The position numbers and the translations under genes are program-made. Shown here one piece after another: positions 1 to 64,000 of a stretch of DNA of 64,000 nucleotides (positions are counted from its first letter, which is position 1; each line of letters opens with the position of its first letter). The notes under the pieces are model-generated. The model saw nothing but the letters and a program-made list of their open reading frames with translations, did not search any database and was not told the origin of the DNA. Origin of the DNA: Prevotella melaninogenica (GTDB lineage: Bacteria > Bacteroidota > Bacteroidia > Bacteroidales > Bacteroidaceae); the NCBI RefSeq assembly GCF_018127925.1, contig NZ_CP072348.1, positions 937,501 through 1,001,500 on the forward strand, in the 5' to 3' direction.

Positions 1-70
1 CCTGAATAACTCCCTACTTACCCCGAATTGCCTCTGCTTTGGCAGTATATCATAAGTTGTTTAGTACTCC

Positions 71-127
71 GCACCATTGGTGCGAAGCACAAGCACGATA
101 TGTGCGAAGCCTTAGCACAACATGTGC
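71..127. repeat. Triplet palindrome array 1 (22-bp period)
   Basis: Three 13-bp units of the form GCAC-N5-GTGC start at 71, 93 and 115, exactly 22 bp apart, joined by 9-bp spacers that resemble GAAGCCTTA. The same architecture recurs at 7611, 27142, 35793 and 54967. It lies between the terminator of the protease operon and the left edge of the window. No coding function is visible. Confidence 0.85.
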
Positions 128-150
128 GCAGCAATATTACGTACAAAGAA

Positions 151-192
151 AGAGGGTATATCCAAGACACTAACGTCTAAGATATACCCTCT
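151..192 (-). terminator. Hairpin terminator of the SusC-protease operon
   Basis: A perfect 12-bp inverted repeat (151-162 with 181-192) with an inner AGAC/GTCT stem lies just beyond the stop codon of the last minus-strand protease gene. It fits an intrinsic terminator for that operon. Confidence 0.75.
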
Positions 193-215
193 AAAATATA
201 TGTTAACACGGAAGA

Positions 216-2759
216 TTAATCATTCATATAACGCTGAACACGCGCATACATCAACTCATACTGAGATTTGATAGTTGTATCCTTCGTTGTCTTAATGCGC
301 TCCTCAAGTAGTTTCTGCAGTTTCTGTGCATAGTGGAATACATATTCAGCTGTGCGGTCGATGGTCTCTGTCCACATCGTCTCTGGTTCACCATAACCAA
401 CACCAAAACCAAGGAAAGCCACATCCTGCTTATCATCACGCAAGCTGCGCACCTTACCAACCTGTCTTACCTCAACAATGTTAGCCTTCAGACGTTCAAC
501 ATAGAGTTGCTGCATGGCGATATCATCATCGTCAAGATTCTCATCACCAGCGATTGTCTTAGCCCAAACATTATTATACGTATCTTCGCAATATTCCAAT
601 GGAGAATAAGAAGTAGAGTCAGCATAATAGCTCAATGCTAAACGTGCGGTTGCAGAAAGAGCCATTTCCTGAATGCCACCTGCCAATGTCTTGTAAGGAT
701 GAGAGTTAATCTGAGGTAAACGGTTCTCGATACTCTCAACACCACGCTTACCAAACTTGTGTGCTTCTTGCAACAACCACATTGCAGCAGCACGTTGTTT
801 CTCCTTAGGCATCACCTCATAACGAGGAATACCAGAAGACTCTGTGGTCTGATTCAGCTTGATACCACCAATGACAGCATAGACATTACGAGCATAACCG
901 TAAGCCTGAGAAACCATTTGACGATAGAGCTTAGCCTTACGAGTACCATCAGTACCGTCTGGAATCCACTCATCAAAATGACTGAGGATATACTCAAGGT
1001 TCTTAAGACCATATGTACTTGACTTCACAGCATCGTCACCGAGATCCTCCTCAATGGCGGTTGGGTCATAACGATAACGTGACTGCTGAAGTACGTAACG
1101 ATACATTGGGTCGTTAGCATGAGACTCAACAAGTGCCATCAATGGCTTTACGTCATCTCTGAAACTCTTTGAGTTAGGGAAAACACGGTAGCCCCACTCT
1201 ATTGCATAGTTGTCATACACACCGAGGTAAGGAGGAGTCAGTGACACACCCTTATCTGTTGGCTGTGCAACATAATTGAAACGAGCATAGTCCATGATAG
1301 ATGCTGTCGTACCATACTTCTGTGTGAAGCTTGCAGAACGTAGCGAATCAGTTGGGATTGCAGCCGATGAAGCCATGTTGTGCATCAGTCCGAGTGTATG
1401 TCCTACCTCGTGAGTTACAATATACTCCAATGTTGGCAACAAAATGCTATCAGGCATATCCAATGTTCGTGCAGCAGGATCAATCTGTGATGTCTGAATA
1501 AATCGCCAACTATTGATGACATTCACAACATCATTATACACCAATACGGTCGCTGTGATAATCTCACCTGTACGTGGATCAACCCATGATGGACCCATTG
1601 CATTCTCTGTAGCAGTAGGCAGATAACGAATGCAAGAATACTGGAAGTTATCAGGATCGAAGTTTGGATCATTAGTTGGGAAGTCCACTGCCTGCATCAC
1701 ATTCTTAAAACCGATACGCTCGAAAGCCTTATTCCATCTTAGAACAGCTTGTCTTATCGCAGGCTTCCATTTTTCAGGGAACGCATTATCGATATAGAAC
1801 ACAATAGGTTTTACAGGCTCGCTAAGCTGACCAGCAAAGTAAGCTGCAGGATCTTTTGGCTCTAAACGCCAACGATTGATAAAGCTTGCATGGTCGATAA
1901 GACTGTCATTGACGATAGACTTCGGTGTAAGGAAGTAGCCAAGACGAGTATCACTTAGACGAGGAGTCATCTTATCCTCTGGCAAGAGAGCCAAAGTAAA
2001 CTGTACACCGATAGAAACTGGATGATTACTAATAGCAACATTACCACTGTTACCAGTCATGTTGGTAACATAGTTGCGCTCCATCGAGATACAAGCATTG
2101 TTTGCAAACGACTTCAAAGAAGTTACTTTAATCCACTCTGGCTTTAAGTCAGCATCCACACGATATGGACCAGCTATCTTTGCGATAACAGGGAAGTACT
2201 TGCTCTCTCTCAAGAAGAAAGAAGAAACATCAAAAAGAATACCACCAGTCTTCTTGTTTCTTGCCTTGATTGGGAAGCTATAGAAGTCAAGGTTACGATA
2301 GTTCGTAGCCTGTGCCTGCTTCGCATTACCTACTGGTAGGGCATCAAGTAATTCAGAGTTGATAGCCTGCATTACGATAGAGCTATCCTTCTCAACAAAG
2401 CGTACGTGTGAAACTGAACCAGCACGAGTACCAACCTCAGCAAACTGTGGGCTTGATACAGATGAAATTGTAGCACCAATCAGCATGTCACGACCGATAG
2501 AAGAAGGTGGCAACTCCATAAGGAGTTTCTCACCTGTTCTATAAAACGAAACGAATGGTCCCTTTGCTGAGTCTGTCTTCTCTTCGGTTAGAATACGCTC
2601 ATAGGCATCTTTCTTAACCACAGAAGTAGTGGTTGTAGCCTTCTTTTTCTTCTTTTTAAAGAAAGGGAAAGCTTGTGCTGACAGTGAAAGGCTCAAGAAT
2701 CCCACTGCTAATAGGGTTGCATGAACCGATTTCATTGATAAAAATGAAGTCTTTCTCAT
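216..2759 (-). CDS. Zinc-dependent metalloprotease (DUF5117/DUF4953-type), secreted
   Basis: An 847-residue protein predicted to be a zinc endopeptidase acting outside the cytoplasm. The N-terminus carries a signal peptide (hydrophobic run ending near SAQA), followed by a Lys-rich stretch. The extended zinc motif HEVGHTLGLMH is intact, with H450, H454 and H460 as likely zinc ligands and E451 as the catalytic base. A Met-turn-like SIMDYARF follows. The length and arrangement fit the large Bacteroidota zinc-dependent metalloproteases that carry DUF5117 and DUF4953 domains. The start codon overlaps the stop of the upstream paralogue by 4 bp (ATGA), so the two are probably translationally coupled. 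A second in-frame ATG eight codons in could also serve as the start. It is the last gene of an operon headed by SusC/SusD. The substrate is unknown; surface protein or peptide processing linked to SusCD uptake is an inference. Confidence 0.88.
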   Translation of the reverse strand: MRKTSFLSMKSVHATLLAVGFLSLSLSAQAFPFFKKKKKKATTTTSVVKKDAYERILTEEKTDSAKGPFVSFYRTGEKLLMELPPSSIGRDMLIGATISSVSSPQFAEVGTRAGSVSHVRFVEKDSSIVMQAINSELLDALPVGNAKQAQATNYRNLDFYSFPIKARNKKTGGILFDVSSFFLRESKYFPVIAKIAGPYRVDADLKPEWIKVTSLKSFANNACISMERNYVTNMTGNSGNVAISNHPVSIGVQFTLALLPEDKMTPRLSDTRLGYFLTPKSIVNDSLIDHASFINRWRLEPKDPAAYFAGQLSEPVKPIVFYIDNAFPEKWKPAIRQAVLRWNKAFERIGFKNVMQAVDFPTNDPNFDPDNFQYSCIRYLPTATENAMGPSWVDPRTGEIITATVLVYNDVVNVINSWRFIQTSQIDPAARTLDMPDSILLPTLEYIVTHEVGHTLGLMHNMASSAAIPTDSLRSASFTQKYGTTASIMDYARFNYVAQPTDKGVSLTPPYLGVYDNYAIEWGYRVFPNSKSFRDDVKPLMALVESHANDPMYRYVLQQSRYRYDPTAIEEDLGDDAVKSSTYGLKNLEYILSHFDEWIPDGTDGTRKAKLYRQMVSQAYGYARNVYAVIGGIKLNQTTESSGIPRYEVMPKEKQRAAAMWLLQEAHKFGKRGVESIENRLPQINSHPYKTLAGGIQEMALSATARLALSYYADSTSYSPLEYCEDTYNNVWAKTIAGDENLDDDDIAMQQLYVERLKANIVEVRQVGKVRSLRDDKQDVAFLGFGVGYGEPETMWTETIDRTAEYVFHYAQKLQKLLEERIKTTKDTTIKSQYELMYARVQRYMND

Positions 2760-5305
2760 TTCTTCACCTCCAGTGTCTTATTGATTTTGAAGAGCATCAT
2801 CTCATAGTGTGTACACGCTTCAAGTGGTAAATTTGCCTTCAAACATTTCTCCAAAGCTGTTCTCAACTTCAAAAGACAGTTGTAGAAGTAAAGCTCTGAG
2901 TTGTCTGCGAGTGTGATATCAACTGTTGGAGCAAGATTCTGAGATGGGTCACCAAAGCCTGGAGTTGCACCGAGATCATCACCCTTCAAAGCCATACTTG
3001 AACCAGAGCCACCGCCTGAACCACCGTTACCAGTAGCCTTAGAAACAACACTCTGTGCCTGACTCATAAATGCACGCTGCAAAACACGCTCGCCCTGAGA
3101 AGGTGCGCGCATCTCAGCAACACTCTTGAAGAGGGTGTTATAGATATCATCGAAGTACTCTTTTTGTGTGTAACTGTTTGGATTCAAGTAAGAAGTGATA
3201 GCTACACGCATACGTGCTGCCATCAAATCGTAACCCATAAACTCCAAACTCTGGTCATAATAGCTTACTGACAAGTAGCCCTTACGCTCGAAATCACGGT
3301 TAGCATACTTCTTGAAGCTCATCGCCTCCTGCAAACACCACAAGAGTGAACGACGCTGAAGATCCTTAGAAACAACCTGATACTGTGGTACTCCTGCTGA
3401 AATCTTCATATTGTTGAGATACATACCACCAACATTACTCAACACCTGCTTGAACAAAGCGTAACGATTCTGTGATATCTGCAGGTATAACTGATCTTTG
3501 ATACGAGTATCCTCATCGTTCTTAATCCACTTAGAGAGGTTGTTTTCAACGATTGTATAGTTCTTATTTGCAAGGTTTGCACTTGCAATCATATCGTTAC
3601 CAAGGGCTCCTGCAGCAAGACGTGGGTCCCATTTAGCATTGCGCTCAGCATAATAACGAAGACGTGGGTTTGTCACCTTCTTGTCAACAAACGCCTCAAG
3701 TGTATTCTTCTCATCATTGATAGAAACATTATCGGTATCAAAGTAACGATAGTTCCAATCAATTGTAAAGTAGTCGTACATACCGAGTCCTGTTGGAGTA
3801 AGGCGTACTCCGTTATCTGTTGGCTGTGCAACATAATTGTAATGAACGTCATCCATAACAGAAGGAGCAAGTCCCATGGTAGTCGTGAAACGTGCATTAC
3901 GCAATGAATCTGTAGGATAAGTAGCTGAAGCACCAAGGTTATCCAAGAGTCCTAACATACTACCCGTTTCCTTTGTTACCAACATCTTCAAGCCTTCTGC
4001 AAACTTAGCAGCAGACAAACGGTTGCTGCGTACTGATGGGTCAACGGCACCTGTTTCAATCAAACGCCACTTATGTAACAACTTCTCGACATCAGAATAG
4101 ATGAACATAGAGGCTGCCACAATCTCACCTGTATTAGGATTGACATAGATATCACTCTTTGGAGCAGATGAAGAACCACTTGGTATGTAGCGAATACAAG
4201 AATACTGAATGTTATCTGGGTCGAAATCTCCTTGCTTCTGAGGGAAGTCAACAACCTCAATAGCATTCTTAAAGCCTATCTTTTCAAAAGCTTTATTCCA
4301 CTCAAGAACACCCTCACGAATTGGCTGTTTCCATGCCTCTGGGAAGGTATTATCCAAATAGAAACGGATTGGATTAACAGGCTGACTCAGCTTACCCTTT
4401 GCATAAGCCTTCTTATCCTTTGGTACAAGATTCCAACGATGAGAGTAGAAGATACGCTTTGTACCTTCACCTTCCTTTGGAATTCCCAAACGAACTGAGT
4501 AGTTAACACCGATACGTGAGTCCATAATACGTGGACGCATTGCAGACTCTGGCACAAGTGCTACGCTATAACTAACACCAACAGTTGTAGGACGTTCACC
4601 TCCGATAGGCATAGACATCAGAGAAGTAGACACACCATAAGTGAAGTCATTATTAACGATGACGTTTGTATCAAAACTCTTTATACCACGAATGAACGAG
4701 AGTTCAGGCCTAGGAGTAGCCTTGATACTATAGTTACCATTCTTTGTTGGCATAACCGATATGAGGTTAGTTGGTTTACCTAACAAAGAAGTTACGTCAA
4801 AGACAACTGCAGAGCTGTCGTTGTTATAAGCCATAATGTTAAAGCCCTGCCAAATACCATCACGATAATTCAGCGACAATGCATTATCAAGATCTGCTGA
4901 GTTAGCATTCTCCTTGAAAAGAACATTGTTAGGAGTCTTCATCACTACAGAGCTATCCTGTATGTCAAAATAGAACAAAACAGGATTAGAACTTGTTGAA
5001 CCAACAGTAACTGTAGATGCATCAGTTGTTGAGTTTACTACTCCACCAAGCATCATCTGCTTCTTCAACAAAGTACGTGGCAACTCAAAGTAAATCTTGT
5101 TATCAAGCTTATGAACAGTAATAAACTTACTACGTGCCGTCTCAGTCTTTTTATCTTTGAAGAGACGGTCATACTTTGTCTCCTTCTTTGGTTTAGACTT
5201 AGACTTGTCATCATCAGCTTTTGCAACAGTACTTTGCAATACAAGGAGGAACAATAATGCCCCTCCAAGTAAAGAGTTCTTAAATGAGAAATTCATTCTT
5301 ATCAT
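2756..5305 (-). CDS. Metalloprotease paralogue lacking zinc-binding histidines (predicted pseudoprotease)
   Basis: An 849-residue paralogue of the downstream protease, similar along its whole length (for example the shared VAQPTDNGV-type segment after the active-site region). At the place of the HExxHxxGxxH motif it reads KETGSMLGLLD: K445, S449 and D455 replace the three histidines, while E446 is kept. It should therefore not bind catalytic zinc in the usual way. A signal peptide is present; the start may be the first ATG or the fourth codon (5296). A Gly/Ser-rich linker lies near residues 755-775, absent from the active paralogue. The reading frame is intact, which argues for a kept non-catalytic role such as a regulatory or structural partner of the adjacent active enzyme. 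The PKD-like lipoprotein gene ends only 7 bp upstream of its start. Confidence 0.85.
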   Translation of the reverse strand: MIRMNFSFKNSLLGGALLFLLVLQSTVAKADDDKSKSKPKKETKYDRLFKDKKTETARSKFITVHKLDNKIYFELPRTLLKKQMMLGGVVNSTTDASTVTVGSTSSNPVLFYFDIQDSSVVMKTPNNVLFKENANSADLDNALSLNYRDGIWQGFNIMAYNNDSSAVVFDVTSLLGKPTNLISVMPTKNGNYSIKATPRPELSFIRGIKSFDTNVIVNNDFTYGVSTSLMSMPIGGERPTTVGVSYSVALVPESAMRPRIMDSRIGVNYSVRLGIPKEGEGTKRIFYSHRWNLVPKDKKAYAKGKLSQPVNPIRFYLDNTFPEAWKQPIREGVLEWNKAFEKIGFKNAIEVVDFPQKQGDFDPDNIQYSCIRYIPSGSSSAPKSDIYVNPNTGEIVAASMFIYSDVEKLLHKWRLIETGAVDPSVRSNRLSAAKFAEGLKMLVTKETGSMLGLLDNLGASATYPTDSLRNARFTTTMGLAPSVMDDVHYNYVAQPTDNGVRLTPTGLGMYDYFTIDWNYRYFDTDNVSINDEKNTLEAFVDKKVTNPRLRYYAERNAKWDPRLAAGALGNDMIASANLANKNYTIVENNLSKWIKNDEDTRIKDQLYLQISQNRYALFKQVLSNVGGMYLNNMKISAGVPQYQVVSKDLQRRSLLWCLQEAMSFKKYANRDFERKGYLSVSYYDQSLEFMGYDLMAARMRVAITSYLNPNSYTQKEYFDDIYNTLFKSVAEMRAPSQGERVLQRAFMSQAQSVVSKATGNGGSGGGSGSSMALKGDDLGATPGFGDPSQNLAPTVDITLADNSELYFYNCLLKLRTALEKCLKANLPLEACTHYEMMLFKINKTLEVKK

Positions 5306-5312
5306 TTGTATG

Positions 5313-6740
5313 TTATTTATTTCTGAATAATGCCTTCACAATACGTCCCGTAATGTGCTGCTTTGACCAACGTAGAGTATTTGTCTGCGTGTCATAACAG
5401 TATAGACTACCTGGCATAGATGCCGATGTATCATTGGTTGCAACATAGATGAGATTATCATCATCTGAGAACACCATGTCTACAATCTTCTCAGAACTAC
5501 TACCTACAGTGAACAGTGCAGCAGTTGGGAAGTTGCTATTAGCAAGTACGTTATGTGCATAGACAGCATTGCCATTAGTGTAATAAACAATGTTCTTGCT
5601 ACGAGCAGAGCGTACTACAGAGCCATTAGCGATACCAGAAGTAGAAGGCATTGCAACACGGTAAAGCACGTTAGCTGCAATTCTCTTATCTGCAGAAGAA
5701 GAGTAGTAGCCTGGGAAGATGTATGTAAAGTAGAATGTTCCCGTACTTGTCTGATTGGTTATCAGTGCAAGGTTACGCTGCTTGTTAACACTACCCATAC
5801 CTACCAACGTATCACCAGTGAAGGTTCCCTTCAAGATTTCAGCAGGAACAGATGTATTCTCAATAGCCATTGCCAGCAGAGAGCCGTGTGCATTGTCAAA
5901 GTAAGCATCACCATGTGCATAGAAGAGGTCATCTCTCCACCATGGAGTCATGCGGTTTGCGAATGAAACAGAACCACCGACAGCACTTGTGAAACGTGAA
6001 GTCTGTGAAATCAAGTTGGTTGTGTTCAGACCCAATGAATACAAGTTATTCTTAGTAACAGCCATTACCTTTGGCGCACCTGGGTCAGAGTTAGCCTCTA
6101 CCTGTATCACCTTCTCGCCAACAGGAGTCTGGAAAAGTGACAACATTTCATAACCATCAAGCTGATAAAGTGTTGATGGATTACCTGCTGCAATAATCAG
6201 AACATTGTTTGCCTGACCACCGATGGTCTTGTTCCATGCCATTGAGCAAGGTGTACCAAAGTTGATGTTAGGGTTGTTAGGAGCCAACACATCAAGGTGG
6301 AAACTCTTGTTTACATCCTCTGTAGGTACATATGAAAGGATTGACTTACTATTGTTTTCTGCCAAGAGATAAACACCCTTTGTATAAGCATACTCAACGT
6401 TCACATTGAACTCATAAATCTGAATATTCTGACCGTTACTCAAACGAAGACGTCCAGTATAACTTCCTGAATTCTGAATAGGATAAACAAGTGCAGAATC
6501 ACTTGAGACCAACTTATGATTAATCTCCCATTCGTAGGTGAATTTCTGCTTTCCATTGCTTTGCAACACCGCTGGGTTGATTTTCAAAGTATCACCCTGA
6601 TTAAGTGTATAACTGCTATTCAGAGGTGTCTGCAGACTGATTACAGACACACCATCACCTCCTTCTGTTGAATCATCCTTGATACAAGAAGTGAAGGTAA
6701 GGGCTGTTGCAGCTAAAATAAATAAATATTTCTTTACCAT
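5313..6740 (-). CDS. PKD-like family lipoprotein
   Basis: A 475-residue lipoprotein: a short hydrophobic signal peptide ends in a lipobox FTSC, with Cys19 as the predicted lipidated residue. An acidic, glycine-rich stretch (DDSTEGGDG) follows the Cys, as in many surface-exposed Bacteroidota lipoproteins. Residues about 45-115 look like a PKD/Ig-type beta domain; the remainder resembles a beta-propeller-like fold with repeated YxLxG-type strands. Such PKD-like proteins are commonly found beside SusC, SusD and DUF4843 genes and zinc-dependent metalloproteases, as here. It probably forms part of the surface receptor complex. No catalytic motif is evident. Confidence 0.75.
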   Translation of the reverse strand: MVKKYLFILAATALTFTSCIKDDSTEGGDGVSVISLQTPLNSSYTLNQGDTLKINPAVLQSNGKQKFTYEWEINHKLVSSDSALVYPIQNSGSYTGRLRLSNGQNIQIYEFNVNVEYAYTKGVYLLAENNSKSILSYVPTEDVNKSFHLDVLAPNNPNINFGTPCSMAWNKTIGGQANNVLIIAAGNPSTLYQLDGYEMLSLFQTPVGEKVIQVEANSDPGAPKVMAVTKNNLYSLGLNTTNLISQTSRFTSAVGGSVSFANRMTPWWRDDLFYAHGDAYFDNAHGSLLAMAIENTSVPAEILKGTFTGDTLVGMGSVNKQRNLALITNQTSTGTFYFTYIFPGYYSSSADKRIAANVLYRVAMPSTSGIANGSVVRSARSKNIVYYTNGNAVYAHNVLANSNFPTAALFTVGSSSEKIVDMVFSDDDNLIYVATNDTSASMPGSLYCYDTQTNTLRWSKQHITGRIVKALFRNK

Positions 6741-6780
6741 AATTCGTCAATTATTTTAATCGTTATATCAATGAACGTAC

Positions 6781-7494
6781 TTATTCAGGATTGGCTGCAA
6801 AGTAAGCCTTCAACTTCTGAATATTTCTATAAAGCTGTGTCCAACTTCTTGTATAACGTATTGCCTTCTCAATCTCACTTGAATCTGAGTTATACAAAGA
6901 CAGGAGATAACGATACTTAGCTGGTGTATAAGCAGGAAGACCCATTGCTTGCAGTGTAGGATTGTCCCACCAGTATGGCTTTTCAAGCACATTATCAAAA
7001 GTAATCGTTCTCTTTAGTGCATTAGGGAAACGGACACCAAGGTCGTCAGATGCTTCCAAACGCAGAACAAGACGAATATTTTCGTTCTTAGTATCACTAA
7101 GATTCTGACGCAAAAGAACTACACGAAAACTTGATGCAAGACTATCGGCTGGAATTACTTGATCACTATTGATTGCCTCAAAGTGTACTCCTGCTTTGGC
7201 AGAACTACTTGGGTCAACAACTACCTTATAATGTTGTGCCTGTGACTTTCTCACTCCTGCAAGCTTAACTTTTACAGTAACCGTGTCTGTTGTCACACTC
7301 GTAGGCTGTGTTCCGAACGAATAGTTATATAATGTGTCAGAAGCATTATTGAGGTCGAAATAAACCTGGTTTGCTCCTTCGAAAGTACCATCTTTTGAGT
7401 ATTCACCTTTGTACTCATCGTTTGAACACGCTGCCAACGACAATGCGATGACACCGATAGCGAAGAAGTTTGTGATTGATTTATACATAATCAT
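6781..7494 (-). CDS. DUF4843-type lipoprotein
   Basis: The protein reads as a lipoprotein of about 237 residues from the ATG at 7494 (an ATG at 7488 is equally possible). An open frame continues upstream to 7614, but the added 40 residues are polar and would hide the signal peptide; the segment after 7494 has the expected short charged start, hydrophobic core and lipobox LAAC. The body is predicted all-beta, matching the DUF4843 lipoproteins that accompany SusC/SusD and PKD-like genes in Bacteroidota. It sits between susD (362 bp upstream) and the PKD-like gene (40 bp downstream). The family's biochemical role is not known to me. Confidence 0.72.
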   Translation of the reverse strand: MIMYKSITNFFAIGVIALSLAACSNDEYKGEYSKDGTFEGANQVYFDLNNASDTLYNYSFGTQPTSVTTDTVTVKVKLAGVRKSQAQHYKVVVDPSSSAKAGVHFEAINSDQVIPADSLASSFRVVLLRQNLSDTKNENIRLVLRLEASDDLGVRFPNALKRTITFDNVLEKPYWWDNPTLQAMGLPAYTPAKYRYLLSLYNSDSSEIEKAIRYTRSWTQLYRNIQKLKAYFAANPE

Positions 7495-7610
7495 TTGTTT
7501 TTTAGTGTTGTCCGATAAGCAATTTCCATGTAGCTTAGCCTTTTTCTCCCTTGTTATATAGGACTGTGACGACTTCGCTTTCCCATGTTTTGCCGATATG
7601 TTAAGTTTCC

Positions 7611-7667
7611 GCACATGTGGTGCGAAGGGTCAGCACGCATGGTGCGGAGGGCTAACACCAATGGTGC
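7611..7667. repeat. Triplet palindrome array 2 (22-bp period)
   Basis: Units GCAC/ACAC-N5-GTGC start at 7611, 7633 and 7655, again exactly 22 bp apart. The array lies inside the 362-bp spacer between the SusD gene and the DUF4843 gene, so on the operon transcript it would form a row of three small hairpins between upstream and downstream cistrons. Confidence 0.85.
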
Positions 7668-7773
7668 TGCATATTAGTTAGCTCATCAAAGAGCTTATAC
7701 TACTTAAGTATTATCGGATTACAATATTTGTTTTTATGTTTATATCTCTTCTTTTATACACTCAAGTCAGTGA

Positions 7774-7833
7774 TTTAGCGATGCTAAACGGTTTTTACAA
7801 GTTGCCTTGCTCATATCGTTTAGCAGTGCTAAA
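7774..7833. repeat. Pair of TTTAGC-N3-GCTAAA palindromes
   Basis: Two 15-bp dyads, TTTAGCgatGCTAAA at 7774-7788 and TTTAGCagtGCTAAA at 7819-7833, lie 45 bp apart just downstream of the SusD stop codon (minus strand). They could be protein-binding sites or alternative RNA hairpins that modulate read-through from susCD into the lipoprotein and protease genes. Confidence 0.6.
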
Positions 7834-7856
7834 CCATGCTAACTCTTTAATATGTA

Positions 7857-9314
7857 CTATTCGTTGTGTACAGCCTGATCACCGTACTCATTCTCTCTAT
7901 CTGGCCATGGGAGATTGAAGATGGCATCTGAAGGCTGATACGTGTCGATATTTCTGAAGTCAGTGAAACTACGGTTATAGTGCTTCAACGCATAGAAAGT
8001 CTGTCCCATACCTGGGAACTCACGCATACGCTCACGCATCATCTCCTGCTCGAAGAGTGTACGCGTAGCTACCTTAGCCGCATCTACATCACCCAGTCCC
8101 CTACTCTTTCTTACCTGATTGAGCAGACTGATTGCCTCTGTCTTATTTGTATCATAAAGACTTTCACTCAAAATATAATACATCTCTGGCAGACTAATTA
8201 ACACAAAGCCTTTCAACACGCCTCTTGTAGCCTCGGCATCATTCTGGATTAGACGGATAAAGCTGAAAGAGGATGCTGAACCTGACGTATTCTCTCTAAA
8301 GAAAGAGGTGAAACGGAGGTCAGAGCTAAGCGCTGTAAAGAGGTCGGTCTCATAGAGACTACGTGTATCACGACGACCCTCAACGAAAGAGCCGTAACCT
8401 GTAGAGCGCAGGAATGCTGTACGAATGGCTGTTGAACGATCGGCTGCATAAACACCGAAAATCATCTCCTTACTTGCTGGGAAACGCATCACAGAGTCAA
8501 GTGAAGTACTTGTATTCAGCTTAAAGTTCTGTGTAGCGTTGATGACTTCACGAGCATACTTTGCAGCTTCTGTGTACTTACCCATAGCGTAGTATACACG
8601 AGCTTTAGTAGCCTTTACTGCATACTTATTGAAAAGAATCACACGTCCCTTGCTATAATCACGTACGAAAGTATTATCGTATGTAACATCATTGTCGTCT
8701 GTCAACAATGAGTCAGCCTGATTCAAGTCCTTAAGAATAAGGTTGAACGTTGCCTGCAAGGTATAACGTGTGCGGTTCTTCAAATTGAACTCTGTTGCAT
8801 AAGGCAGACCAAGCGTGTTTGCATCACTGCGCGTATAGTCTGTACAGTAGAGGCGAGCGAGGTCGAAGTGCATAAAGCCACGCAGACCCAACGCCTCACC
8901 ATGAATCATCTTGCGCTCTTGTGCACCTGCACTAATATCATTAATGTGCCTCAACACATTGTTGACATTAGAGATATTGTTATACATATTGCTCCAAACA
9001 GCATCCACTACGTTGCGTGCTTGCTGGTTAGTATATTGGTAGCGATTCAGATAATAACTAACATCTTGTGTGTTGTCATAACCGAACTGTTGACCTAACT
9101 CATCCACCATACCCCATGAAAGGTTACTACCATAGAGGTTGGATGAAGCTAACTTACCGTAGATACCAAACATAGCATCCTCATAACCAGTAAGGTCAGT
9201 AAACATCTCGTCATCTGTAAGCTGTCCTTTTGACTGCACATCCAAGAAGTCGCTACATGATGTAAGCAAAGCAAACACCATGGATAGTCCTATATATTTC
9301 GTTATCTTCTTCAT
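7857..9314 (-). CDS. SusD/RagB family nutrient-binding outer-membrane lipoprotein
   Basis: A 485-residue SusD-family lipoprotein. The signal peptide ends in lipobox LTSC and is followed by the characteristic SDFLDVQ start of SusD-like proteins. The N-terminal part holds the TPR-like helical region (AxxxxNNVLRHI, residues about 100-130), the C-terminal part the usual SusD RagB-fold segment ending in LPWPDREN. Length is typical. It would cap the SusC barrel encoded 18 bp upstream and bind the ligand at the cell surface. The ligand cannot be read from sequence; the downstream proteases rather than glycosidases suggest a peptide or protein-derived substrate (inference). Confidence 0.93.
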   Translation of the reverse strand: MKKITKYIGLSMVFALLTSCSDFLDVQSKGQLTDDEMFTDLTGYEDAMFGIYGKLASSNLYGSNLSWGMVDELGQQFGYDNTQDVSYYLNRYQYTNQQARNVVDAVWSNMYNNISNVNNVLRHINDISAGAQERKMIHGEALGLRGFMHFDLARLYCTDYTRSDANTLGLPYATEFNLKNRTRYTLQATFNLILKDLNQADSLLTDDNDVTYDNTFVRDYSKGRVILFNKYAVKATKARVYYAMGKYTEAAKYAREVINATQNFKLNTSTSLDSVMRFPASKEMIFGVYAADRSTAIRTAFLRSTGYGSFVEGRRDTRSLYETDLFTALSSDLRFTSFFRENTSGSASSFSFIRLIQNDAEATRGVLKGFVLISLPEMYYILSESLYDTNKTEAISLLNQVRKSRGLGDVDAAKVATRTLFEQEMMRERMREFPGMGQTFYALKHYNRSFTDFRNIDTYQPSDAIFNLPWPDRENEYGDQAVHNE

Positions 9315-9332
9315 TGTTATCCTAATTTAGTT

Positions 9333-12300
9333 TTAGAGTGAGAATCGTAATGAGAATTCAAAGCTTCTGTCATATGGATAGTTCAAACCACGCTCTCTCT
9401 TCGCTGTTGACAGGTAGAAGAGGTCGTTAGTAAGAAGTTCCAAGAACATACGCTTCAATCCATACTTCTGAATAAAGTTTGTTGGTACCTCATAAGAGAG
9501 TGACAAACTGCTCATACGCAAGAAGTTGTTCTTCTCTACGAAGCGTGATGTCTGATATGGAGTAGTTGTATCGTCGATACGCTTATACTTCGCTACAGTT
9601 CCAGGAGTCTTCCATCTGTCATTCAATACACGCTCATCAGCATTGTACTTAGGGTTGGCTCCCTCTACCTTTGTTGCCAAAGTCTCATTATAGACAGAAC
9701 CTCCGAAAGAGTACAAGAACGAACAACTCAATGCAAATCGCTTATAAGTAAGGTATGAAGTGATAGAACCCGTACCTAAAGGATTCGTATCTCCGAAGAT
9801 TACCTTATCATTTGAGTCATAAACGAAAGTATATGCACCATCACGCTTAATAAAGATTTCCTGACCTGTTACTGGGTCGATACCTGCAGAAGGAACAACT
9901 TTCAAGGCTGTCAAAGACTGACCTTCTTCATAGATAGGAAGTGGTACAACACCATTATCAGACTTGTTCTTCTCATTCTGTTCACGCAGAGAATTACTGA
10001 TCTTCTTAATCTTATTCTTGTTATAAGCATATGTAAGACCGAGTGACCACTGCCAATCTTTATTCTGAATTGGGAAGGTACGCAGACGAAGTTCAAAACC
10101 TGAGTTCTGTACCTCACCAATGTTTTCACGCGAAGTTATCACACCTACTGATGGAGCCTTAGTAATATCCAAGAGCAGGTTATCAGTATTCTTGATATAA
10201 TAATCAGCTGAAAGGTCGACACGACCACGGAAAGCAGTGAAGTCAACACCGATGTTGGTGCTCAACGTACGCTCCCACTTCAAGTCTGGATTACCGATAG
10301 TAATTGGCGTAGCACCAGTTCCCTTGCCATAGAAGTAAGAACTGTTATAGCTATAGGTAGTCAATGCCTGATATGGGTTAAAGTTGATATTACCCAAGTA
10401 ACCAACACTGGCACGAAGCTTCAAGAGCGAAACTGGTGAGCCCTTCATAAACTTCTCGTTATGAATATTCCATCCACCACCGACACTCCAGAATGGAGCA
10501 AAGCGCTGATTCTTACCGAAACGAGATGAACCCTCATAACGATAGATAAGGTCAAGGAAGTACTTGTTATCCCAAATTGTATTGGCGTTAACGAAGAAAC
10601 CTACACCTCTTGTCTGTGTATCAGAGCCACTTGGACGCGTTGCAGCGTATGCTGTAGCGAAAGATGGATGTCCGAGCTTATCTGAATAGAATCCTATTGA
10701 AGTATAAGTAGCGGCATCTGATGACGTAGACTCAATACTTCCACCTCCCATTGCAGTAAGGAAGAGCTTCTTAAAGAAGTAGTTATTATATGATAACATT
10801 GCTTTTCCTTGCAATGTCGTGGTATTTACCCAGTTATCAGACAATGAACCACGCTGATCAGCAGACTTATTACGAATCTCGCTATAGGCAAAAGGAGATG
10901 TGAAAGTGCGTCTATCCTGCTTGCTACGGTCGACTGTAAAGTCTCCATCCAAACGTATCTTCTCACCGAACCACAACTGAATACTGGTCGTATTGAGGAA
11001 GTCAAAGTTATTTGTCTTACTATAACTACCCAACGAAGCATCATACAATGGGTTTGCCAAGTCATGATAGAGTGAAGAGCGCAACTGTCCATCAGAGTTA
11101 TATGGATTCTCATAAGGATTCATCTTAACCCAGTCTGAGAAATCACCATAAGGTGACACGTTACTTGTCACAGATGAAAGTATCGAACTGTTTGATACAA
11201 AGAACTTACCTGCAATATTGTAAGAGAGACGGAAGTTAGTTGAAAGACGAGTACGATCAGAACCCTTCATAACACCAGCATCATTACCATAACGAATACC
11301 GAGATTATACTTTGCACGGTCATCACCACCATCTACACTCAAACTGTGTGACTGTGAGATAGCATTACGCAGTGGCTTAGACAGCCAGTCAGTCTCAACA
11401 CCTCTCTGAATATCATTATAGATACGTGCATAATCCTTGTCGAGCTTATATTGAGTTGAAGGACTTGTATCTGTAAACAAACCTGCAAGACGCTCATACT
11501 CCAACTTCTGACGTGCATTCAACAAATTATAGTCGGACAAATCAGGTGTTGACAAACGTACTGTTCCACTATAGTTCAATTTCAACTTACCACCCTTCAA
11601 GGTCTTTGTTGTAATAACAATAACACCTGCAGAAGCTTTCGCACCATAAAGAGCAGACGCTGAAGCATCCTTCAATACGGTAACTGTCTCGATATCATTC
11701 ATATCCATATCGGCAACATACTCAGCAGAAACCTGCGCACCATCTACCACATAGACTGGTGTATTGGCTTGTCCTTCGAAGGTTGCACGACCACGGATAT
11801 TGAGTTCTGCCACCTTATTAGGGTCAGAACCTTTGAGATTATCATCTGCGATGACCATACCAGGAACGAAACTTGCAATACTCTGCAATACATTCTTCGT
11901 ACCCACATTCATCAACTGGTCACGACTTACAGCCACCTGAGAACCCGTAAACGAATTCTTATTCTTAGTCTGATAACCCGTTACAACCACTTCCTGCATC
12001 TCTTTTGAATCTTCATGCAGCGTGATATTAGCAGTTGCACCATTCTTTACAGTCTTTGTAACTGTCTTATATCCAATATATGACACATTCATGTGCACCT
12101 CCTTGAGGTCTGTCACAATCTCGTATTCTCCATTGATATCGGTAACATAACCACCATTCACGCCATCCACACGGATGACAGCACCGATGATAGGATCACC
12201 GTTATTATCAGTAACCTGACCACGAACGCCACCCTTGCGCTGTGCTATTTCTTTCTTTGCAAGCGTCAAGGTATTGCCATCAACGGTATAAGAGAGTGGG

Positions 12301-12584
12301 AACTGGTTTGCCAAGTTCACTAACAAACTTGATACTGACTGATCACGCACGTCAAGAGTAACACCCTTGAGTGCCTTCACACCTTCATCCGCAAACTTTA
12401 CATTTAATCCAGTCTGCTTTGCGACCTCATTGGCGAAATCCTCTACCGTTGCATCATGCATGGAAAGAGTTACTTTTGTGCCATTCAGGTCCTGTGCTGA
12501 CATGGGGAGACTTAATGGTCCAATGCATAAAAGGTTCAAAAGAAGAACACATATTATGCGTTGGAGGAATTTAATCTTCTGCAT
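9333..12584 (-). CDS. SusC/RagA family TonB-dependent outer-membrane transporter with N-terminal STN domain
   Basis: A 1083-residue TonB-dependent receptor. In order: signal peptide (ending near MSAQ), an STN (secretin/TonB short N-terminal) domain at residues about 35-110, a carboxypeptidase-regulatory-like beta domain (GQVTDNNGDPIIGAV..., about 120-205), the plug (ETVTVLKDASASALYG, about 300), and a 22-strand barrel ending in the aromatic FSLRFSL. It imports a ligand delivered by the SusD lipoprotein using energy from TonB-ExbBD, one set of which is at 50-53 kb. STN domains usually signal to a FecR-type anti-sigma factor, but none is encoded nearby. A promoter box lies about 165 bp upstream; the gene heads the six-gene operon. 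Confidence 0.94.
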   Translation of the reverse strand: MQKIKFLQRIICVLLLNLLCIGPLSLPMSAQDLNGTKVTLSMHDATVEDFANEVAKQTGLNVKFADEGVKALKGVTLDVRDQSVSSLLVNLANQFPLSYTVDGNTLTLAKKEIAQRKGGVRGQVTDNNGDPIIGAVIRVDGVNGGYVTDINGEYEIVTDLKEVHMNVSYIGYKTVTKTVKNGATANITLHEDSKEMQEVVVTGYQTKNKNSFTGSQVAVSRDQLMNVGTKNVLQSIASFVPGMVIADDNLKGSDPNKVAELNIRGRATFEGQANTPVYVVDGAQVSAEYVADMDMNDIETVTVLKDASASALYGAKASAGVIVITTKTLKGGKLKLNYSGTVRLSTPDLSDYNLLNARQKLEYERLAGLFTDTSPSTQYKLDKDYARIYNDIQRGVETDWLSKPLRNAISQSHSLSVDGGDDRAKYNLGIRYGNDAGVMKGSDRTRLSTNFRLSYNIAGKFFVSNSSILSSVTSNVSPYGDFSDWVKMNPYENPYNSDGQLRSSLYHDLANPLYDASLGSYSKTNNFDFLNTTSIQLWFGEKIRLDGDFTVDRSKQDRRTFTSPFAYSEIRNKSADQRGSLSDNWVNTTTLQGKAMLSYNNYFFKKLFLTAMGGGSIESTSSDAATYTSIGFYSDKLGHPSFATAYAATRPSGSDTQTRGVGFFVNANTIWDNKYFLDLIYRYEGSSRFGKNQRFAPFWSVGGGWNIHNEKFMKGSPVSLLKLRASVGYLGNINFNPYQALTTYSYNSSYFYGKGTGATPITIGNPDLKWERTLSTNIGVDFTAFRGRVDLSADYYIKNTDNLLLDITKAPSVGVITSRENIGEVQNSGFELRLRTFPIQNKDWQWSLGLTYAYNKNKIKKISNSLREQNEKNKSDNGVVPLPIYEEGQSLTALKVVPSAGIDPVTGQEIFIKRDGAYTFVYDSNDKVIFGDTNPLGTGSITSYLTYKRFALSCSFLYSFGGSVYNETLATKVEGANPKYNADERVLNDRWKTPGTVAKYKRIDDTTTPYQTSRFVEKNNFLRMSSLSLSYEVPTNFIQKYGLKRMFLELLTNDLFYLSTAKRERGLNYPYDRSFEFSLRFSL

Positions 12585-12748
12585 CGTTCTCTAAAATTAT
12601 GAATTTTGTTACTTGAAAATACAATCCTTTTTAAACTCAAAAACTCTTACGTTGATAATTGTTCAGAGAAGAAAGACTTCTTTATAACTATTAATACTAT
12701 TGAGATAGTTACCTTCACAGGTAAACAACACTTATTAAATACTCGCTG

Positions 12749-12779
12749 CAAAAGTACGAAAAAAAATAAAACAACCAAG
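12749..12779 (-). promoter_or_regulatory. Promoter of the susC operon
   Basis: The minus strand reads TACTTTTG at 12756-12749, a perfect match to the Bacteroidota -7 element TAnnTTTG, with a CTTG (12776-12779) 19 bp upstream as a -33 element. It gives a leader of about 160 nt before susC. Confidence 0.7.
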
Positions 12780-12789
12780 CGATTTTATT

Positions 12790-13147
12790 ATTAAAAATAA
12801 AGAATTCCTTTCATTATTATTAATTTTTGATAGCCAAACACACGTTTTAGTAGCATTTTATTGACTAAAATATAGTTATCCCAACGTTATGTTCTCATAT
12901 TCCTCTGTCATCTTTACCAGCATAAAGACAGAATAACATAATTATCAAAAGCATAAGATAAAAGAAACAGAATAACCAATAACATATTCCTCTAAGAACA
13001 ACCAATAAAAAGTAGGAACAGACTCTCTCGTCCATCCCTACTCGTCTGTCCCTACTTGCATATATTCCTTTACCAGCTCCCCTCTCTTTCATCGCCAACT
13101 AACACCATCTAGTTTCCCTCCTCCTCTAGCAAACTGCGCATTTCACT
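12790..13147. other. Intergenic stretch without a supported gene
   Basis: AT-rich spacer between the susC promoter and the HU-like gene. A 67-codon frame at 12895-13098 (minus) has one hydrophobic stretch but no recognisable family or promoter; I do not call it. Nothing else stands out. Confidence 0.5.
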
Positions 13148-13169
13148 CCCCTCTCCTCTTGGAGAGGGG
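13148..13169. repeat. GC-rich hairpin repeat (CCCCTCTCC-tctt-GGAGAGGGG)
   Basis: A perfect 9-bp stem with a 4-nt loop, followed by GGGGGTGAGG. The element lies 17 bp beyond the HU-like stop codon and has no T-run. It looks like one of the short dispersed palindromes common between genes in Bacteroidota and may protect or end the HU transcript. Confidence 0.6.
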
Positions 13170-13185
13170 CTGGGGGTGAGGCCTT

Positions 13186-13641
13186 TTATCCCACCTCTGG
13201 TCCTCCACCCTCTTTCTTTTTCTTTTCTTCCTTTCCATCTTTAGTCTTCCTCCTCGCAGGATTATCCACATCCACCTCAATCTTTTTCAACGCTTCTGTG
13301 ACGGCAGACTTCCAGCGAACAAGGACACGAGGACGTTTCAAGGATTCGGCGGTGACATCTTTCTCGTTGTCGACCATCTTTGACGGTATTGTGGTGCGGA
13401 ACGAAAAGAGGTCGCCAAGGTCTAGCGAACCACCAAGGCTAATCACCTCAATAGCAATGTTACGCAGGGTGATGATCACGTTTCTTACGTCTCCCTCACT
13501 CAACGAGGTTTCGCGAACAATGCGGTTAACAAGCCAATCTGCTGAAAACTTCATCGGGGCTTTTGGTACGGCATTAAAGGCTTTCTGACCTTTCTTTGGA
13601 CCAATCCTGTGGACGGTCTCAACTACTTTAAATGAAATCAT
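13186..13641 (-). CDS. HU-family DNA-binding protein (HU-HIG type)
   Basis: A 151-residue basic protein. Residues about 1-125 match the HU-like fold of the Bacteroidota HU-HIG group: a helical N-terminal dimerisation half (DWLVNRIVRETSLSEGDVRNVI) and a beta-arm half (LDLGDLFSFRTTIPSKMV). The last 25 residues are a Lys/Glu/Gly tail (KKKKEGGG) that may add non-specific DNA affinity. It is longer than canonical HU (about 90 residues). It is a lone minus-strand gene; such proteins are usually scattered, multi-copy nucleoid factors. Confidence 0.85.
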   Translation of the reverse strand: MISFKVVETVHRIGPKKGQKAFNAVPKAPMKFSADWLVNRIVRETSLSEGDVRNVIITLRNIAIEVISLGGSLDLGDLFSFRTTIPSKMVDNEKDVTAESLKRPRVLVRWKSAVTEALKKIEVDVDNPARRKTKDGKEEKKKKEGGGPEVG

Positions 13642-13728
13642 AAAATAATAAATTTAAGTTTTAAAGAATATGGAGCCTCGCCTTTCAGCAAGACTCCGTT
13701 AGTTATATTTTGCTTCGTTTTCTATTCC

Positions 13729-13832
13729 TTATATCAAGGCTGCTGTATTCATTATATGAAGACTGTTGCCTTGATATAATGAAGACAAGCATCTTGATAT
13801 AAGGAAGGCAACTGCCTTTATATAATGAATAC
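13729..13832. repeat. 23-bp-period array of CTTGATATAA units
   Basis: Units related to CTTGATATAA begin at 13747 (degenerate), 13770, 13793 and 13816, each 23 bp apart. An inverted copy TTATATCAAG is at 13729-13738, and GTATTCATTATAT (13745-13757) is inverted as ATATAATGAATAC at 13820-13832. It lies between the fimbrillin-like gene and the HU-like gene. Confidence 0.7.
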
Positions 13833-13846
13833 AAATATCATCTAAC

Positions 13847-15490
13847 TTAGAATGGACGGTATTCATCTTCGTTGGAAGAACTGAATAAATGAGAACCATA
13901 ATATGAGCTAATCCATCTTACTGCGTAATTACTTTTATTTATACTCATACCGTATGCAGAATCAGTCAAAGAACCAGGCAAAGGTGTAGAACTCCAGTAA
14001 TGACATGTAGAATTATCTCCTATGCTTAAGCGTCCTTCTGCATAGTTTCCAAAGTTAGGAAGAAAAAAATAATCATTAATATTAGAAGGTTTTCCCTTAG
14101 GAGGATTTGTAAACATCTCACTAAAATATGTATTAGTACGAGTATAATCAATCCCATTAGGGGATGCATCCTTCAGTTCCTGTTCAGACTTCCAATTTTC
14201 ATCAGCTATTACATTCTTTCTCTTAATCCACATGCCACCAACATAAAGATGTCCCATTGTAGCCCAAAGAGTTTCATTATCCCAATGCATATCCCCTTTT
14301 TCCAAATACCATATCATCTCATTAATATTAGGAGCAGCTGCGGCAGAATGACTGGCCTGTATTGCTGGTGCAACACCTGTAGGATCCATATAACTTGGTA
14401 TCTCATTGAAGTCACGTGGCGTATGAGCAGAACTGAAAGCTGTACTTTGTGGTGCGTCAGTCTTATTCTCCTGACTATTTATCGTTGGTTGAGTCCTCTT
14501 CGCAGGGTTTATATTATTCCACTCAAATCCTGCCCAATAATGCTGTTGTGCATCCCATTGATAATAACCATTGCCTGGATATTCCTTTACTTGTAAATTA
14601 GTTTTTACGGGAGTATTTTTACCTGCGTCAAAGGTTACAGAAGGATAGGTTTTCGTTATCACTCCTGTAACATTGCTTACAGCATCATGTAAAGTGTATT
14701 CTATTGTCAGATTACTATATGTACCAGGTTTAACAACCATTGTTGCAGCATTAGTTGCATAAGTAGAAACATTAGGAATAGAAAAGTTGTTTACATCCAG
14801 CTCTACACTGTTTGATGTGGTCGTGCCATTGCTTAGTGTTCCATTATCTGCTAGATCGAATGTGCCTGCAAGCTGGTCAGAGGTATTGTTTGTGTAGATA
14901 CGTATCTTTTGTAGCTTTGCTCCTGCAATAACTCCTTGAGCTGTGTAAGGCATAAAGGTTACATACGCTGCCTTATGATTCAAGGTGAAGCTGTACTTCC
15001 CGCTACCTGTTGCATCAGCTACACCGAAGTCGCCATCGTCTGCAATGTGGGCAGCATCGTTAGGAGTGCTTTGTGTTTGCGAAGCCTTGATAATCACCTT
15101 GTCACTTGCTCCGCTATTACCTGTATAACGTACCTTGTGTGTAGAACCTGTATAGCTTCCATTTACCCAGAACTTTGCCTTGTCGGTAGTTGTGCTGCCT
15201 GGTACGGCTGCGATACGAGAAGCAATATCATCTTCTGAGCTTTGGTGATAAGTATTGTTGTCGTCTTTTACCCAAATCTTATCGCTTGCTGTCCAATAGA
15301 AATCGAGACCGCTGCCTGTGTAGGTGGCTGATGTGCGAGTTGAAGGCTCTGTTTCTGATGAGAATACAGTTCCTGTTTTAGGCGTATCTTTGCCTGCTGT
15401 TTTCTCTGTGGCTGTGTCATCGCTGGCGCAACTGCTTAGGGTAAGTGTCGCCAACATGAGTGTACCCAAATAAAAACTTTTCTTGTTCAT
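13847..15490 (-). CDS. Fimbrillin-like lipoprotein with C-terminal FISUMP-type domain
   Basis: A 547-residue lipoprotein. The signal peptide ends in lipobox LSSC; the following Thr-rich region and FSSETEPSTRTSATYTG resemble fimbrillin (Mfa/FimA-like) N-terminal domains, with beta-rich sequence to about residue 300. The C-terminal part (about 310-547) contains the YYQWDAQQHYW lead and a YWSSTPLPGS...AYGMSI...RPF ending, like the Fibrobacter major paralogous (FISUMP) domain. It is probably a surface or fimbrial-tip adhesin (inference). It follows the small glycine-rich gene by 47 bp and likely shares its promoter at 16276. Confidence 0.72.
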   Translation of the reverse strand: MNKKSFYLGTLMLATLTLSSCASDDTATEKTAGKDTPKTGTVFSSETEPSTRTSATYTGSGLDFYWTASDKIWVKDDNNTYHQSSEDDIASRIAAVPGSTTTDKAKFWVNGSYTGSTHKVRYTGNSGASDKVIIKASQTQSTPNDAAHIADDGDFGVADATGSGKYSFTLNHKAAYVTFMPYTAQGVIAGAKLQKIRIYTNNTSDQLAGTFDLADNGTLSNGTTTSNSVELDVNNFSIPNVSTYATNAATMVVKPGTYSNLTIEYTLHDAVSNVTGVITKTYPSVTFDAGKNTPVKTNLQVKEYPGNGYYQWDAQQHYWAGFEWNNINPAKRTQPTINSQENKTDAPQSTAFSSAHTPRDFNEIPSYMDPTGVAPAIQASHSAAAAPNINEMIWYLEKGDMHWDNETLWATMGHLYVGGMWIKRKNVIADENWKSEQELKDASPNGIDYTRTNTYFSEMFTNPPKGKPSNINDYFFLPNFGNYAEGRLSIGDNSTCHYWSSTPLPGSLTDSAYGMSINKSNYAVRWISSYYGSHLFSSSNEDEYRPF

Positions 15491-15537
15491 TGTTTGTTCT
15501 TTTTTAATTTAGTTTGTTACTTGCGGAGTTGACCAGC

Positions 15538-15762
15538 TTACCACCAGTTAGATTCTCCACCTTGCTTCCCGTCTTCGAGGCTTTCCTCTTCAGTAAATGT
15601 ACTTACTTTTGCGCTCAATCCTCCCGTGTCGCCAGCGTGAGCATGACCGCTACCGCTGCCTCCAGGGTTGTTGAACGAGGTTCGCATGAACCCTTCGTTT
15701 TCGACTTTCAACAAAGAGCACCAAGGTGCTTGATAGTCCTTTCTTTCTTTTGTTTTCATCAT
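15538..15762 (-). CDS. Small glycine-rich protein, unknown function
   Basis: A 74-residue protein (possible alternative start one codon later) without a signal peptide or membrane segment. It begins with a charged stretch, then YQAPWCSLLKVENEGFM, a Gly/Ser/His-rich middle (NPGGSGSGHAHAGD) and an acidic tail ending in SNWW. The pattern of a short basic start, a YxxP motif, a hydrophobic-Glu stretch and a glycine-rich end resembles small uncharacterised Prevotella/Bacteroides proteins. I do not know the function. Its position as first gene before a surface adhesin suggests a regulatory or assembly role, but this is a guess. Confidence 0.65.
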   Translation of the reverse strand: MMKTKERKDYQAPWCSLLKVENEGFMRTSFNNPGGSGSGHAHAGDTGGLSAKVSTFTEEESLEDGKQGGESNWW

Positions 15763-16275
15763 CTTTTTGATTTGATTAAAAATAGTTGTTATCTACTCTC
15801 TATGTGGCTTCTTTACGTCACCTTTTATATTATAAACATCCTGATAACCTTATCATCTATCTCTCTTAACCATCTACACGTTCCCTCTCTACAGGCAGAC
15901 AGCACGTTACTACTGCCTGCCCGAGAAATCAACGAGAGAAAACAAACTATTATCAGAGAATTACAATTATCTTTTGTGATAAAATCAATGCTTAAAACAT
16001 CCTTATTTTGCTTTTTAGATAGCTTGCAAACGGACACAAAAAAGCGAACAAAGGAAACTCTGTGAAGTCCTTTGTTTACAAGCGTTACAACACGCTTCGC
16101 GCGCGCGTAGGATGGAAGAAAAAAAGTATGATTAAACGCTAGGTGCGCCTGTGTGTGTGTGTTAGCAAAATATCTGAGACTACCAAATATAAAGCACTAA
16201 AAAAGGCAAAGAAATCAAAGTTTCTTTGCTGTGCTGAATCGGTCTGATATGTCATTGCTAATTGTTTCACGGCTG
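15763..16275 (-). other. Long (~500 nt) leader of the small-protein/fimbrillin operon
   Basis: Between the promoter box at 16276 and the ATG at 15762 no gene is supported. The leader contains a 9-bp perfect hairpin (GCAAAGAAA-tcaaag-TTTCTTTGC, 16206-16229), a GC alternation near 16098 and a GT run near 16150. The length suggests post-transcriptional control or an unrecognised small RNA. Confidence 0.5.
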
Positions 16276-16307
16276 CAAAGATAAGACTTCTTTTTAGAAT
16301 TGGCAAG
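16276..16307 (-). promoter_or_regulatory. Promoter of the small-protein/fimbrillin operon
   Basis: TATCTTTG on the minus strand (16283-16276), with a CTTG 20 bp upstream (16304-16307), matches the Bacteroidota consensus. It is the only good box between the fimbrillin operon and dsbD. Confidence 0.6.
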
Positions 16308-16404
16308 GAAATCTAAAAGAAATGTATAAATTAAACAGAATGACATAAATACATATTCTTCAATGACATATCTTAAGACACAGAAAGCAAAGAAATAGAC
16401 GTGT

Positions 16405-16483
16405 CTTCAAAAGGCTATTAATAAAAGGGATTGTATCAATCTAAAACCACTAACAGTTTCTTTGATACAACCCCTTTTTGAAG
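16405..16483 (-). terminator. Long stem-loop downstream of dsbD
   Basis: Arms containing TTGTATCAA and TTTGATACAA, extended by CTTCAAAAgg and ccTTTTTGAAG outer arms, form an imperfect stem of more than 20 bp just beyond the dsbD stop. It probably terminates dsbD transcription. Confidence 0.6.
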
Positions 16484-16547
16484 TTATAACTGTCGTCTTT
16501 CTACAATCTATATAGATAGCAAAAAGCCTTGTTATCACGTAAAAATC

Positions 16548-18647
16548 TTACTGCTGCTGTGCATAATAATTCTCCAATCCCTTGTCAAGGAACTCAAGAT
16601 AAGCAGGTACATCCTCCTTAAAGCTAAAGCTACCATTCAATGGTTTACCCGCATTGTCCAATGGTACATAGAATGGCTGAGCAAGATAACCGAACTTAGT
16701 CTGCTCCAAATAGCTCCACTTATCACCGATAGTACGCAGTGTACGTGAAGTTCCGTCTGGGAGTTTCACCTCAACAGGCTGCTTCAATGGAGTCTTATCG
16801 TCTACATAAAGTGAGATGAGAACATAGTCCTTATTCAATTTATCTGCCACACGTGAGTCAGTCCATACAGATGCCTCCATCTTACGACAGTTCACACATC
16901 CGAAGCCTGTGAAGTCAACCAAGACTGGCTTACCTGCTGCGGCAGCTGCACGCATACCCTCATCATAATCTGTATAAGCAGCATGTACCGTTTGTGGAGC
17001 AAGGTTGAAATCCTGTGTGTTAATAGGTGGTGCGAACGCACTAACAGCCTTACAAGGAGCACCCCAGAGTCCTGGAAGCATATAAACAGAGAATGCCAAT
17101 GAACAAAGGCCGAGCATAATAGCTGGTACAGGCATCGCCTTCTGCTCTGGATCATCATGTGGGAACTTGAGTTTACCAATAAGGTAAAGACCCAAAAGAC
17201 CGAAGAGAACGATCCAAATAGAAAGGAATGTCTCACGATCAAGAATATGCCAGCCGTATGCAAGGTCGGCAACTGACAAGAACTTCAGTGAGAATGCCAA
17301 CTCGATGAAACCCAACACAACCTTAATCATGTTCATCCATGAACCAGACTTTGGTGCTTTCTTAAGCAAAGTTGGGAAGAGAGCAAAGAAGGTAAATGGT
17401 AAGGCAAGAGCCAAAGCAAAACCAAACATACCCACTGCTGGGGCTACCCAGTCACCACTTGTTGCTGCCTGAACAAGGAGAAGACCTACGACAGGAGCAG
17501 TACATGAGAAACTTACCAATGACAAGGTGAATGCCATAAGGAAGATAGAAAGCAAACCTGTTGTCGCAGAAGCCTTATTGTCAACCGCATTACCCCATGA
17601 AGAAGGTAATCGAAGTTCAAACCAACCGAAGAAACTGAAAGCAAAAACTACTAACAAAAGAAAGAAGAACACATTGAACGGTGCATTCGTTGCCAACTCA
17701 TTCAACTTCTGTGGACCAAATGCCCAAGTAACAAGCGTTGCCAAAGCCATATAAATGACGATGATTGACAAGCCGTAGGTCACTGCATCACGAATTCCCT
17801 TCTTACGGTCGTCCTTTGCCCTTTTGAGGAAGAAGCTAACCGTCATTGGAATAATAGGCCATACACAAGGGGTAAGTAAAGCGATGAAACCACCAAGAAT
17901 ACCCATAAAGAAAATAGCCCAAAGAGAACTGTTTGTACTATCTTTAGTGCTATTAAAAGCCGACAACTCCTTGATAACGGGCTGCCAAAGGTTTACATCT
18001 GAATTTATTTGAGCATTAGACTGCTGCGTTGTTTCAGCTGAGTCAACTGGCAACACATCAGCCTTCTTAGTTGTATCTGCCGTCATTGTGGTAAGCGCAG
18101 ATAAACCATCAGCTGCTACATCAGTAGCAGCTGTCGGTGTTTTTTCAGTTTCTGCGTTTGCCGGTGCTGGTGTTGCTGCTGGTGCGGAAGCAGGTCCATT
18201 ACCTTTGAAATTAAATTCAACCTGTGTTGGTGGCAAACACATCTCATCGTTACAAGCACCATATTCCAAGTAACCTTTTATACTATAGGTCTTAGCTGTT
18301 ATCTTGTAACGCTGAACGAAACCAACGCTATTCTCGAAATAACGTAGTTTCATCTCGAAAGTCTTATCATAGACATTCAACTCTTTACCACGTGTTGTGA
18401 GCTTACCTACTGGTGTTACGCCCTCTGCTTTGTCTACATGTAAAGATGCAGATGTAGGACCATCAGCTGGAAGATTGGTTGAATATACATGCCATCCCTG
18501 GTCGATCTTCGCTGTGAAGATAACCTCTAACTCTGTTGGTGAAACCTGCTTCTGTTGTACAGAAAAATGAACAGGGTTCTGCTGTGCCATCGCTGTGAGG
18601 CTAAACAACAGCGTAAAGAGGATAAATAGTGTATTTTTTCTTTTCAT
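16548..18647 (-). CDS. dsbD: Thiol:disulfide interchange protein DsbD
   Basis: A 699-residue inner-membrane electron conduit that passes reducing equivalents from cytoplasmic thioredoxin to the periplasm. In order: signal peptide (ending at AMAQ), a DsbD-alpha-type domain with CNDEMC near residue 133, a Pro/Ala/Thr-rich linker (about 150-215), a transmembrane domain with eight predicted helices including LTPCVWPIIPM and SFSCTAPVVG, and a C-terminal thioredoxin-like domain with CVNC (C584, C587). The domain order is canonical. The Ala/Pro linker is longer than in enterobacterial DsbD. It has its own promoter at 18675 and a terminator-like hairpin downstream. Confidence 0.93.
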   Translation of the reverse strand: MKRKNTLFILFTLLFSLTAMAQQNPVHFSVQQKQVSPTELEVIFTAKIDQGWHVYSTNLPADGPTSASLHVDKAEGVTPVGKLTTRGKELNVYDKTFEMKLRYFENSVGFVQRYKITAKTYSIKGYLEYGACNDEMCLPPTQVEFNFKGNGPASAPAATPAPANAETEKTPTAATDVAADGLSALTTMTADTTKKADVLPVDSAETTQQSNAQINSDVNLWQPVIKELSAFNSTKDSTNSSLWAIFFMGILGGFIALLTPCVWPIIPMTVSFFLKRAKDDRKKGIRDAVTYGLSIIVIYMALATLVTWAFGPQKLNELATNAPFNVFFFLLLVVFAFSFFGWFELRLPSSWGNAVDNKASATTGLLSIFLMAFTLSLVSFSCTAPVVGLLLVQAATSGDWVAPAVGMFGFALALALPFTFFALFPTLLKKAPKSGSWMNMIKVVLGFIELAFSLKFLSVADLAYGWHILDRETFLSIWIVLFGLLGLYLIGKLKFPHDDPEQKAMPVPAIMLGLCSLAFSVYMLPGLWGAPCKAVSAFAPPINTQDFNLAPQTVHAAYTDYDEGMRAAAAAGKPVLVDFTGFGCVNCRKMEASVWTDSRVADKLNKDYVLISLYVDDKTPLKQPVEVKLPDGTSRTLRTIGDKWSYLEQTKFGYLAQPFYVPLDNAGKPLNGSFSFKEDVPAYLEFLDKGLENYYAQQQ

Positions 18648-18674
18648 CGTTTTATACTATTAGAATTTGAACTG

Positions 18675-18682
18675 CAAAGATA
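18675..18682 (-). promoter_or_regulatory. Promoter -7 box of dsbD
   Basis: TATCTTTG on the minus strand, preceded by TTCT and followed by GCAG, 27 bp before the dsbD ATG. No clear -33 element. Confidence 0.55.
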
Positions 18683-18814
18683 AGAAAATTATTTTTATAA
18701 CATTACATAATGTATATATTTAATATTTATATTCAATAACTTTTTATCAATCTATGTTCAAAAGGTTTTCAGGATTAAGATGAGTTCTCTCGTCGATTTT
18801 TATTTTACGTATAT

Positions 18815-18849
18815 TGTTGCAGACAGGTAGTCACCTACCTGCTGCAACA
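18815..18849 (-). terminator. Hairpin downstream of pyrH
   Basis: TGTTGCAG-a-CAGGTAG pairs with CTACCTG-CTGCAACA: 15 base pairs with one bulged base and a 4-nt loop, 25 bp beyond the pyrH stop codon. It lacks a strong T-run. Confidence 0.65.
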
Positions 18850-18874
18850 GCTATTCATTTAAGAATAATCAGCA

Positions 18875-19585
18875 TTAATTATGCACCAACGTACCTATAT
18901 CTTCACCGTCCATAACCTTCTTCAGATTACCGACAACGTCCATATTGAAGACATAAATAGGTAAGTCGTTTTCTTTACACATGGTCGTTGCCGTGAGGTC
19001 CATTACCTTAAGACCCTTTGTGTAAATCTCATCATATGTGATTTCAGAGAACTTTGTTGCCGTTGGGTCTTTCTCTGGATCGGCAGTATAGATGCCATCT
19101 ACACGTGTACCTTTAAGCATCACATCTGCCTCAATCTCAATACCACGTAGGCTTGAACCAGTGTCTGTTGTAAAGTAAGGACAACCAGTACCAGCTGAGA
19201 AGATACAAACATAACCTGCCTCCATAGCCTCGATAGCCTTCCACTTGCTATAGAACTCGCCGATTGGTTCCATACGGATAGCGGTCAAGACCTTAGCTTT
19301 CACGCCATTTGCCTCAAGTGCTGAGCTGAGTGCAAGAGAGTTGATAACAGTAGCACACATACCCATCTGGTCGCCTTTCACACGGTCGAAGCCTTTCTGG
19401 CTACCGCTTAAACCACGGAAGATGTTGCCACCACCGATTACGATACCAATCTGTACACCCATTTCATGTACTTCCTTAATCTGCTTAGCATAATCGCTAA
19501 GACGCTCAGGGTCGATACCGAAGCCCTGTTTTCCCATCAAACTCTCACCCGAAAGTTTCAAGAGAATTCTTTTAAATCTTGCCAT
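18875..19585 (-). CDS. pyrH: UMP kinase
   Basis: A 236-residue amino-acid-kinase-fold enzyme that phosphorylates UMP to UDP with ATP. It starts with the typical RILLKLSGESL, carries the glycine loop VIGGGNIFRGL and the TGCPYFTTDTGSSLR segment, followed by the DGIYTADPEKDPTA block, all standard for bacterial hexameric PyrH. Length is normal. It is the third gene of the yraN-birA-pyrH operon (54 bp after birA). That spacer contains a GGAGTTGAA direct repeat. Confidence 0.96.
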   Translation of the reverse strand: MARFKRILLKLSGESLMGKQGFGIDPERLSDYAKQIKEVHEMGVQIGIVIGGGNIFRGLSGSQKGFDRVKGDQMGMCATVINSLALSSALEANGVKAKVLTAIRMEPIGEFYSKWKAIEAMEAGYVCIFSAGTGCPYFTTDTGSSLRGIEIEADVMLKGTRVDGIYTADPEKDPTATKFSEITYDEIYTKGLKVMDLTATTMCKENDLPIYVFNMDVVGNLKKVMDGEDIGTLVHN

Positions 19586-19639
19586 TATTTTTGGAGTTGA
19601 AGGAGTTGAAGGAACTTCTTTACTTTCCCAAACACCTTA

Positions 19640-20431
19640 TTATATAATAAATTCTACTTCTTTAAATTGATATTCACGTATCATACCCTTGCTGTCACGG
19701 AGGATGAGATGCCCATCGTCTTCTACTTCAACTATAGCACCTTCAAACTCACCATCAGCATCACGGAACTTATGAAAGCCTCCACGTCGATACAAGGCTT
19801 CATGATACATTGCACTGATATCATTATATCCGCCCATCTCTAACAGCTGATAGAGTTCTGAGAACTTCTTGATAATCTTTTTCAGCAGTTCTTCTTTATC
19901 AACTTCATGCCCTAAAATTTGACAGAGAGAAACGGGATTAGGAGCATCACTCTGGAACGTTTCCTGATTTACATTCAGTCCTACGCCAAAAACGCAATCC
20001 TTTATACGCCCCGCAGCAAGTTTTGTTTCAATCAGTGTTCCGCTCAGTTTCTTATCTTTCCAATAGATGTCATTTGGCCATTTCAGACTGATATCATCTT
20101 TCACATAGTCTGCTAAAGCTTCTTTCAGAGCCAAGGCACCAGCTTCCGAGAGTAGGAACTGACTACGAACAGGCAGCATCGTCGGGTGAACAAGTACCGA
20201 GAACAACAGGTTCTTACCAGCTTCACTCTCCCAAGTGTTCGTCCCCTGCCCCTTTCCTGCTGTCTGATAATCAGCAACAACGACTGTCATTGGCTCATCT
20301 TCAGCAGGTGTGTAAGTGCGCAGATAGACGTTTGTACTATCGACAGAATCCAGCCTTACGACCTTTACCTCTCTTTCTTTCTCTACTACTGTTGGCTTAA
20401 AAAAGCCTAATACGGCATCTATTATCTTCAT
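19640..20431 (-). CDS. birA: Biotin--[acetyl-CoA-carboxylase] ligase, monofunctional
   Basis: A 263-residue biotin protein ligase that makes biotinyl-AMP and attaches biotin to carboxylase carrier proteins. The catalytic core is visible: LDSVDSTNVYLR, the biotinoyl-adenylate loop QTAGKGQGTNTWES (replacing the usual GRGRRGR/K pattern), SLKWPNDIYW, KLSGTLIE and GVGLNVNQ. There is no N-terminal winged-helix, so it should not act as the biotin-operon repressor. The first 25 residues (FFKPTVVEKEREV) are an unusual charged lead. It begins 14 bp after yraN. Confidence 0.92.
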   Translation of the reverse strand: MKIIDAVLGFFKPTVVEKEREVKVVRLDSVDSTNVYLRTYTPAEDEPMTVVVADYQTAGKGQGTNTWESEAGKNLLFSVLVHPTMLPVRSQFLLSEAGALALKEALADYVKDDISLKWPNDIYWKDKKLSGTLIETKLAAGRIKDCVFGVGLNVNQETFQSDAPNPVSLCQILGHEVDKEELLKKIIKKFSELYQLLEMGGYNDISAMYHEALYRRGGFHKFRDADGEFEGAIVEVEDDGHLILRDSKGMIREYQFKEVEFII

Positions 20432-20445
20432 TTACAATCTATTCT

Positions 20446-20811
20446 TTATATGAATGGAAGAAAAGCATCCTTCACATGGCGCACTTCATTGGTTCCTGTT
20501 GGCTGCCCTACAACAGTGATTATATCAAAGCGGATATCCAAATTGATGTTATATCGCTTGACATATGCATTGGCAGCTATCGAGAGCGAACGCACTTTCT
20601 GTACGGTGACAGCCTCATCGGCATCAGCAAACTGCTCATTCTTTCGTGTCTTTACCTCAACAATAACCAACTCTCCGTTGTCTATTGCGACAATATCTAA
20701 GTCTCGATGGTGATAATTCCAATCACGATGAAGAATGACATAACCCAACTGTTGGAGATAGCTTACCGCCACATCCTCTCCCCATTTACCTAATTCGTTA
20801 TGGTATGCCAT
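20446..20811 (-). CDS. YraN family protein (UPF0102, endonuclease-like fold)
   Basis: A 121-residue protein starting HNELGKWGEDVAVSYLQQLGY, with the PD-(D/E)XK-like signature DLDIVAIDNGELVIVEVKTRK. This is the UPF0102/YraN family, related to Holliday-junction resolvase folds, with no firmly established function that I know. It is the first gene of the operon with birA and pyrH; a promoter box lies about 100 bp upstream. Confidence 0.9.
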   Translation of the reverse strand: MAYHNELGKWGEDVAVSYLQQLGYVILHRDWNYHHRDLDIVAIDNGELVIVEVKTRKNEQFADADEAVTVQKVRSLSIAANAYVKRYNINLDIRFDIITVVGQPTGTNEVRHVKDAFLPFI

Positions 20812-20911
20812 GCGTCTTTCTTTCCTCTACTTGCAGAAGTTTTAGAAGTTTAGACTATTAGAAGGAGATAAGATAATTCTTTATACGTATCAAATCGATT
20901 TACGGATGAAA

Positions 20912-20919
20912 CAAAGGTA
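20912..20919 (-). promoter_or_regulatory. Promoter -7 box of yraN-birA-pyrH
   Basis: TACCTTTG on the minus strand, matching TAnnTTTG; no convincing -33. Divergent from the tadA promoter 110 bp away. Confidence 0.5.
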
Positions 20920-21031
20920 TAGCCTACTTCTTCTAAAATCCTTAAACTTTATCACTCCCATCAAGCATTGTGTACATTAATATTCACGCACAAAGTTAGA
21001 ATAATCTTTCGTAAAATCAAAATAAAACCCG

Positions 21032-21039
21032 TATTTTTG
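21032..21039 (+). promoter_or_regulatory. Promoter -7 box of tadA abutting its start codon
   Basis: TATTTTTG ends 4 bp before the ATG at 21044. With the start of transcription expected a few bases after the box, the mRNA should be leaderless or nearly so. Confidence 0.65.
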
Positions 21040-21043
21040 CAGT

Positions 21044-21496
21044 ATGAGTACAGAAGAACAAAGCAAGAAAGACCTATACTATATGCAGCGTGCATTGGCT
21101 GAAGCCGAAGCTGCTTATAAAGAAGGTGAAATCCCTATTGGTGCTGTTGTGGTATGCCGTGACCGTATCATCGCTCGTGCCCATAACCTGACAGAGACGC
21201 TCAATGACGTTACTGCACATGCTGAGATGCAGGCAATAACCATGGCTGCCAATGAGTTGGGAGGAAAATATCTGCAGGATTGCACGTTATATGTAACTGT
21301 AGAACCTTGCATCATGTGTGCTGGTGCCATCGGTTGGGCGCAACTCCGACGCATCGTCTATGGTTGTCCCGATGAAAAACGAGGCTATCATGAATATGCG
21401 CCCAAGGCTTTCCACCCTAAAGCTAACGTTACATACGGTGTTATGGAAGAAGAATGTCGTGCCTTGATGCAGCGATTCTTCCAAGAGAGAAGATAG
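21044..21496 (+). CDS. tadA: tRNA-specific adenosine deaminase
   Basis: A 150-residue zinc deaminase that converts A34 to inosine in tRNA-Arg(ACG). The zinc site is complete: H59-A-E61 with E61 as proton shuttle, and P88-C89-I90-M91-C92. The C-terminal part (DEKRGYHEYAPKAFHPKANVTYGVMEEECRALMQRFF) is typical of TadA rather than of other cytidine-deaminase-fold enzymes. The start is fixed by the promoter box 4 bp upstream. Single-gene transcript, divergent from yraN. Confidence 0.94.
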   Translation: MSTEEQSKKDLYYMQRALAEAEAAYKEGEIPIGAVVVCRDRIIARAHNLTETLNDVTAHAEMQAITMAANELGGKYLQDCTLYVTVEPCIMCAGAIGWAQLRRIVYGCPDEKRGYHEYAPKAFHPKANVTYGVMEEECRALMQRFFQERR

Positions 21497-21678
21497 GGAT
21501 TGAGGAGTTAAAGAGTGCGAAGGTAGTAAAAGGAGTTAAGACATTACCTCCGTTCCTGATACTAATAAAGAGAGAGAAAGAAAGGAGGACGGATTTTATC
21601 CATGCTCTCTACGGATATTAGAGGTAAGAGATAAACTGCTGATAAATACCCTTTTAACCTCTTATAGCTACATTCCAA

Positions 21679-21770
21679 CGAATTATTTTCATGAAAAGAA
21701 ATATTTACTTTCATGAAGAAAAATAATTATTTACACGACAATAAATATTTATTTTCATGAAAATAATTCG
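21679..21770. repeat. 29-bp AT-rich inverted repeat with three TTTCATGAA motifs
   Basis: In the 438-bp gap between tadA and the sigma-factor operon, 21679-21707 pairs with 21742-21770: 19 perfect pairs (arm start CGAATTATTTTCATGAAAA), one mismatch, then 9 more. The loop holds a third TTTCATGAA. The motif is itself palindromic. It may be a terminator for tadA, a cruciform, or an operator site upstream of the sigma operon. The rest of the gap shows nothing I can name. Confidence 0.7.
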
Positions 21771-21934
21771 CTCAAAGGCTATTGTAAGCATAAAAAAGAA
21801 CCATTATCAAGAATACAATTAATACCATAAAACAAATAAATTTATGCCTTTGATGTCACCTTTTACAAATCAACAACGTTATACAAGTGAATCGGTTCAG
21901 AAAGAAAACCAAATGTATAACATATTAAAAACAA

Positions 21935-22390
21935 ATGATTATGAATTATGTAATATTAGAATCAATCATTAAAAGTCTCGTTCCAATAGCAATTGTAGTA
22001 GTTCTTCCTATCATAATGGCTTGGCTCTCTTACCGTAACAAACAACACGAAACAGACAAAAGAAGCGAGATTGTTACGGCTATTATTGAAAAGAATCCTG
22101 ACATTGACGTGCAGGAGTTTCTCGACAAGCTGAACCCTTCAAAGAAATCATACAAAGAGCAACTGATGACAAAAATGCACCAGGAACTACTTTGGGGGAC
22201 AATCTGTCTTATCGGAGGGGCGGCAACCATATTGGTTATTATAGTTTTGAGCATTTTGCAAAGTTTTGACAAAGGATATATCCCTATAGGCGCCGTATTT
22301 GGTGTTGTCCCATTGGCAGTAGGATGCGGGTTGTTAATCGCCTACAACAATGCCAAAAAGACTTTGAATAATTTGAAAGACAACGATTAG
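21935..22390 (+). CDS. Small membrane protein, DUF6249-like
   Basis: A 151-residue protein with three predicted membrane helices: residues about 8-32 (SLVPIAIVVVLPIIMAW), 83-108 and 116-136. A charged cytoplasmic segment between helices 1 and 2 includes AIIEKNPDIDVQEFLDKLNPSKKSYKEQL. This layout matches the DUF6249 proteins often encoded next to sigma-70-family factors in Bacteroidota. The start could be the first or the third codon (MIM). It is followed after 6 bp by the sigma factor gene, so it is probably part of the same regulatory unit. Function unknown. Confidence 0.7.
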   Translation: MIMNYVILESIIKSLVPIAIVVVLPIIMAWLSYRNKQHETDKRSEIVTAIIEKNPDIDVQEFLDKLNPSKKSYKEQLMTKMHQELLWGTICLIGGAATILVIIVLSILQSFDKGYIPIGAVFGVVPLAVGCGLLIAYNNAKKTLNNLKDND

Positions 22391-22396
22391 GTTATT

Positions 22397-22879
22397 ATGA
22401 CAAGAGAACAATTCGTCGAACAGGTCGGTCGGGAACAGGCAACATTACGCCGGTTCCTGACGGCTCTATGCTGCGGCAATAGTGCTGAAGCTGACGATAT
22501 TGCTCAAGAGGCGCTCATCAAAGCCTACCTTCGCAGTAGTCAATATGACGAACGTGGACAGTTCTCGGCTTGGCTAATGAAAATAGCTTATCGTGTCTTC
22601 ATCGACTCACGTCGCAAACAGAAACACCAACAGGAACTACCCCTTGAGAAGGCTATCACGCTCCAAGGAAACAGTAAGAGTGATGAAGCCTTCCGCTATC
22701 AGGAACTACACACTGCGTTGGCAACGCTCTCAGAGACAATGCGTACAAGTATTTTGCTCTATTATATGCAGGGCTATCAAATAAAAGAGATTGCAGAGAT
22801 AACCGAAAACAGTGAGGATGCGATTAAGAAACAACTCTCACGTGGACGGCAAGAACTTAAACATATTTTGGAAAGATGA
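22397..22879 (+). CDS. ECF-type RNA polymerase sigma factor
   Basis: A 160-residue sigma-70-family factor with only regions 2 and 4. Region 2: EADDIAQEALIKAYLRSSQYDERGQFSAWLMKIAYRVFIDSRR (about 30-75). Region 4 helix-turn-helix: LSETMRTSILLYYMQGYQIKEIAEI...AIKKQLSRGRQEL (about 108-157). It would direct RNA polymerase to a small stress or envelope regulon. It overlaps the following membrane-protein gene by 4 bp (ATGA) and lies 6 bp after the DUF6249-like gene. Confidence 0.92.
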   Translation: MTREQFVEQVGREQATLRRFLTALCCGNSAEADDIAQEALIKAYLRSSQYDERGQFSAWLMKIAYRVFIDSRRKQKHQQELPLEKAITLQGNSKSDEAFRYQELHTALATLSETMRTSILLYYMQGYQIKEIAEITENSEDAIKKQLSRGRQELKHILER

Positions 22880-23265
22880 ACGAAGATAAATTCTTAAAAG
22901 ACTTGCTCTCGGACTATCATCCGCAACTGTCGGATGACAATGCCTTCATGCAAAGACTGCAACGACAGATGGAACTTATCGAAGAAGTCAAGGCATATCA
23001 ACGTGCAGAAAGCCGAAAAAACAAACTGATGTCGCTTAAACTGCTTGTTGTCGGGGTTGTTTTGGGCTGTATAATGACGCTTGCAAGCTTCACGCTACCT
23101 ACTATCTTTGATAGATATATCAATGGAACTGAATCGGAATTCATCCTTACCTTGCTTCACAACGTTCAGTATATTGGACTGGCAATAGGTGCAGCCTTCG
23201 TCACACTCAGCCTATTGTTTACCACGAAATTAGTAAATCTAAAAGACGAAGCAACGCTTCAATAG
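22876..23265 (+). CDS. Putative anti-sigma-like membrane protein
   Basis: A 129-residue protein: soluble N-terminal half (FLKDLLSDYHPQLSDDNAFMQRLQRQME, about 5-45) and two predicted membrane helices (about 53-74 and 92-113). Translational coupling to the ECF sigma factor by an ATGA overlap and the short cytoplasmic N-terminal domain suggest that it binds and holds the sigma factor at the membrane. No ZAS zinc motif or FecR domain is visible, so the assignment rests on context. Confidence 0.6.
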   Translation: MNEDKFLKDLLSDYHPQLSDDNAFMQRLQRQMELIEEVKAYQRAESRKNKLMSLKLLVVGVVLGCIMTLASFTLPTIFDRYINGTESEFILTLLHNVQYIGLAIGAAFVTLSLLFTTKLVNLKDEATLQ

Positions 23266-23353
23266 CGATTTTTGGGACTTTGTTGAAGTAGAAGAAAGGG
23301 CGAATGTGTTTACAACAGATAGCTGTCACCGCTCTCTGTGAGTAGAAAGAAAT

Positions 23354-23394
23354 AAGAAAAGAGGCATCCTCACGATGAGAATGCCTCTTTTCTT
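23354..23394. terminator. Bidirectional terminator
   Basis: A perfect 14-bp stem (23354-23367 with 23381-23394) rich in A on one side and T on the other, with an inner CTCA/TGAG stem. It sits between the convergent sigma operon and coiled-coil lipoprotein gene and can serve both strands. Confidence 0.9.
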
Positions 23395-23410
23395 GTTTTA
23401 TCTTTTGTGA

Positions 23411-24325
23411 TTATCTAACCTGGATAACCAAATATTTGCTTGTGCTCCAGAAGGTCTGTGGATCAGTAATACGGAGTACATACTGTCCGTTTGTATCAGT
23501 TGTCAGGGTGTAGCTGCTGCTTGGATGAGCAGTCAACAGATGAGCACTCTTGCTGTAAAGCTTGATTTCCTTGTTAACACGGATATCAATCTTTGTGAAG
23601 TAACCCTTGTTGAAAGAACCCTGAAGAACCTTACCACCATCGAGGATACGCTGTGCCTTCAACTCGCTCTTAGTACCAAATACATACCAACCAGTGTTCA
23701 ACTGCTTGTCCTGTGTATTGATAGTCTCAGTCTTCTGGTTGCTCTCTGTCTGGAGATTCTCTTTCTCCTTGGTGAGGTTTTCTTTCTCTGCTGTAAGGTT
23801 CTCCTTATCAGTCTTGAGATTTGTAACATCTGTATTCAAACCTGTGATAGTCTCATCAAGTTCCTTGATATGGATATTCTTTGACTCCAACTCAGCACGC
23901 AACTGCTTCAACTCAGTCTCCTTTGCGCTCAATTGACTTGTCAGACGACTAAGAGTTTCCTTCATTGCATCACCCTTAAAGCCTGTTTCACGCAGCTGTT
24001 GCTGTAACTTCTTGATGAGTTCACGGTTTTCCTGCATACGCTGAGCGATAAACTGGATATTCTCCTTCATCTGTTCTGTCTTGTTAGCAGCCTCACCATT
24101 CTTAGCGATAGTAACACGATTCTCTGCCTCGTTGATAGCAGCAAAACCCTGCTGGATATCATTCAACGTTCCCATCATGTCATTAATTTCGTGATCACGT
24201 GCATCAATAACACTACGCAAAGAATCACTCTGTATTTCGGATGGGTTCAAAGCCGACTTCTTGTCTTGGTTGCAGGATGCCAGTGCAAGTACTCCACATA
24301 CTGCGAAAACTAATAGTTTATTCAT
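23411..24325 (-). CDS. Coiled-coil lipoprotein, unknown function
   Basis: A 304-residue predicted lipoprotein: signal peptide with lipobox LASC (Cys18). Residues about 35-205 form a long coiled coil with near-perfect heptads such as LTAEKENLTKEKENLQ. The last 95 residues are a compact beta-rich domain starting at NTGWYVFGTKSELK. The arrangement suggests a periplasmic rod that holds a small C-terminal domain away from the membrane. The gene follows rsmI by only 3 bp, so the two share a transcript. I do not recognise a named family. Confidence 0.7.
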   Translation of the reverse strand: MNKLLVFAVCGVLALASCNQDKKSALNPSEIQSDSLRSVIDARDHEINDMMGTLNDIQQGFAAINEAENRVTIAKNGEAANKTEQMKENIQFIAQRMQENRELIKKLQQQLRETGFKGDAMKETLSRLTSQLSAKETELKQLRAELESKNIHIKELDETITGLNTDVTNLKTDKENLTAEKENLTKEKENLQTESNQKTETINTQDKQLNTGWYVFGTKSELKAQRILDGGKVLQGSFNKGYFTKIDIRVNKEIKLYSKSAHLLTAHPSSSYTLTTDTNGQYVLRITDPQTFWSTSKYLVIQVR

Positions 24326-24328
24326 ACA

Positions 24329-25045
24329 TTATACTTTTTTATCCGTTTGTTTCTTCCTATCAGAAGATTTTACTTTTTCTTTTCCTGCCACTACAATGAC
24401 GAACTCACCACGTGGTTCTGTCTCTTTGAAGTGGGCTATTACTTCATCCAATGTACCTCGAACGCTCTCTTCATGCAGTTTTGAAATCTCACGACAACAA
24501 CTTACTTGTCGCTCGGCTCCAAACACCTCAGCAAACTGTTCTAAGGTTTTCACAACTCTATAAGGAGACTCATAGAATATCATTGTACGCGCTTCTTCGG
24601 CTAAACTCTCTAAATGAGTCTTACGTCCCTTCTTCTGAGGGAGGAATCCTTCAAAGCAAAAGCGGTCACAAGGCAAGCCACTTGACACCAAAGCAGGTAC
24701 GAAAGCGGTAGATCCCGGAAGCGTCTGAACAGTTATTCCATTGGCTGCAGCCTCACGAGCGAGGAAGAATCCTGGGTCACTAATGCCTGGAGTTCCCGCA
24801 TCTGAGATCAGTGCAACCGTCTCACCAGCTTTTAATCTATTGACTATACCAGCAGAACTTGCATGTTCATTGAATTTATGATGAGACATAAGTCGATTCT
24901 TAATCTCAAAATGTTTCAACAAGATACCCGATGTACGAGTATCCTCACACAAAACTAAATCAGCCTCCTTTAGGATTCTGATAGCACGGAGTGTCATATC
25001 CTCCATGTTTCCAACCGGTGTCGGTACGAGATATAATGTTCCCAT
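24329..25045 (-). CDS. rsmI: 16S rRNA (cytidine(1402)-2'-O)-methyltransferase
   Basis: About 238 residues from the ATG at 25045. It methylates the 2'-OH of C1402 in 16S rRNA using S-adenosylmethionine. Tetrapyrrole-methylase-fold signatures: LYLVPTPVGNMEDMTLRAI, EDTRTSGILLKHF, ALISDAGTPGISDPG and FYESPYRVVKTL. The open frame extends 13 codons further upstream to 25084, but a consensus promoter box lies at 25055-25062, inside that extension, so the inner ATG must be the start and the mRNA is nearly leaderless. The last 15 residues are Lys-rich. Confidence 0.94.
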   Translation of the reverse strand: MGTLYLVPTPVGNMEDMTLRAIRILKEADLVLCEDTRTSGILLKHFEIKNRLMSHHKFNEHASSAGIVNRLKAGETVALISDAGTPGISDPGFFLAREAAANGITVQTLPGSTAFVPALVSSGLPCDRFCFEGFLPQKKGRKTHLESLAEEARTMIFYESPYRVVKTLEQFAEVFGAERQVSCCREISKLHEESVRGTLDEVIAHFKETEPRGEFVIVVAGKEKVKSSDRKKQTDKKV

Positions 25046-25054
25046 TGTTGGTTG

Positions 25055-25085
25055 CAAATGTAAAGTAAATGAACAGAAGGACAAA
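25055..25085 (-). promoter_or_regulatory. Promoter of rsmI
   Basis: TACATTTG (25062-25055, minus) with TTTG 19 bp upstream (25085-25082): an exact match to the Bacteroidota consensus. It ends 9 bp before the ATG at 25045 and decides between the two candidate starts. Confidence 0.8.
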
Positions 25086-25311
25086 ATAAATTAGCTTTTT
25101 TTACATAACAATCATGTCCGTTTGCAAGGAAAAAGACAAAGTAACAATGATGTTATAATTTTAAAGAATAAATACTACTATCTACGAAAAAATACAACTT
25201 CATTCTACAAATTAACTTTCAGTTCTCTTTTATTTTCCGCTAAGAAGACAAAGAACACACTTCCTCAATAACTTTTAACGCTTAACGTTTATCTATTCTT
25301 TTTAAATTATA

Positions 25312-25319
25312 TATCTTTG
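25312..25319 (+). promoter_or_regulatory. Promoter -7 box of tdk
   Basis: TATCTTTG ends 2 bp before the ATG at 25322 and 8 bp before an in-frame ATG at 25328. Transcription starting a few bases after the box would exclude the first ATG and favour a leaderless start at 25328. Confidence 0.65.
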
Positions 25320-25321
25320 CA

Positions 25322-25927
25322 ATGATTATGACAAAGATAGACAACCATAACGGTGAAAGACGTCGTCAAGGACGCATTGAAGTGATTTGTGGAAGTATGT
25401 TCTCTGGTAAAACCGAAGAACTCATCCGTCGTATGAAACGTGCAAAGTTTGCAAAGCAGAAGGTTGAGATTTTCAAACCTTCTATTGACACACGCTATTC
25501 AGACGAGGATGTAGTCAGTCATGACCAGAACAGCATCCATTCTACACCTATCGACTCATCTGGCAACATTCTTCTTCTTGCCTCAGACATTGATGTCGTG
25601 GGCATTGACGAGGCACAATTCTTAGACGAGGGACTCACTGATATCTGCAATAAGTTGGCAAACAACGGTGTACGTGTCATCGTTGCGGGCCTCGACATGG
25701 ACTTCAAAGGCGTACCTTTCGGGCCTATTCCAGCTCTTTGTGCCATTGCAGACGAGGTAACAAAGGTACACGCAATCTGTGTGAAGTGTGGCGCGTTGGC
25801 ATACGTTAGCCACCGTCTCATTGCTGACGACCGTCGTGTCATGCTCGGAGAGCAGCAGGAATATGAGCCTCTATGCCGTGAGTGCTACAAGAAGGCAACA
25901 CAGGAAGAAGCAAACAAAAACGTTTAA
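25322..25927 (+). CDS. tdk: Thymidine kinase
   Basis: A type II thymidine kinase (201 residues from the first ATG, 199 from the third codon) that phosphorylates thymidine in salvage. P-loop [11 protein letters not shown] at residues 24-34, the Walker B-like [11 protein letters not shown] with the catalytic Glu in DEAQF, and C-terminal zinc cysteine pairs in CVKCGA and CRECYKK. Length is typical. The start at 25328 is preferred because the promoter box abuts the earlier ATG. The AI-2E-type permease gene follows after 8 bp. Confidence 0.94.
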
Positions 25928-25935
25928 AATGACTT

Positions 25936-27060
25936 ATGAGACAAACAATTACTTTTGATAAGTTCATACGTTGGGCATTGATAGCACTTGCCGTTTTAGC
26001 AGTAGGATTTATTATCAATGCTCTTTCCGAGGTTCTTTTACCATTCTTTATAGCATGGCTAATAGCCTACCTCCTCTATCCTATCGTGAAGTTTGTACAG
26101 TATAAACTCCACGTACCAGGTAGAGCTTTGAGCATAATCATCACCTTTATATTGGTTGCAGCACTCTTTACTGCCATCTTCATGTTCATTGTTCCACCAA
26201 TGATCAATCAGGTTGATAAGTTTATGACGATTGTCAATCGCTATCTACATGAGACGACACATACCAATGACATAGCGACAATAATACAGAAATGGATTAG
26301 GGAGAATCAGACTGAAATTGAAAGATTCTTAAAGAGTCCTGACTTCACAAACACGATTAAGACCGCTATGCCGAAGTTATTCTCTGTAATAGGTCAGACG
26401 GCAAGTATCGTGATTTCTATCATTGCATCATGTATCACCCTACTCTATACCTTCTTTATCCTACTTGATTACGAGGTATTGACAAACAATTGGATTAGGA
26501 TATTCCCAAAGAACGTACGTCCTTTCTGGGCAGGATTGGCACAGGATGCTGAGCGAGAATTGAATAATTACATACGTGGACAGGGACTGGTTTCACTCTG
26601 TATGGGTATACTCTTCTGCATTGGCTTTACCATTATTGATTTCCCAATGGCTATCGGTATGGGAATCCTTATTGGTATTCTTAACCTCGTTCCTTATCTC
26701 CACACCTTTGCACTTATCCCAACAGCTTTCCTTGCATTGCTCAAAGCTGCTGATACAGGACAGAATTTCTGGATTATCTTTGCCTCTGCACTAATTGTCT
26801 TTGCGGTTGTACAGTTGCTTTCGGATATGGTGATAACACCAAAGATTATGGGTAAAGCTATGGGGCTCAACCCTGCTATTCTACTCCTTTCTCTCTCTGT
26901 TTGGGGTGCACTCTTGGGCTTTATCGGACTTATCATAGCCTTACCACTCACAACCCTTATCATTGCTTACTGGCAAAGATATGTCACCAAAGAGGGTGAT
27001 GGAGTTCAGGTAGAAAACATACCGGCTATTGCTGAGGAAAAGAAAGAAGATAAAGAATAA
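25936..27060 (+). CDS. AI-2E family transporter (PerM/YhhT-like permease)
   Basis: A 374-residue polytopic membrane protein of the AI-2E/UPF0118 family. The N-terminal four helices (AWLIAYLLYPIVKFVQ, about 15-95), a soluble segment (about 95-150), and C-terminal helices with the family PxxxGxxLGLxPxxxxLxxx-type features (PKIMGKAMGLNPAILLLSLSVWG) are present. Members have been linked to AI-2 export or Na+/H+ antiport; the substrate here is unknown. It is co-transcribed with tdk and followed by a terminator. Confidence 0.88.
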   Translation: MRQTITFDKFIRWALIALAVLAVGFIINALSEVLLPFFIAWLIAYLLYPIVKFVQYKLHVPGRALSIIITFILVAALFTAIFMFIVPPMINQVDKFMTIVNRYLHETTHTNDIATIIQKWIRENQTEIERFLKSPDFTNTIKTAMPKLFSVIGQTASIVISIIASCITLLYTFFILLDYEVLTNNWIRIFPKNVRPFWAGLAQDAERELNNYIRGQGLVSLCMGILFCIGFTIIDFPMAIGMGILIGILNLVPYLHTFALIPTAFLALLKAADTGQNFWIIFASALIVFAVVQLLSDMVITPKIMGKAMGLNPAILLLSLSVWGALLGFIGLIIALPLTTLIIAYWQRYVTKEGDGVQVENIPAIAEEKKEDKE

Positions 27061-27091
27061 AGAAAGATAGTATCTATAGAACTATAACGAG

Positions 27092-27117
27092 CCTCCTTTT
27101 CACATGGAAAGGGGGCT
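27092..27117 (+). terminator. Terminator of tdk-permease transcript
   Basis: GCCTCCTTT pairs with AAAGGGGGC around a short loop, followed by TTCTTTTTAAT. It lies 32 bp after the permease stop. Confidence 0.75.
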
Positions 27118-27141
27118 TCTTTTTAATGCTATCTACCACCC

Positions 27142-27198
27142 GCACCAATGGTGCTTACCATGAACACCATATGTGTTAAGCCTTAGCACCATATGTGC
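27142..27198. repeat. Triplet palindrome array 3 (22-bp period)
   Basis: Units start at 27142 (GCAC...GTGC), 27164 (ACAC...GTGT) and 27186 (GCAC...GTGC), 22 bp apart. In the middle unit both ends changed together, A at the left and T at the right, keeping the palindrome. The array lies between two convergent terminators. Confidence 0.85.
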
Positions 27199-27300
27199 GC
27201 CACCTTAAAACATCAACTGAAGATAGGAAAAGAGGGACATTAAGGTCACTATCATAAAGATAGGAAGACGTTAATGCAAAACAAGAAACACGTTTATAAA

Positions 27301-27346
27301 ATAAAAATAGCTCTCCTCTTCACACGAAAAGGAGAGCTATTTTTAT
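27301..27346 (-). terminator. Strong terminator of the phosphomannose isomerase gene
   Basis: A perfect 17-bp inverted repeat (27301-27317 with 27330-27346) with A/T tracts at both ends, able to act on both strands; closest to the minus-strand gene that ends at 27419. Confidence 0.9.
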
Positions 27347-27418
27347 ACAATCTACACCACTATTAGCAGTTTATCAACACCATGAAAACTCAGCTAAAGT
27401 GGCGTTTAATGTACTTAT

Positions 27419-28381
27419 TTATACGTAAGACTCTAAGAACTTAACTGTTCCGGAAACCTTAACTGTTGTTGCTGTAGCTGGAAGGAGTACACTCTCACCT
27501 GCACGGAATGAGATAGTATTGCCCTCAGCATCAGTAATCTCACCCTCACCCTTAAGTCCAACGAAGATAACAAAAGAATCCAAATCACTATAGTCAAGCG
27601 TCATGGGTTCTGTAAGATCATAAACAGAAGTGGTGAAGTAAGGACAGCTAACGAGTTCTATAGGCTCATTCTGACGTGCCTCATACTGTGTGCGATAGTC
27701 TGGATAGACAGTATAATCAATGCACTCAGCAGCTTCCTTGGTATGCAACTGACGATAATTGCCCGCTGCATCCTGACGCTTGAAGTCATAGATACGGTAG
27801 GTTACATCGCTTGTCTCCTGTATCTCTGCCAAGAAACAGCCTGCACCGATAGAGTGAATACGACCTGCTGGCAAGAAGAATACGTCGCCTTCCTTCACAG
27901 GATATTCTGACAAAGCCTCAGTAATGGTGTCATTTTCAACCATTTCCTTGTATTGTTCTGGTGTAATCTGCTGCTTCAAACCACTGCGAAGAGAGGCATC
28001 AGCATCACTTTCCATCACATACCACATCTCAGTCTTACCACGACCTAAACCCTGTGCTTGTGCCTGCTCGTCCGTTGGATGAACCTGAATAGAAAGCTGC
28101 TCGCGTGCATCAATGAACTTAACAAGCAGAGGGAACTCATTGCCAAAGCGCTCATAGTTCTCCTTACCCACCAGTTTATCCTTCAATGTGTCAACCAGTT
28201 TGTTCAGTGTCCAGCCTTTATATTTGCCATTAGAGACAACACTCTCGTTGTCCTTAACACCTGAAATTTCCCAGCTTTCGCCCACCTGCTTCTGATCAGA
28301 AGTCAAATGCTTGAAAGGTACTATCTTTTCTCCACCCCAAAGGATAGACTTCAAAAGGGGATTAAACTTAAACATTTCCAT
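27419..28381 (-). CDS. manA: Mannose-6-phosphate isomerase, class I
   Basis: A 320-residue cupin-fold zinc enzyme interconverting mannose-6-phosphate and fructose-6-phosphate. Key features: PLLKSILWGGEKI at the start, LLVKFIDAREQLSIQVHPTDEQA (with zinc-ligand His in QVHP), GKTEMWYVM, and LPAGRIHSIGAGCFLAEIQETSDVTYRIYDF, which carries the second metal His and the catalytic Arg region. This is the short Bacillus/Bacteroidota form rather than the 390-residue enterobacterial one. It lies beside a secreted mannanase gene on the same strand but with its own promoter and terminator. Confidence 0.93.
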   Translation of the reverse strand: MEMFKFNPLLKSILWGGEKIVPFKHLTSDQKQVGESWEISGVKDNESVVSNGKYKGWTLNKLVDTLKDKLVGKENYERFGNEFPLLVKFIDAREQLSIQVHPTDEQAQAQGLGRGKTEMWYVMESDADASLRSGLKQQITPEQYKEMVENDTITEALSEYPVKEGDVFFLPAGRIHSIGAGCFLAEIQETSDVTYRIYDFKRQDAAGNYRQLHTKEAAECIDYTVYPDYRTQYEARQNEPIELVSCPYFTTSVYDLTEPMTLDYSDLDSFVIFVGLKGEGEITDAEGNTISFRAGESVLLPATATTVKVSGTVKFLESYV

Positions 28382-28449
28382 TTTTTATTGCTATTTTGAT
28401 GTATCAAACTTTATAATAACGAAACCAATCTATGGTCTCATTTGTACTG

Positions 28450-28480
28450 CAAAGTTACACTTTAATCAGTAGATTACCAA
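28450..28480 (-). promoter_or_regulatory. Promoter of manA
   Basis: TAACTTTG (28457-28450, minus) with TTG 20 bp upstream (28480-28478). The leader would be about 65 nt. Confidence 0.6.
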
Positions 28481-28648
28481 GAAAACTGATAGAAAGGCGT
28501 TGTTTCATTCTCCTCTAAAAGACAGAGAGAAGATTGTCATATCGGATGATTACACAACTGACTTTCACCTTTACTCCTATTCTATTCCTACTAATAGATA
28601 ACAAGAAATTATCCATCAGTTTCTGCATCGCGGTTTATATCAACAATA

Positions 28649-28727
28649 AAGCTGTTGTTTGGCTTATGTAGAAAATAGGTTTAGACTTATAAAACCTATA
28701 CTTTACAAAGCTCAAACAACAGCTTTA
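28649..28727 (-). terminator. Extended hairpin downstream of the mannanase gene
   Basis: AAAGCTGTTGTTTG (28649-28662) pairs perfectly with 28714-28727, and the intervening sequence continues the stem imperfectly to ATAGGTTT/AAACCTAT (28676-28683 with 28693-28700). The total stem is over 30 bp. It starts 10 bp past the mannanase stop codon. Otherwise the 356-bp gap holds only the manA promoter. Confidence 0.75.
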
Positions 28728-28737
28728 GCCTATCATT

Positions 28738-30015
28738 TTACTTAATTTCAGACATTCGCTTTGTCTGTTTCTGAATTATCTTTTGTGTTGATTTGTCTGA
28801 TGCAAACACACTGTAGAATCCTTGTGGTTCGTGTGCAGGGTCGCAAGTAAAGTCATCTCCTGCCTGCCAACGCTCATGACGAGGTTTTCCATAACCACCC
28901 CAACCCCAGAAGTTACAACCAACAAGAAGTCCGCCGTTCATTGCATTCTGTGCAACAGCATCCATGACATACTTATAATAAGCATCACGTGCCTTTGTTG
29001 TACTCTTCAATGAGAACGAGAAACCATCACGAGGATAACCGAACTCCTCAAGTACAAGCGGCTTATTAATACGCTTACAGATTTCAAGATGACTATCAAT
29101 ATAATCCCGAGTATGCTTAAAACTTGCCTTAAGGTCCTCTTTTAGATGTGTCTTTCTTGCCCATTGCCAGTTGTATGGCCAAATGTGAATATTGCAATAG
29201 TCCACATTCTTATCTGCACAGATACGCTCAAAGCAGCCATAATCACGCTCACAACCAAAAGCACCTTCACTTCCAAGGCTTATCAGATGGTTCTGATCAA
29301 GGCTACGAACGAGTGCTGTAGCCTCTGAAAGCCACTTCTCAAACTCTGGTAAAGCTTCCTTGGAGAAGGCACGAGGCTCGTTACAAATCTGCCAAGACAT
29401 GATTGTAGGGTCATCAACATACTTGATACCAGAGTATCGGTTGGTACGACTAAGGATGAAGCGAATATGCTCATAGAACATTAAATGTGCCTTCTGATTA
29501 GCCGCAAACTTGCTGGCAAACTTTGTATAAGCGCCATAGCCGTCTCTACGTGGTATCAAAGCAGGTCCCTCATCAGCCCACTCCAAATAAGCACCATAGC
29601 CCCCACTCCATTCCCAAGAGTTGGTAAGATAAAGTACAGCAACCATCTTTCGCTTGCTCATCTCAGTTAAAAGATAGTCTAATCCTGCAAGAATAGAATC
29701 GTTATATACACCCGGACGAGACTGTAAGACAGGCTCTATCTTATCCTCAACACCGGGCAAACCATCTGCACCAACCAAAATACGGAGGTTATCAATACCC
29801 AAACGCTGCATCTCATCGAGTTCGCGACGAAGACGCACACGGTCTCCTCCTAACCCTTCAGAGCCAAGAATGGGTCCATACCAGAAGTTTGCTCCCACGT
29901 AATAGTAGGGTTTTCCACCACGAACAAAACGTCCGTTCTTTACTTTCACAAAGTCACCGGCCATCATATTCACAGCCATTGCCAAGGCAATAATTGCCAT
30001 AAAAACTCTTTTCAT
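28738..30015 (-). CDS. Secreted GH5 beta-mannanase (GH5_7-like)
   Basis: A 425-residue glycoside hydrolase with a signal peptide (hydrophobic to about MMAGD). It should cleave internal beta-1,4-mannosidic bonds. The TIM-barrel landmarks are PYYYVGANFWYGPIL, LGIDNLRILVG, the acid/base Glu213 in WQICNEPRAF, LGSEGAFG, YCNIHIWPYNW, and the nucleophile Glu324 in LVLEEFGYPRDG. The WG repeat near NFWGWGGYGKP is typical of subfamily 7. No lipobox is visible, so the enzyme is probably periplasmic or secreted. It neighbours phosphomannose isomerase, fitting mannan use. No SusCD pair is adjacent, so it is not in a full utilisation locus here. Confidence 0.9.
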   Translation of the reverse strand: MKRVFMAIIALAMAVNMMAGDFVKVKNGRFVRGGKPYYYVGANFWYGPILGSEGLGGDRVRLRRELDEMQRLGIDNLRILVGADGLPGVEDKIEPVLQSRPGVYNDSILAGLDYLLTEMSKRKMVAVLYLTNSWEWSGGYGAYLEWADEGPALIPRRDGYGAYTKFASKFAANQKAHLMFYEHIRFILSRTNRYSGIKYVDDPTIMSWQICNEPRAFSKEALPEFEKWLSEATALVRSLDQNHLISLGSEGAFGCERDYGCFERICADKNVDYCNIHIWPYNWQWARKTHLKEDLKASFKHTRDYIDSHLEICKRINKPLVLEEFGYPRDGFSFSLKSTTKARDAYYKYVMDAVAQNAMNGGLLVGCNFWGWGGYGKPRHERWQAGDDFTCDPAHEPQGFYSVFASDKSTQKIIQKQTKRMSEIK

Positions 30016-30224
30016 ATATTAGTAGTAAGTCGAAAAATTACCAACTTTACGAGCAATGTTTCCCTTTTAGGGAAGATGCATCTACTTATTAATACACCTA
30101 AGGCAAGTTTTTCCCTTACCCACATTGCTATTTTTAGAAGAATAAATCGTTCTTCCATCCAAACGTTTGGACGCTTTTCGTATTGCTTTAACAAAAGAAC
30201 AGAAGTTACTCATTAAGCAAAAAC

Positions 30225-30600
30225 ATGGCAAAGACAGTCAACTATCTACCCTATTATCATCTCCTTTTATTAAAAACCTTTTCATTTTAAGACTTCGAAA
30301 AACCGCAGGCAAGGATTTGAAAAATCATTACATAATTTCAAGAAAAACATCTATAAATAACGACAAAAGCACATACAAAAAGCATATCTGCAACTAACAG
30401 CAAATCAATTAGTTATAAAGTAGTAAAGCAAAAGGTGCTTAACTGGACTTCAAAAGGGCGTTAGTAAGGTGCTTAAAGGGCGTCTTTTGCAAGCTAAAAG
30501 GGCGTCTTTTAGAAGCCAAAAAAGCATGTATTGATTTTGAAGAGTATGAAAATAGTTTACAAACTTCAACTAATAAGAGAATACGTTGTTTGTAGAAGAC
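30225..30600 (-). repeat. Dispersed ~375-bp non-coding repeat, copy A (reverse)
   Basis: Read on the minus strand, this stretch aligns by eye with 46692-47068 and 63500-63872: a start with CAAACAAC.TATTC, GTAAACTATTTTCA, a block of AAAGGGCGT/ACGCCCTTTT motifs, TTGCAGAxxTGCTTTTTGTA, TTTATAGATGTTTT and TTTTTCAAATCCTTG. No reading frame is conserved among the copies. Boundaries are approximate. Together with the adjoining element it fills most of the 1-kb gap before metF. Confidence 0.75.
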
Positions 30601-30612
30601 AGATAGATATAT

Positions 30613-30958
30613 GGGTCTTCAGGATTTTGGAGTGATAAGTTTTGCCATTTAAGGTTAGGTTTCTGACGATATGTCACACGGAGAAAAGGAGAGGACGGAG
30701 GATTATAAGGAAAAGCAATGGAAGTCACGGAGGCACCGTCGGTGCGTAGAGCGACGGAGCTTGTTTGGCAATTCTATTAGTAATTTATATACAAAACGTT
30801 TATTCCAAAATATTTATCAAGAATCTGTAGGCTACATCTCCGTCGCTCTTTGTGCCGTCGGCACCTCCGTAATATTGCGTTTACCTCCGTCCCCTCCGTG
30901 ACTCCGTGTGCCTATTATATAAGACTTTTAGTTTATCACTCCATATTTCGGAAGAACC
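30613..30958 (+). mobile_element. Hairpin-rich 346-bp element with inverted ends, copy A (MITE/REPIN-like)
   Basis: Begins GGGTCTTCAGGATTTTGGAG and ends with the related inverse of GGTTCTTCCGAAATATGGAG. Inside, CACGGAGG-type arms containing the palindromes GCACCGTCGGTGC and GTGCCGTCGGCAC face each other around a 60-bp AT-rich centre, so the whole element can fold on itself. A second copy lies in the opposite orientation at 47097-47440. It encodes no protein; movement by a transposase elsewhere in the genome is an inference. Confidence 0.7.
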
Positions 30959-31033
30959 ATAAATACGCTTTTACTTTTTACTCTTTAACCGTTTTACTTA
31001 TCCAAACCTATCCTTTTTCTCACATTTATTTAC

Positions 31034-31041
31034 TAACTTTG
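31034..31041 (+). promoter_or_regulatory. Promoter -7 box of metF
   Basis: TAACTTTG ends 7 bp before the metF ATG at 31049; leader of about 3 nt at most. No clear -33. Confidence 0.6.
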
Positions 31042-31048
31042 TAGCCAA

Positions 31049-32050
31049 ATGAGCAACAACATAACAGATATAAAGCAATTACTGAATGATGAGACCGACG
31101 AGAAACATTTCTCGTTTGAGGTTCTTCCCCCTTTGAAGGGTAACGGAACAGCGTCTCTTTTCCGCAATATTGATCAGCTCAAGGAGTTTAATCCGAGCTT
31201 CATAAACATAACCACTCACCATAGTGAGTTCGTATATCACGAGCGCGAAGACGGACTATTGGAACGTCAAAGTATACGTCGTCGACCTGGAACGGTAGCC
31301 ATTGCAGCTGCTATCCAGCAAAGGTATGGCATTCCTGTCATCCCTCATGTGATATGCTCGGGTGCAACGAAAGAAGATATTGAGTACGAATTGCTCGATT
31401 TACAGTTTCTTGGTATAGAAAACTTGATGCTTCTGCGTGGCGATAAAGCGCGTGAAGACCGATTCTTTACACCGACAGAAGGCGGTCATAGTCATACGAC
31501 AGAACTGATTGAACAAGTGAATAGTTTCAACGAAGGTATATTCATTGATGGTTCTACCATGAAGCATCCAGGTAGGCGTTTCGCGTATGGTGTGGCATGT
31601 TATCCAGAGAAACATGAGGAAGCACCTAACCTTGAACAGGACCTACGTTACCTCAAGATGAAGCAGGATCTTGGTGCAACATTTGCCGTTACACAGCTTT
31701 TCTACGACAATGAGAAGTTCTATAACTTCGTTGATCAGGCTCGTAAGATGGGCGTTACCATTCCTATCATACCAGGAATTAAGCCTTTTGCAAAGCTATC
31801 CCAGCTGAATGTCGTTCCAAAGACATTCCATTGTGATATCCCAGAAGAGCTTGCTGGATTAGCTTTACTGTGTAAGTCGGACGAGGAGGCACGCCTGTTA
31901 GGTATTGAGTGGGCTGTTAGACAGGTGAAAGACCTTTATGCACATGGTTTCAACAACGTACATTTCTATACCGTTTCGGCAGTGAGCAGTGTGCACGAGG
32001 TAATGAAACGGTTGGTAGAAACGGGTCTTCTACAACAGAACAGCAAATAA
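31049..32050 (+). CDS. metF: Methylenetetrahydrofolate reductase
   Basis: A 333-residue flavoprotein reducing 5,10-methylene-THF to 5-methyl-THF for methionine synthesis. Landmarks: FSFEVLPPLKGNG at the start (catalytic Glu in FEVLPP), FINITTHHSE, GIPVIPHVICSGAT, ENLMLLRGDKARE, the FAYGVACYPEKHEEAPN block and QDLGATFAVTQLFYDNEKF. The family Asp in the RGD segment is present. The N-terminus is slightly longer than in E. coli. holB follows after 18 bp. Confidence 0.95.
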   Translation: MSNNITDIKQLLNDETDEKHFSFEVLPPLKGNGTASLFRNIDQLKEFNPSFINITTHHSEFVYHEREDGLLERQSIRRRPGTVAIAAAIQQRYGIPVIPHVICSGATKEDIEYELLDLQFLGIENLMLLRGDKAREDRFFTPTEGGHSHTTELIEQVNSFNEGIFIDGSTMKHPGRRFAYGVACYPEKHEEAPNLEQDLRYLKMKQDLGATFAVTQLFYDNEKFYNFVDQARKMGVTIPIIPGIKPFAKLSQLNVVPKTFHCDIPEELAGLALLCKSDEEARLLGIEWAVRQVKDLYAHGFNNVHFYTVSAVSSVHEVMKRLVETGLLQQNSK

Positions 32051-32068
32051 AAAAGAATACAAGAGAAG

Positions 32069-33208
32069 ATGAACTTTTCAGAAGTTATAGGACAAGAAGC
32101 AGTGAAGGAACGGCTTATTCAGATGGTTAAAGAAGACCGTCTGCCCCATGCCTTGCTTTTCTGCGGACCACAAGGAGCAGGTAAGATGGCACTTGCAATG
32201 GCTTTTGCCAGCTATTTGCTTGCTGGTGACGAGGCCGAGGAAGCTACGTCATCAACCGTATCAAATGCTCGTGCCATGCTTCGAAACTGGGAACATCCTG
32301 ACCTCCACTTCTCTTATCCTACCATCAAACTACCGAGCATGAGTGGTGAACACCAACCTGTAAGTGCAGACTTTGCGAAGGAATGGCACGGACTCATCAT
32401 GCAAGGGACTTACTTCACCATGAATCAATGGATGAATCAGATGGGGGCTACCACGCAGCAGGCTATCATCACGGGTGCTGAGAGCGACGAACTGTCACGC
32501 GTTTTGGCGTTGAAATCAAGTCAGGGGGGCTATAAGGTGTCTATCATCTGGCTGCCAGAACGAATGAATCTCACCTCAGCCAATAAGCTATTGAAGCTAT
32601 TAGAGGAGCCACCACAGGGCACTATCTTCCTCATGGTATGCGAAGAACCAGAGAAACTTCTCGAAACTATCATCAGCCGTACACAGCGTATTGATGTGAA
32701 ACGCATCAACGATGAGGCGGTTGAACAAGCACTCATCAACAAAAGGGGGATTGATACTGATGCGGCACACCGCATTGCTCGTATCGCAAATGGTAGTTGG
32801 CTGAAAGCATTGGAAGCAATGGATACGGGTAATGAAAACCGTGAATTCCACAACATGTTCCAAATGCTTATGCGCCTATGTTACCTCCGTAACGTCAAAG
32901 ACCTCAAACGTTGGAGCGAGGTTGTAGCAGGATATGGACGTGAGAAAGAGCGTCGTATGCTTACTTACTTCCAACAGCAAGTGCGCGAGAACTTCATGTT
33001 TAACTTCCAAAAACCCGAACTCAACTACATGACTTTGGAGGAAGAGAACTTCGCTAAGAACTTTGCACGATTCATCAACGAGGCAAACGTCATTGAAATC
33101 AACGAACTCTTCCAGCGTGCTAATCGTGATATCGGACAGAATGCAAACGCTAAGATTGTCTTCTATGACATGGCATTGAAACTCATTGTGCTGTTGTTGA
33201 AGAAGTAG
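32069..33208 (+). CDS. holB: DNA polymerase III subunit delta'
   Basis: A 379-residue clamp-loader subunit. It starts FSEVIGQEAVKERLIQMVKEDRLPHALLFCGPQGAGKMALAMAFA: a P-loop GPQGAGKM is kept, though delta' normally does not hydrolyse ATP. Sensor-type LLKLLEEPPQGTIFLMVCEEPEKLLETIISRTQRI is diagnostic. A 35-residue insert (about 60-95, EATSSTVSNARAML) replaces the zinc-binding loop found in other delta' proteins; I see only one cysteine before it. It forms a run with metF, the PSP1 gene and gldH on the plus strand. Confidence 0.93.
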   Translation: MNFSEVIGQEAVKERLIQMVKEDRLPHALLFCGPQGAGKMALAMAFASYLLAGDEAEEATSSTVSNARAMLRNWEHPDLHFSYPTIKLPSMSGEHQPVSADFAKEWHGLIMQGTYFTMNQWMNQMGATTQQAIITGAESDELSRVLALKSSQGGYKVSIIWLPERMNLTSANKLLKLLEEPPQGTIFLMVCEEPEKLLETIISRTQRIDVKRINDEAVEQALINKRGIDTDAAHRIARIANGSWLKALEAMDTGNENREFHNMFQMLMRLCYLRNVKDLKRWSEVVAGYGREKERRMLTYFQQQVRENFMFNFQKPELNYMTLEEENFAKNFARFINEANVIEINELFQRANRDIGQNANAKIVFYDMALKLIVLLLKK

Positions 33209-33257
33209 ACGAGTGGACAGGTGAACAAGTAGACGAGTTAACAAGTTGACAAGTTAT
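33202..33257 (+). repeat. Seven-copy 8-bp tandem repeat (CAAGTNGA)
   Basis: Starting on the last codons of holB: GAAGTAGA, CGAGTGGA, CAGGTGAA, CAAGTAGA, CGAGTTAA, CAAGTTGA, CAAGTTAT. The holB stop codon lies in the first unit. It is a degenerate octanucleotide satellite in the spacer before the PSP1 gene. Confidence 0.75.
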
Positions 33258-33372
33258 ATGCTTGAAACCTGTACAATATAATTAATCATTGCTTATCACA
33301 GCCTACCAAACTCTACAAGCAAAGAGGTACTTGGAGGCTTCCAACATATATATAAACAAAAAGAAACAATCA

Positions 33373-34725
33373 ATGGATTACAAAGATATGAAATTCAAGG
33401 TCTGGCATGGTTGCGACCGAGGCTTATGCCACAAAGGTTGTGGCAGACAAAACCACCAGTTGAACACATTCGACTGGCTGGCTGACGTGCCTGGAAACAA
33501 CCAGACAACTGACCTTGTTGAGGTTCAATTCAAGAATACTCGTAAGGGTTACTATCACAATGTCAATGACCTTGACTTGAAGAAAGGTGACATCGTGGCA
33601 GTTGAAGCTAACCCTGGACACGATATCGGAGTCGTTACACTGACAGGACGACTCGTTAAACTGCAGATTAAGAAGTCGTCAAGTGTGAAGTCACCAGACG
33701 ACATCAAGCGTGTCTATCGACTTGCAAAAGAAGTCGATATGCAAAAGTATCACGAGGCAAAAGCACGTGAACACGCTACAATGATTGAGAGCCGACAGAT
33801 TGCGAAGGGCTTAGGACTGAAGATGAAGATTGGCGACGTAGAGTATCAGGGCGATGGAAACAAAGCTATCTTCTACTACATTGCCGACGAACGTGTCGAC
33901 TTCCGTCAGCTTATCAAGGACCTTGCTGCTGCCTTCCACGTACGAATCGAAATGAAACAGATTGGTGCGCGCCAGGAAGCAGGACGCATTGGCGGTACAG
34001 GACCATGTGGTCGTGAGCTTTGCTGTGCTACTTGGATGAAGAATTTCTCCAGTGTTTCGACCACAGCTGCCCGCATTCAGGACATCTCACTCAACCCAAC
34101 CAAACTGGCGGGTATGTGTGCTAAGCTAAAATGTTGTCTGAACTATGAGGTTGACGACTATATGGAGGCGGGTAGAAAACTGCCAAGCAAGGAGGTTATC
34201 TTGGAGACTATGGATGGCGAATACTATCTCTTCAAGACGGATATCCTCAATGGTCAATGCACCTACTCTACCGATAAGAACCTTGCAGCCAATCTCGAGA
34301 CAATCAGTGCAGAGCGCGCAAAGGAGATTATCGAACTCAACCGACGTGGTGAGAAGCCTCTTTCGCTCCTTGAAGATGGTAAGGCAAAACCAGCTAAGAA
34401 GCCTGTTGACCTCCTCGCTGGTGCTGACCTCAGTCGATTTGATAAGGCAAAGAAACGCAAAAAGAACAACCAACCACGCAACAACAACGGTCAGCAAGGT
34501 GGTAGACCACAACGCGACAACCGTCGTAATCAGCGTGATGGACAGGACAACTACCGTCAGCCAAATGACAACAGACGTCCACAGAACGATAACCGTCGCC
34601 CTCAGAATGGTAATCGTCGTCCTTGTAACGGTCCTCGTCCTGCACAACAACAGAGCGAAGCTACTCCACAGAACAATAGAAATGAAGGCAGACAGCCTCA
34701 GCAAACAGAAAGAAAACAAGAATGA
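33373..34725 (+). CDS. PSP1-domain protein (RicT/YaaT-like) with Asn/Arg-rich tail
   Basis: About 450 residues from the ATG at 33373; the frame is open from 33289, but the added 28 residues have no family similarity and MDYKDMKFKVWHGCDRGLCHKGCG fits the N-terminus of Bacteroidota homologues. The PSP1 C-terminal domain lies at about 150-275 with conserved cysteines in GPCGRELCC and AKLKCCLNYE. Homologue RicT of Bacillus belongs to an Fe-S complex influencing RNA maturation. The C-terminal 110 residues are low-complexity and basic (repeats of NDNRRPQ), suggesting RNA binding. It overlaps gldH by 4 bp. Confidence 0.85.
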   Translation: MDYKDMKFKVWHGCDRGLCHKGCGRQNHQLNTFDWLADVPGNNQTTDLVEVQFKNTRKGYYHNVNDLDLKKGDIVAVEANPGHDIGVVTLTGRLVKLQIKKSSSVKSPDDIKRVYRLAKEVDMQKYHEAKAREHATMIESRQIAKGLGLKMKIGDVEYQGDGNKAIFYYIADERVDFRQLIKDLAAAFHVRIEMKQIGARQEAGRIGGTGPCGRELCCATWMKNFSSVSTTAARIQDISLNPTKLAGMCAKLKCCLNYEVDDYMEAGRKLPSKEVILETMDGEYYLFKTDILNGQCTYSTDKNLAANLETISAERAKEIIELNRRGEKPLSLLEDGKAKPAKKPVDLLAGADLSRFDKAKKRKKNNQPRNNNGQQGGRPQRDNRRNQRDGQDNYRQPNDNRRPQNDNRRPQNGNRRPCNGPRPAQQQSEATPQNNRNEGRQPQQTERKQE

Positions 34726-35216
34726 GACATAAGGTTTCCACCTTATTATATATCATAGCACTCATGGTAATTACCATGGGTGCTGCTTCATGCAGTGACC
34801 CACGCACCTATAATCAATATAGAAGTGTGTCACTACAGGGCTGGTCACGCAATGATACACTTTCTTTTGATATTCCTCGTCAATGGGAGGGTCACTATCA
34901 ATTAGACCTCTGCCTACGTGCTGCACAGACTTATCCTTACCGCAACATAAGTATGATTATTGAACGAAAGATAATCTACTACAGACAACGAAAGAAGCGA
35001 GAAAAGACATATAATGATACTATTAATTGTGAGATTATCAATGATAAGGGAATATTGGTAGGACAGAAAGGTATCTCAAATACAGAAATACGTCAGGCGA
35101 TTACCGCATTCCGTCTCAACCGCAATGACTCAATGCACGTCACGATACATCATATCATGAGCCGTGAGTTACTTCCTGGTATCAGCGATGTGGGTATCAG
35201 GCTCCTCAAGAAGTGA
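34722..35216 (+). CDS. gldH: Gliding-motility-type lipoprotein GldH
   Basis: A 164-residue lipoprotein: signal peptide with lipobox GAASC, then SDPRTYNQYRSVSLQGWSRNDTLSFDIP, typical of the GldH family. The remainder is a small beta-sandwich-like domain ending with ELLPGISDVGIRL. In gliding Flavobacteria GldH is needed for motility; non-gliding Bacteroidota keep the gene next to the PSP1 gene and holB, as seen here, with an uncertain envelope role. Translationally coupled to the upstream PSP1 gene. Confidence 0.9.
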   Translation: MRHKVSTLLYIIALMVITMGAASCSDPRTYNQYRSVSLQGWSRNDTLSFDIPRQWEGHYQLDLCLRAAQTYPYRNISMIIERKIIYYRQRKKREKTYNDTINCEIINDKGILVGQKGISNTEIRQAITAFRLNRNDSMHVTIHHIMSRELLPGISDVGIRLLKK

Positions 35217-35289
35217 GACTTCTCAGTCCATAATATCTGAAGATTAGTACACGACAACATTCATAAGGATAAAATTTAATTATGAAATT

Positions 35290-35547
35290 ATGGCAACAAT
35301 GACATTACCAAAAGAAAAAACGAGTACAATGAAAGTACAGTTGAAAGATATATTATTGGCTATCTCATGGGCTGATCTCTCAAGAACTTACTTTCAAAAA
35401 CCGAACTCATGGCTATATCATAAGCTGGATGGAATAGATGATAATAAGGTGCCAACAGAGTTTAATGAAGAAGAGAAACTACAACTAAAGGGGGCACTGA
35501 GCGACCTTGCTGACAGAATCCGTCGTGCAGCAGATAACATTCAATAA
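35290..35547 (+). CDS. DUF5053 family small protein
   Basis: An 85-residue protein with KVQLKDILLAISWADLSRTYFQKPNSWLYHKLDGI...TEFNEEEKLQLKGALSDLADRIR. The segment TYFQKPNSWLYHKLDG resembles the DUF5053 pattern (a helix-turn-helix-like module with a W and a YxRxxG-type follow-up), common in Bacteroidota and often near mobile elements. It is predicted all-helical and cytoplasmic. The start ATG is the only one that avoids a 7-codon stop in the other frame. Function unknown. It is followed by a terminator. Confidence 0.75.
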   Translation: MATMTLPKEKTSTMKVQLKDILLAISWADLSRTYFQKPNSWLYHKLDGIDDNKVPTEFNEEEKLQLKGALSDLADRIRRAADNIQ

Positions 35548-35607
35548 GCTGAAAATCTATTGTATAGCAGAATAAAAAGATAAAAAAAGGACTTTCATTA
35601 TACAAAA

Positions 35608-35655
35608 TAAAGGCTGCTTCATCCTCCACACACTGGAGTCATGAAGCAGCCTTTA
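35608..35655. terminator. Strong bidirectional terminator
   Basis: A perfect 15-bp stem (TAAAGGCTGCTTCAT, 35608-35622, with 35641-35655) topped by an inner CTCCA/TGGAG stem, between the convergent DUF5053 gene and rodA operon. Confidence 0.9.
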
Positions 35656-35792
35656 CCTATGTTGGAGTAAGCATAATAGTACCAATCCAAGCTATAAATA
35701 TCATGTTTGGCGAGTATTAGTGTCATACTCTCTTTCATTTCATGATAATTACTTCCCCTACAAGCCATATACTAAAATAGTGATAAAGCCTA

Positions 35793-35849
35793 ACACAAAT
35801 GGTGTTGATGCTTAGCACATGTGGTGCGGAGGCTTAACACCGATGGTGC
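35793..35849. repeat. Triplet palindrome array 4 (22-bp period)
   Basis: Units at 35793 (ACAC...GTGT), 35815 (GCAC...GTGC) and 35837 (ACAC...GTGC), 22 bp apart; a degenerate fourth partial unit follows at about 35860. The first unit again shows paired A/T end changes. It lies between the terminator and the end of rodA. Confidence 0.85.
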
Positions 35850-35907
35850 GAAGCACAAAACACCTGGCAAATACTATGCAATCAATATCCAAGCGTAATG
35901 CTATCGC

Positions 35908-37383
35908 CTACTGACGGATAAGATTACGTCCTGCATCTATGCGGAGGAAAATAAATAGGAGCAACGTAAAGCCCCAAAGAGAAGAACCTCCGTAACTGAA
36001 GAAAGGTAACGGAATACCAATAACTGGCGTCAAACCTAATACCATTCCTACGTTAATAAAAAGATGGAATAGGAATATTCCTGCAACACAATAGCCATAG
36101 ACTCGCCCAAACTTAAAGGGTTGTCGATCGGCAAGGTACATTAATCGGAGTATTAGGAAAAGGAATAGCACAAGAACAGAGGCTGAACCGAGGAAACCCT
36201 CCTCCTCACCTACTGTACAGAAGATAAAGTCTGTATCCTGCTCTGGTACAAACTTCAACTTAGTTTGCGTACCATTCAAGAAACCTTTACCCTGTAAGCC
36301 ACCAGAGCCAATAGCTATCTCACTCTGATGTACATTATATCCTGCTCCTGCGAGGTCCTCATCTAAGCCTAAAAGTACGTTGATACGCACACGCTGGTGT
36401 GGCTGCATGACATCGTTCAACACATAGTCTGCTGAATAGAAAAAAGCTATTGACCCTAAAGCAAACAATGCAATATAGAAATAGTTAGCAAAGCGAGTGT
36501 TCATTGCATTATAAACTAAATAGCCAATAACACATGCCGATAAAATCAACTGAACCCAAACAACATCAAACGGAATAACAAACTCTGAGAAGAGCAAGGC
36601 AAGTCCTGTGACACCAAAGACATAAGTTAGCAATAGGCGCGTACGTCCTTTGTCGCCCACATAGACCCACACCATGACCGAAGAGAATATCTGAACAAGT
36701 AGGAGTACAACAAACTTTCCTAAGGACGTTGGTGTATCCCATAACAAGATTTCCTCATACTTGATTCCGACAACAAAGTAAATGACCATTGCCAGACCAG
36801 TGAATAGGAACGCACCAGACATTCCTTCACGATAAAGCATGAGGAAGAAAGAGAAATAAACCAAGGCAGAACCTGTCTCACGCTGTCCGACAATACACAG
36901 CATTGGTAGGAAAATGATTCCGCACGCACCAGCAAAATGCTTCCAATTCTTGATAGTAAAGCCATAAGCCGACATAAACTTGGCTATTGCTAATGCCGTT
37001 GCAAATTTCGCAAACTCGGCAGGCTGCAATCGGAGTGGACCCATAACGAGCCACGAGCGAGAACCCTTAATACTATGAGGATTAAAGATTGTGGCAAAGA
37101 GAAGGAGTACTAACAAACCATAGATGACATAAGCAAAGGTGTCATAGAAACGGTCGTCCATCATTAGAAGCACAAAGCCTAAACAGATGGAAGTACCAAT
37201 CCACACAATCTGCATACCCGAGCGGGTTGAAAGTGAGAAAATCTCTGTATCGCCATAAGTATAACTCGCACCGCAGACACTCACCCATCCAAAGGTGAGC
37301 AACGCAATATAGATACCTATCGTCCACCAATCTAATGAACGAAGTACACCTGGTTGTCTGTCTGCTGTATAATTACTTGGCAC
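35908..37383 (-). CDS. rodA: Rod-shape-determining peptidoglycan polymerase RodA
   Basis: A 491-residue SEDS-family glycosyltransferase that polymerises lipid II together with PBP2. The family blocks are visible: RSLDWWTIGIYIALLTFGWV at the start, GSRSWLVMGPLRLQPAEFAKFATALAIA, YPF-like HQRVRINVLLG, and the C-terminal GLTPVIGIPLPFFSYGGSSLWG. Ten or more membrane helices. The start codon is GTG at 37383, overlapping the pbp2 reading frame by 11 bp, indicating coupling. It is the last gene of the mreBCD operon. It is longer than E. coli RodA (370) through an enlarged central segment. Confidence 0.93.
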   Translation of the reverse strand: MPSNYTADRQPGVLRSLDWWTIGIYIALLTFGWVSVCGASYTYGDTEIFSLSTRSGMQIVWIGTSICLGFVLLMMDDRFYDTFAYVIYGLLVLLLFATIFNPHSIKGSRSWLVMGPLRLQPAEFAKFATALAIAKFMSAYGFTIKNWKHFAGACGIIFLPMLCIVGQRETGSALVYFSFFLMLYREGMSGAFLFTGLAMVIYFVVGIKYEEILLWDTPTSLGKFVVLLLVQIFSSVMVWVYVGDKGRTRLLLTYVFGVTGLALLFSEFVIPFDVVWVQLILSACVIGYLVYNAMNTRFANYFYIALFALGSIAFFYSADYVLNDVMQPHQRVRINVLLGLDEDLAGAGYNVHQSEIAIGSGGLQGKGFLNGTQTKLKFVPEQDTDFIFCTVGEEEGFLGSASVLVLFLFLILRLMYLADRQPFKFGRVYGYCVAGIFLFHLFINVGMVLGLTPVIGIPLPFFSYGGSSLWGFTLLLFIFLRIDAGRNLIRQ

Positions 37384-39739
37384 GATTTACGTTCTCCTTG
37401 CTTTTTTGTTTATCTTTGGATTGAACCTTTGATTTCTCTTTTGGTTGTTCCTTTGGTTTATCTTTTACTTGCTCCTTCGGTTTAGCCTTAGGTTGTTCCT
37501 TAGGCTTTTCTTTCGCCTGTTCCTTAGACTTCACCTTGGGTTGTTCCTTTGCTTTGTCTTTGGATTGCTCCTTAGGCTTTTCCTTCACCTTAGACTTTTC
37601 CCCATTATCCTTTCGATTATCTTTATTCTTTTCTTTTTCTTTTTCCTTCTTATCGCCTTCCTTATCTTTCTCTTTCTTCTCAGTCTTAACCGTTGTTTCA
37701 GGCTCTACACGGATAGCAGGTTCGTTCTGTGGTTGCTTCTTCTTCTCCTTTTCCTCAGCTTCTTTCCTTGCCTTTGCTTCCTTCAGCTTTTCTGCATCAG
37801 CTAAATCCTGCTTCTCTTTCACCTTCTTCAGCGAGTCTCTAATAGTATTTACACGCTTGATAGAGTCGAGACGAAGAGAGTCTGCACGTGACAAAGGACG
37901 CTTGAAAGAGTAAGCGATATGGCGTTTCTGAACCGCTGCAGCACGAGCTTCATCACCAGGGGTAAGCTTTCCATTAATATACTGCTCTATCATTAGCGAA
38001 CCAATTGGCACACCGTAGTCTGCACCAAATCCACCATTCTCAACATAAACAGCAATAGCTATCTTTGGAGTATCAACAGGTGCAAAGCCCATAAACACAG
38101 AGTGGTCCTTACCACGGTTCTGAGCTGTACCCGTCTTACCTGCCAATGAGTAACCAGGATGAACCGCATGCGCACAAGTTCCACCACGCACTGATGACAC
38201 CATACCCGCAATTACTTCTTGGTAAGCTCTTAGACTTCCCTTTGTATGGTGCTTCTCCACATACTTCTTATCGAGTTTTTTCCCTTGAATACTACGTACA
38301 ACATGTGGCGCAATGTAATAACCACGATTCGCAATCGTAGCACCGAGGTTCGCAATCTGCAGCGGAGTAAGGTTGACCTCACCCTGTCCGATAGAAATAG
38401 AGATAACCGAAAGCGGGTTCCATTTCTTAAAAGCATTATCATAGAACTTCGCATTTGGAATCATACCGCGCTTCTCACCAGGAAGATCGATACCTAATTT
38501 ATAACCGAAACCCATTGACACCATGTAGTCGCGCCACACGTTCATAGCATCCTCCAATGTCTTATATTTCCTACGATTGGAGAGCATATGATAGAGTCCC
38601 CAACAGTAATAACTATTACAAGAGGTGCTGATTGAAGGTACTAATGAAATAGGAGATGCATGTGCGTGACAACCGACATGAAGTCCTTTAAAGTTGAATC
38701 CATGATGACAAGGATAACGAGTTGAGTCTGTCACAATCCCTTCTGTGAAATACGTAACAGCCTGTCCTGTCTTAAACGTTGAACCTGGAGGATATTGACC
38801 CATTATAGCACGATTAAGTAGGGGCTTGGCTGGGTCGAGCGTCATATCTCGCTGGTACTTACCACGCAGTTTACCTATCATCGAACGAGGGTCGAAAGTA
38901 GGTGCAGAAACCATTGCTAAGATTTGTCCAGTCTTTGGTTCGATTGCCACAACAGCACCTAATTTACCTTCCATTAGGCGTTCACCAAGTGCCTGAAGTT
39001 CTGCATCAAGACCAAGTTGGATATCACGTCCAGGATGTGGACGCTGGTCATACTTACCATTCTGATAGCGACCTTGTATCTGTCCGTGGGCATCGCGCAG
39101 AAGTATCTGTACTCCCTTTACTCCACGTAAGTCTTTCTCATACTCACGCTCGACACCCATCTTACCGATATAATCTCCTGGCTGATAGTACTCATCTTCC
39201 TCAATATCACCCTGACTCACCTCTGCTACATCTCCAAGGACATGTGCAGCAATAGCTCGTTGATACTGACGAACACTACGTTTCTGAATATAAAAGCCTG
39301 GAAAACGATAAAGTTTCTCTTGGAAGACACTAAAGTCTTTATCACTCAATTGGCTCAAGAATAGTTGTTGCGTAAAGCGAGAGTAACCCGGATTCTTACT
39401 TCTATCCTTGATGTTAGCCATTCGGTTGATAAAATCAGCCTTTGTTATGTTTAGTGCCTTACAAAACTCCAATGTATCAAGATGACCTTTCATCTCATTG
39501 GTTACCACCATAATGTCATAAGCTGGCTGATTAAAAACCAGCAGCTTCCCATTCCTATCAGTGATAGAACCACGTGAAGGGAACTCAATCTTCTTTAAGA
39601 AAGCATTAGAGTCGGCACTCTTCCGATAGTCGTCACTGGCTATCTGAAGAGCAAAAAGACGTATAATGTATATCACCACGATACCTATTGCAACAGCACT
39701 AAGCACGAGGCGACGTTTCTCTAAATCATAATTCTTCAT
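37373..39739 (-). CDS. mrdA: Penicillin-binding protein 2 with long Lys/Glu/Pro tail
   Basis: A 788-residue class B transpeptidase of the elongasome. Order: one N-terminal membrane helix (about 12-32), the pedestal domain with FPSRGSITDRNGKLL, and the transpeptidase with active-site serine in PPGSTFKTGQ, SCN for SxN, and LAGKTGTAQN for KTG. The catalytic part ends near residue 600. The last roughly 190 residues are a charged tail with many KEQPK/KEKPK-type repeats; the encoding DNA (about 37390-37610) is a degenerate satellite of CCTTNGGTTGTT units. The tail would be periplasmic and could bind peptidoglycan or anionic partners. It ends inside the rodA start. Confidence 0.93.
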   Translation of the reverse strand: MKNYDLEKRRLVLSAVAIGIVVIYIIRLFALQIASDDYRKSADSNAFLKKIEFPSRGSITDRNGKLLVFNQPAYDIMVVTNEMKGHLDTLEFCKALNITKADFINRMANIKDRSKNPGYSRFTQQLFLSQLSDKDFSVFQEKLYRFPGFYIQKRSVRQYQRAIAAHVLGDVAEVSQGDIEEDEYYQPGDYIGKMGVEREYEKDLRGVKGVQILLRDAHGQIQGRYQNGKYDQRPHPGRDIQLGLDAELQALGERLMEGKLGAVVAIEPKTGQILAMVSAPTFDPRSMIGKLRGKYQRDMTLDPAKPLLNRAIMGQYPPGSTFKTGQAVTYFTEGIVTDSTRYPCHHGFNFKGLHVGCHAHASPISLVPSISTSCNSYYCWGLYHMLSNRRKYKTLEDAMNVWRDYMVSMGFGYKLGIDLPGEKRGMIPNAKFYDNAFKKWNPLSVISISIGQGEVNLTPLQIANLGATIANRGYYIAPHVVRSIQGKKLDKKYVEKHHTKGSLRAYQEVIAGMVSSVRGGTCAHAVHPGYSLAGKTGTAQNRGKDHSVFMGFAPVDTPKIAIAVYVENGGFGADYGVPIGSLMIEQYINGKLTPGDEARAAAVQKRHIAYSFKRPLSRADSLRLDSIKRVNTIRDSLKKVKEKQDLADAEKLKEAKARKEAEEKEKKKQPQNEPAIRVEPETTVKTEKKEKDKEGDKKEKEKEKNKDNRKDNGEKSKVKEKPKEQSKDKAKEQPKVKSKEQAKEKPKEQPKAKPKEQVKDKPKEQPKEKSKVQSKDKQKSKENVNRAK

Positions 39740-39742
39740 TTC

Positions 39743-40243
39743 TTATCGCCTCCTAACGTTCTCAACAACAAGAATAAGAATAAGCGTGAGCAGTGAACTG
39801 CCGCCAATACAAAGTAACCATTCTAACACATTAAAGAAACTAAACATCTCTAATGAGAAGAAAACGACGCTGTATATCAAGGTTAGAATAGCTACATACC
39901 ACGTATATTGCGGTATACTAAGCGTGTCCATACCTGCTTGGAAGTTGTCACTACTGTCACGAGGTATGAATAGCTGTAGTACATAAGGCTGTAAAGCAGC
40001 TATTAAAGTCAATGAAGCAGAAGCTACACCAGGCGTATTTGAGAAAGTGTCAATGGTAAGACCCATTAGAAACGCCCATATCAACATAGCCCACTGAGGA
40101 TAATTACGAGGGAACAAAAGGATAAAATAGATATAAAGCAATGGTGTGGCAACAGCAAACAGATGAATGTGATTGAGTACAAACACCTGTGCCACTGTCA
40201 AAACAGCAAACCAAAGCAAACGTTTTAGGAAATCTATATTCAT
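39743..40243 (-). CDS. mreD: Rod-shape-determining protein MreD
   Basis: A 166-residue inner-membrane protein with about five helices, including VLTVAQVFVLNHIHLF and PLLYIYFILLFPRNYPQWAMLIWAFLMGLTIDTFSNTPGVASASLTLIA, the latter being the diagnostic MreD core (GLxxDxFSNTPGxxA). It forms the elongasome scaffold with MreC. It begins 3 bp before... the pbp2 gene that follows on the minus strand, so the two are tightly linked; a 115-bp gap separates it from mreC. Confidence 0.9.
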   Translation of the reverse strand: MNIDFLKRLLWFAVLTVAQVFVLNHIHLFAVATPLLYIYFILLFPRNYPQWAMLIWAFLMGLTIDTFSNTPGVASASLTLIAALQPYVLQLFIPRDSSDNFQAGMDTLSIPQYTWYVAILTLIYSVVFFSLEMFSFFNVLEWLLCIGGSSLLTLILILVVENVRRR

Positions 40244-40358
40244 TCTTTTTATTCGTAATTCAAAGGGGGAAAGTGGCTCACACCAATGTTAGAATGACTC
40301 TACAAAGTGTGGTTATCCTACCTCCCATCAATCTAAATAATATCTGCAAGCAGTCTAC

Positions 40359-41243
40359 TTACTGTACACTATTGTCCATCTGACTCTCAATAGGCTTGAT
40401 AGAGTCTTGTGCTGCCTTTATAACTTGGCGTTGATCTCTTATAGAAGCATCGTCAATCACACAGACATCACGAAGGTTTCCGAAGTCTGTTGATAGCTGG
40501 ATTTGTAGTCGATAAGAGAGTCCATCTTCTGAATTATAGACATGTTTTATCTTACCAACCAACACACCAGCTGGGAAAACAGAAGAATATCCACTCGTTA
40601 CAACACGGTCACCTAACTTAAACTTAGCATGACGAGGGACATCATCTAAATAAGCAACATCGGATGCGCCTCCATTCCAATGGAGATAACCGAAGTAGTC
40701 ACGTCCTTGAATAGAACAACTGATGTTTGACTTTGAGTTCAGCACAGGGATTACAACGGCATAATGAATACCTGCCATATAGACAATACCCACAACACCA
40801 TTACCACAGGCAACACCCATATCCTTATGTACACCATCCCATGTTCCTTTGTTGATGGTGATAAAGTTATTAGGTTTATCCAGTGAATTGGCTACAACCT
40901 TTGCCTGTATCAATCGGAACTTTGAAAGGAAACGATACTGACCTTTATGAAGGAAGGTAGAATCCTTTGTCTTATCATAAAGTTGAGCAGATAACTCCTT
41001 CACTTGACGTTCCAGTTCAAGGTTACGTTTGGTTAAAGCCTCATTCACCTCACCCATTGTTAGATAAGATGTAACCTTTGAACTTCCCTCATAAGCCAAA
41101 CCAGCCACATAGTTTGCTGAGGTGAACCACACACTGCCCTGATAGTCATTGAATCGGAACAGAAGAACCATACTCAAGACTTCCAGGGCAACGAACAAGA
41201 ACCAATGCTTGTACTTAGCAAGGAACTCAGTCAGATTGTGCAT
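40359..41243 (-). CDS. mreC: Rod-shape-determining protein MreC
   Basis: A 294-residue periplasmic scaffold anchored by one N-terminal helix (about 13-32). A coiled coil (ALTKRNLELERQVKELSAQLYD, about 65-90) is followed by the paired beta-barrel domain with NSLDKPNNFITINKGTWDGVHKDMGVACGNGVVG and VTSGYSSVFPAGVLVGKI. This is the standard domain order. It lies 12 bp after mreB. The last residues are Gln/Ser-rich and probably disordered. Confidence 0.92.
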   Translation of the reverse strand: MHNLTEFLAKYKHWFLFVALEVLSMVLLFRFNDYQGSVWFTSANYVAGLAYEGSSKVTSYLTMGEVNEALTKRNLELERQVKELSAQLYDKTKDSTFLHKGQYRFLSKFRLIQAKVVANSLDKPNNFITINKGTWDGVHKDMGVACGNGVVGIVYMAGIHYAVVIPVLNSKSNISCSIQGRDYFGYLHWNGGASDVAYLDDVPRHAKFKLGDRVVTSGYSSVFPAGVLVGKIKHVYNSEDGLSYRLQIQLSTDFGNLRDVCVIDDASIRDQRQVIKAAQDSIKPIESQMDNSVQ

Positions 41244-41255
41244 GAACGTTAGTTG

Positions 41256-42278
41256 TTATCTCATCAAGAACGAGAAACGATCTACGTTCTTCAATGCAAT
41301 ACCTGCACCCTTAGCCACACTGTGCAATGGGTCTTCGGCAATATGGAATGGAATATTAATCTTATCAGTCAGACGCTTGTCGATACCACGAAGCAAAGCA
41401 CCACCACCACTGAGATAGATACCATTCTTTACGATATCAGCATAAAGCTCAGGTGGAGTGTTCTCCAATGCTGAAAGAACAGCATTCTCAATCTTTGCAA
41501 CGGTCTTATCAAGACAATGAGCAATCTCCTGATAACATACAGGAACCTCCATAGGAAGAGCTGTGATACGGTTAGGACCATGTACAATGTAATCCTCAGG
41601 AGCTTCATCACCAAGGTCTGTCAGTGCTGAACCTACATGGAGCTTAATACGCTCTGCCATACGCTCACTGACCTTCACATTGTGCTGACGACTCATATAT
41701 TCCTGAATATCCGCAGTGAGGTCATCACCAGCTACACGGATAGAGTTATTACATACGATACCACCCAAAGAGATTACAGCAATCTCAGTGCTACCACCAC
41801 CGATATCAACAATCATGTTACCCTCAGGAGCCTCTACATCAAGACCCATACCAAGAGCTGCAGCCATTGGCTCGAAGATAAGATATACATCACGTCCATC
41901 AGCATGTTCAGCTGAGTCACGAACGGCACGAAGCTCCACTTCAGTAGAACCTGATGGAACACCGATTACCATACGTAATGAAGGTGAGAAGAAACGATTA
42001 CCACTGTGAACCATCTTAATAAGTCCACGCATCATCTGCTCACAAGCTGTAAAGTCAGCGATAACTCCGTCGCGCAAAGGGCGGATTGTACGAATATTGG
42101 GATGTTCCTTCTCGTACATCATCTTTGCATCACCACCCACAGCAATCATCTTATCTGTGCGACGGTCCAGTGCTACTACTGACGGCTCATCAACTACAAT
42201 CTTATCATCACTGATAATAATCGTGTTTGCCGTTCCCAGGTCCATAGCAATTTCCTGGATAAATGAAAATAATCCCAT
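41256..42278 (-). CDS. mreB: Rod-shape-determining protein MreB
   Basis: A 340-residue actin homologue forming membrane-attached filaments that direct wall synthesis. It contains the N-terminal amphipathic MGLFSFIQEIAMDLGTANT, phosphate-1 loop DLGTANTIII, connecting motif with EPMAAALGMG, phosphate-2 IVDIGGGSTEIAVISLGG and adenosine motif YLSGGGALLRGID. Length is canonical. It is separated by 46 bp from the truncated purH gene upstream and probably shares its promoter. Confidence 0.97.
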   Translation of the reverse strand: MGLFSFIQEIAMDLGTANTIIISDDKIVVDEPSVVALDRRTDKMIAVGGDAKMMYEKEHPNIRTIRPLRDGVIADFTACEQMMRGLIKMVHSGNRFFSPSLRMVIGVPSGSTEVELRAVRDSAEHADGRDVYLIFEPMAAALGMGLDVEAPEGNMIVDIGGGSTEIAVISLGGIVCNNSIRVAGDDLTADIQEYMSRQHNVKVSERMAERIKLHVGSALTDLGDEAPEDYIVHGPNRITALPMEVPVCYQEIAHCLDKTVAKIENAVLSALENTPPELYADIVKNGIYLSGGGALLRGIDKRLTDKINIPFHIAEDPLHSVAKGAGIALKNVDRFSFLMR

Positions 42279-42324
42279 TAATATATCTGTATTTTATAAT
42301 TGTATATTCTTTTCTATTCTGTGC

Positions 42325-42921
42325 TTATTCTGTTGCAAACCAGCTATGGATAGCCTTATCATAGTGGCTGCTAACACCAAAAGCACGCTCTGCAAACATC
42401 TTTCGGTCTTCGATATCTGTCTGCGCACCATTTGTATTGAGAATCTGGAGCAACACTGGATATTCTGCCTTACTTGGCACGATAACAACATCCTTGAAGT
42501 TCTTTGCTCCTGCACGTATCAGTGAAATACCACCAATATCAATCTTCTCAATGATGTCTTCTGCGCTGGCACCACTGGCAACCGTCTGCTCAAATGGATA
42601 AAGATCTACAATGACAAGATCAATGAAAGGTATTTCATATTTCTGCATCTGTGCCTGATCACCTTCATTATCACGGCGAGAAAGGATTCCTCCAAAAACC
42701 TTTGGATGAAGGGTCTTCACGCGACCTCCAAGGATAGAAGGATAAGATGTTACGTCTTCTACCTTCTGACATGGGTATCCTAATGATTCGATGAACTCTT
42801 GTGTACCACCTGTACTTAAGAATTTCACACCTTCCGCATCTAACTTCTTGAGCAAATCCTCAAGTCCATCTTTATGAAAAACCGAAATAAGAGCAGTCTT
42901 AATTTGTTTTTTACCAGCCAT
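42325..42921 (-). CDS. purH: IMP cyclohydrolase domain (PurH N-terminal half, stand-alone)
   Basis: About 198 residues from the ATG at 42921 (MAGKKQIKTALISVFHKDGL); the frame opens 10 codons earlier but the promoter box overlaps that part. It carries the full MGS-like cyclohydrolase domain: KFLSTGGTQEFIESLGYP, TSYPSILGGRVKTLHPKVFGGIL, IDLVIVDLYPFEQTVASG and DIGGISLIRAGAKNFKDV. Ordinary bacterial PurH is about 510 residues with a C-terminal AICAR transformylase; here the protein stops after SSHYDKAIHSWFATE and only 46 bp separate it from mreB, so the second half is absent, not frameshifted. Catalyses FAICAR to IMP if folded alone. Confidence 0.88.
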   Translation of the reverse strand: MAGKKQIKTALISVFHKDGLEDLLKKLDAEGVKFLSTGGTQEFIESLGYPCQKVEDVTSYPSILGGRVKTLHPKVFGGILSRRDNEGDQAQMQKYEIPFIDLVIVDLYPFEQTVASGASAEDIIEKIDIGGISLIRAGAKNFKDVVIVPSKAEYPVLLQILNTNGAQTDIEDRKMFAERAFGVSSHYDKAIHSWFATE

Positions 42922-42948
42922 TGTAAAACATTTTATGGATTTGATTTG

Positions 42949-42978
42949 CAAAGTTACTAATTATAGGTGACTAAACAA
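42949..42978 (-). promoter_or_regulatory. Promoter of the purH-mreBCD-pbp2-rodA operon
   Basis: TAACTTTG (42956-42949, minus) with TTG 19 bp upstream (42978-42976). It lies 27 bp before the chosen purH start. Confidence 0.65.
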
Positions 42979-42994
42979 TATTTTAAATCAAAAA

Positions 42995-43052
42995 AAAACA
43001 AAAGGTTGCCAACTATTTGCTTAAAGTCTAATAAGCTGCCACCTTTTGTTTT
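42995..43052 (-). terminator. Terminator of the 43.1-kb lipoprotein gene
   Basis: AAAACAAAAGGT (42995-43006) pairs perfectly with 43041-43052; on the minus strand a T-run follows. It separates the lipoprotein gene from the purH promoter. Confidence 0.8.
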
Positions 43053-43128
43053 ATTCTGCCTGCTTCAAGTTCTGCTTTTTGAGAACTGAAGTTCAATTTC
43101 TTTATGCCTACCAAAGACCTTATCAAGT

Positions 43129-43500
43129 CTATTCTTTACCTTTGATACCGATAGCATCTAAGATACCTTGTATCTCACTGCCAAGACCAAAGACACTATT
43201 CATCACACCATCCTTGGCACCGCGCACCATATAACGGGCACAATCACCTTCGAGCTTACCGATACGCTGGCGTTCTGCAACGGTATAATCATGGCGTGAG
43301 ATCTCTCGACGAATACGACCAAACTTGTCAACAGCTTTACGCCACTTCTTTGCTGTGTAGTATTGGCTATTATCACGTAATTCATAGGAAAAGTTCTCTA
43401 AGTCGTTAATAGCTGACTCACGTGTAGCACATGAGCTTACCAATAGCATTGCCACAATGAGGGCAAGGCCCATAAGCGTTTTCTTTACCTTGTTTCTCAT
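43129..43500 (-). CDS. Small helical lipoprotein (possibly DUF6565-like)
   Basis: A 123-residue lipoprotein with signal peptide and lipobox VSSC (Cys24). The mature part is helical: ESAINDLENFSYELRDNSQYYTAKKWRKAVDKFGRIRREI, then TVAERQRIGKLEGDCARYMV. The spacing of an early W and a late IGKLxG motif resembles the Bacteroides lipoproteins annotated DUF6565, but I hold this with low certainty. The C-terminal segment VMNSVFGLGSEIQGILDAIG is amphipathic. Own promoter at 43614 and terminator at 42995. Function unknown. Confidence 0.7.
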   Translation of the reverse strand: MRNKVKKTLMGLALIVAMLLVSSCATRESAINDLENFSYELRDNSQYYTAKKWRKAVDKFGRIRREISRHDYTVAERQRIGKLEGDCARYMVRGAKDGVMNSVFGLGSEIQGILDAIGIKGKE

Positions 43501-43613
43501 CTTTTATAACTTCTAATTTTATAATAATCCTCCCTATATCTGGCTTACGTTTATAATATCTTTCTATATTGAAAGTAACATCAAATTCAGCCTTTTAAGG
43601 GTAATAGTCGTGG

Positions 43614-43644
43614 CAAAAATAGGAAATAATAATGATTTTACCAA
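43614..43644 (-). promoter_or_regulatory. Promoter of the small lipoprotein gene
   Basis: TATTTTTG (43621-43614, minus) with TTG 20 bp upstream (43644-43642); leader about 110 nt; divergent from mutY. Confidence 0.55.
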
Positions 43645-43686
43645 CAAAACATCACATTACTTTTCATTCTTTTTCTACTTTTTAAC

Positions 43687-43694
43687 TACCTTTG
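43687..43694 (+). promoter_or_regulatory. Promoter -7 box of mutY abutting its start codon
   Basis: TACCTTTG ends 4 bp before the ATG at 43699, implying a leaderless mRNA. Confidence 0.65.
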
Positions 43695-43698
43695 TTCC

Positions 43699-44703
43699 AT
43701 GAATTTTGCAGTAACACTTCTTCAATGGTTCAAAAATAACGGACGTTCTCTACCTTGGCGAGAGACGAATGACGCATACGCTATTTGGCTGAGTGAGGTT
43801 ATTTTACAGCAAACTCGTATCGTGCAGGGTATGAGTTATTGGGAACGTTTCATGGCACAATGGCCTACGGTTAACGACCTCGCTGCTGCCACGGAGGACG
43901 AAGTGCTAAAGGCTTGGCAGGGCTTGGGCTATTATTCTCGTGCAAGAAACCTCCATACGGCAGCACAACAGGTGATGGAATTAGGTGGATTCCCACAGAC
44001 TTTCAAAGAATTAAAGACTCTGAAAGGTGTAGGCGATTATACTGCTGCTGCCATTGCTTCTATTGCTTTTGGCGAACCAGTTGCTGTGGTAGACGGCAAC
44101 GTTTATCGTGTGCTTTCTCGCTATTATGGCATCGAGACACCTATTGATAGTACCGAAGGGAAGAAGGAGTTTCAAGCGCTCGCTCAATCTCTTTTACCTA
44201 TAAATGAACCTGCTGACTACAACGAAGCGATAATGGACTTTGGTGCGACTCAGTGTACACCAAATTCTCCTCATTGCAGTGCTTGTCCACTCTGCGAAAC
44301 ATGCGTTGCTTTTCGCGAACAACGCATTAATGAACTACCAGTAAAAAGCAAAAAAGTGAAACAACGGGAACGTCATTTCACCTATCTTTGTATTGAATAT
44401 GAAGGAAAGATAGCCATCCACCAACGTGGTGCGGGTGACATTTGGCAAGGACTATGGGAGTTTCCACAGGAAGAACACCTTACATCATCTGAAGACTCTG
44501 CGTGGAAAACTGAAGCACAGCTACTACAAAAGGGGGTAAAGCATATTCTTACCCATCAGATTCTTCTTGCAGACATTTACCTTTGGCAGCCTAAGCACCG
44601 CCCACAACTACCCTCAGATTTCATCTGGATAGAAAGGCAAGACCTTGAAAATTATGCTTTACCACGGCTAATTGAGATTCTGCTAAAGGCAGTTCCTGCC
44701 TAA
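43699..44703 (+). CDS. mutY: A/G-specific adenine glycosylase
   Basis: A 334-residue DNA repair glycosylase removing adenine opposite 8-oxoguanine. It has LPWRETNDAYAIWLSEVILQQTRI (catalytic Glu in SEVILQQT), the helix-hairpin-helix LKTLKGVGDYTAAAIASIAFGEPVAVVDGNVYRVLSR with the conserved Asp in VDGNV, and the [4Fe-4S] cysteines C-x6-C-x2-C-x5-C in CTPNSPHCSACPLCETC. The C-terminal NUDIX-like domain (about 220-334) includes GDIWQGLWEFPQEE. Single-gene unit, convergent with ampG. Confidence 0.95.
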   Translation: MNFAVTLLQWFKNNGRSLPWRETNDAYAIWLSEVILQQTRIVQGMSYWERFMAQWPTVNDLAAATEDEVLKAWQGLGYYSRARNLHTAAQQVMELGGFPQTFKELKTLKGVGDYTAAAIASIAFGEPVAVVDGNVYRVLSRYYGIETPIDSTEGKKEFQALAQSLLPINEPADYNEAIMDFGATQCTPNSPHCSACPLCETCVAFREQRINELPVKSKKVKQRERHFTYLCIEYEGKIAIHQRGAGDIWQGLWEFPQEEHLTSSEDSAWKTEAQLLQKGVKHILTHQILLADIYLWQPKHRPQLPSDFIWIERQDLENYALPRLIEILLKAVPA

Positions 44704-44743
44704 AATCCCACCTCCCTTCATCCGTCTATCCCACGGTCCGCTT

Positions 44744-44764
44744 CTACGAGGCACTGCCTCGTAG
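44744..44764. terminator. Hairpin between convergent mutY and ampG-like genes
   Basis: CTACGAGGC-act-GCCTCGTAG, a perfect 9-bp stem with a 3-nt loop. There is no T-run, so it may be a short palindromic repeat rather than a terminator. Confidence 0.5.
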
Positions 44765-44812
44765 CCTTCTCTCCCCTTCTCCTTTCTCCTTCCTTCAAAG
44801 CGCCTCTATCGG

Positions 44813-46081
44813 CTACTTCTTCCCAAAATCCTCATCAATACGTAGCTGATGAGCTACCAAGAAAGGGAAGATGCAGACAATCATTACGATAACAAAGAAC
44901 CAACGATAACCCACTGCCTGTGCCAGCGCACCCGCAAACAAACCTGGAATCATCATTGACAACGCCATAAAGCCCGTACAAAGCGCATAATGACTGGTCT
45001 TATGTTCGCCCCGACTGAAATAAATCATAAAGAGCATATAGGCACTGAAACCAAAACCATAACCGAAATTCTCGATAAATACGGCTATGCTAATAGCTAT
45101 CACGTTATCGGGAAGCATATAGGCTAAATAGACATAAGCTAAGTTAGGCAACGTGATAGCTGCCGTCATCGGCCATATCCAGCGTTTTAAACCATCACGA
45201 CTAATCATCATTCCTCCAATGACACCGCCTATCAGGAGACCTGCCACGCCCACAACGCCATTCACTGTACCATACTCTATCTCAGAAAGTGCCAATCCTC
45301 CTTTAGTCTTCGATGCTTGCAGAAAGAGTTGAGAAATAGGGATTATCAAAGCTTCTGGCAAGCGAAAGAGAAGTAGGAAACAGATTGTTGTCAAAGCCTG
45401 CTCCTTTTTAAAGAAGGAAAGAAAAGTCTCTCCAAAACTGCGAAGTAAATGACTGGCAGACACCTGTGCCCTCTCTAAGTCCTCAGACGGACGTGGAAGA
45501 ATAAAGCGATGATAGAGGGCAAGTCCCATAAAAAGAGCCATCAGACCGTAGAAGACAAGCGACCATGTCCATTGTATATCAAACTTCTTATGTAAAAAAC
45601 CAGCAAGCGCAATCAGACCGCCCTTACCGACAACCATTGAAATACGATAAAAAGTAGAACGAATACCCACGAAAAATGCCTGATCATGCTGGTTAAGTCC
45701 CATCATATAAAAACCATCAGCAACTACATCATGTGTCGCACTACTAAATGCCAGCAGCCAAAAGAAACAGATTGTCCCCTGAAGCCATAACGAAGTATTG
45801 ACCGTAAAGGCAACACCTGCAAAGGCTGCACCAACAAGCATTTGCATAACGATAATCCACCAACGCTTTGTCTTAATCAAATCAAGAAATGGACTCCACA
45901 GAGGTTTGATAACCCAAGGGAGGTAAAGCCATGAAGTATAAAAGGTCACCTCAGCATCTGACAAGCCCATCTGCATATAGACCTGCAGGGACAGTACTGT
46001 TACTGCAATATAAGGTAATCCCTCAGCAAAATAAAGTGAGGGTATCCATGCCCATGGGCTTATCTGTCTTTCTGTTTTCAA
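44813..46081 (-). CDS. AmpG-like MFS permease
   Basis: A 422-residue permease with about 12 helices. N-terminal WAWIPSLYFAEGLPYIAVTVLSLQVYMQMGLSD, LPWVIKPLWSPFLDLIKTKRWWI and SATHDVVADGFYM are characteristic of the AmpG muropeptide (GlcNAc-anhydroMurNAc-peptide) permease family, used in cell-wall recycling. The start appears to be TTG at 46081: no in-frame ATG lies near, and the encoded N-terminus fits the family. Two promoter boxes lie 150-190 bp upstream. Other MFS sugar carriers cannot be excluded. Confidence 0.85.
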   Translation of the reverse strand: MKTERQISPWAWIPSLYFAEGLPYIAVTVLSLQVYMQMGLSDAEVTFYTSWLYLPWVIKPLWSPFLDLIKTKRWWIIVMQMLVGAAFAGVAFTVNTSLWLQGTICFFWLLAFSSATHDVVADGFYMMGLNQHDQAFFVGIRSTFYRISMVVGKGGLIALAGFLHKKFDIQWTWSLVFYGLMALFMGLALYHRFILPRPSEDLERAQVSASHLLRSFGETFLSFFKKEQALTTICFLLLFRLPEALIIPISQLFLQASKTKGGLALSEIEYGTVNGVVGVAGLLIGGVIGGMMISRDGLKRWIWPMTAAITLPNLAYVYLAYMLPDNVIAISIAVFIENFGYGFGFSAYMLFMIYFSRGEHKTSHYALCTGFMALSMMIPGLFAGALAQAVGYRWFFVIVMIVCIFPFLVAHQLRIDEDFGKK

Positions 46082-46233
46082 TGCTTGTTACGCTTTTGAG
46101 TTCTGTTATTATCATCATTGTATGCAAAGTGTCCTTTTTCCACAGCCTACTATCAACAAAACCAATGAGAGATGCATCAATCATGTAACCAAAAAAGATA
46201 AATAGGTTCAAGCAGACTATTCGAACACCACTG

Positions 46234-46273
46234 CAAACTTAGTATTGTGTCTTTTCAAACGATGACAAAGATA
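46234..46273 (-). promoter_or_regulatory. Two candidate promoter boxes for the ampG-like gene
   Basis: TAAGTTTG (46241-46234) and TATCTTTG (46273-46266) on the minus strand both match TAnnTTTG. Which is used cannot be told. Confidence 0.45.
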
Positions 46274-46391
46274 CATAAAATTAACGAGAAAAAGGAGGGA
46301 TAGCGCTCACGAATAAGAATTAAAAGATAATTTATATATTAAAGACTAATGATTTTCGCTTTTCTTGAAAGCATGATTGAAATTTTTAGCT

Positions 46392-46399
46392 TATCTTTG
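46392..46399 (+). promoter_or_regulatory. Promoter -7 box of candidate small RNA
   Basis: TATCTTTG on the plus strand in a gene-free region; a TTG lies 24 bp upstream, somewhat far. It precedes a run of three stem-loops ending in a terminator. Confidence 0.55.
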
Positions 46400-46405
46400 T
46401 GAACA

Positions 46406-46601
46406 GGGATTATGATTTATTACACTAACATTTACTCCATTTTACATACTGAGTAGTTTGACATAAATCATAAACACGGAATGACTCTAATACACTCTAC
46501 CCTCTCTATTGGATATGGAGAATCATAGAGTAACACGATAAGGAAGCATGACACTGTCGAAGGTCTACCTACAACTCAAAGTGATATGCTTCCTCTTTTC
46601 T
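46406..46601 (+). ncRNA. Candidate structured small RNA (~195 nt)
   Basis: Three stem-loops follow a promoter box: TTATGATTTAT/ATAAATCATAA (46410-46420 with 46463-46473, 11 bp perfect), ACTCTA/TAGAGT (46484-46489 with 46526-46531), and GGAAGCAT/ATGCTTCC (46542-46549 with 46586-46593, extended by CACT/AGTG) followed by TCTTTTCT as terminator. Only frames of 14-15 codons exist inside (from ATG at 46412 and 46481). It is not tRNA-like and I see no signature of SRP RNA, tmRNA or RNase P RNA. A 6S-like or trans-acting sRNA is possible. Confidence 0.5.
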
Positions 46602-46691
46602 ATAAATTCATAGTTACAAGCCCTCTAAGAGTTGGAACATCCACAAGAAAATAAATTGAAACTTCAGCTATCTAAGTAGTATATCGTTCCA

Positions 46692-47068
46692 TCTTATACA
46701 AACAGCTTATTCTTATAAAAGTCAACTTTTGTAAACTATTTTCACACAACCCTAAATCTATATATGCCCTTTTGGCTTCTTAAAGACGCTTAATTAGCTC
46801 GCAAAAGGTGCCCTTTAAGACCCTTACTAACACCCTTTTGAAGTCCTATTAAGCACCTATTCGTAAACGATTTTGTAACCAACTGATTCACTGTTTGTTG
46901 CAGACTTGCTTTTTGTACGTATCTCTACCTCGATTTATAGATATTTTATCCGAATTATTGTCATTATTTTTCAAACCATTATTAGCGGAACTCACTAAGT
47001 ATAAATATGAAAGGGAATTCTATGTCGAAGAATAAAATTGGTAGCTGATAGTCCTGTTATTTTTTTTG
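46692..47068 (+). repeat. Dispersed ~375-bp non-coding repeat, copy B
   Basis: Same family as 30225-30600 (reverse) and 63500-63872: GTAAACTATTTTCACACAA at 46731, the ACCCTTTTGAAGTCCTATTAAGCACC block, TTTATAGATATTTTATCCGAA, and TCTATGTCGAAG near the end. Limits approximate; no conserved frame. Confidence 0.75.
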
Positions 47069-47096
47069 AAACACTAAGGTTCTTACGTTAAAATTT

Positions 47097-47440
47097 GGTT
47101 CTTCCGAAATATGGAGTGATAAACTAAAAGTCTTATATAATAGGCACACGGAGTCACGGAGGGGACGGAGGTAACGCTATGTCACGGAGGTGCCGACGGC
47201 ACAAAGAGCGATAGAGATATAGCGTACAGATGCTTGATAACTCTTTTGGGATAAACTCTTTGTGTATAAATTGTTAATAGAATTAGCAAACAAGCTCCGT
47301 AGCTCTATGCACCGACGGTGCCTCCGTGACTTCCATTGCTTTGTTTTAATAATCCTCCGTCCTCTCCGTGTCTCCGTGTGACATTGCTTCCAACTATAAA
47401 CACAAGCGGAAAACTTATCGCTCTAAAATCCTGAAGACCC
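47097..47440 (-). mobile_element. Hairpin-rich 344-bp element, copy B (inverted relative to copy A)
   Basis: Begins GGTTCTTCCGAAATATGGAG and ends with the inverse of GGGTCTTCAGGATTTTAGAG. The internal CACGGAGG-type arms and the palindromes GTGCCGACGGCAC and GCACCGACGGTGC match copy A at 30613-30958, while the AT-rich centre has diverged. It lies next to copy B of the 375-bp repeat, but in a different relative order from copy A. Confidence 0.7.
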
Positions 47441-47487
47441 AAAACTATAAGGTAAGTATCCAAACATTTAATAAAGGAATCAAAAGA

Positions 47488-47518
47488 AAGGGCGATGATC
47501 ATTACGACCATCGCCCTT
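47488..47518 (-). terminator. Terminator of the TonB-operon TPR gene
   Basis: AAGGGCGATG (47488-47497) pairs with CATCGCCCTT (47509-47518) 25 bp beyond the TPR stop codon; on the minus strand it is followed by T-rich sequence. Confidence 0.85.
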
Positions 47519-47542
47519 ATATCTAATGATTGTTTCAAATAA

Positions 47543-48958
47543 TTACATACCTAAAGCCTTCTTAGCACCGTCATTGTTAGGATTAATCTTCAGCACCTTA
47601 TTGAAGTACTCGTCTGCAAGTGGCTTGTTACCCTTCTTTGAGTAATAGTAACCGAGACCATAGTAAACATTCTCCAAGTAGCTCTTGCTATCCTCATCGA
47701 GCGTTGGCTTAGCCTCTTCGTAAGCAGCCACCTTCTGATAGATTTCAGCTACCTTATCAGGATCGTTCATCAACTGAGCTACGTTAGCTTGGTTCAACCA
47801 TACCCAATCAGAGATTGTTGGGAACTTAGAAACCATCTGCTCATAAACATCAAATGCCTTTGCAAGAACAGCGTTCTTAGCAGCACGGTCTGTCAAGCCC
47901 TCTGCCTTTGTAACATATGTGTTAGCAAGTGTTGCCCAGTCATTGTTAGTAGCCTTCTTACTCTTAGAAAGATACTCCTGCTGAACCTCAAGTGCCTTGT
48001 CATCATTACCCTGTGCAGCATAGATAGCAGCCAAAGTCTTCAAAGGCTCAACATTGTTCTTATCAGCCTCAAGTGCCTTGTTAACAGTGCTGATTGCTTC
48101 GTCATACTGCTGAGCACCACAAAGTGCCTTTGCATATACATCGTAGTCGTTAGCAACCTTCTTACCAGAACCAGCAAACACTACCTTACCATAGTTGATA
48201 GCAGAAGCATAATCCTTCAACTCAACTGATGCCATCATAGCAATACGGCTCAAATACTCACTGTTAGGGAACTTCTGCAAGCCCTGCTTTACAACATCCA
48301 AAGCTCTCTGATAGTCTTTTGTGATGTAAGCAGCAAAACCGTAGTTATAGAAGTTGTCCTCTGACATATTAGCTGGATTAGCCTTAGCATACCACTCTAA
48401 TGCCTCCTTGTACTTACCATCGCCAAGCATGATTTCAGCTGCAGTTGCCTCTACTGGATAGTCTGGCTTAACCTTACGAAGTTCTTCAAGTTTCTGAACA
48501 GCAACCTTTGAGTTTACATGACGGAAAACCTTAGCATAACGTTCGTAAGCTGTTACGTTCTGTGGGTCTACAGTAATCGCATTCTGATACTGTGTTGCAG
48601 CTGCACCAGCATTACCGATAGAATCCTTAAGAGCCGCAATGTCACCCAAAAGAACATAGGCTAAACTTCCCTTGTATTTCTTATTATTGATAACATTGTT
48701 TGCAATCTCTGTTGCTGCATCATAATTACGCTGCAAGAGATATACATTTCCCAAGGCAACAATAGCCTCTTCACTCTTCTTAAAGTTCTTCTGATACTCC
48801 TTAATAAGATCCTTTGCTGCCTTTGGATCATTTGGCGCAGCTTCAATAGCGGCAACAATAGGCTTAAGAGCTACTGCGTAATCAACATCCTGTGCCATTG
48901 CTGGAGTTGACATTGCCAACATCAAGGCTCCAGCTATTAAATATTTCTTTGTCTTCAT
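47543..48958 (-). CDS. Periplasmic TPR-repeat protein
   Basis: A 471-residue exported protein (signal peptide cleaved near AMAQ, no lipobox) built of tandem tetratricopeptide repeats, for example AIVALGNVYLLQRNYDAATEIANNVIN, AVGDKYKEALEWYAKANP-type and PLADEYFNKVLKINPNNDGAKKAL at the end. TPR arrays make protein-protein contacts. It is the last gene of the exbB-exbD-exbD-tonB-pstS-like cluster; a 196-bp gap precedes it. A role as periplasmic scaffold for the TonB system is an inference from position. Confidence 0.85.
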   Translation of the reverse strand: MKTKKYLIAGALMLAMSTPAMAQDVDYAVALKPIVAAIEAAPNDPKAAKDLIKEYQKNFKKSEEAIVALGNVYLLQRNYDAATEIANNVINNKKYKGSLAYVLLGDIAALKDSIGNAGAAATQYQNAITVDPQNVTAYERYAKVFRHVNSKVAVQKLEELRKVKPDYPVEATAAEIMLGDGKYKEALEWYAKANPANMSEDNFYNYGFAAYITKDYQRALDVVKQGLQKFPNSEYLSRIAMMASVELKDYASAINYGKVVFAGSGKKVANDYDVYAKALCGAQQYDEAISTVNKALEADKNNVEPLKTLAAIYAAQGNDDKALEVQQEYLSKSKKATNNDWATLANTYVTKAEGLTDRAAKNAVLAKAFDVYEQMVSKFPTISDWVWLNQANVAQLMNDPDKVAEIYQKVAAYEEAKPTLDEDSKSYLENVYYGLGYYYSKKGNKPLADEYFNKVLKINPNNDGAKKALGM

Positions 48959-49154
48959 AATTCTTTCTCTTTAAATTTTAATTCAAGTGAACTTTATTCA
49001 TTAAGACGCCTATCACGCCATTTAGTTTAATTCTGTGAGAGTAGTAACTAATGTTGATAAGCTAAATAAATCTTCTTTAATGTTATAACGACCACATTTA
49101 ATTAATCATAACTGATTATCGTTTGCCAATAAATAACACTCTATGCTTTACTGG

Positions 49155-50120
49155 CTACTGGGTCTTAACTTCAACTTCACGAATGTTGATTTCACCACGA
49201 TAAGGCAAGAGACCAGCCTTAAAAATGATCTTCTGACCAATTGGATTGGTTACGAAGTTTGCAAATGCCCAAGGCAATGCTTTATGAGGGTCAGCCACAA
49301 CAGCGTAGATAGTTCTTACGAAAGGATATCTGCCATCCAACAGATAAGCCTGGTAAGGTTGCCAACTATTCTCTGGCTGTGCAACGGTAGTCTTTGAAAG
49401 ACCAACCACTCTAATATCTTTCTTAAATGTGGTGTTTGTTGAGTCACGATGGTCATTCAACCAATTTGACCCGATAACACCTATAGCATTCGGAGTTTTA
49501 TGAACATAGTCAATAACTGACTTACTGTTACTTGCTGCAACAATGTTCGCACTCTTAATGTTCTTTCCACCTAAAATGGAGTCGACCACATAATGTAACG
49601 TAGCTGAAGCTTTGTTGTCAAAGACAACTTCAATATTACCCTTATCATTCTTAGGGTTCAGCTGGTTCCATTTTGCAATCTGACCGCTGAGAATCTTCTT
49701 AACATCGGTAACCGTAATACATGAATCTGCATTCGTATTGTTCACGATGAAAGCAATTCCATCATATCCTATCGGGAATACCGCTGGGATAGGACCTTTC
49801 CCTCGTAACATAGCATCTTCTCCCTTCGTCAATGCATGAGAAGTAAAGAAAAGATTAACTTTCTGGTCGAGGAGCAGTTGCATACCTTTGTTGTCATCTG
49901 TATAGATTGGCAACAAGTGAGTTTCTGGATAGCGGAACTGATAATTCTGTAACAGTTCCTCTATAATAGGACTAAAACTTTCGTCAGAGGCGAACTTAAT
50001 CGTCCCTGACGTCGGTGTATCTGTTCTGCCGTCCTTAGCTTTCTTCTGTCCGCAAGCAGACAGAAGAAAGCCGAGGGATAGCATCAATCCTACTGTTATG
50101 TAGAATCTGGTTCTTTTCAT
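49155..50120 (-). CDS. PstS-like substrate-binding lipoprotein
   Basis: About 321 residues from the ATG at 50120; the frame opens earlier (50189) but would overlap tonB and bury the signal peptide. The lipobox is LSAC. The mature part has the PBP-like phosphate-binding fold: GTIKFASDESFSPIIEELLQNYQFRYPE, VNLFFTSHALTKGE, GIAFIVNNTNADSCITVTDVKKILSGQIAKWNQLNP, and NAIGVIGSNWLND. These features match PstS-superfamily proteins, but no pstCAB is nearby. It lies 13 bp after tonB. In this setting it may sense or bind a ligand for the TonB complex rather than serve an ABC importer. Confidence 0.85.
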   Translation of the reverse strand: MKRTRFYITVGLMLSLGFLLSACGQKKAKDGRTDTPTSGTIKFASDESFSPIIEELLQNYQFRYPETHLLPIYTDDNKGMQLLLDQKVNLFFTSHALTKGEDAMLRGKGPIPAVFPIGYDGIAFIVNNTNADSCITVTDVKKILSGQIAKWNQLNPKNDKGNIEVVFDNKASATLHYVVDSILGGKNIKSANIVAASNSKSVIDYVHKTPNAIGVIGSNWLNDHRDSTNTTFKKDIRVVGLSKTTVAQPENSWQPYQAYLLDGRYPFVRTIYAVVADPHKALPWAFANFVTNPIGQKIIFKAGLLPYRGEINIREVEVKTQ

Positions 50121-50133
50121 ATAATATTTGCTT

Positions 50134-51015
50134 TTACTGCAGTTTGAAGGTAATAGGGAGAGTAAACCAAACGTTTGCTGGCTGACCATTGTTCATACCT
50201 GGAGACCACTTCGGCATGCTATTAACAACACGAAGTGCCTCACGGTCGAGTGCCTGATCAACACCACGAACGATTTGTGCCTGACTAACGCTACCGTCAC
50301 GTCCTACAACGAACTTAACAATAACGCGTCCCTGCACACCATTCTCTGCTGCAACTGCTGGATATTGGATATGAGAAGCCAACCAAGCATTTACGTTAGG
50401 GAATGAAGGCATAACCTCTGCCACTGTGAAGACCTTGTTCTCAACCTCCTGCTTTGGCTCTGGTTTTGGAGCCTCAACAACAGGTTTCTCGATCTTTGGT
50501 ACAATCTGTTCAGGAGTAGCAACAGTGCTACGAGCAGCAACTTCAGTACGATCTTCCGTACCTTCCTTGTTCTCAACACCGACTGCCTTGGTCTCCTTAT
50601 TCATCTTGACCATTGGAGGCATCTCTTCCTTAACATCCTTATCATCCTTGATGACAGGGGCTGTAAACTTAACAGTTGCACGCGTTTCAGGAACAACCTT
50701 TTCAGGTTCAATCTTCTTAGGTTCTTCCTTCTTCTGCTGTTTCTTACGCTCAGCCTGTTCCTTCTTAGCCTGTTCAAGAGCAGCCAATTCCATCTTAGCT
50801 GCATATTCAGCTTGTGCAGCCAAGTCGTCGTTATGCTTCTTGATCTGATAAGCTAAGTAACCACCACCGAGGAATGCAGCACAAAGCAGAATAGCTAAAG
50901 CCTTGATGTTACGCTGAGAAACAGTTTTACGAAGCTTGTATGCACCGTACTCCTTGTTCTTGTCGGCGAACACCATGTCGACCCATTTAGGATCGCATAA
51001 ATCTATTTTTGCCAT
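50134..51015 (-). CDS. tonB: Energy transducer TonB
   Basis: A 293-residue TonB. The cytoplasmic start KIDLCDPKWVDMVFADKNKEYGAYKLRK is typical for Bacteroidota TonB, followed by one membrane helix (about 38-56), a long Lys/Glu/Pro-rich periplasmic spacer (about 65-195, KKQQKKEEPKKIEPEK) and the C-terminal domain (about 215-293) with YPAVAAENGVQGRVIVKFVVGRDGSVSQAQIVRG. It couples the proton-motive force to outer-membrane receptors such as the SusC protein at 9.3-12.6 kb. It follows the second exbD by 33 bp. Confidence 0.94.
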   Translation of the reverse strand: MAKIDLCDPKWVDMVFADKNKEYGAYKLRKTVSQRNIKALAILLCAAFLGGGYLAYQIKKHNDDLAAQAEYAAKMELAALEQAKKEQAERKKQQKKEEPKKIEPEKVVPETRATVKFTAPVIKDDKDVKEEMPPMVKMNKETKAVGVENKEGTEDRTEVAARSTVATPEQIVPKIEKPVVEAPKPEPKQEVENKVFTVAEVMPSFPNVNAWLASHIQYPAVAAENGVQGRVIVKFVVGRDGSVSQAQIVRGVDQALDREALRVVNSMPKWSPGMNNGQPANVWFTLPITFKLQ

Positions 51016-51048
51016 TGTTTTCTTTCTTTAATTGTTACTATTCAGTGA

Positions 51049-51735
51049 TTAAGCCTTTATACCTTTCTTGGCTAAGAGAGCCTTGTCTTGGTCTGTCAGC
51101 TTGTCAATGACGTAAGTTCCAATATATGAAATCTGCATTTCATCGAGGATGTCTACCAAATGACGATAAGAAGCTTGATCAGTTGGCTTGATAATAACAG
51201 TCATAGTAGAAACCTTCTTGCCATTAATCATACCAGTTTTGATCGCAGCCAACTCAGCCTGATAAATGCTGTCAGGATAAGAAGCTGGGTTAGCCTGCTT
51301 CTTACGATTGAGTTCCTTCACAGCGATGTCCATATCCTGATATGGGATAGAGACTGGATCACCTGCTGAAGGGTCACCCACCTGCTTATGCTGAAGAACG
51401 TAGCGAATACCACTTGGAGTGTTGCTCCAATCAGCTGGCTTCAACCAATTAGCGTTATCATACTCTGGTTTACCGTTACCGTAGAAGATTTTATCTCCGT
51501 CAGCAATGTAAATCGTAATAGAGTGTGACTCCTTGGCCTCATTCTTCTGAGTGTCCTTCTGAGTTTTATCATTACTTGGCATCGTCAACTCCATAGTTGA
51601 AGGCTTGCTAAGTGAAGTACAAAGCATGAAGAAGGTAATCAGCAACATAAGCATATCCACCATCGGCGTAAAGTCTACGCGGACGGTCATCTTCTTCTGC
51701 TTGCCGCCTTCTTTTCCTGTATCCATCATTTCCAT
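51049..51735 (-). CDS. exbD: ExbD/TolR family biopolymer transporter, second copy
   Basis: A 228-residue ExbD-type protein: VRVDFTPMVDMLMLLITFFMLCTSLSKP is the signature membrane helix with the proton-carrying Asp in PMVDM. The periplasmic part (about 45-228) is longer than classical ExbD (141 residues), with an insert around DKIFYGNGKPEYDNANWL, as is usual for Bacteroidota. It starts 12 bp after the first exbD. Two distinct ExbD subunits may form a heteromeric motor. Confidence 0.9.
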   Translation of the reverse strand: MEMMDTGKEGGKQKKMTVRVDFTPMVDMLMLLITFFMLCTSLSKPSTMELTMPSNDKTQKDTQKNEAKESHSITIYIADGDKIFYGNGKPEYDNANWLKPADWSNTPSGIRYVLQHKQVGDPSAGDPVSIPYQDMDIAVKELNRKKQANPASYPDSIYQAELAAIKTGMINGKKVSTMTVIIKPTDQASYRHLVDILDEMQISYIGTYVIDKLTDQDKALLAKKGIKA

Positions 51736-51747
51736 ACTTTGATCTCC

Positions 51748-52398
51748 TTACTTATTAGCTGCCTGCGCAGCCTTTTTAGCGTCCAACTGTGTGATCATAT
51801 AGTAATGGCTCTCATCCATATCCTGGAGTTCGCTCATTACCTTCTTAACGGTACCATAAGGAGAGTCAGAATCAGACTTGATAGCAAGTCTAACCTTAGG
51901 GTTCACCTGGCGGGCTGCGTTAACCCACTGTTGGAACTCAGTCATCTCCTGTCCTTGGATACTATCGAGAGGAATACCCATTTTAGGGAGTTCTTTACCA
52001 CGCTCAGCAGCTGGCTTTGATAAATAAGCAGCTAACTTATCGAGCGGAGTACCAAATGTAGACTCAGCAACAAAAGTTTTCTTCTGTGCAGGAGTCAATG
52101 TAATGCCCATATTATCTACGATCTGTCCCAACTCATTGGTATTATCGTAGCTCAAGAAAACCTGGCCTTCGCCAGTAGGCTTTCCTGTAGGTCCCTTTTC
52201 AGGACTCACAAGAATTGTCAAGACACCATTCTCAGGCACCTTAGTTTCAGACACAGAACCTGGAGTATTTACCTTCACTGGCTCGTTCTTAACGAACGTT
52301 GATGTCAGCATGAAGAAGGTAAGCAACAGGGTCATAACGTCTGACATAGGCGTCATGTCGATAAAAGTGTCATTCTTCTTAACTTTTACTTTACCCAT
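51748..52398 (-). CDS. exbD: ExbD/TolR family biopolymer transporter, first copy
   Basis: A 216-residue ExbD: TFIDMTPMSDVMTLLLTFFMLTSTFVKNEPVKVNTPGSVSETKVPENG, with the conserved Asp in PMSDV, then an enlarged periplasmic domain (about 55-216). Sequence differs clearly from the downstream copy, so the two are not a recent duplication. It follows exbB by 30 bp. Confidence 0.9.
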   Translation of the reverse strand: MGKVKVKKNDTFIDMTPMSDVMTLLLTFFMLTSTFVKNEPVKVNTPGSVSETKVPENGVLTILVSPEKGPTGKPTGEGQVFLSYDNTNELGQIVDNMGITLTPAQKKTFVAESTFGTPLDKLAAYLSKPAAERGKELPKMGIPLDSIQGQEMTEFQQWVNAARQVNPKVRLAIKSDSDSPYGTVKKVMSELQDMDESHYYMITQLDAKKAAQAANK

Positions 52399-52428
52399 AG
52401 CGATAAATTATTAAAGGGTTAGCAAAAA

Positions 52429-53268
52429 TTAAGCCTCGTCTGTATGGTTTACTTCGTATGTCTGAGCGATAGAATAACCAACCTCGTCGAGGGCGAAAGT
52501 CAACTTGTCAACCTTGTTAGAGTAGTAACCATAAGAAACTACCGCACACCAAGATGTTGCAATACCGAATGCGGTGTTGATCAACGCCTCAGAAATACCA
52601 GCAGAAAGTGCAGCAGAGTCAGCACCACCACCTGCAGCAAGAGCAGAGAACGACTTGATCATACCGGTTACAGTACCGAGAAGACCAGTAAGAGTACCAA
52701 GTGTTACGAGAGTAGCAATGATAGGGAGGTTCATTGTCAGAGTTGGCATCTCGAGCTGAGTAGCCTCCTCGTGAGCCTGCTGAATCTTAGCTACCTTCTG
52801 AGCCTTCTTAAGGTTAGCATTAGCACCAGTCTCCATATCCTTGTAAGCGTTCAAAGAAGCCTTAACAACGTTTGCTACAGAACCCTTCTGCTGATCGCAG
52901 AGCTGGTTAGCCTTAGCAAGGTCATTAGCGTTAAGAGCACTCTTGATGTTTGCAACGAACTTTGGAAGGGCACCCTTACCGAAAGCAGTCTTCAAAGCCA
53001 TCCAACGCTCGATAGACATAGCGAGCACTGTCAACAAGAGAGTGTGGATAACAGGAACGACTACGCCACCCTTAAAGATGGTACCCCAAACGTCTGCTGG
53101 GTTCTCACGTGCAGCTCCATCCTGGAAGTGCATCTCATTACCGAACCATGTGTAGAACAATGTGAACGCAACGACAGCGCAAACGACGATAATCCAGAAT
53201 GCACCTCTAACTCCTGTGAAGCCCTCAGCCTTTTTCTGTGGGGCTGGTTTTTGTTGTGTAGTTGCCAT
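52429..53268 (-). CDS. exbB: MotA/TolQ/ExbB proton channel family protein
   Basis: A 279-residue inner-membrane motor subunit with three helices: about 20-42 (GAFWIIVVCAVVAFTLFYTWF), 70-90 and 180-235. The ExbB core LTMNLPIIATLVTLGTLTGLLGTVTGMIKSF and ISEALINTAFGIATSWCAVVSYGYYSNKV is complete. An N-terminal helix segment rich in Gln/Pro/Lys (QQKPAPQKKAEG) precedes. First gene of the TonB operon; a promoter lies about 120 bp upstream. Confidence 0.93.
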   Translation of the reverse strand: MATTQQKPAPQKKAEGFTGVRGAFWIIVVCAVVAFTLFYTWFGNEMHFQDGAARENPADVWGTIFKGGVVVPVIHTLLLTVLAMSIERWMALKTAFGKGALPKFVANIKSALNANDLAKANQLCDQQKGSVANVVKASLNAYKDMETGANANLKKAQKVAKIQQAHEEATQLEMPTLTMNLPIIATLVTLGTLTGLLGTVTGMIKSFSALAAGGGADSAALSAGISEALINTAFGIATSWCAVVSYGYYSNKVDKLTFALDEVGYSIAQTYEVNHTDEA

Positions 53269-53391
53269 AATTTGATAAAATTTTAATTTTTAGGTTATTA
53301 ATGAATTAATTTGTTAATATCTTTCTGATTTATAAGCATTTGTATCTTACCGCCATTATAAAAGGGAGTTCAACACTGCTTCTTATCTCCG

Positions 53392-53399
53392 CAAAGATA
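53392..53399 (-). promoter_or_regulatory. Promoter -7 box of the exbB-exbD-tonB operon
   Basis: TATCTTTG on the minus strand preceded by CTA and followed by GCGG; leader about 118 nt. No good -33. Confidence 0.55.
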
Positions 53400-53496
53400 G
53401 TAATTAAAAGAAAACTACAGCTACGATTAATAACATTTAACAGTTATAAATGTACAGTTTCTATCTCATCTTTATTACTATCTGCATTTCCGATTC

Positions 53497-54690
53497 CTAT
53501 TTAAGTTTTGAAAGTACTTCTTTAATACGACGAAGAGCTTCCTTTATATTTTCATCACTTGTCGCATAACTCATTCTAAAACAGTCTGGAGCACCAAAAG
53601 CATCACCACCCACTGTTGCTACACATCCTTCTTCAAGAATATACATAGCAAGGTCGGATGAGTTATTAATCACATGTTTGCCATCTGTCTTTCCAAAGAA
53701 GCTGGAGCATTTAGGGAAGAGATAGAATGCACCTTGTGGCACATTTACCTCAAGTTCAGGGATTTCTTTTGCCAAACTAACAATCAGATCACGACGACGA
53801 CGGAATGTCTCTCGATACTCAGCTACACAAGCTTGATCCTCAACATATGCCGCAACAGCAGCCATCTGACTTACGCTACATGTACCTGACGTATATTGTC
53901 CTTGCAACTTATTAAGACCTTTTACAATCCACTCTGGTGCTGCGACCCAACCAATTCTCCAGCCAGTCATAGCATAAGCCTTACTAACGCCGTTACAAAG
54001 AATCGTACGTTCTTTCATTCCAGGGCAAGATGAGATACTGCAATGACCGCCTATATAATTAATGTGTTCGTAAATCTCATCTGAAAGAACAAACACGTCT
54101 TTATGCGCCAAGACAACCTTTGACAAAGCCTCCAACTCCTCTGCAGTATAGACACTACCAGTAGGATTACTTGGAGAGCAAAGAATTATCATCTTTGTCT
54201 TTGGTGTAATAGCTTTCTCTAACTGCTCTGCGGTAATCTTAAAGTCTTGCTCGATTCCTGCAGAAACAACAACAGGAACACCACCTGCGAGTTTAACCAT
54301 CTGCGGATAGCTCACCCAATAAGGTGCAGGAATAATCACCTCATCACCTGGATTCACCAAAGCCAAAACAGCATTGCAAACACCTTGCTTACCACCAGTA
54401 CCGACAATAATCTCTGATGCAGCATAATCAAGATTGTTTTCATCTTTCAGCTTCTTTGAGATAGCCTCTCTCAAAGCAGGATAACCAGGAACAGGAGAAT
54501 ACTTAGAGAAGTTATCATCAATGGCCTTTTTGCCCGCCTCCTTAACATGATCAGGAGTCATGAAGTCTGGTTCACCCACACTCATGTTGATAACATCAAT
54601 TCCCTGCGCTTTCATTTCACTACTCTTCTGCGACATTGCTAATGTCTCAGAAGGCGCCAATCGATTTAAACGATCTGATAATTGTGCCAT
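53497..54690 (-). CDS. aspC: Pyridoxal-phosphate aminotransferase (aspartate aminotransferase type)
   Basis: A 397-residue class I/II aminotransferase of subgroup I-beta. SVGEPDFMTPDHVKEAGKKAI, YSPVPGYPALREAIS, the PLP-phosphate loop VGTGGKQGVCNAVLA, LCSPSNPTGSVYTAEEL, FVLSDEIYEHINY, the Schiff-base Lys in NGVSKAYAMTGWRIGW and the C-terminal Arg in CFRMSYATSDENI are all present. Aspartate is the usual substrate; related amino acids are possible. Monocistronic, with a promoter 37 bp upstream. Confidence 0.92.
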   Translation of the reverse strand: MAQLSDRLNRLAPSETLAMSQKSSEMKAQGIDVINMSVGEPDFMTPDHVKEAGKKAIDDNFSKYSPVPGYPALREAISKKLKDENNLDYAASEIIVGTGGKQGVCNAVLALVNPGDEVIIPAPYWVSYPQMVKLAGGVPVVVSAGIEQDFKITAEQLEKAITPKTKMIILCSPSNPTGSVYTAEELEALSKVVLAHKDVFVLSDEIYEHINYIGGHCSISSCPGMKERTILCNGVSKAYAMTGWRIGWVAAPEWIVKGLNKLQGQYTSGTCSVSQMAAVAAYVEDQACVAEYRETFRRRRDLIVSLAKEIPELEVNVPQGAFYLFPKCSSFFGKTDGKHVINNSSDLAMYILEEGCVATVGGDAFGAPDCFRMSYATSDENIKEALRRIKEVLSKLK

Positions 54691-54727
54691 TTCGAACTTT
54701 ATCTTTCTTTATAAATAATATCAAGTA

Positions 54728-54760
54728 CAAAAGTACGCAAATTCATTTTGATAACGCAAA
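54728..54760 (-). promoter_or_regulatory. Promoter of aspC
   Basis: TACTTTTG (54735-54728) with TTTG 21 bp upstream (54760-54757), both on the minus strand. Confidence 0.7.
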
Positions 54761-54966
54761 TTTTCTTTCTTTATTTTATCTATATAACATTTTTACTGCC
54801 GATTTGACAGTTTAAATTAAACAATTATATAACAAATGAACTCTTTATAAACAAAACTATACAAACTAATATTCTATTCCTTCATCTTTATACCTATCGA
54901 AAAACATTCCCGAAAGACTAAAAACAAACCCTTCTCATGCATTCTTTTGTATAATGAATGCCGTCC

Positions 54967-55023
54967 GCACGATGTGTGCTAAGCCTCCGCACAACTCGTG
55001 CTAAGCGTTCGCACCATCCATGT
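54967..55023. repeat. Triplet palindrome array 5 (22-bp period)
   Basis: Units at 54967 and 54989 (GCAC-N5-GTGC) and a decayed third unit at 55011 (GCACCATCCATGT), 22 bp apart with spacers TAAGCCTCC and TAAGCGTTC. Located in the 524-bp gap between the aspC promoter and the ribBA terminator; nothing else in that gap is recognised. Confidence 0.8.
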
Positions 55024-55128
55024 TTTTCTATTTTCAAATTGCAACTAACGTATATATCCAATAATAAAAACGATATCCAATGATATAAAAGGATATAACA
55101 ATGGCATTCTTTTAAGCCTACAAATTAA

Positions 55129-55173
55129 GAATCCCACCACAGAGAAACAAGTCATTTCTCTATAGTGGGATTC
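55129..55173 (-). terminator. Terminator of the lptF-ribBA transcript
   Basis: GAATCCCAC (55129-55137) pairs with GTGGGATTC (55165-55173), continued inward by AGAGAAA/TTTCTCT. It lies just past the ribBA stop. Confidence 0.8.
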
Positions 55174-55214
55174 GTGATAAGACTTATCTTAAAGCCTTCC
55201 TATTATTCTTACGC

Positions 55215-56420
55215 TTATAGATGCAAGTCGTGTCCCATACGATCACGCTTAGTTTTCAGATAGCGATAGTCAAACTTATTTGGAGTAATCTCAATAGGTA
55301 CATTCTCCTCAATCTCTAAACCGTAAGCCTCAAGACCTACACGCTTCGTTGGATTGTTTGTTATTAAACGCATCTTATGAACACCAAGATGACGCAACAT
55401 CTGTGCTCCACAACCATAATCGCGTTCGTCTGGCCGGAAACCAAGATGAAGGTTAGCCTCAACCGTATCAAGACCTTGGTCTTGCAACTTATAGGCTGCA
55501 ATCTTATTCATCAAACCAATGCCACGACCTTCCTGCTGCATATAGATGATAACACCCTTGCCTTCTTTCTCAATCATCTCCATTGCCTTATGAAGTTGTT
55601 CACCACAATCACAACGCTGACTACCGAGAATATCACCTGTTGCACATGATGAGTGTACACGCACAAGTACTGGCTCATCCTCTTTCCATGTACCCTTGAT
55701 AAGAGCCATGTTTTCCAAACCATTTGCTTGACGGAAAGGAATCAAGTGAAACATACCATATTCAGTAGGAAGTTTTACCTTTTCACCAACAACAATACTT
55801 GATTCTTTCTTCAGGCGATAGGCGATAATATCCTTGATACTGATAATCTTCATACCCCACTCCTTTGCACGCTTCTGCAAATCAGGCATACGAGCCATCG
55901 TACCATCTTCGTTCATAATCTCCATTAACACACCAGCTGGGAAACAACCTGCGAGCTTACAGAGGTCGACAGCGGCTTCAGTATGACCCGAACGACGCAA
56001 TACACCATTATCCTGAGCATAAAGTGGATTGACATGTCCAGGACGGCCGAAAGTCTGAGGAGTAGAATTAGGATCAGCCAAAGCCTTAATTGTTTCAGCA
56101 CGGTCGTGTGTAGACACACCTGTTGAACAGCCTTCCAACTTATCAACCGTAACGGTGAAAGGAGTTCCAAGTACTGATGTGTTATCAGAAACCTGATGAG
56201 GCAAATCCAATTCCTCCGCACGTGATATTGTTATAGGAACACAAAGCACACCTCGTGCATTCTTCAACATGAAGTTAACCTTCTCTGGCGTAATCATTTC
56301 TGCAGCCATAATAAGGTCGCCTTCATTCTCTCGGTCTTCATCATCTACTACGATAACGAACTTTCCTTCCCGAAAGTCTTTCAGCGCATCTTCGATGCTA
56401 TCGAGTTTAAAATCTTCCAT
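55215..56420 (-). CDS. ribBA: Bifunctional DHBP synthase / GTP cyclohydrolase II
   Basis: A 401-residue fusion for riboflavin synthesis. N-terminal RibB (residues about 1-205): [20 protein letters not shown] with the acidic metal site, [25 protein letters not shown] and [10 protein letters not shown]-terminal RibA (about 210-401): [21 protein letters not shown] with zinc-binding Cys, [28 protein letters not shown] and [19 protein letters not shown]. Both active sites look complete. It follows the LptF/G-type gene by 26 bp. Confidence 0.96.
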
Positions 56421-56446
56421 ATAGTTACTGATTTATATTGTTTTTA

Positions 56447-58369
56447 TCAATAGCCCCTTGCTTCTTCTTTTTCCTTTATACGTTGTATCTCTGCGATAAT
56501 CGTATCATTACAGCTAATAATAGTACGAAGGTCGCGATAAAGACGTAAGCGGAAACGCCACATTCGGAAGTAGAAGAAAATACCAGCAGGCACTATAACT
56601 GCTGCAAGAATGTTCGACCACTTATGATCGAATGGTCTTGTATGTGCCTTTACTGCTAATATTGGGTATTTATTTAATTCTGCCATGATGACTTTATTAC
56701 GCGTATTACCTAAGTCTTCTATGACATTTTCAAGTTCATCATTAATCTTCTCAATGACATGATCTGTATGATAGCGGAAGAACACCTTTATAATATTAGG
56801 CGCAGACTTCAACCTGCGTGTCTTAGCATACTCCGTAATTCTTACGTTCAGATCATTGAGTTGTTCTACTGCCTTGCTATAATCAGGGTCATTTAAGATA
56901 ACCTCCTTGCTGGCCACACTACGTTTCACACGCATTCCAAACATCTTCATTAACATGTTCTTATACATATCAGCATTGAACACTGTTGAATCATTGTTTG
57001 CCTTATAGGTGAAGAAGACTGCCATTGGGATAAGAACAGCCATAGACAATCCTTTACCAAACCATATCGCCCAGTCTCCCTGACGTGACATTCGATAACC
57101 AGTATTATCGAGGATATAAAAAATAATGAACACAATAACGCTGATAATGATAGGAATACCCAATCCTCCCTTACGGATAATCGCACCAAGTGGAGCTCCG
57201 ATAAAGAAGAAGATAATACATATCAACGACAAGGTGAACTTGTTAATCGTCTCAATATCATGTAGACGAATTAGCCTATCACCATCGCTGGTTATCATAC
57301 TCTTAAAGTCAAGGTCGCTAACTTCTTGCTGAACGGTAGACAACGCTTGGTCAATAACATAACGACGCTGGTCTGCAGGAAGCTTTTTAAATACCGAGTC
57401 TACGTTAAATGCCTTTTCTCCCGACAACTTAATAGCCTGTTTCTTCTCAGAAGCTTTAAGGTTAGGATCTCGATAATAAACAGTCTGCGCATCCTTATAA
57501 AAAGCATTACCCACACTATCATAAACATGCACTAAGGAGTCCTTGTCGTGCTGTATCTTCTGAATACTCTTCGTACGGGCATCATTAGAGATACCAGCCA
57601 TATCCGTAAGATTGAAGTCACCATCGAAATCAAGAACAATATGCTTGTGTGCAAATGTCTCTCGCCGATAAGGAACACTGGCACTATTTCCCATTTCTTG
57701 TGAGCGCATATTCTCAAACCACTCGCCACTCCATAGGTTCAATACAAGGTGTTTCTTATCCGCTGTAGACTGCAACATACCTGAGTCTGCAAGGATTATA
57801 GCCTGATCTTCGTAGCTATCCGTCATTCGGTACACCATAATATTATATAGGTGACCTGTCTTTAAGTCTTTCTTCTCTACATAGAGGTTGGTTTGTGGAA
57901 TACCATCATAGAAGATTCCTTCTGGGATTTCCAACTCAGGACTCTTCTGCTTCATAGAGATAAGCAGTTGGGCTATATGTTTATGTGCTATTGGTCCTAC
58001 GTTATTTTGGAAGTAGAAAGAACCAAAACCAATAAAAATACTAACAACAATCAATCCTCTAAACGACTGAATCAAAGAGATACCAGCTGCTTTTATCGCT
58101 GTCAACTCTGAACTTTCGCCAAGGTTACCATAAGAAATAAGCGATGAAAGAAGAATTGCCAAAGGAAGTGCCTGTGGCACCATCATCAAGCTCATATACC
58201 AAAAGAATTGTCCAAGAACGTCCATTGACAATCCTTTTCCAATCAAGTCATCAACATATCTCCACAAGAACTGCATCATCAACACAAACAAGCTGATGAA
58301 GAATGTTCCCATGAAAAGCATACCAAACTGCTTGGCAATGAATATATCTAACTTCTTGATTTGAAACAT
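56447..58369 (-). CDS. LptF/LptG family permease (YjgP/YjgQ), long form
   Basis: A 640-residue inner-membrane protein of the lipopolysaccharide-export ABC transporter. N-terminal helices and LDIFIAKQFGMLFMGTFFISLFVLMMQFLWRYVDDLIGKGL, then the VPQALPLAILLSSLISYGNLGESSELTAIKAAGIS block (typical of LptF/G), a periplasmic beta-jellyroll (about 125-350), and membrane helices at about 375-470 (FFIGAPLGAIIRKGGLGIPI). A further roughly 170 residues (helical, ending in two more hydrophobic segments) make it longer than the usual 360 residues, as is common in Bacteroidota. Whether it acts as F or G is undecided. Confidence 0.88.
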   Translation of the reverse strand: MFQIKKLDIFIAKQFGMLFMGTFFISLFVLMMQFLWRYVDDLIGKGLSMDVLGQFFWYMSLMMVPQALPLAILLSSLISYGNLGESSELTAIKAAGISLIQSFRGLIVVSIFIGFGSFYFQNNVGPIAHKHIAQLLISMKQKSPELEIPEGIFYDGIPQTNLYVEKKDLKTGHLYNIMVYRMTDSYEDQAIILADSGMLQSTADKKHLVLNLWSGEWFENMRSQEMGNSASVPYRRETFAHKHIVLDFDGDFNLTDMAGISNDARTKSIQKIQHDKDSLVHVYDSVGNAFYKDAQTVYYRDPNLKASEKKQAIKLSGEKAFNVDSVFKKLPADQRRYVIDQALSTVQQEVSDLDFKSMITSDGDRLIRLHDIETINKFTLSLICIIFFFIGAPLGAIIRKGGLGIPIIISVIVFIIFYILDNTGYRMSRQGDWAIWFGKGLSMAVLIPMAVFFTYKANNDSTVFNADMYKNMLMKMFGMRVKRSVASKEVILNDPDYSKAVEQLNDLNVRITEYAKTRRLKSAPNIIKVFFRYHTDHVIEKINDELENVIEDLGNTRNKVIMAELNKYPILAVKAHTRPFDHKWSNILAAVIVPAGIFFYFRMWRFRLRLYRDLRTIISCNDTIIAEIQRIKEKEEARGY

Positions 58370-58475
58370 GATATAATAACGAGATTCTTATCCTCCCTTA
58401 TTTTATGTGCGAAGCTATTACGGATAAAAGCAAAGAAATCTTGCTTTTAATCTGTAAAGTGCGACTTACCTTTTG

Positions 58476-58483
58476 CAAAATTA
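58476..58483 (-). promoter_or_regulatory. Promoter -7 box of lptF/G-ribBA
   Basis: TAATTTTG on the minus strand, about 107 bp before the permease start; no clear -33. The rest of the 422-bp gap contains only the terminator at 58718. Confidence 0.5.
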
Positions 58484-58717
58484 CATAAAAATATCAGAGT
58501 AATGGTCTTTTTTAGTATTTTTATTCTTTTACCAGCGTCTTTCCTTTTATAACATCTACCCTCCTCTACCCTTTACTCTTCTGTTTATACATCATCTTCA
58601 TAAAGTGCAATACCTTCAAAAGAAGTAACACAGAAAAAGCTCTTTCCTTCTCTATCTGTACAATATACAGAGTAAACAAAGAATATCATTCCTCTCTTAC
58701 AATCCCTCTAAACAACA

Positions 58718-58767
58718 GAATAGAGTATATGAACGCCTACATCAACGCCGTGTCATATACCCTATTC
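58718..58767 (-). terminator. Hairpin downstream of the START-like gene
   Basis: GAATAGAGTATATGA (58718-58732) pairs with TCATATACCCTATTC (58753-58767) with one mismatch, 25 bp beyond the stop codon of the START-like gene. Confidence 0.7.
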
Positions 58768-58791
58768 CGATTACAATATATTTATAAAAGA

Positions 58792-59184
58792 TTACATCCC
58801 TGTTATACGATGTAGGCGGTCTATATTCTGATTCCAAAGTTGTTCCAACCCTTCCACATCATCATCATCAGCGAAGTCAGTAACCAACAGATGATAATTG
58901 CCAGCAATCTCGCTATGAAACATCTTCATTTCCCAATAAGAATCACTCTCAGACGAGTCCCAATGAAAACGTATATAATTGTTCTTCACCATTTCGACAA
59001 CTGTTGCTGTATGTGTATCGTGTTCACGTAGCGGGTCACCCCAAATAAAGGTTGCCACATCTTCATCAATCGTTACTTCATCTGCCAACCATTTCATCAA
59101 ACCAATTGGTGTGCTAATCAGTGCCCACACAGCACTGCCCGACCGTGTTTTCAATTCGTATTCCAGTTCTATTTTCTTACTCAT
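58792..59184 (-). CDS. START-like (SRPBCC) domain protein
   Basis: About 130 residues from the ATG at 59184 (a TTG two codons upstream is less likely). SKKIELEYELKTRSGSAVWALISTPIGLMKWLADEVTIDEDVATFIWGD is the family signature of the small Bacteroidota START-like domain; the fold binds hydrophobic ligands in other members. Acidic stretch FADDDDVEGLEQLWNQNIDRLHRI at the C-terminus. The gene is alone, with a candidate promoter far upstream. The ligand is unknown. Confidence 0.85.
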   Translation of the reverse strand: MSKKIELEYELKTRSGSAVWALISTPIGLMKWLADEVTIDEDVATFIWGDPLREHDTHTATVVEMVKNNYIRFHWDSSESDSYWEMKMFHSEIAGNYHLLVTDFADDDDVEGLEQLWNQNIDRLHRITGM

Positions 59185-59521
59185 CTTCAATTATTACGTT
59201 TAATATTATTCTTTTTACAACTCTCTTTTTTCTACTATCAACGCTTCAAAACATTCTATTAAAAGACATTCTTCATACAAGTCAGTTTTTAGCAGTTGTA
59301 CAAATAATCATTAGAAACAACATGGTCTACATCATATTAGAACTACAATTCTCTTTTCATGCGCCATACAGAAGGACATATCTTTAACGAATAAAGCCCC
59401 CATTTTATTGCCTTACCAACAAACTAACAGATAAATTCGTCAGTAATATCATAAGCAAAAAATGCAGTTATCACACAAAATAACAACATGTTATATAGTC
59501 GTTTATTCCTTTTATCAGGTG

Positions 59522-59529
59522 CAAATATA
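59522..59529 (-). promoter_or_regulatory. Candidate promoter box for the START-like gene
   Basis: TATATTTG on the minus strand; would give a leader of about 330 nt. The region 59185-59521 has no recognisable gene. It is back-to-back with the tRNA promoter. Confidence 0.4.
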
Positions 59530-59569
59530 AAACTTTTTATCGAATATCCGTTAAAAAAACGACTTAATA

Positions 59570-59601
59570 TTTGCGAGTATGATATTTTCTTCATACCTTT
59601 G
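59570..59601 (+). promoter_or_regulatory. Promoter of the CAT-anticodon tRNA gene
   Basis: TTTG (59570-59573), a 20-bp spacer and TACCTTTG (59594-59601): an exact fit to the Bacteroidota consensus, 32 bp before the tRNA 5' end. Confidence 0.85.
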
Positions 59602-59633
59602 CACCCGCTTTCAAGAACGAAAGTTACATGGAC

Positions 59634-59707
59634 GGCGGGATAGCTCAGTTGGTTAGAGCGTCGGATTCATAATCCGGAGGTCCGGGGATCGTAGCCCCGT
59701 CCCGCTA
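59634..59707 (+). tRNA. tRNA with CAT anticodon (elongator Met, or Ile2)
   Basis: A 74-nt cloverleaf: acceptor GGCGGGA/TCCCGCT (first pair G-U), D-arm GCTC/GAGC with GG in the loop, anticodon stem TCGGA/TCCGG with loop TTCATAA, variable AGGTC, T-stem CGGGG/CCCCG. CCA is not encoded. The anticodon stem lacks the three consecutive G-C pairs of initiator tRNA, so it is elongator Met or a lysidine-modified Ile. The T-loop reads ATCGTAG, with A54 and T58 in place of T54 and A58. Confidence 0.93.
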
Positions 59708-59708
59708 C

Positions 59709-59745
59709 AAAAAGGTTGATAATCATTATGATTACCAACCTTTTT
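59709..59745 (+). terminator. Terminator of the tRNA gene
   Basis: AAAAAGGTTGATAATCAT (59709-59726) pairs with 59728-59745 with one mismatch and ends in a T-run, directly after the tRNA. Confidence 0.85.
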
Positions 59746-59790
59746 TATTTTCTATACAACCCAGTGCTCGCCTCAATATGAGCTTAAGCA

Positions 59791-59959
59791 GACAGGAAAG
59801 ATTTTATTATAAAGCTATTCTTAACTTCATCGTACATACACATATCTTACAAGAATATTTTTGTTTCAATTTCCTGTCACTTTTAACACTTCGTTTATTC
59901 TTCTATAAACTAACAAGTTAAGCACATACAACAAATGACAGCAGTGACAGCAAATTGAA
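59791..59959. other. Intergenic RNA-fold candidate with alternative pairings
   Basis: TTCAATTTCCTGTCAC (59865-59880) can pair with GTGACAGCAAATTGAA (59944-59959; one mismatch), and its TTTCCTGTC core can instead pair with GACAGGAAA at 59791-59799. No gene, promoter or terminator is evident in this 460-bp gap between the tRNA and the ferredoxin. Confidence 0.4.
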
Positions 59960-60110
59960 TTTCAACAATTGCCCAAGTAGCTCCACAAACTAAATGAGTA
60001 TCCACACTAATTATCTACTGCCCCACGAAAACTTATCAGGAAGTAGCAACAATTCATAGCGTTCATATAGTCCCTACCAATAATTCCCATTACAAACTAT
60101 CATAAAACTT

Positions 60111-60138
60111 ACAAGGCGAGCCTTTCGACTCGCCTTGT
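60111..60138 (-). terminator. Terminator of the ferredoxin gene
   Basis: ACAAGGCGAG (60111-60120) pairs perfectly with CTCGCCTTGT (60129-60138), 30 bp beyond the ferredoxin stop. Confidence 0.8.
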
Positions 60139-60167
60139 GAATTTAATCAGTAACAGGTTATAAAACC

Positions 60168-60335
60168 TTATGGAAGGCTGATAGCCTCACTTGGACAAAC
60201 TGATGCACAAGTACCACACTCAGTACAAGCGTCTGCATCAATTTTGTAGATATCACCCTCAGAGATAGCCTCTACTGGACATTCGTCGATACATGTACCA
60301 CAAGCGATACAATCATTACCAATTACGTAAGCCAT
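60168..60335 (-). CDS. 2[4Fe-4S] ferredoxin (55 residues)
   Basis: A small electron carrier found by reading the minus strand; it is below the usual length cut-offs. It begins MAYVIGNDCIACGTCIDECP and ends CPSEAISLP. Two complete CxxCxxCxxxCP cluster motifs are present (Cys 9, 12, 15, 19 and 37, 40, 43, 47), the classical clostridial-type bacterial ferredoxin pattern. It probably serves anaerobic electron transfer, for example to pyruvate:ferredoxin oxidoreductase. Monocistronic, with a promoter box 72 bp upstream and a terminator. Confidence 0.97.
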   Translation of the reverse strand: MAYVIGNDCIACGTCIDECPVEAISEGDIYKIDADACTECGTCASVCPSEAISLP

Positions 60336-60406
60336 AATATAAATAATTTATAATGTTAATAATGTTCTTGTATTACAAATAGGCTCAATACCTAAATTTG
60401 ATGATG

Positions 60407-60414
60407 CAAAGGTA
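60407..60414 (-). promoter_or_regulatory. Promoter -7 box of the ferredoxin gene
   Basis: TACCTTTG on the minus strand, 72 bp before the ferredoxin ATG. The remaining 276 bp towards PorT show no other feature. Confidence 0.6.
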
Positions 60415-60690
60415 GAAATAATTTCTTGAATACCTAAACATATTGATAAAAATTTCAAATATTTAGACGGCATAAAAATAAAAAAACATGAAATCATTTT
60501 CAACCTAACTTATTAACAAACAGGCGATTACATAACTTTTTGAAACAATTATAGACAACAGATTAACCTCTTTTTAACCAACACATCCTTTCCACTCCCT
60601 ACCTAAAAAGGATGAGAAGGCAGAAAAGTTGGATGAGAACTTTATTAATATAGACAATAAAACCATGAGAAATACGTTTGAAGATTAATT

Positions 60691-61437
60691 ATGAAAAGAA
60701 TATTAGTAGCCTTCACCCTATTGGCTTCTGTGCTTACAATCCACGCACAGGAACGAAGAGTGCAGAACCGCCCCTATACGGATCTGCGTGATTTTCATTT
60801 CGGAGTGCTCGTTGGTACACATCTGCAAGACCTTGAACTTAATAATGTTGGACCACAGATGGTCGACCTTGATGATGGCAACGGAGTAGTTCAGAAGATT
60901 GTTTCAGCCGATCAAGACCGTTGGGACGCTGGATTTACAGTGGGTGTATTGGGTGAGTTACGCCTCAACTCTACCTTTCAGTTGCGCATGGCTCCAGCGA
61001 TGTACTTTGGCACTCGACATCTGACTTTCCGTAATATCACAGACCTTAACGCACAAGGAGAGCCTACAGAGCAGGTGCAAGAGCTCAAAACAGCATACAT
61101 TTCTTGCGCTTTCGATCTCATTGCGGCTGCTCCACGCTTTAACAATCATCGCCCTTACGTGATGTTAGGACTGAATCCTATGCTCAACCTCTCAGGTAAA
61201 GACAATGATTATATCAAGCTCAAACGTAGCGATGTCTTCGTAGAAGTGGGACTCGGTTGTGATTTCTATCTCCCTTATTTCAAGCTACGCCCAGAATTGA
61301 AGTTCATGTACAGCCTTACAAACAGTCTTGACAAGAGTCATGCAAAGAACCTCCAAGACAAGAATATGCTCATGTACACCAACTCTGTCAACGAAACACG
61401 CACAAAGATGATAGCGCTCACTTTCTATTTCGAATAA
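60691..61437 (+). CDS. porT: PorT-family outer-membrane protein (type IX secretion)
   Basis: A 248-residue beta-barrel protein with a signal peptide (ending IHAQ). RVQNRPYTDLRDFHFGVLVGTHLQDLELNNVG is characteristic of PorT, needed for type IX secretion in Porphyromonas. Alternating beta-strands run to a C-terminal aromatic (ALTFYFE). Length is typical. The gene stands alone here, away from other por/gld genes apart from gldH at 34.7 kb. General PorT-like porins are an alternative, but the N-terminal match favours PorT itself. Confidence 0.85.
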   Translation: MKRILVAFTLLASVLTIHAQERRVQNRPYTDLRDFHFGVLVGTHLQDLELNNVGPQMVDLDDGNGVVQKIVSADQDRWDAGFTVGVLGELRLNSTFQLRMAPAMYFGTRHLTFRNITDLNAQGEPTEQVQELKTAYISCAFDLIAAAPRFNNHRPYVMLGLNPMLNLSGKDNDYIKLKRSDVFVEVGLGCDFYLPYFKLRPELKFMYSLTNSLDKSHAKNLQDKNMLMYTNSVNETRTKMIALTFYFE

Positions 61438-61596
61438 GCCAATTGTTCGCCAAATCAGCAGATATTACATCGAAGACCAATATTAGAAGAAGACTTACCA
61501 GAACACTTATAGAATCTATGCAATATTGAAGTACAACTCCAAAATTGCATAAATTTTTTATTAAAAACACACTTTTCACTTGTACATATGCCCTTT

Positions 61597-61635
61597 TTTA
61601 TGTAATTTTGAAATTGAACTTCAAATTTACATAAA
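61597..61635 (+). promoter_or_regulatory. 39-bp near-palindrome overlapping the promoter of the DUF4143 ATPase
   Basis: The stretch TTTATGTAA...TTACATAAA is symmetric over 39 bp with few mismatches. It contains the -7 box TAATTTTG (61603-61610; TTG 20 bp upstream) and ends 3 bp before the ATG. It would be a natural operator for a dimeric repressor. The partly similar TGCATAAATTTT lies at about 61546. Confidence 0.65.
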
Positions 61636-61638
61636 CTT

Positions 61639-62802
61639 ATGACCGATTATATACATCGCAAAATAGAGGAAACGATACTTGAGGCATCAAAATACTTCTC
61701 CGTGATAGCTGTCTCTGGACCACGTCAATCAGGCAAGAGTACATTGTTAACTCAATTATTCCCACTCTACGAGAAATACAGTCTAAAGGATCTCAACATT
61801 CTTGATTACGCAAAGAATGATCCCATAGCCTTCCTTAATCAGACAGATGAAGGAATGTTTATTGACGAGATACAAAGGTGTCCTCAACTATTAGACTACA
61901 TACAAGGCATTGTAGATAACAATCCCAAGAGACATTTCGCATTGTCAGGAAGTTCGAATTTCGAGGTAATGAAGAACTTATCAGAATCTCTTGCTGGTCG
62001 TGCAGGAGTGTTCGAACTGTTGCCAATGTCCATACAGGAGGTTACAGGAAAGGTTGATTTAGACAATCTAAATCAAATCCTTTACAACGGGCTCTACCCT
62101 TCTATCTGTGCAAAGAAGAATATTGCTAAGTTCTTTTACCCCTCTTATGTTAGGACATACTTGGAGAAAGACGTAAGAGATCTCCTACAGATAAAAGACC
62201 AAATACGCTTCACAAAGTTCTTGAAACTGTGTGCAGCACGAATAGGCTCACTCTTCAACGCTTCTGAATTAGGTGCAGAGGTAGGCGTAAGTTCCAAGAC
62301 TATCAGCCACTGGCTTTCTGTCTTGCAGGCTTCTTACCTCATAACGCTCCTCCCACCCTACTATGAGAACATTCCAAAAAGGCTGGTGAAGAGCCCTAAA
62401 CTCTATTTCAACGACCCAGGACTGGCCTGTTATCTACTCGACATCGAGAGTCCTCAACAGTTAGACAGGGATAAGATGCGTGGTGCTATCTTTGAGAATA
62501 TGATTGTTATGGAGGCCATCAAGTATCGCTATAACATGGGATTAGAGGGTGGACTATTCTTCTATCGCGACTCTAATCAGAATGAAGTTGACCTCTTAAT
62601 CAAGCAGGAAGGGGAACTAACAGCCATTGAAGTGAAGTCTTCTATGACTTATAGTTCATCTTTTGAGAAGGCACTCACGCAGATTGAAGGCTGGATAAAG
62701 ACCCCCATAAGTAAGAAGGCTATAGTCTACTCTGGCGACTTTGAGAACACGAGTGGCAACATCAACCTTATCAACTATCGCCATATTTCTTCCATTCTCT
62801 GA
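61639..62802 (+). CDS. AAA ATPase with C-terminal DUF4143
   Basis: A 387-residue protein. N-terminal AAA_14 domain: Walker A SGPRQSGKSTLLTQLF (about 26-41), Walker B MFIDEIQRCPQLLDYI (about 75-90), sensor FALSGSSNFEVMKNLSESLAGRAG. C-terminal DUF4143 (about 155-345) with SYVRTYLEKDVRDLLQIKD, a helix-turn-helix-like LGAEVGVSSKTISHWLSVL, and DSNQNEVDLLIKQEGELTAIEVKSS, which resembles a PD-(D/E)XK nuclease core. The family is widespread, multicopy and uncharacterised. It is a lone gene with a palindromic promoter. Confidence 0.92.
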   Translation: MTDYIHRKIEETILEASKYFSVIAVSGPRQSGKSTLLTQLFPLYEKYSLKDLNILDYAKNDPIAFLNQTDEGMFIDEIQRCPQLLDYIQGIVDNNPKRHFALSGSSNFEVMKNLSESLAGRAGVFELLPMSIQEVTGKVDLDNLNQILYNGLYPSICAKKNIAKFFYPSYVRTYLEKDVRDLLQIKDQIRFTKFLKLCAARIGSLFNASELGAEVGVSSKTISHWLSVLQASYLITLLPPYYENIPKRLVKSPKLYFNDPGLACYLLDIESPQQLDRDKMRGAIFENMIVMEAIKYRYNMGLEGGLFFYRDSNQNEVDLLIKQEGELTAIEVKSSMTYSSSFEKALTQIEGWIKTPISKKAIVYSGDFENTSGNINLINYRHISSIL

Positions 62803-62935
62803 GTCTTTATTATTCAAGACAAGGTACTATTTCTCTGTTACAGAGGCTCTCCTCTTCTTTTCTCTATGCCAAACAGGTAGATAATAAAAGATGTTAAAAA
62901 AACGAGGACTTAGTTTCAAAATATAAAGAAAACAG

Positions 62936-62943
62936 TATCTTTG
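62936..62943 (+). promoter_or_regulatory. Promoter -7 box of the plug-like small gene
   Basis: TATCTTTG, 30 bp before the ATG at 62974; a TTTC about 18 bp upstream is a weak -33. Confidence 0.6.
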
Positions 62944-62973
62944 GTGCATTACTAATCGTAAACAAAAGTAGTT

Positions 62974-63306
62974 ATGAGAAAGTTTATTATCCTTCTTTGT
63001 GCACTCGTTGCAAGTATAAACATCAGCGCACAGACTAAAGAAAAGCAAGATAGTCTGAACATACCAGTGTTTCTTGTAGATGGAGTTGAGGTACAGAACA
63101 TCGATAACCTTGACCAAAAAGATATCATTAGTATGAATGTTATCAAAAACAGTGACTTCAACAAGTTGTTTTATCCACGTACTGGCGGTGTAATTCTGAT
63201 TACAACAAAATCAAAGAAGTATCTGAAGCCTATCATCCAAAAGCATCAAGATGAGATGAAGAAGGCAAAAAGTGACAAGAAATCTGGTAAGGTTTACATA
63301 AGATAA
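62974..63306 (+). CDS. Small exported protein resembling a TonB-receptor plug fragment
   Basis: A 110-residue protein with a signal peptide (to NISAQ). The mature part contains PVFLVDGVEVQNIDNLDQKDIISMNVIKNSDFNKLFYPRTGGVILITTK, which parallels the plug segment of SusC-type receptors (VDGxxxxxIxxxxxxDIxSxxVLKDxxxxxLYGxxGxxGVIxITTK). There is no barrel, STN or TonB box. The Lys-rich tail (KKAKSDKKSGKVYIR) replaces it. The frame is intact with its own promoter and terminator, so it is a real small gene, not a decayed receptor. Function unknown. Confidence 0.8.
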   Translation: MRKFIILLCALVASINISAQTKEKQDSLNIPVFLVDGVEVQNIDNLDQKDIISMNVIKNSDFNKLFYPRTGGVILITTKSKKYLKPIIQKHQDEMKKAKSDKKSGKVYIR

Positions 63307-63371
63307 AGGCGGTTCACAAACACCTTTCATAATACGAGAACGCTATTAGACTATAGCTTTTTACATCATAA

Positions 63372-63421
63372 CCAACGTCCAATAGTAGCTGAATAATCGT
63401 AACAGTTACTATTGGGGTTGG
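63372..63421 (+). terminator. Terminator of the plug-like small gene
   Basis: CCAAC-gt-CCAATAGTA pairs with TACTATTGG-g-GTTGG (inner arms 63379-63387 with 63407-63415), followed by ATTTTCAT. Confidence 0.7.
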
Positions 63422-63499
63422 ATTTTCATAAATAAACGAAATTGATTACATCTAATTAATACCATGCATAAAACAAAATGCAAATAGATACGATAGCTG

Positions 63500-63872
63500 C
63501 TTCAACAAACAACTTATTCCCTTACCAGACGCTATTTGTAAACTATTTTCATACAACTCAAAACCAATATATGCTCTTTTGGCGTCTTAAAGACGCCTAA
63601 TTGACTTGCAAGAGGTGCCCTTTTGAGGGCTTACTAACGCCCTTTTGAAGTCCTATTAAGCACCTTTTCCTATACTATTTTATAACTAACTGATTTCCTG
63701 TTGGTTGCAAACTTGCACTTTGTACGTGTTTTTGCCCTTATTTATAGATGTTTTATTCGAAATTATGTAAGGGTTTTTCAAATCCTTGTTTACGTAATTT
63801 TCAATATATTAAAAGAAGGTTTTTTCTGTGTCGAAAGGTGATAATAGAATAGACAGTGGACAGTTTTAGCTA
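63500..63872 (+). repeat. Dispersed ~375-bp non-coding repeat, copy C
   Basis: Same orientation as copy B: GTAAACTATTTTCATACAA at 63538, the palindromic GGCGTCTTAAAGACGCC at about 63580, ACGCCCTTTTGAAGTCCTATTAAGCACC, and TTTTTCAAATCCTTG. No 345-bp element lies beside this copy. It occupies most of the gene-free end of the window. Confidence 0.75.
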
Positions 63873-63924
63873 CGTATTCGCTTAATAATAAACTTTCAAT
63901 AACGTTTTAGAAAGTATAAAAGAC

Positions 63925-63977
63925 TGTGGGCTGCATCAATAAGATTGCTATTGACAATCATACTGATACAGCCCACA
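63925..63977. terminator. Hairpin at the window end
   Basis: TGTGGGCTG (63925-63933) pairs with CAGCCCACA (63969-63977), extended by ATCA/TGAT. It probably ends a gene lying beyond the right edge. Confidence 0.65.
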
Positions 63978-64000
63978 TTATTTATATATAGGTCTTATCG

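Follow-up and report, generated by a model that had tools for sequence, protein, structure and literature searches.

Intergenic arrays of short dyads at 22-bp steps in Prevotella melaninogenica, a candidate docking platform for a DNA-binding protein

REP, BIME and REPIN elements are dispersed extragenic palindromes that occur as arrays and in lineage-specific versions. Chromosome sites of the parS, Noc, matS and SlmA type are dispersed palindromic sites for proteins. To our knowledge, little is known about how Bacteroidota chromosomes are organized. PINSR is an intergenic repeat of about 188 bp that is present in more than 100 copies; two strains are described as carrying 177 and 184 copies, with about three quarters of the places common to both, no coding content and an unexplained function (PMC4755523). 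In Porphyromonas gingivalis, the 19 BrickBuilt elements contain 23-nt repeats and are described as MITEs (PMC4596501). Our literature search did not turn up a report of dyad arrays with a 22-bp step in Prevotella, and there is no mention of such dyads in the available part of the PINSR paper (PMC4755523).

Arrays in the window and across the genome

The window, which is the whole stretch of 64,000 nucleotides of the P. melaninogenica genome that was analyzed, was originally predicted to carry five intergenic arrays of exactly three RCAC-N5-GTGY palindromes at a strict 22-bp period. The coordinates were verified, and 14 of the 15 units are exact. The motif matches 17 times in the window compared to 3.2 expected, a number reached by none of 100 shuffles, and nine pairs lie exactly 22 bp apart (0.00 expected). 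Exact singles outside the arrays are found at 30733, 47309 and 56246. None of the arrays was assigned a strand. Array 1 (71..127) has three CAC-N5-GTG cores at 71-83, 93-105 and 115-127. Array 2 (7611..7667; cores at 7611, 7633 and 7655) lies between a SusD-like ORF, 7857-9314(-), and a DUF4843 ORF, 6781-7614(-), which runs 4 bp into the array from a mechanically called GTG start that is probably too far upstream. Array 3 (27142..27198; cores at 27142, 27164 and 27186) has convergent neighbors, an AI-2E-family transporter ORF at 25936-27060(+) and a mannose-6-phosphate isomerase ORF at 27419-28381(-). Array 4 (35793..35849; cores at 35793, 35815 and 35837) is on the 3' side of an FtsW/RodA ORF, 35908-37383(-), and the nearest ORF of at least 100 aa on its other side is gldH-like, 34722-35216(+). 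For these four arrays, the syntenic place in the relative G056 aligns across. Array 5 (54967..55023) has cores at 54967 and 54989 and an imperfect third, GCACCATCCATGT, at 55011. It is carried by a 226-bp segment (54862..55087, no strand) that is absent from the syntenic place in G056 and flanked by TATA at 54858-54861 and 55084-55087; this difference could be either an insertion in the P. melaninogenica genome or a deletion in G056.

Counting perfect CAC-N5-GTG sites exactly 22 bp apart gives 92 triples and 245 pairs in the P. melaninogenica genome, which by arithmetic amounts to about 150 arrays on two contigs. The density averages about one array per 22 kb and is one per 10-16 kb within the closely read stretches. 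Relatives have as many arrays, and the CAC-N5-GTG triple at 22 bp was found in none of 294 other genomes sampled from the order. Pair distances were counted in 860 kb of the P. melaninogenica genome and 400 kb of G056. They were 22 or 44 bp, and no other distance within 120 bp was represented by more than two pairs, so the 22-bp step is invariant apart from strays. Three cores are the commonest number (38 of 52 arrays in our P. melaninogenica sample) and are not a rule as had been claimed, since two cores (12 arrays) and four cores (2 arrays) also occur and orthologs differ by whole 22-bp units. In a scan of dyads of all trinucleotides over 860 kb, the strongest family was CAC-N5 at 22 and 44 bp, with weaker signals from GCA-N7 and CTT-N4 at 22 bp and from some AT-rich words at 12, 14, 21, 34, 44 and 46 bp. 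ACCCA-N5-TGGGT at 23 bp was considered as a second array type and proved, over the scanned stretches, to be one minisatellite. Spacing is fixed rather than random, and spacing and dyads are both kept in relatives. The observation is confirmed as real and is more extensive than first described.

Half-site conservation and the register of the dyad

In 34 orthologous arrays, intact CAC/GTG letters had changed at 1 of 528 positions, compared to 30 of 442 in N5 (Fisher P = 6e-10), 25 of 415 in the rest of N9 (P = 1e-8) and 630 of 9039 in flanks of up to 150 bp (P = 7e-15). A smaller, earlier tally that included degenerate units gave 6 of 354 for CAC/GTG and 24 of 295 for N5. These alignments demonstrate purifying selection on the GTG/CAC letters. 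The clear changes of array length between orthologs were 22, 22 and 44 bp, with one more that was split 7+15, and two or three 1-bp gaps were also present in the array alignments.

The ends of the arrays bear on which dyad is repeated. Among 14 arrays of S. buccae, the left outer half-site is GTG in 14 and the right is CAC in 12, and the outer partners number 0 and 0. The end half-sites therefore suggest that the RCAC-N5-GTGY register was misread and that the repeating dyad is probably a 17-bp GTGY-N9-RCAC (GTG-N11-CAC), usually four per array. This four-dyad register comes mainly from S. buccae, since in our P. melaninogenica sample the outermost half-sites are complete in 16 and 16 of the 52 arrays, about a third.

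Joint replacement of both outer bases by A and T had been taken as a sign of selection on the palindrome. Across 283 cores, A...T occurred 21 times, A...C 55 times and G...T 46 times, and complementary outer pairs were no more common than expected (178 compared to 171.5 +- 6.4, P = 0.18), which does not bear out this reading.

Gene context, RNA folding and distribution

Nearly all elements are intergenic (80 of 81, and 122 of 125 in another count), which supports the intergenic placement stated originally. Among 80 elements, 29 are in convergent gaps, which make up 95 of 385 gaps, and 12 are in divergent gaps (81 of 385). Orientation among co-directional neighbors is neutral, 19 compared to 20, which shows that the arrays are independent of gene orientation. 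These counts bear on the possibility that transcribed arrays form RNA hairpins acting as terminators, 3'-end stabilizers or protein-binding RNA. Stems of four base pairs with five-base loops can be drawn and convergent gaps are over-represented, but a preference for orientation is absent and divergent gaps are also occupied. The hairpin triplets of the original prediction lack both covariation and a supported fold: no stem or loop-closing bases covaried significantly (P = 0.18, 0.08 and 0.98), the alifold covariation term was about 0, and the alifold energies were no better than those of column shuffles (forward, -4.85 compared to -6.10 +- 1.36; reverse, -4.48 compared to -5.56 +- 1.34). At gathering thresholds, Rfam found only a tRNA in the window and no match at the arrays. 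We consider RNA hairpins to be highly unlikely. Since the outer bases do not co-vary and an RNA fold is unsupported, the arrays are best read as a footprint of binding to double-stranded DNA.

An ordinary transcription regulator that controls a large regulon could use the dyads as operators, for which 17 bp is a usual size. Such a regulator is improbable, about as much so as the hairpins, given that the arrays occupy gaps of all three kinds (convergent, co-directional and divergent), the divergent ones being under-represented, and that the ten proteins scanned next to arrays in the window are a mixed set.

Along the chromosome, gaps of less than 3 kb between arrays are avoided (2 compared to 14.3 expected), and spacing is weakly more even than chance (CV of.80,.69,.75 and.76 compared to.87,.92,.90 and.82; combined z of 1.8). 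Contig C2 has arrays close to the presumed origin (parS at 1.487 Mb) as well as around 0.6 Mb, with fewer from 1.06 to 1.42 Mb (7 in 9 tiles), and no clear gradient from origin to terminus was seen with the skew read outside 0-0.6 Mb. On contig C1, 20 pair-bearing places are below 0.8 Mb and 34 above, so the first 0.8 Mb and the remainder of the contig differ in density by a factor of about two. Marking of the origin or terminus found no clear support on C2, and density on C1 is uneven. The suggested domain-organizing role is a compatible candidate, with no clear gradient on C2, uneven density on C1 and avoidance of neighbors within 3 kb.

The arrays are embedded in a longer intergenic element, about 200 bp in length, that is oriented and degenerate and has conserved flanks. 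Syntenic places in G056 cover 19 of the 23 elements compared, and sensitive profile searches added 4 (el0) or 2 (el2) places to 81, so decayed copies are few. With elements gained or lost from one close relative to the next, no individual platform seems to be essential. The arrays could be transposase or recombinase binding sites of a non-autonomous, MITE-like mobile family whose old copies are fossils. The shared oriented flanks, this turnover and the presence or absence of the 226-bp array 5 segment with its 4-bp TATA repeat are consistent with mobility. The avoidance of close neighbors could be target immunity, and the listed copies of a PINSR-like repeat in G380, a genome of the intermedia clade, are mostly 83-89% alike, which suggests fairly recent amplification. 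Fossils, however, would lose CAC/GTG at the rate of the flanks, and copies in place have changed at 1 of 528 letters compared to 630 of 9039. Decayed copies are also scarce, and array 5 is the single clean empty site among six breakpoint cases examined. The Y1 transposase (PF01797), which was the family searched, had no match in the P. melaninogenica genome, while the positive control matched in 5 of 14 known genomes. This explanation is unlikely, although it deserves more weight than the hairpins or an ordinary regulator.

A shared build and comparison with known systems

Of 80 loci of other Prevotella and relatives, picked for a neighboring gene, 13 had period-22 arrays with other half-sites. 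These loci contain 16 arrays at period 22 compared to a mean of 0.72 at other periods. For the de novo dyad scan, k=3 with threshold 18 was set first and other settings were tried afterwards; looser settings gave a smaller excess. At k=3, period 22 gave 20 compared to a mean of 5.7 and a maximum of 11 (threshold 17), or 58 compared to 37.8 and 53 (threshold 16), and at k=4 with threshold 20 it gave 29 compared to 11.5 and 20. In G380, many listed copies of the PINSR-like repeat are about 190 bp long, with a core of dyads at 22-bp steps. We infer that this repeat is PINSR from its length, abundance and clade. The half-site letters of the arrays differ by lineage and the build is shared, which suggests that the specificity of a protein and its arrays changed together between lineages.

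We favor the explanation that the arrays are docking platforms on double-stranded DNA for a dimeric protein, possibly a chromosome-organizing one, and consider it probable. The strict helical phasing and the selection on half-sites support this candidate from the original prediction. A platform would usually consist of four 17-bp GTGY-N9-RCAC operators with 5-bp linkers, and this arrangement gives 22-bp steps on one face of the helix. A dimeric, sequence-specific protein would read the GTG/CAC half-sites and bind adjacent operators cooperatively; without cooperativity, the six letters of a dyad would carry little information. The likeliest role of this protein would be to structure the chromosome, by bridging locally or by setting domain boundaries, and not to regulate individual genes. 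Genes that adjoin arrays both in this clade and in S. buccae include no DNA-binding candidate. The three shared neighbors examined, read from the letters as an RseP-like protease, a GH97-like glucosidase and a mannanase-like protein, were rejected as not DNA-binding. By a rough estimate, the overlap of neighboring genes is no more than chance.

The high copy number and clade-specific words also recall the dialects of species-specific DNA-uptake signals used in natural transformation. Uptake words elsewhere are far denser than the arrays, of which the closely read stretches have one per 10-16 kb, and this density, the phased multi-unit build and the near absence from genes make uptake signals the least credible of the explanations considered. 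As a tentative extension of the docking platform, and one that we regard as doubtful, a chromosome-organizing system may exist that is peculiar to Prevotella and its relatives. A fast-evolving dimeric protein would be matched to about 150 or more platforms per genome, each of about four operators at exactly two helix turns, with fixed spacing and lineage-specific letters, spread and replaced by a moving element.

Each genome of these common human oral bacteria has more than 100 conserved non-coding elements that have so far lacked an explanation. The arrays are a ready bait for the binding protein, and the 22-bp phase with lineage-specific letters makes the co-evolution of a DNA-binding protein with many sites directly testable. 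It also allows the arrays and the unexplained PINSR repeat to be described in common terms. Profile searches found no similarity of the flanks to the G380 repeat (best E of 2.3), our own element profile had no match in 60 kb of G380, and the G380 repeat gave one weak match in the P. melaninogenica genome (E of 6.5e-4) and none in G056.

Compared to REP, BIME and REPIN elements, the arrays are likewise dispersed, extragenic, lineage-specific palindromes, but they have a fixed 22-bp phase and no Y1/RAYT transposase in the genome. A RAYT/REP identity was rejected because PF01797 is absent and the hairpin is not kept by compensatory change. Like sites of the parS, Noc, matS and SlmA type, they are dispersed, palindromic and presumably protein-bound, but they are arrays rather than single sites, have no clear origin or terminus bias on C2, and their binding protein is only inferred. 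They resemble the BrickBuilt elements in being intergenic, with a leader, tandem short repeats and a tail, in a related organism (PMC4596501). They differ in having a 22-bp period, about 150 elements, strongly diverged units and dyads under selection, and a near-identical 23-nt minisatellite of that type was rejected because of the period and the divergence of the units. PINSR is close in form: the P. melaninogenica element is also intergenic, oriented and about 200 bp long, with about 150 arrays. The PINSR-like core in G380 has dyads at 22-bp steps as the arrays do, a feature outside the published definition of PINSR, and its half-sites are GTTTTGC..GCAAAAC in contrast to the GTGY..RCAC found here.

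Arrays at 22-bp steps and their distribution

The five arrays of the original prediction, starting at positions 71, 7611, 27142, 35793 and 54967 of the window, were found at those positions, and the only imperfect unit was the third of the array at 54967 (array 5). Because 9 exact 22-bp pairs of RCAC-N5-GTGY were observed in the window vs 0.00 expected from 100 shuffles, these arrays are not due to chance. A tRNA gene lies at 59634-59707 of the window on the + strand. The whole genome (G000; 3.36 Mb in two contigs, with the window at C2:937501-1001500) contains 245 pairs and 92 triples of the core CAC-N5-GTG at 22 bp, which amounts to some 150 arrays (about 92 triples and 61 pairs), provided that runs of more than three cores are rare. 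In 860 kb of G000 and 400 kb of a relative, G056, cores were 22 bp apart in 46, 38 and 48 pairs and 44 bp apart in 17, 17 and 19 pairs, and no further spacing of 120 bp or less was seen in more than two pairs.

Triples were found in 7 of the 301 genomes in the family sample (G056, 99; G000, 92; G108, 19; G178, 13; G150, 4; G022 and G185, 2 each), and those of G022 and G185 look like unrelated tandem repeats. The genus sample also yielded triples in 7 of 150 genomes (G428, 102; G056, 99; G000, 92; G420 and G433, 6 each; G309 and G323, 1 each); the six in G433 are a perfect minisatellite. The order sample, which is poor in relatives, had triples in G000 only (1/295). Twenty genomes chosen from the best matches to the RodA gene, the neighbor of the array at 35793, were checked for pairs, which were present in 11 (G487, 290; G474, 274; G475, 243; G492, 226; G468, 144; G469, 22; G433, 9; G303 and G454, 4 each; G323, 2; G466, 1) and absent from nine (G380, G479, G478, G455, G470, G291, G460, G371 and G005). 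Of the eight genomes to which named loci belong, Segatella buccae ATCC 33574 was the only one with pairs, and its 21 pairs coincide in place with those of G150. A reversed control pattern, for which most genomes give 0, gave 39 pairs in G487 and 15 triples in G329.

Anatomy and placement of the element

The arrays and the degenerate intergenic sequence around them were oriented by likelihood in 81 cases (52 from G000 and 29 from G056). Once oriented, the flanks were conserved on both sides, which argues that the array is part of a larger degenerate element with a defined orientation, roughly 200 bp long and with provisional ends. Six breakpoint cases gave segment lengths of 219 to 463 bp. When the 1.26 Mb that hold these elements were searched with a sensitive profile, four (el0) or two (el2) further places, mostly weak, were added.

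The array ends bear on which dyad is repeated. For S. buccae, 14 arrays from 17 pair-bearing places were used; the half of the next core that faces the array (the inward half) was complete on the left (GTG) in 14 and on the right (CAC) in 12. The left and right counts were 16/52 and 16/52 in G000, 24/59 and 19/59 in G056, and 8/14 and 2/14 in another relative, G428. The outer half was complete only twice, on the left in G000, and never in S. buccae, G056 or G428. Since the inward halves are complete far more often than the outer halves, the repeating dyad is best read, mainly from S. buccae, as GTG-N11-CAC, with n+1 dyads per n cores and N5 as the linker. The right CAC was shifted one base outward in 15 of the 81 oriented elements. 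Within the N9 of this clade, A and T are favored at symmetric places (0.83 and 0.83, one slot); these letters changed in 6/118 cases between orthologs and are thus not conserved.

With gene positions from a simple ORF caller, 80 of the 81 elements were intergenic, and when more arrays were included, 3 out of 125 fell inside an ORF of at least 80 aa. Elements occupied 39 co-directional, 29 convergent and 12 divergent gaps, the available gaps of at least 200 bp numbering 209, 95 and 81, respectively. Their orientation relative to co-directional genes was even (19 vs 20). Inter-array distances below 3 kb were rare (in four stretches together, 2 observed vs 14.3 expected; P = 0.62, 0.009, 0.001 and 0.15 per stretch), the G000 and G056 stretches overlapping partly in orthologous places. 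Perfect parS words occur on C2 at 1487234 and 1488063, together with a third parS-like word with one mismatch, and C1 (1.45 Mb) had none within 1 mismatch. The C2 tile skew, read from 0.6 Mb up, is somewhat noisy and switches sign at about 1.56 Mb and about 0.62 Mb; arrays are present around both switches and thinner at 1.06-1.42 Mb. The first 0.8 Mb of C1 is about half as dense in pair-bearing places as the remaining 0.65 Mb (20 vs 34). A canonical parS at G056:C1:62851-62866 (L059:2851-2866) runs into the beginning of a CAC array whose first core starts at 62864, and this arrangement is also present in G428, at C1:92784-92799.

Conservation and turnover of the arrays

Substitutions were counted in the 34 syntenic arrays spanned by an alignment (19 G000-G056, 13 G056-G428 and 2 G178-G056), using units intact in the source and excluding uncovered arrays and units already degenerate there. 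Only 1 of 528 CAC/GTG letters had changed, at c2 207454, where the alignment is also gapped by 7, 15 and 1. The other classes changed at 30/442 (N5), 5/119 (Y/R), 25/415 (rest of N9), 630/9039 (flank up to 150 bp) and 2740/59987 (beyond this flank, mostly genes). With degenerate units included (20 loci), the counts were 6/354 for CAC/GTG vs 24/295 for N5. The remaining intra-array indels measured 22, 22 and 44, plus a 1 in c2 408883. Judged from sequence, this pattern of substitutions and indels is the one expected if a protein recognizes six letters in each dyad and the helical phase is preserved.

A conserved RNA hairpin, the other candidate originally offered, does not fit the substitution pattern or the counts of complementary pairs. 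In 283 cores, which include orthologous copies and so are non-independent, complementary outer pairs numbered 178 vs 171.5 ± 6.4 expected (P = 0.18), loop-closing pairs 115 vs 103.8 (P = 0.08) and the next pairs 134 vs 145.9. In the spacer, complementarity was below the chance level at the two outer pairs (z = -2.9 and -4.0) and not significantly low at the three inner pairs, and pairs about the array center deviated both ways (z = +2.6 at distance 6, +2.1 at distance 21, several negative). RNAalifold on either strand found no covariation and an energy no better than column shuffles.

Of 53 G000 arrays, 30 lacked synteny in the part compared, and 19 of the 23 syntenic ones were covered in G056. 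Coverage was 19/24 from G056 to G000, 13/14 from G056 to G428, 12/14 in the reverse direction and 2/3 from G178 to G056. The clean presence/absence case is array 5, where the two genomes differ by 226 bp and a TATA repeat is present; in the breakpoint cases, 1.7-3.9 kb of other sequence stood instead of the element in 4/6 and 320 bp in 1/6. That the arrays belong to a mobile element that spreads would account for this turnover and for the dispersal but leaves the selection on old copies unexplained. Both this reading and a binding platform may be true, with a spreading element retained where useful.

Other repeats were also seen. Another dispersed repeat, about 800 bp long and made of two halves (about 460 and about 350 bp), lies at about 30150-30964 of the window and contains a lone RCACN5GTGY at 30733. 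It matches dozens of places in G056 and G178 and a larger number in G000. At L034:8305-8410 (G000:C2 about 1028305), five units of a CCCA-N5-TGGG minisatellite at 23-bp steps occupy the place of a CAC array in G056; this was the single instance across five stretches scanned.

The 22-bp architecture with other letters

Eighty loci of other species (1.47 Mb), chosen by the RodA gene and blind to arrays, were scanned for dyads of any sequence. They were mostly titled Prevotella, Hoylesella, Segatella, Xylanibacter or Prevotellaceae, two being titled Bacteroidales only, and none contained a CAC pair. Four consecutive odd-centered dyads occurred 16 times at period 22; at the 18 other periods between 14 and 32, the mean was 0.72 and the maximum 2. 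Even-centered dyads gave 2 vs 0.78, and a three-dyad scan 12 vs 1.00 (maximum 3). The excess was clearest at the strictest settings and small at the loosest (58 vs 37.8). The scan misses most arrays, since at period 22 it recovered only 8 of the 29 known in stretch c2 of G000, and period 23 gave 4 hits. The 16 arrays came from 13 of the 80 loci, and 15 were intergenic; their units had an average identity of 10 to 17 of 22, and the dyads differ between species. Five loci (L110, L115, L117, L120 and L143) had two arrays each with similar half-sites, and L143 had a third with different letters.

The arrays thus combine strict phase, selection on half-site letters, strand independence, dispersal and an architecture common to several lineages. 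We suggest that a putative dimeric DNA-binding protein reads them, that its binding to neighboring dyads would be cooperative, and that the arrays may have a role in chromosome structure.

The genome G380 belongs to the intermedia clade and has zero CAC pairs. A 60-kb part of it contains six copies, one of them shortened, of a repeat that reaches about 230 bp; in the aligned copies, dyads such as GTTTTGC-GAT-GCAAAAC follow one another at 22-bp steps, joined by 5-bp linkers. This repeat was searched in seven genomes. G380 itself gave 286 first-look candidates, 40 of which were scored, and 77 matches, a number that includes second-strand matches of the palindromic core and is not a copy number. 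Matches elsewhere numbered 65 in G478, 57 in G455 (which shares an identical RodA gene with P. aurantiaca JCM 15754), 7 in G479 and 1, weak, in G000, with 0 in G056 and P. bivia. Because its length, abundance and clade fit the published description, the G380 repeat is probably PINSR, an intergenic repeat already described (PMC4755523).
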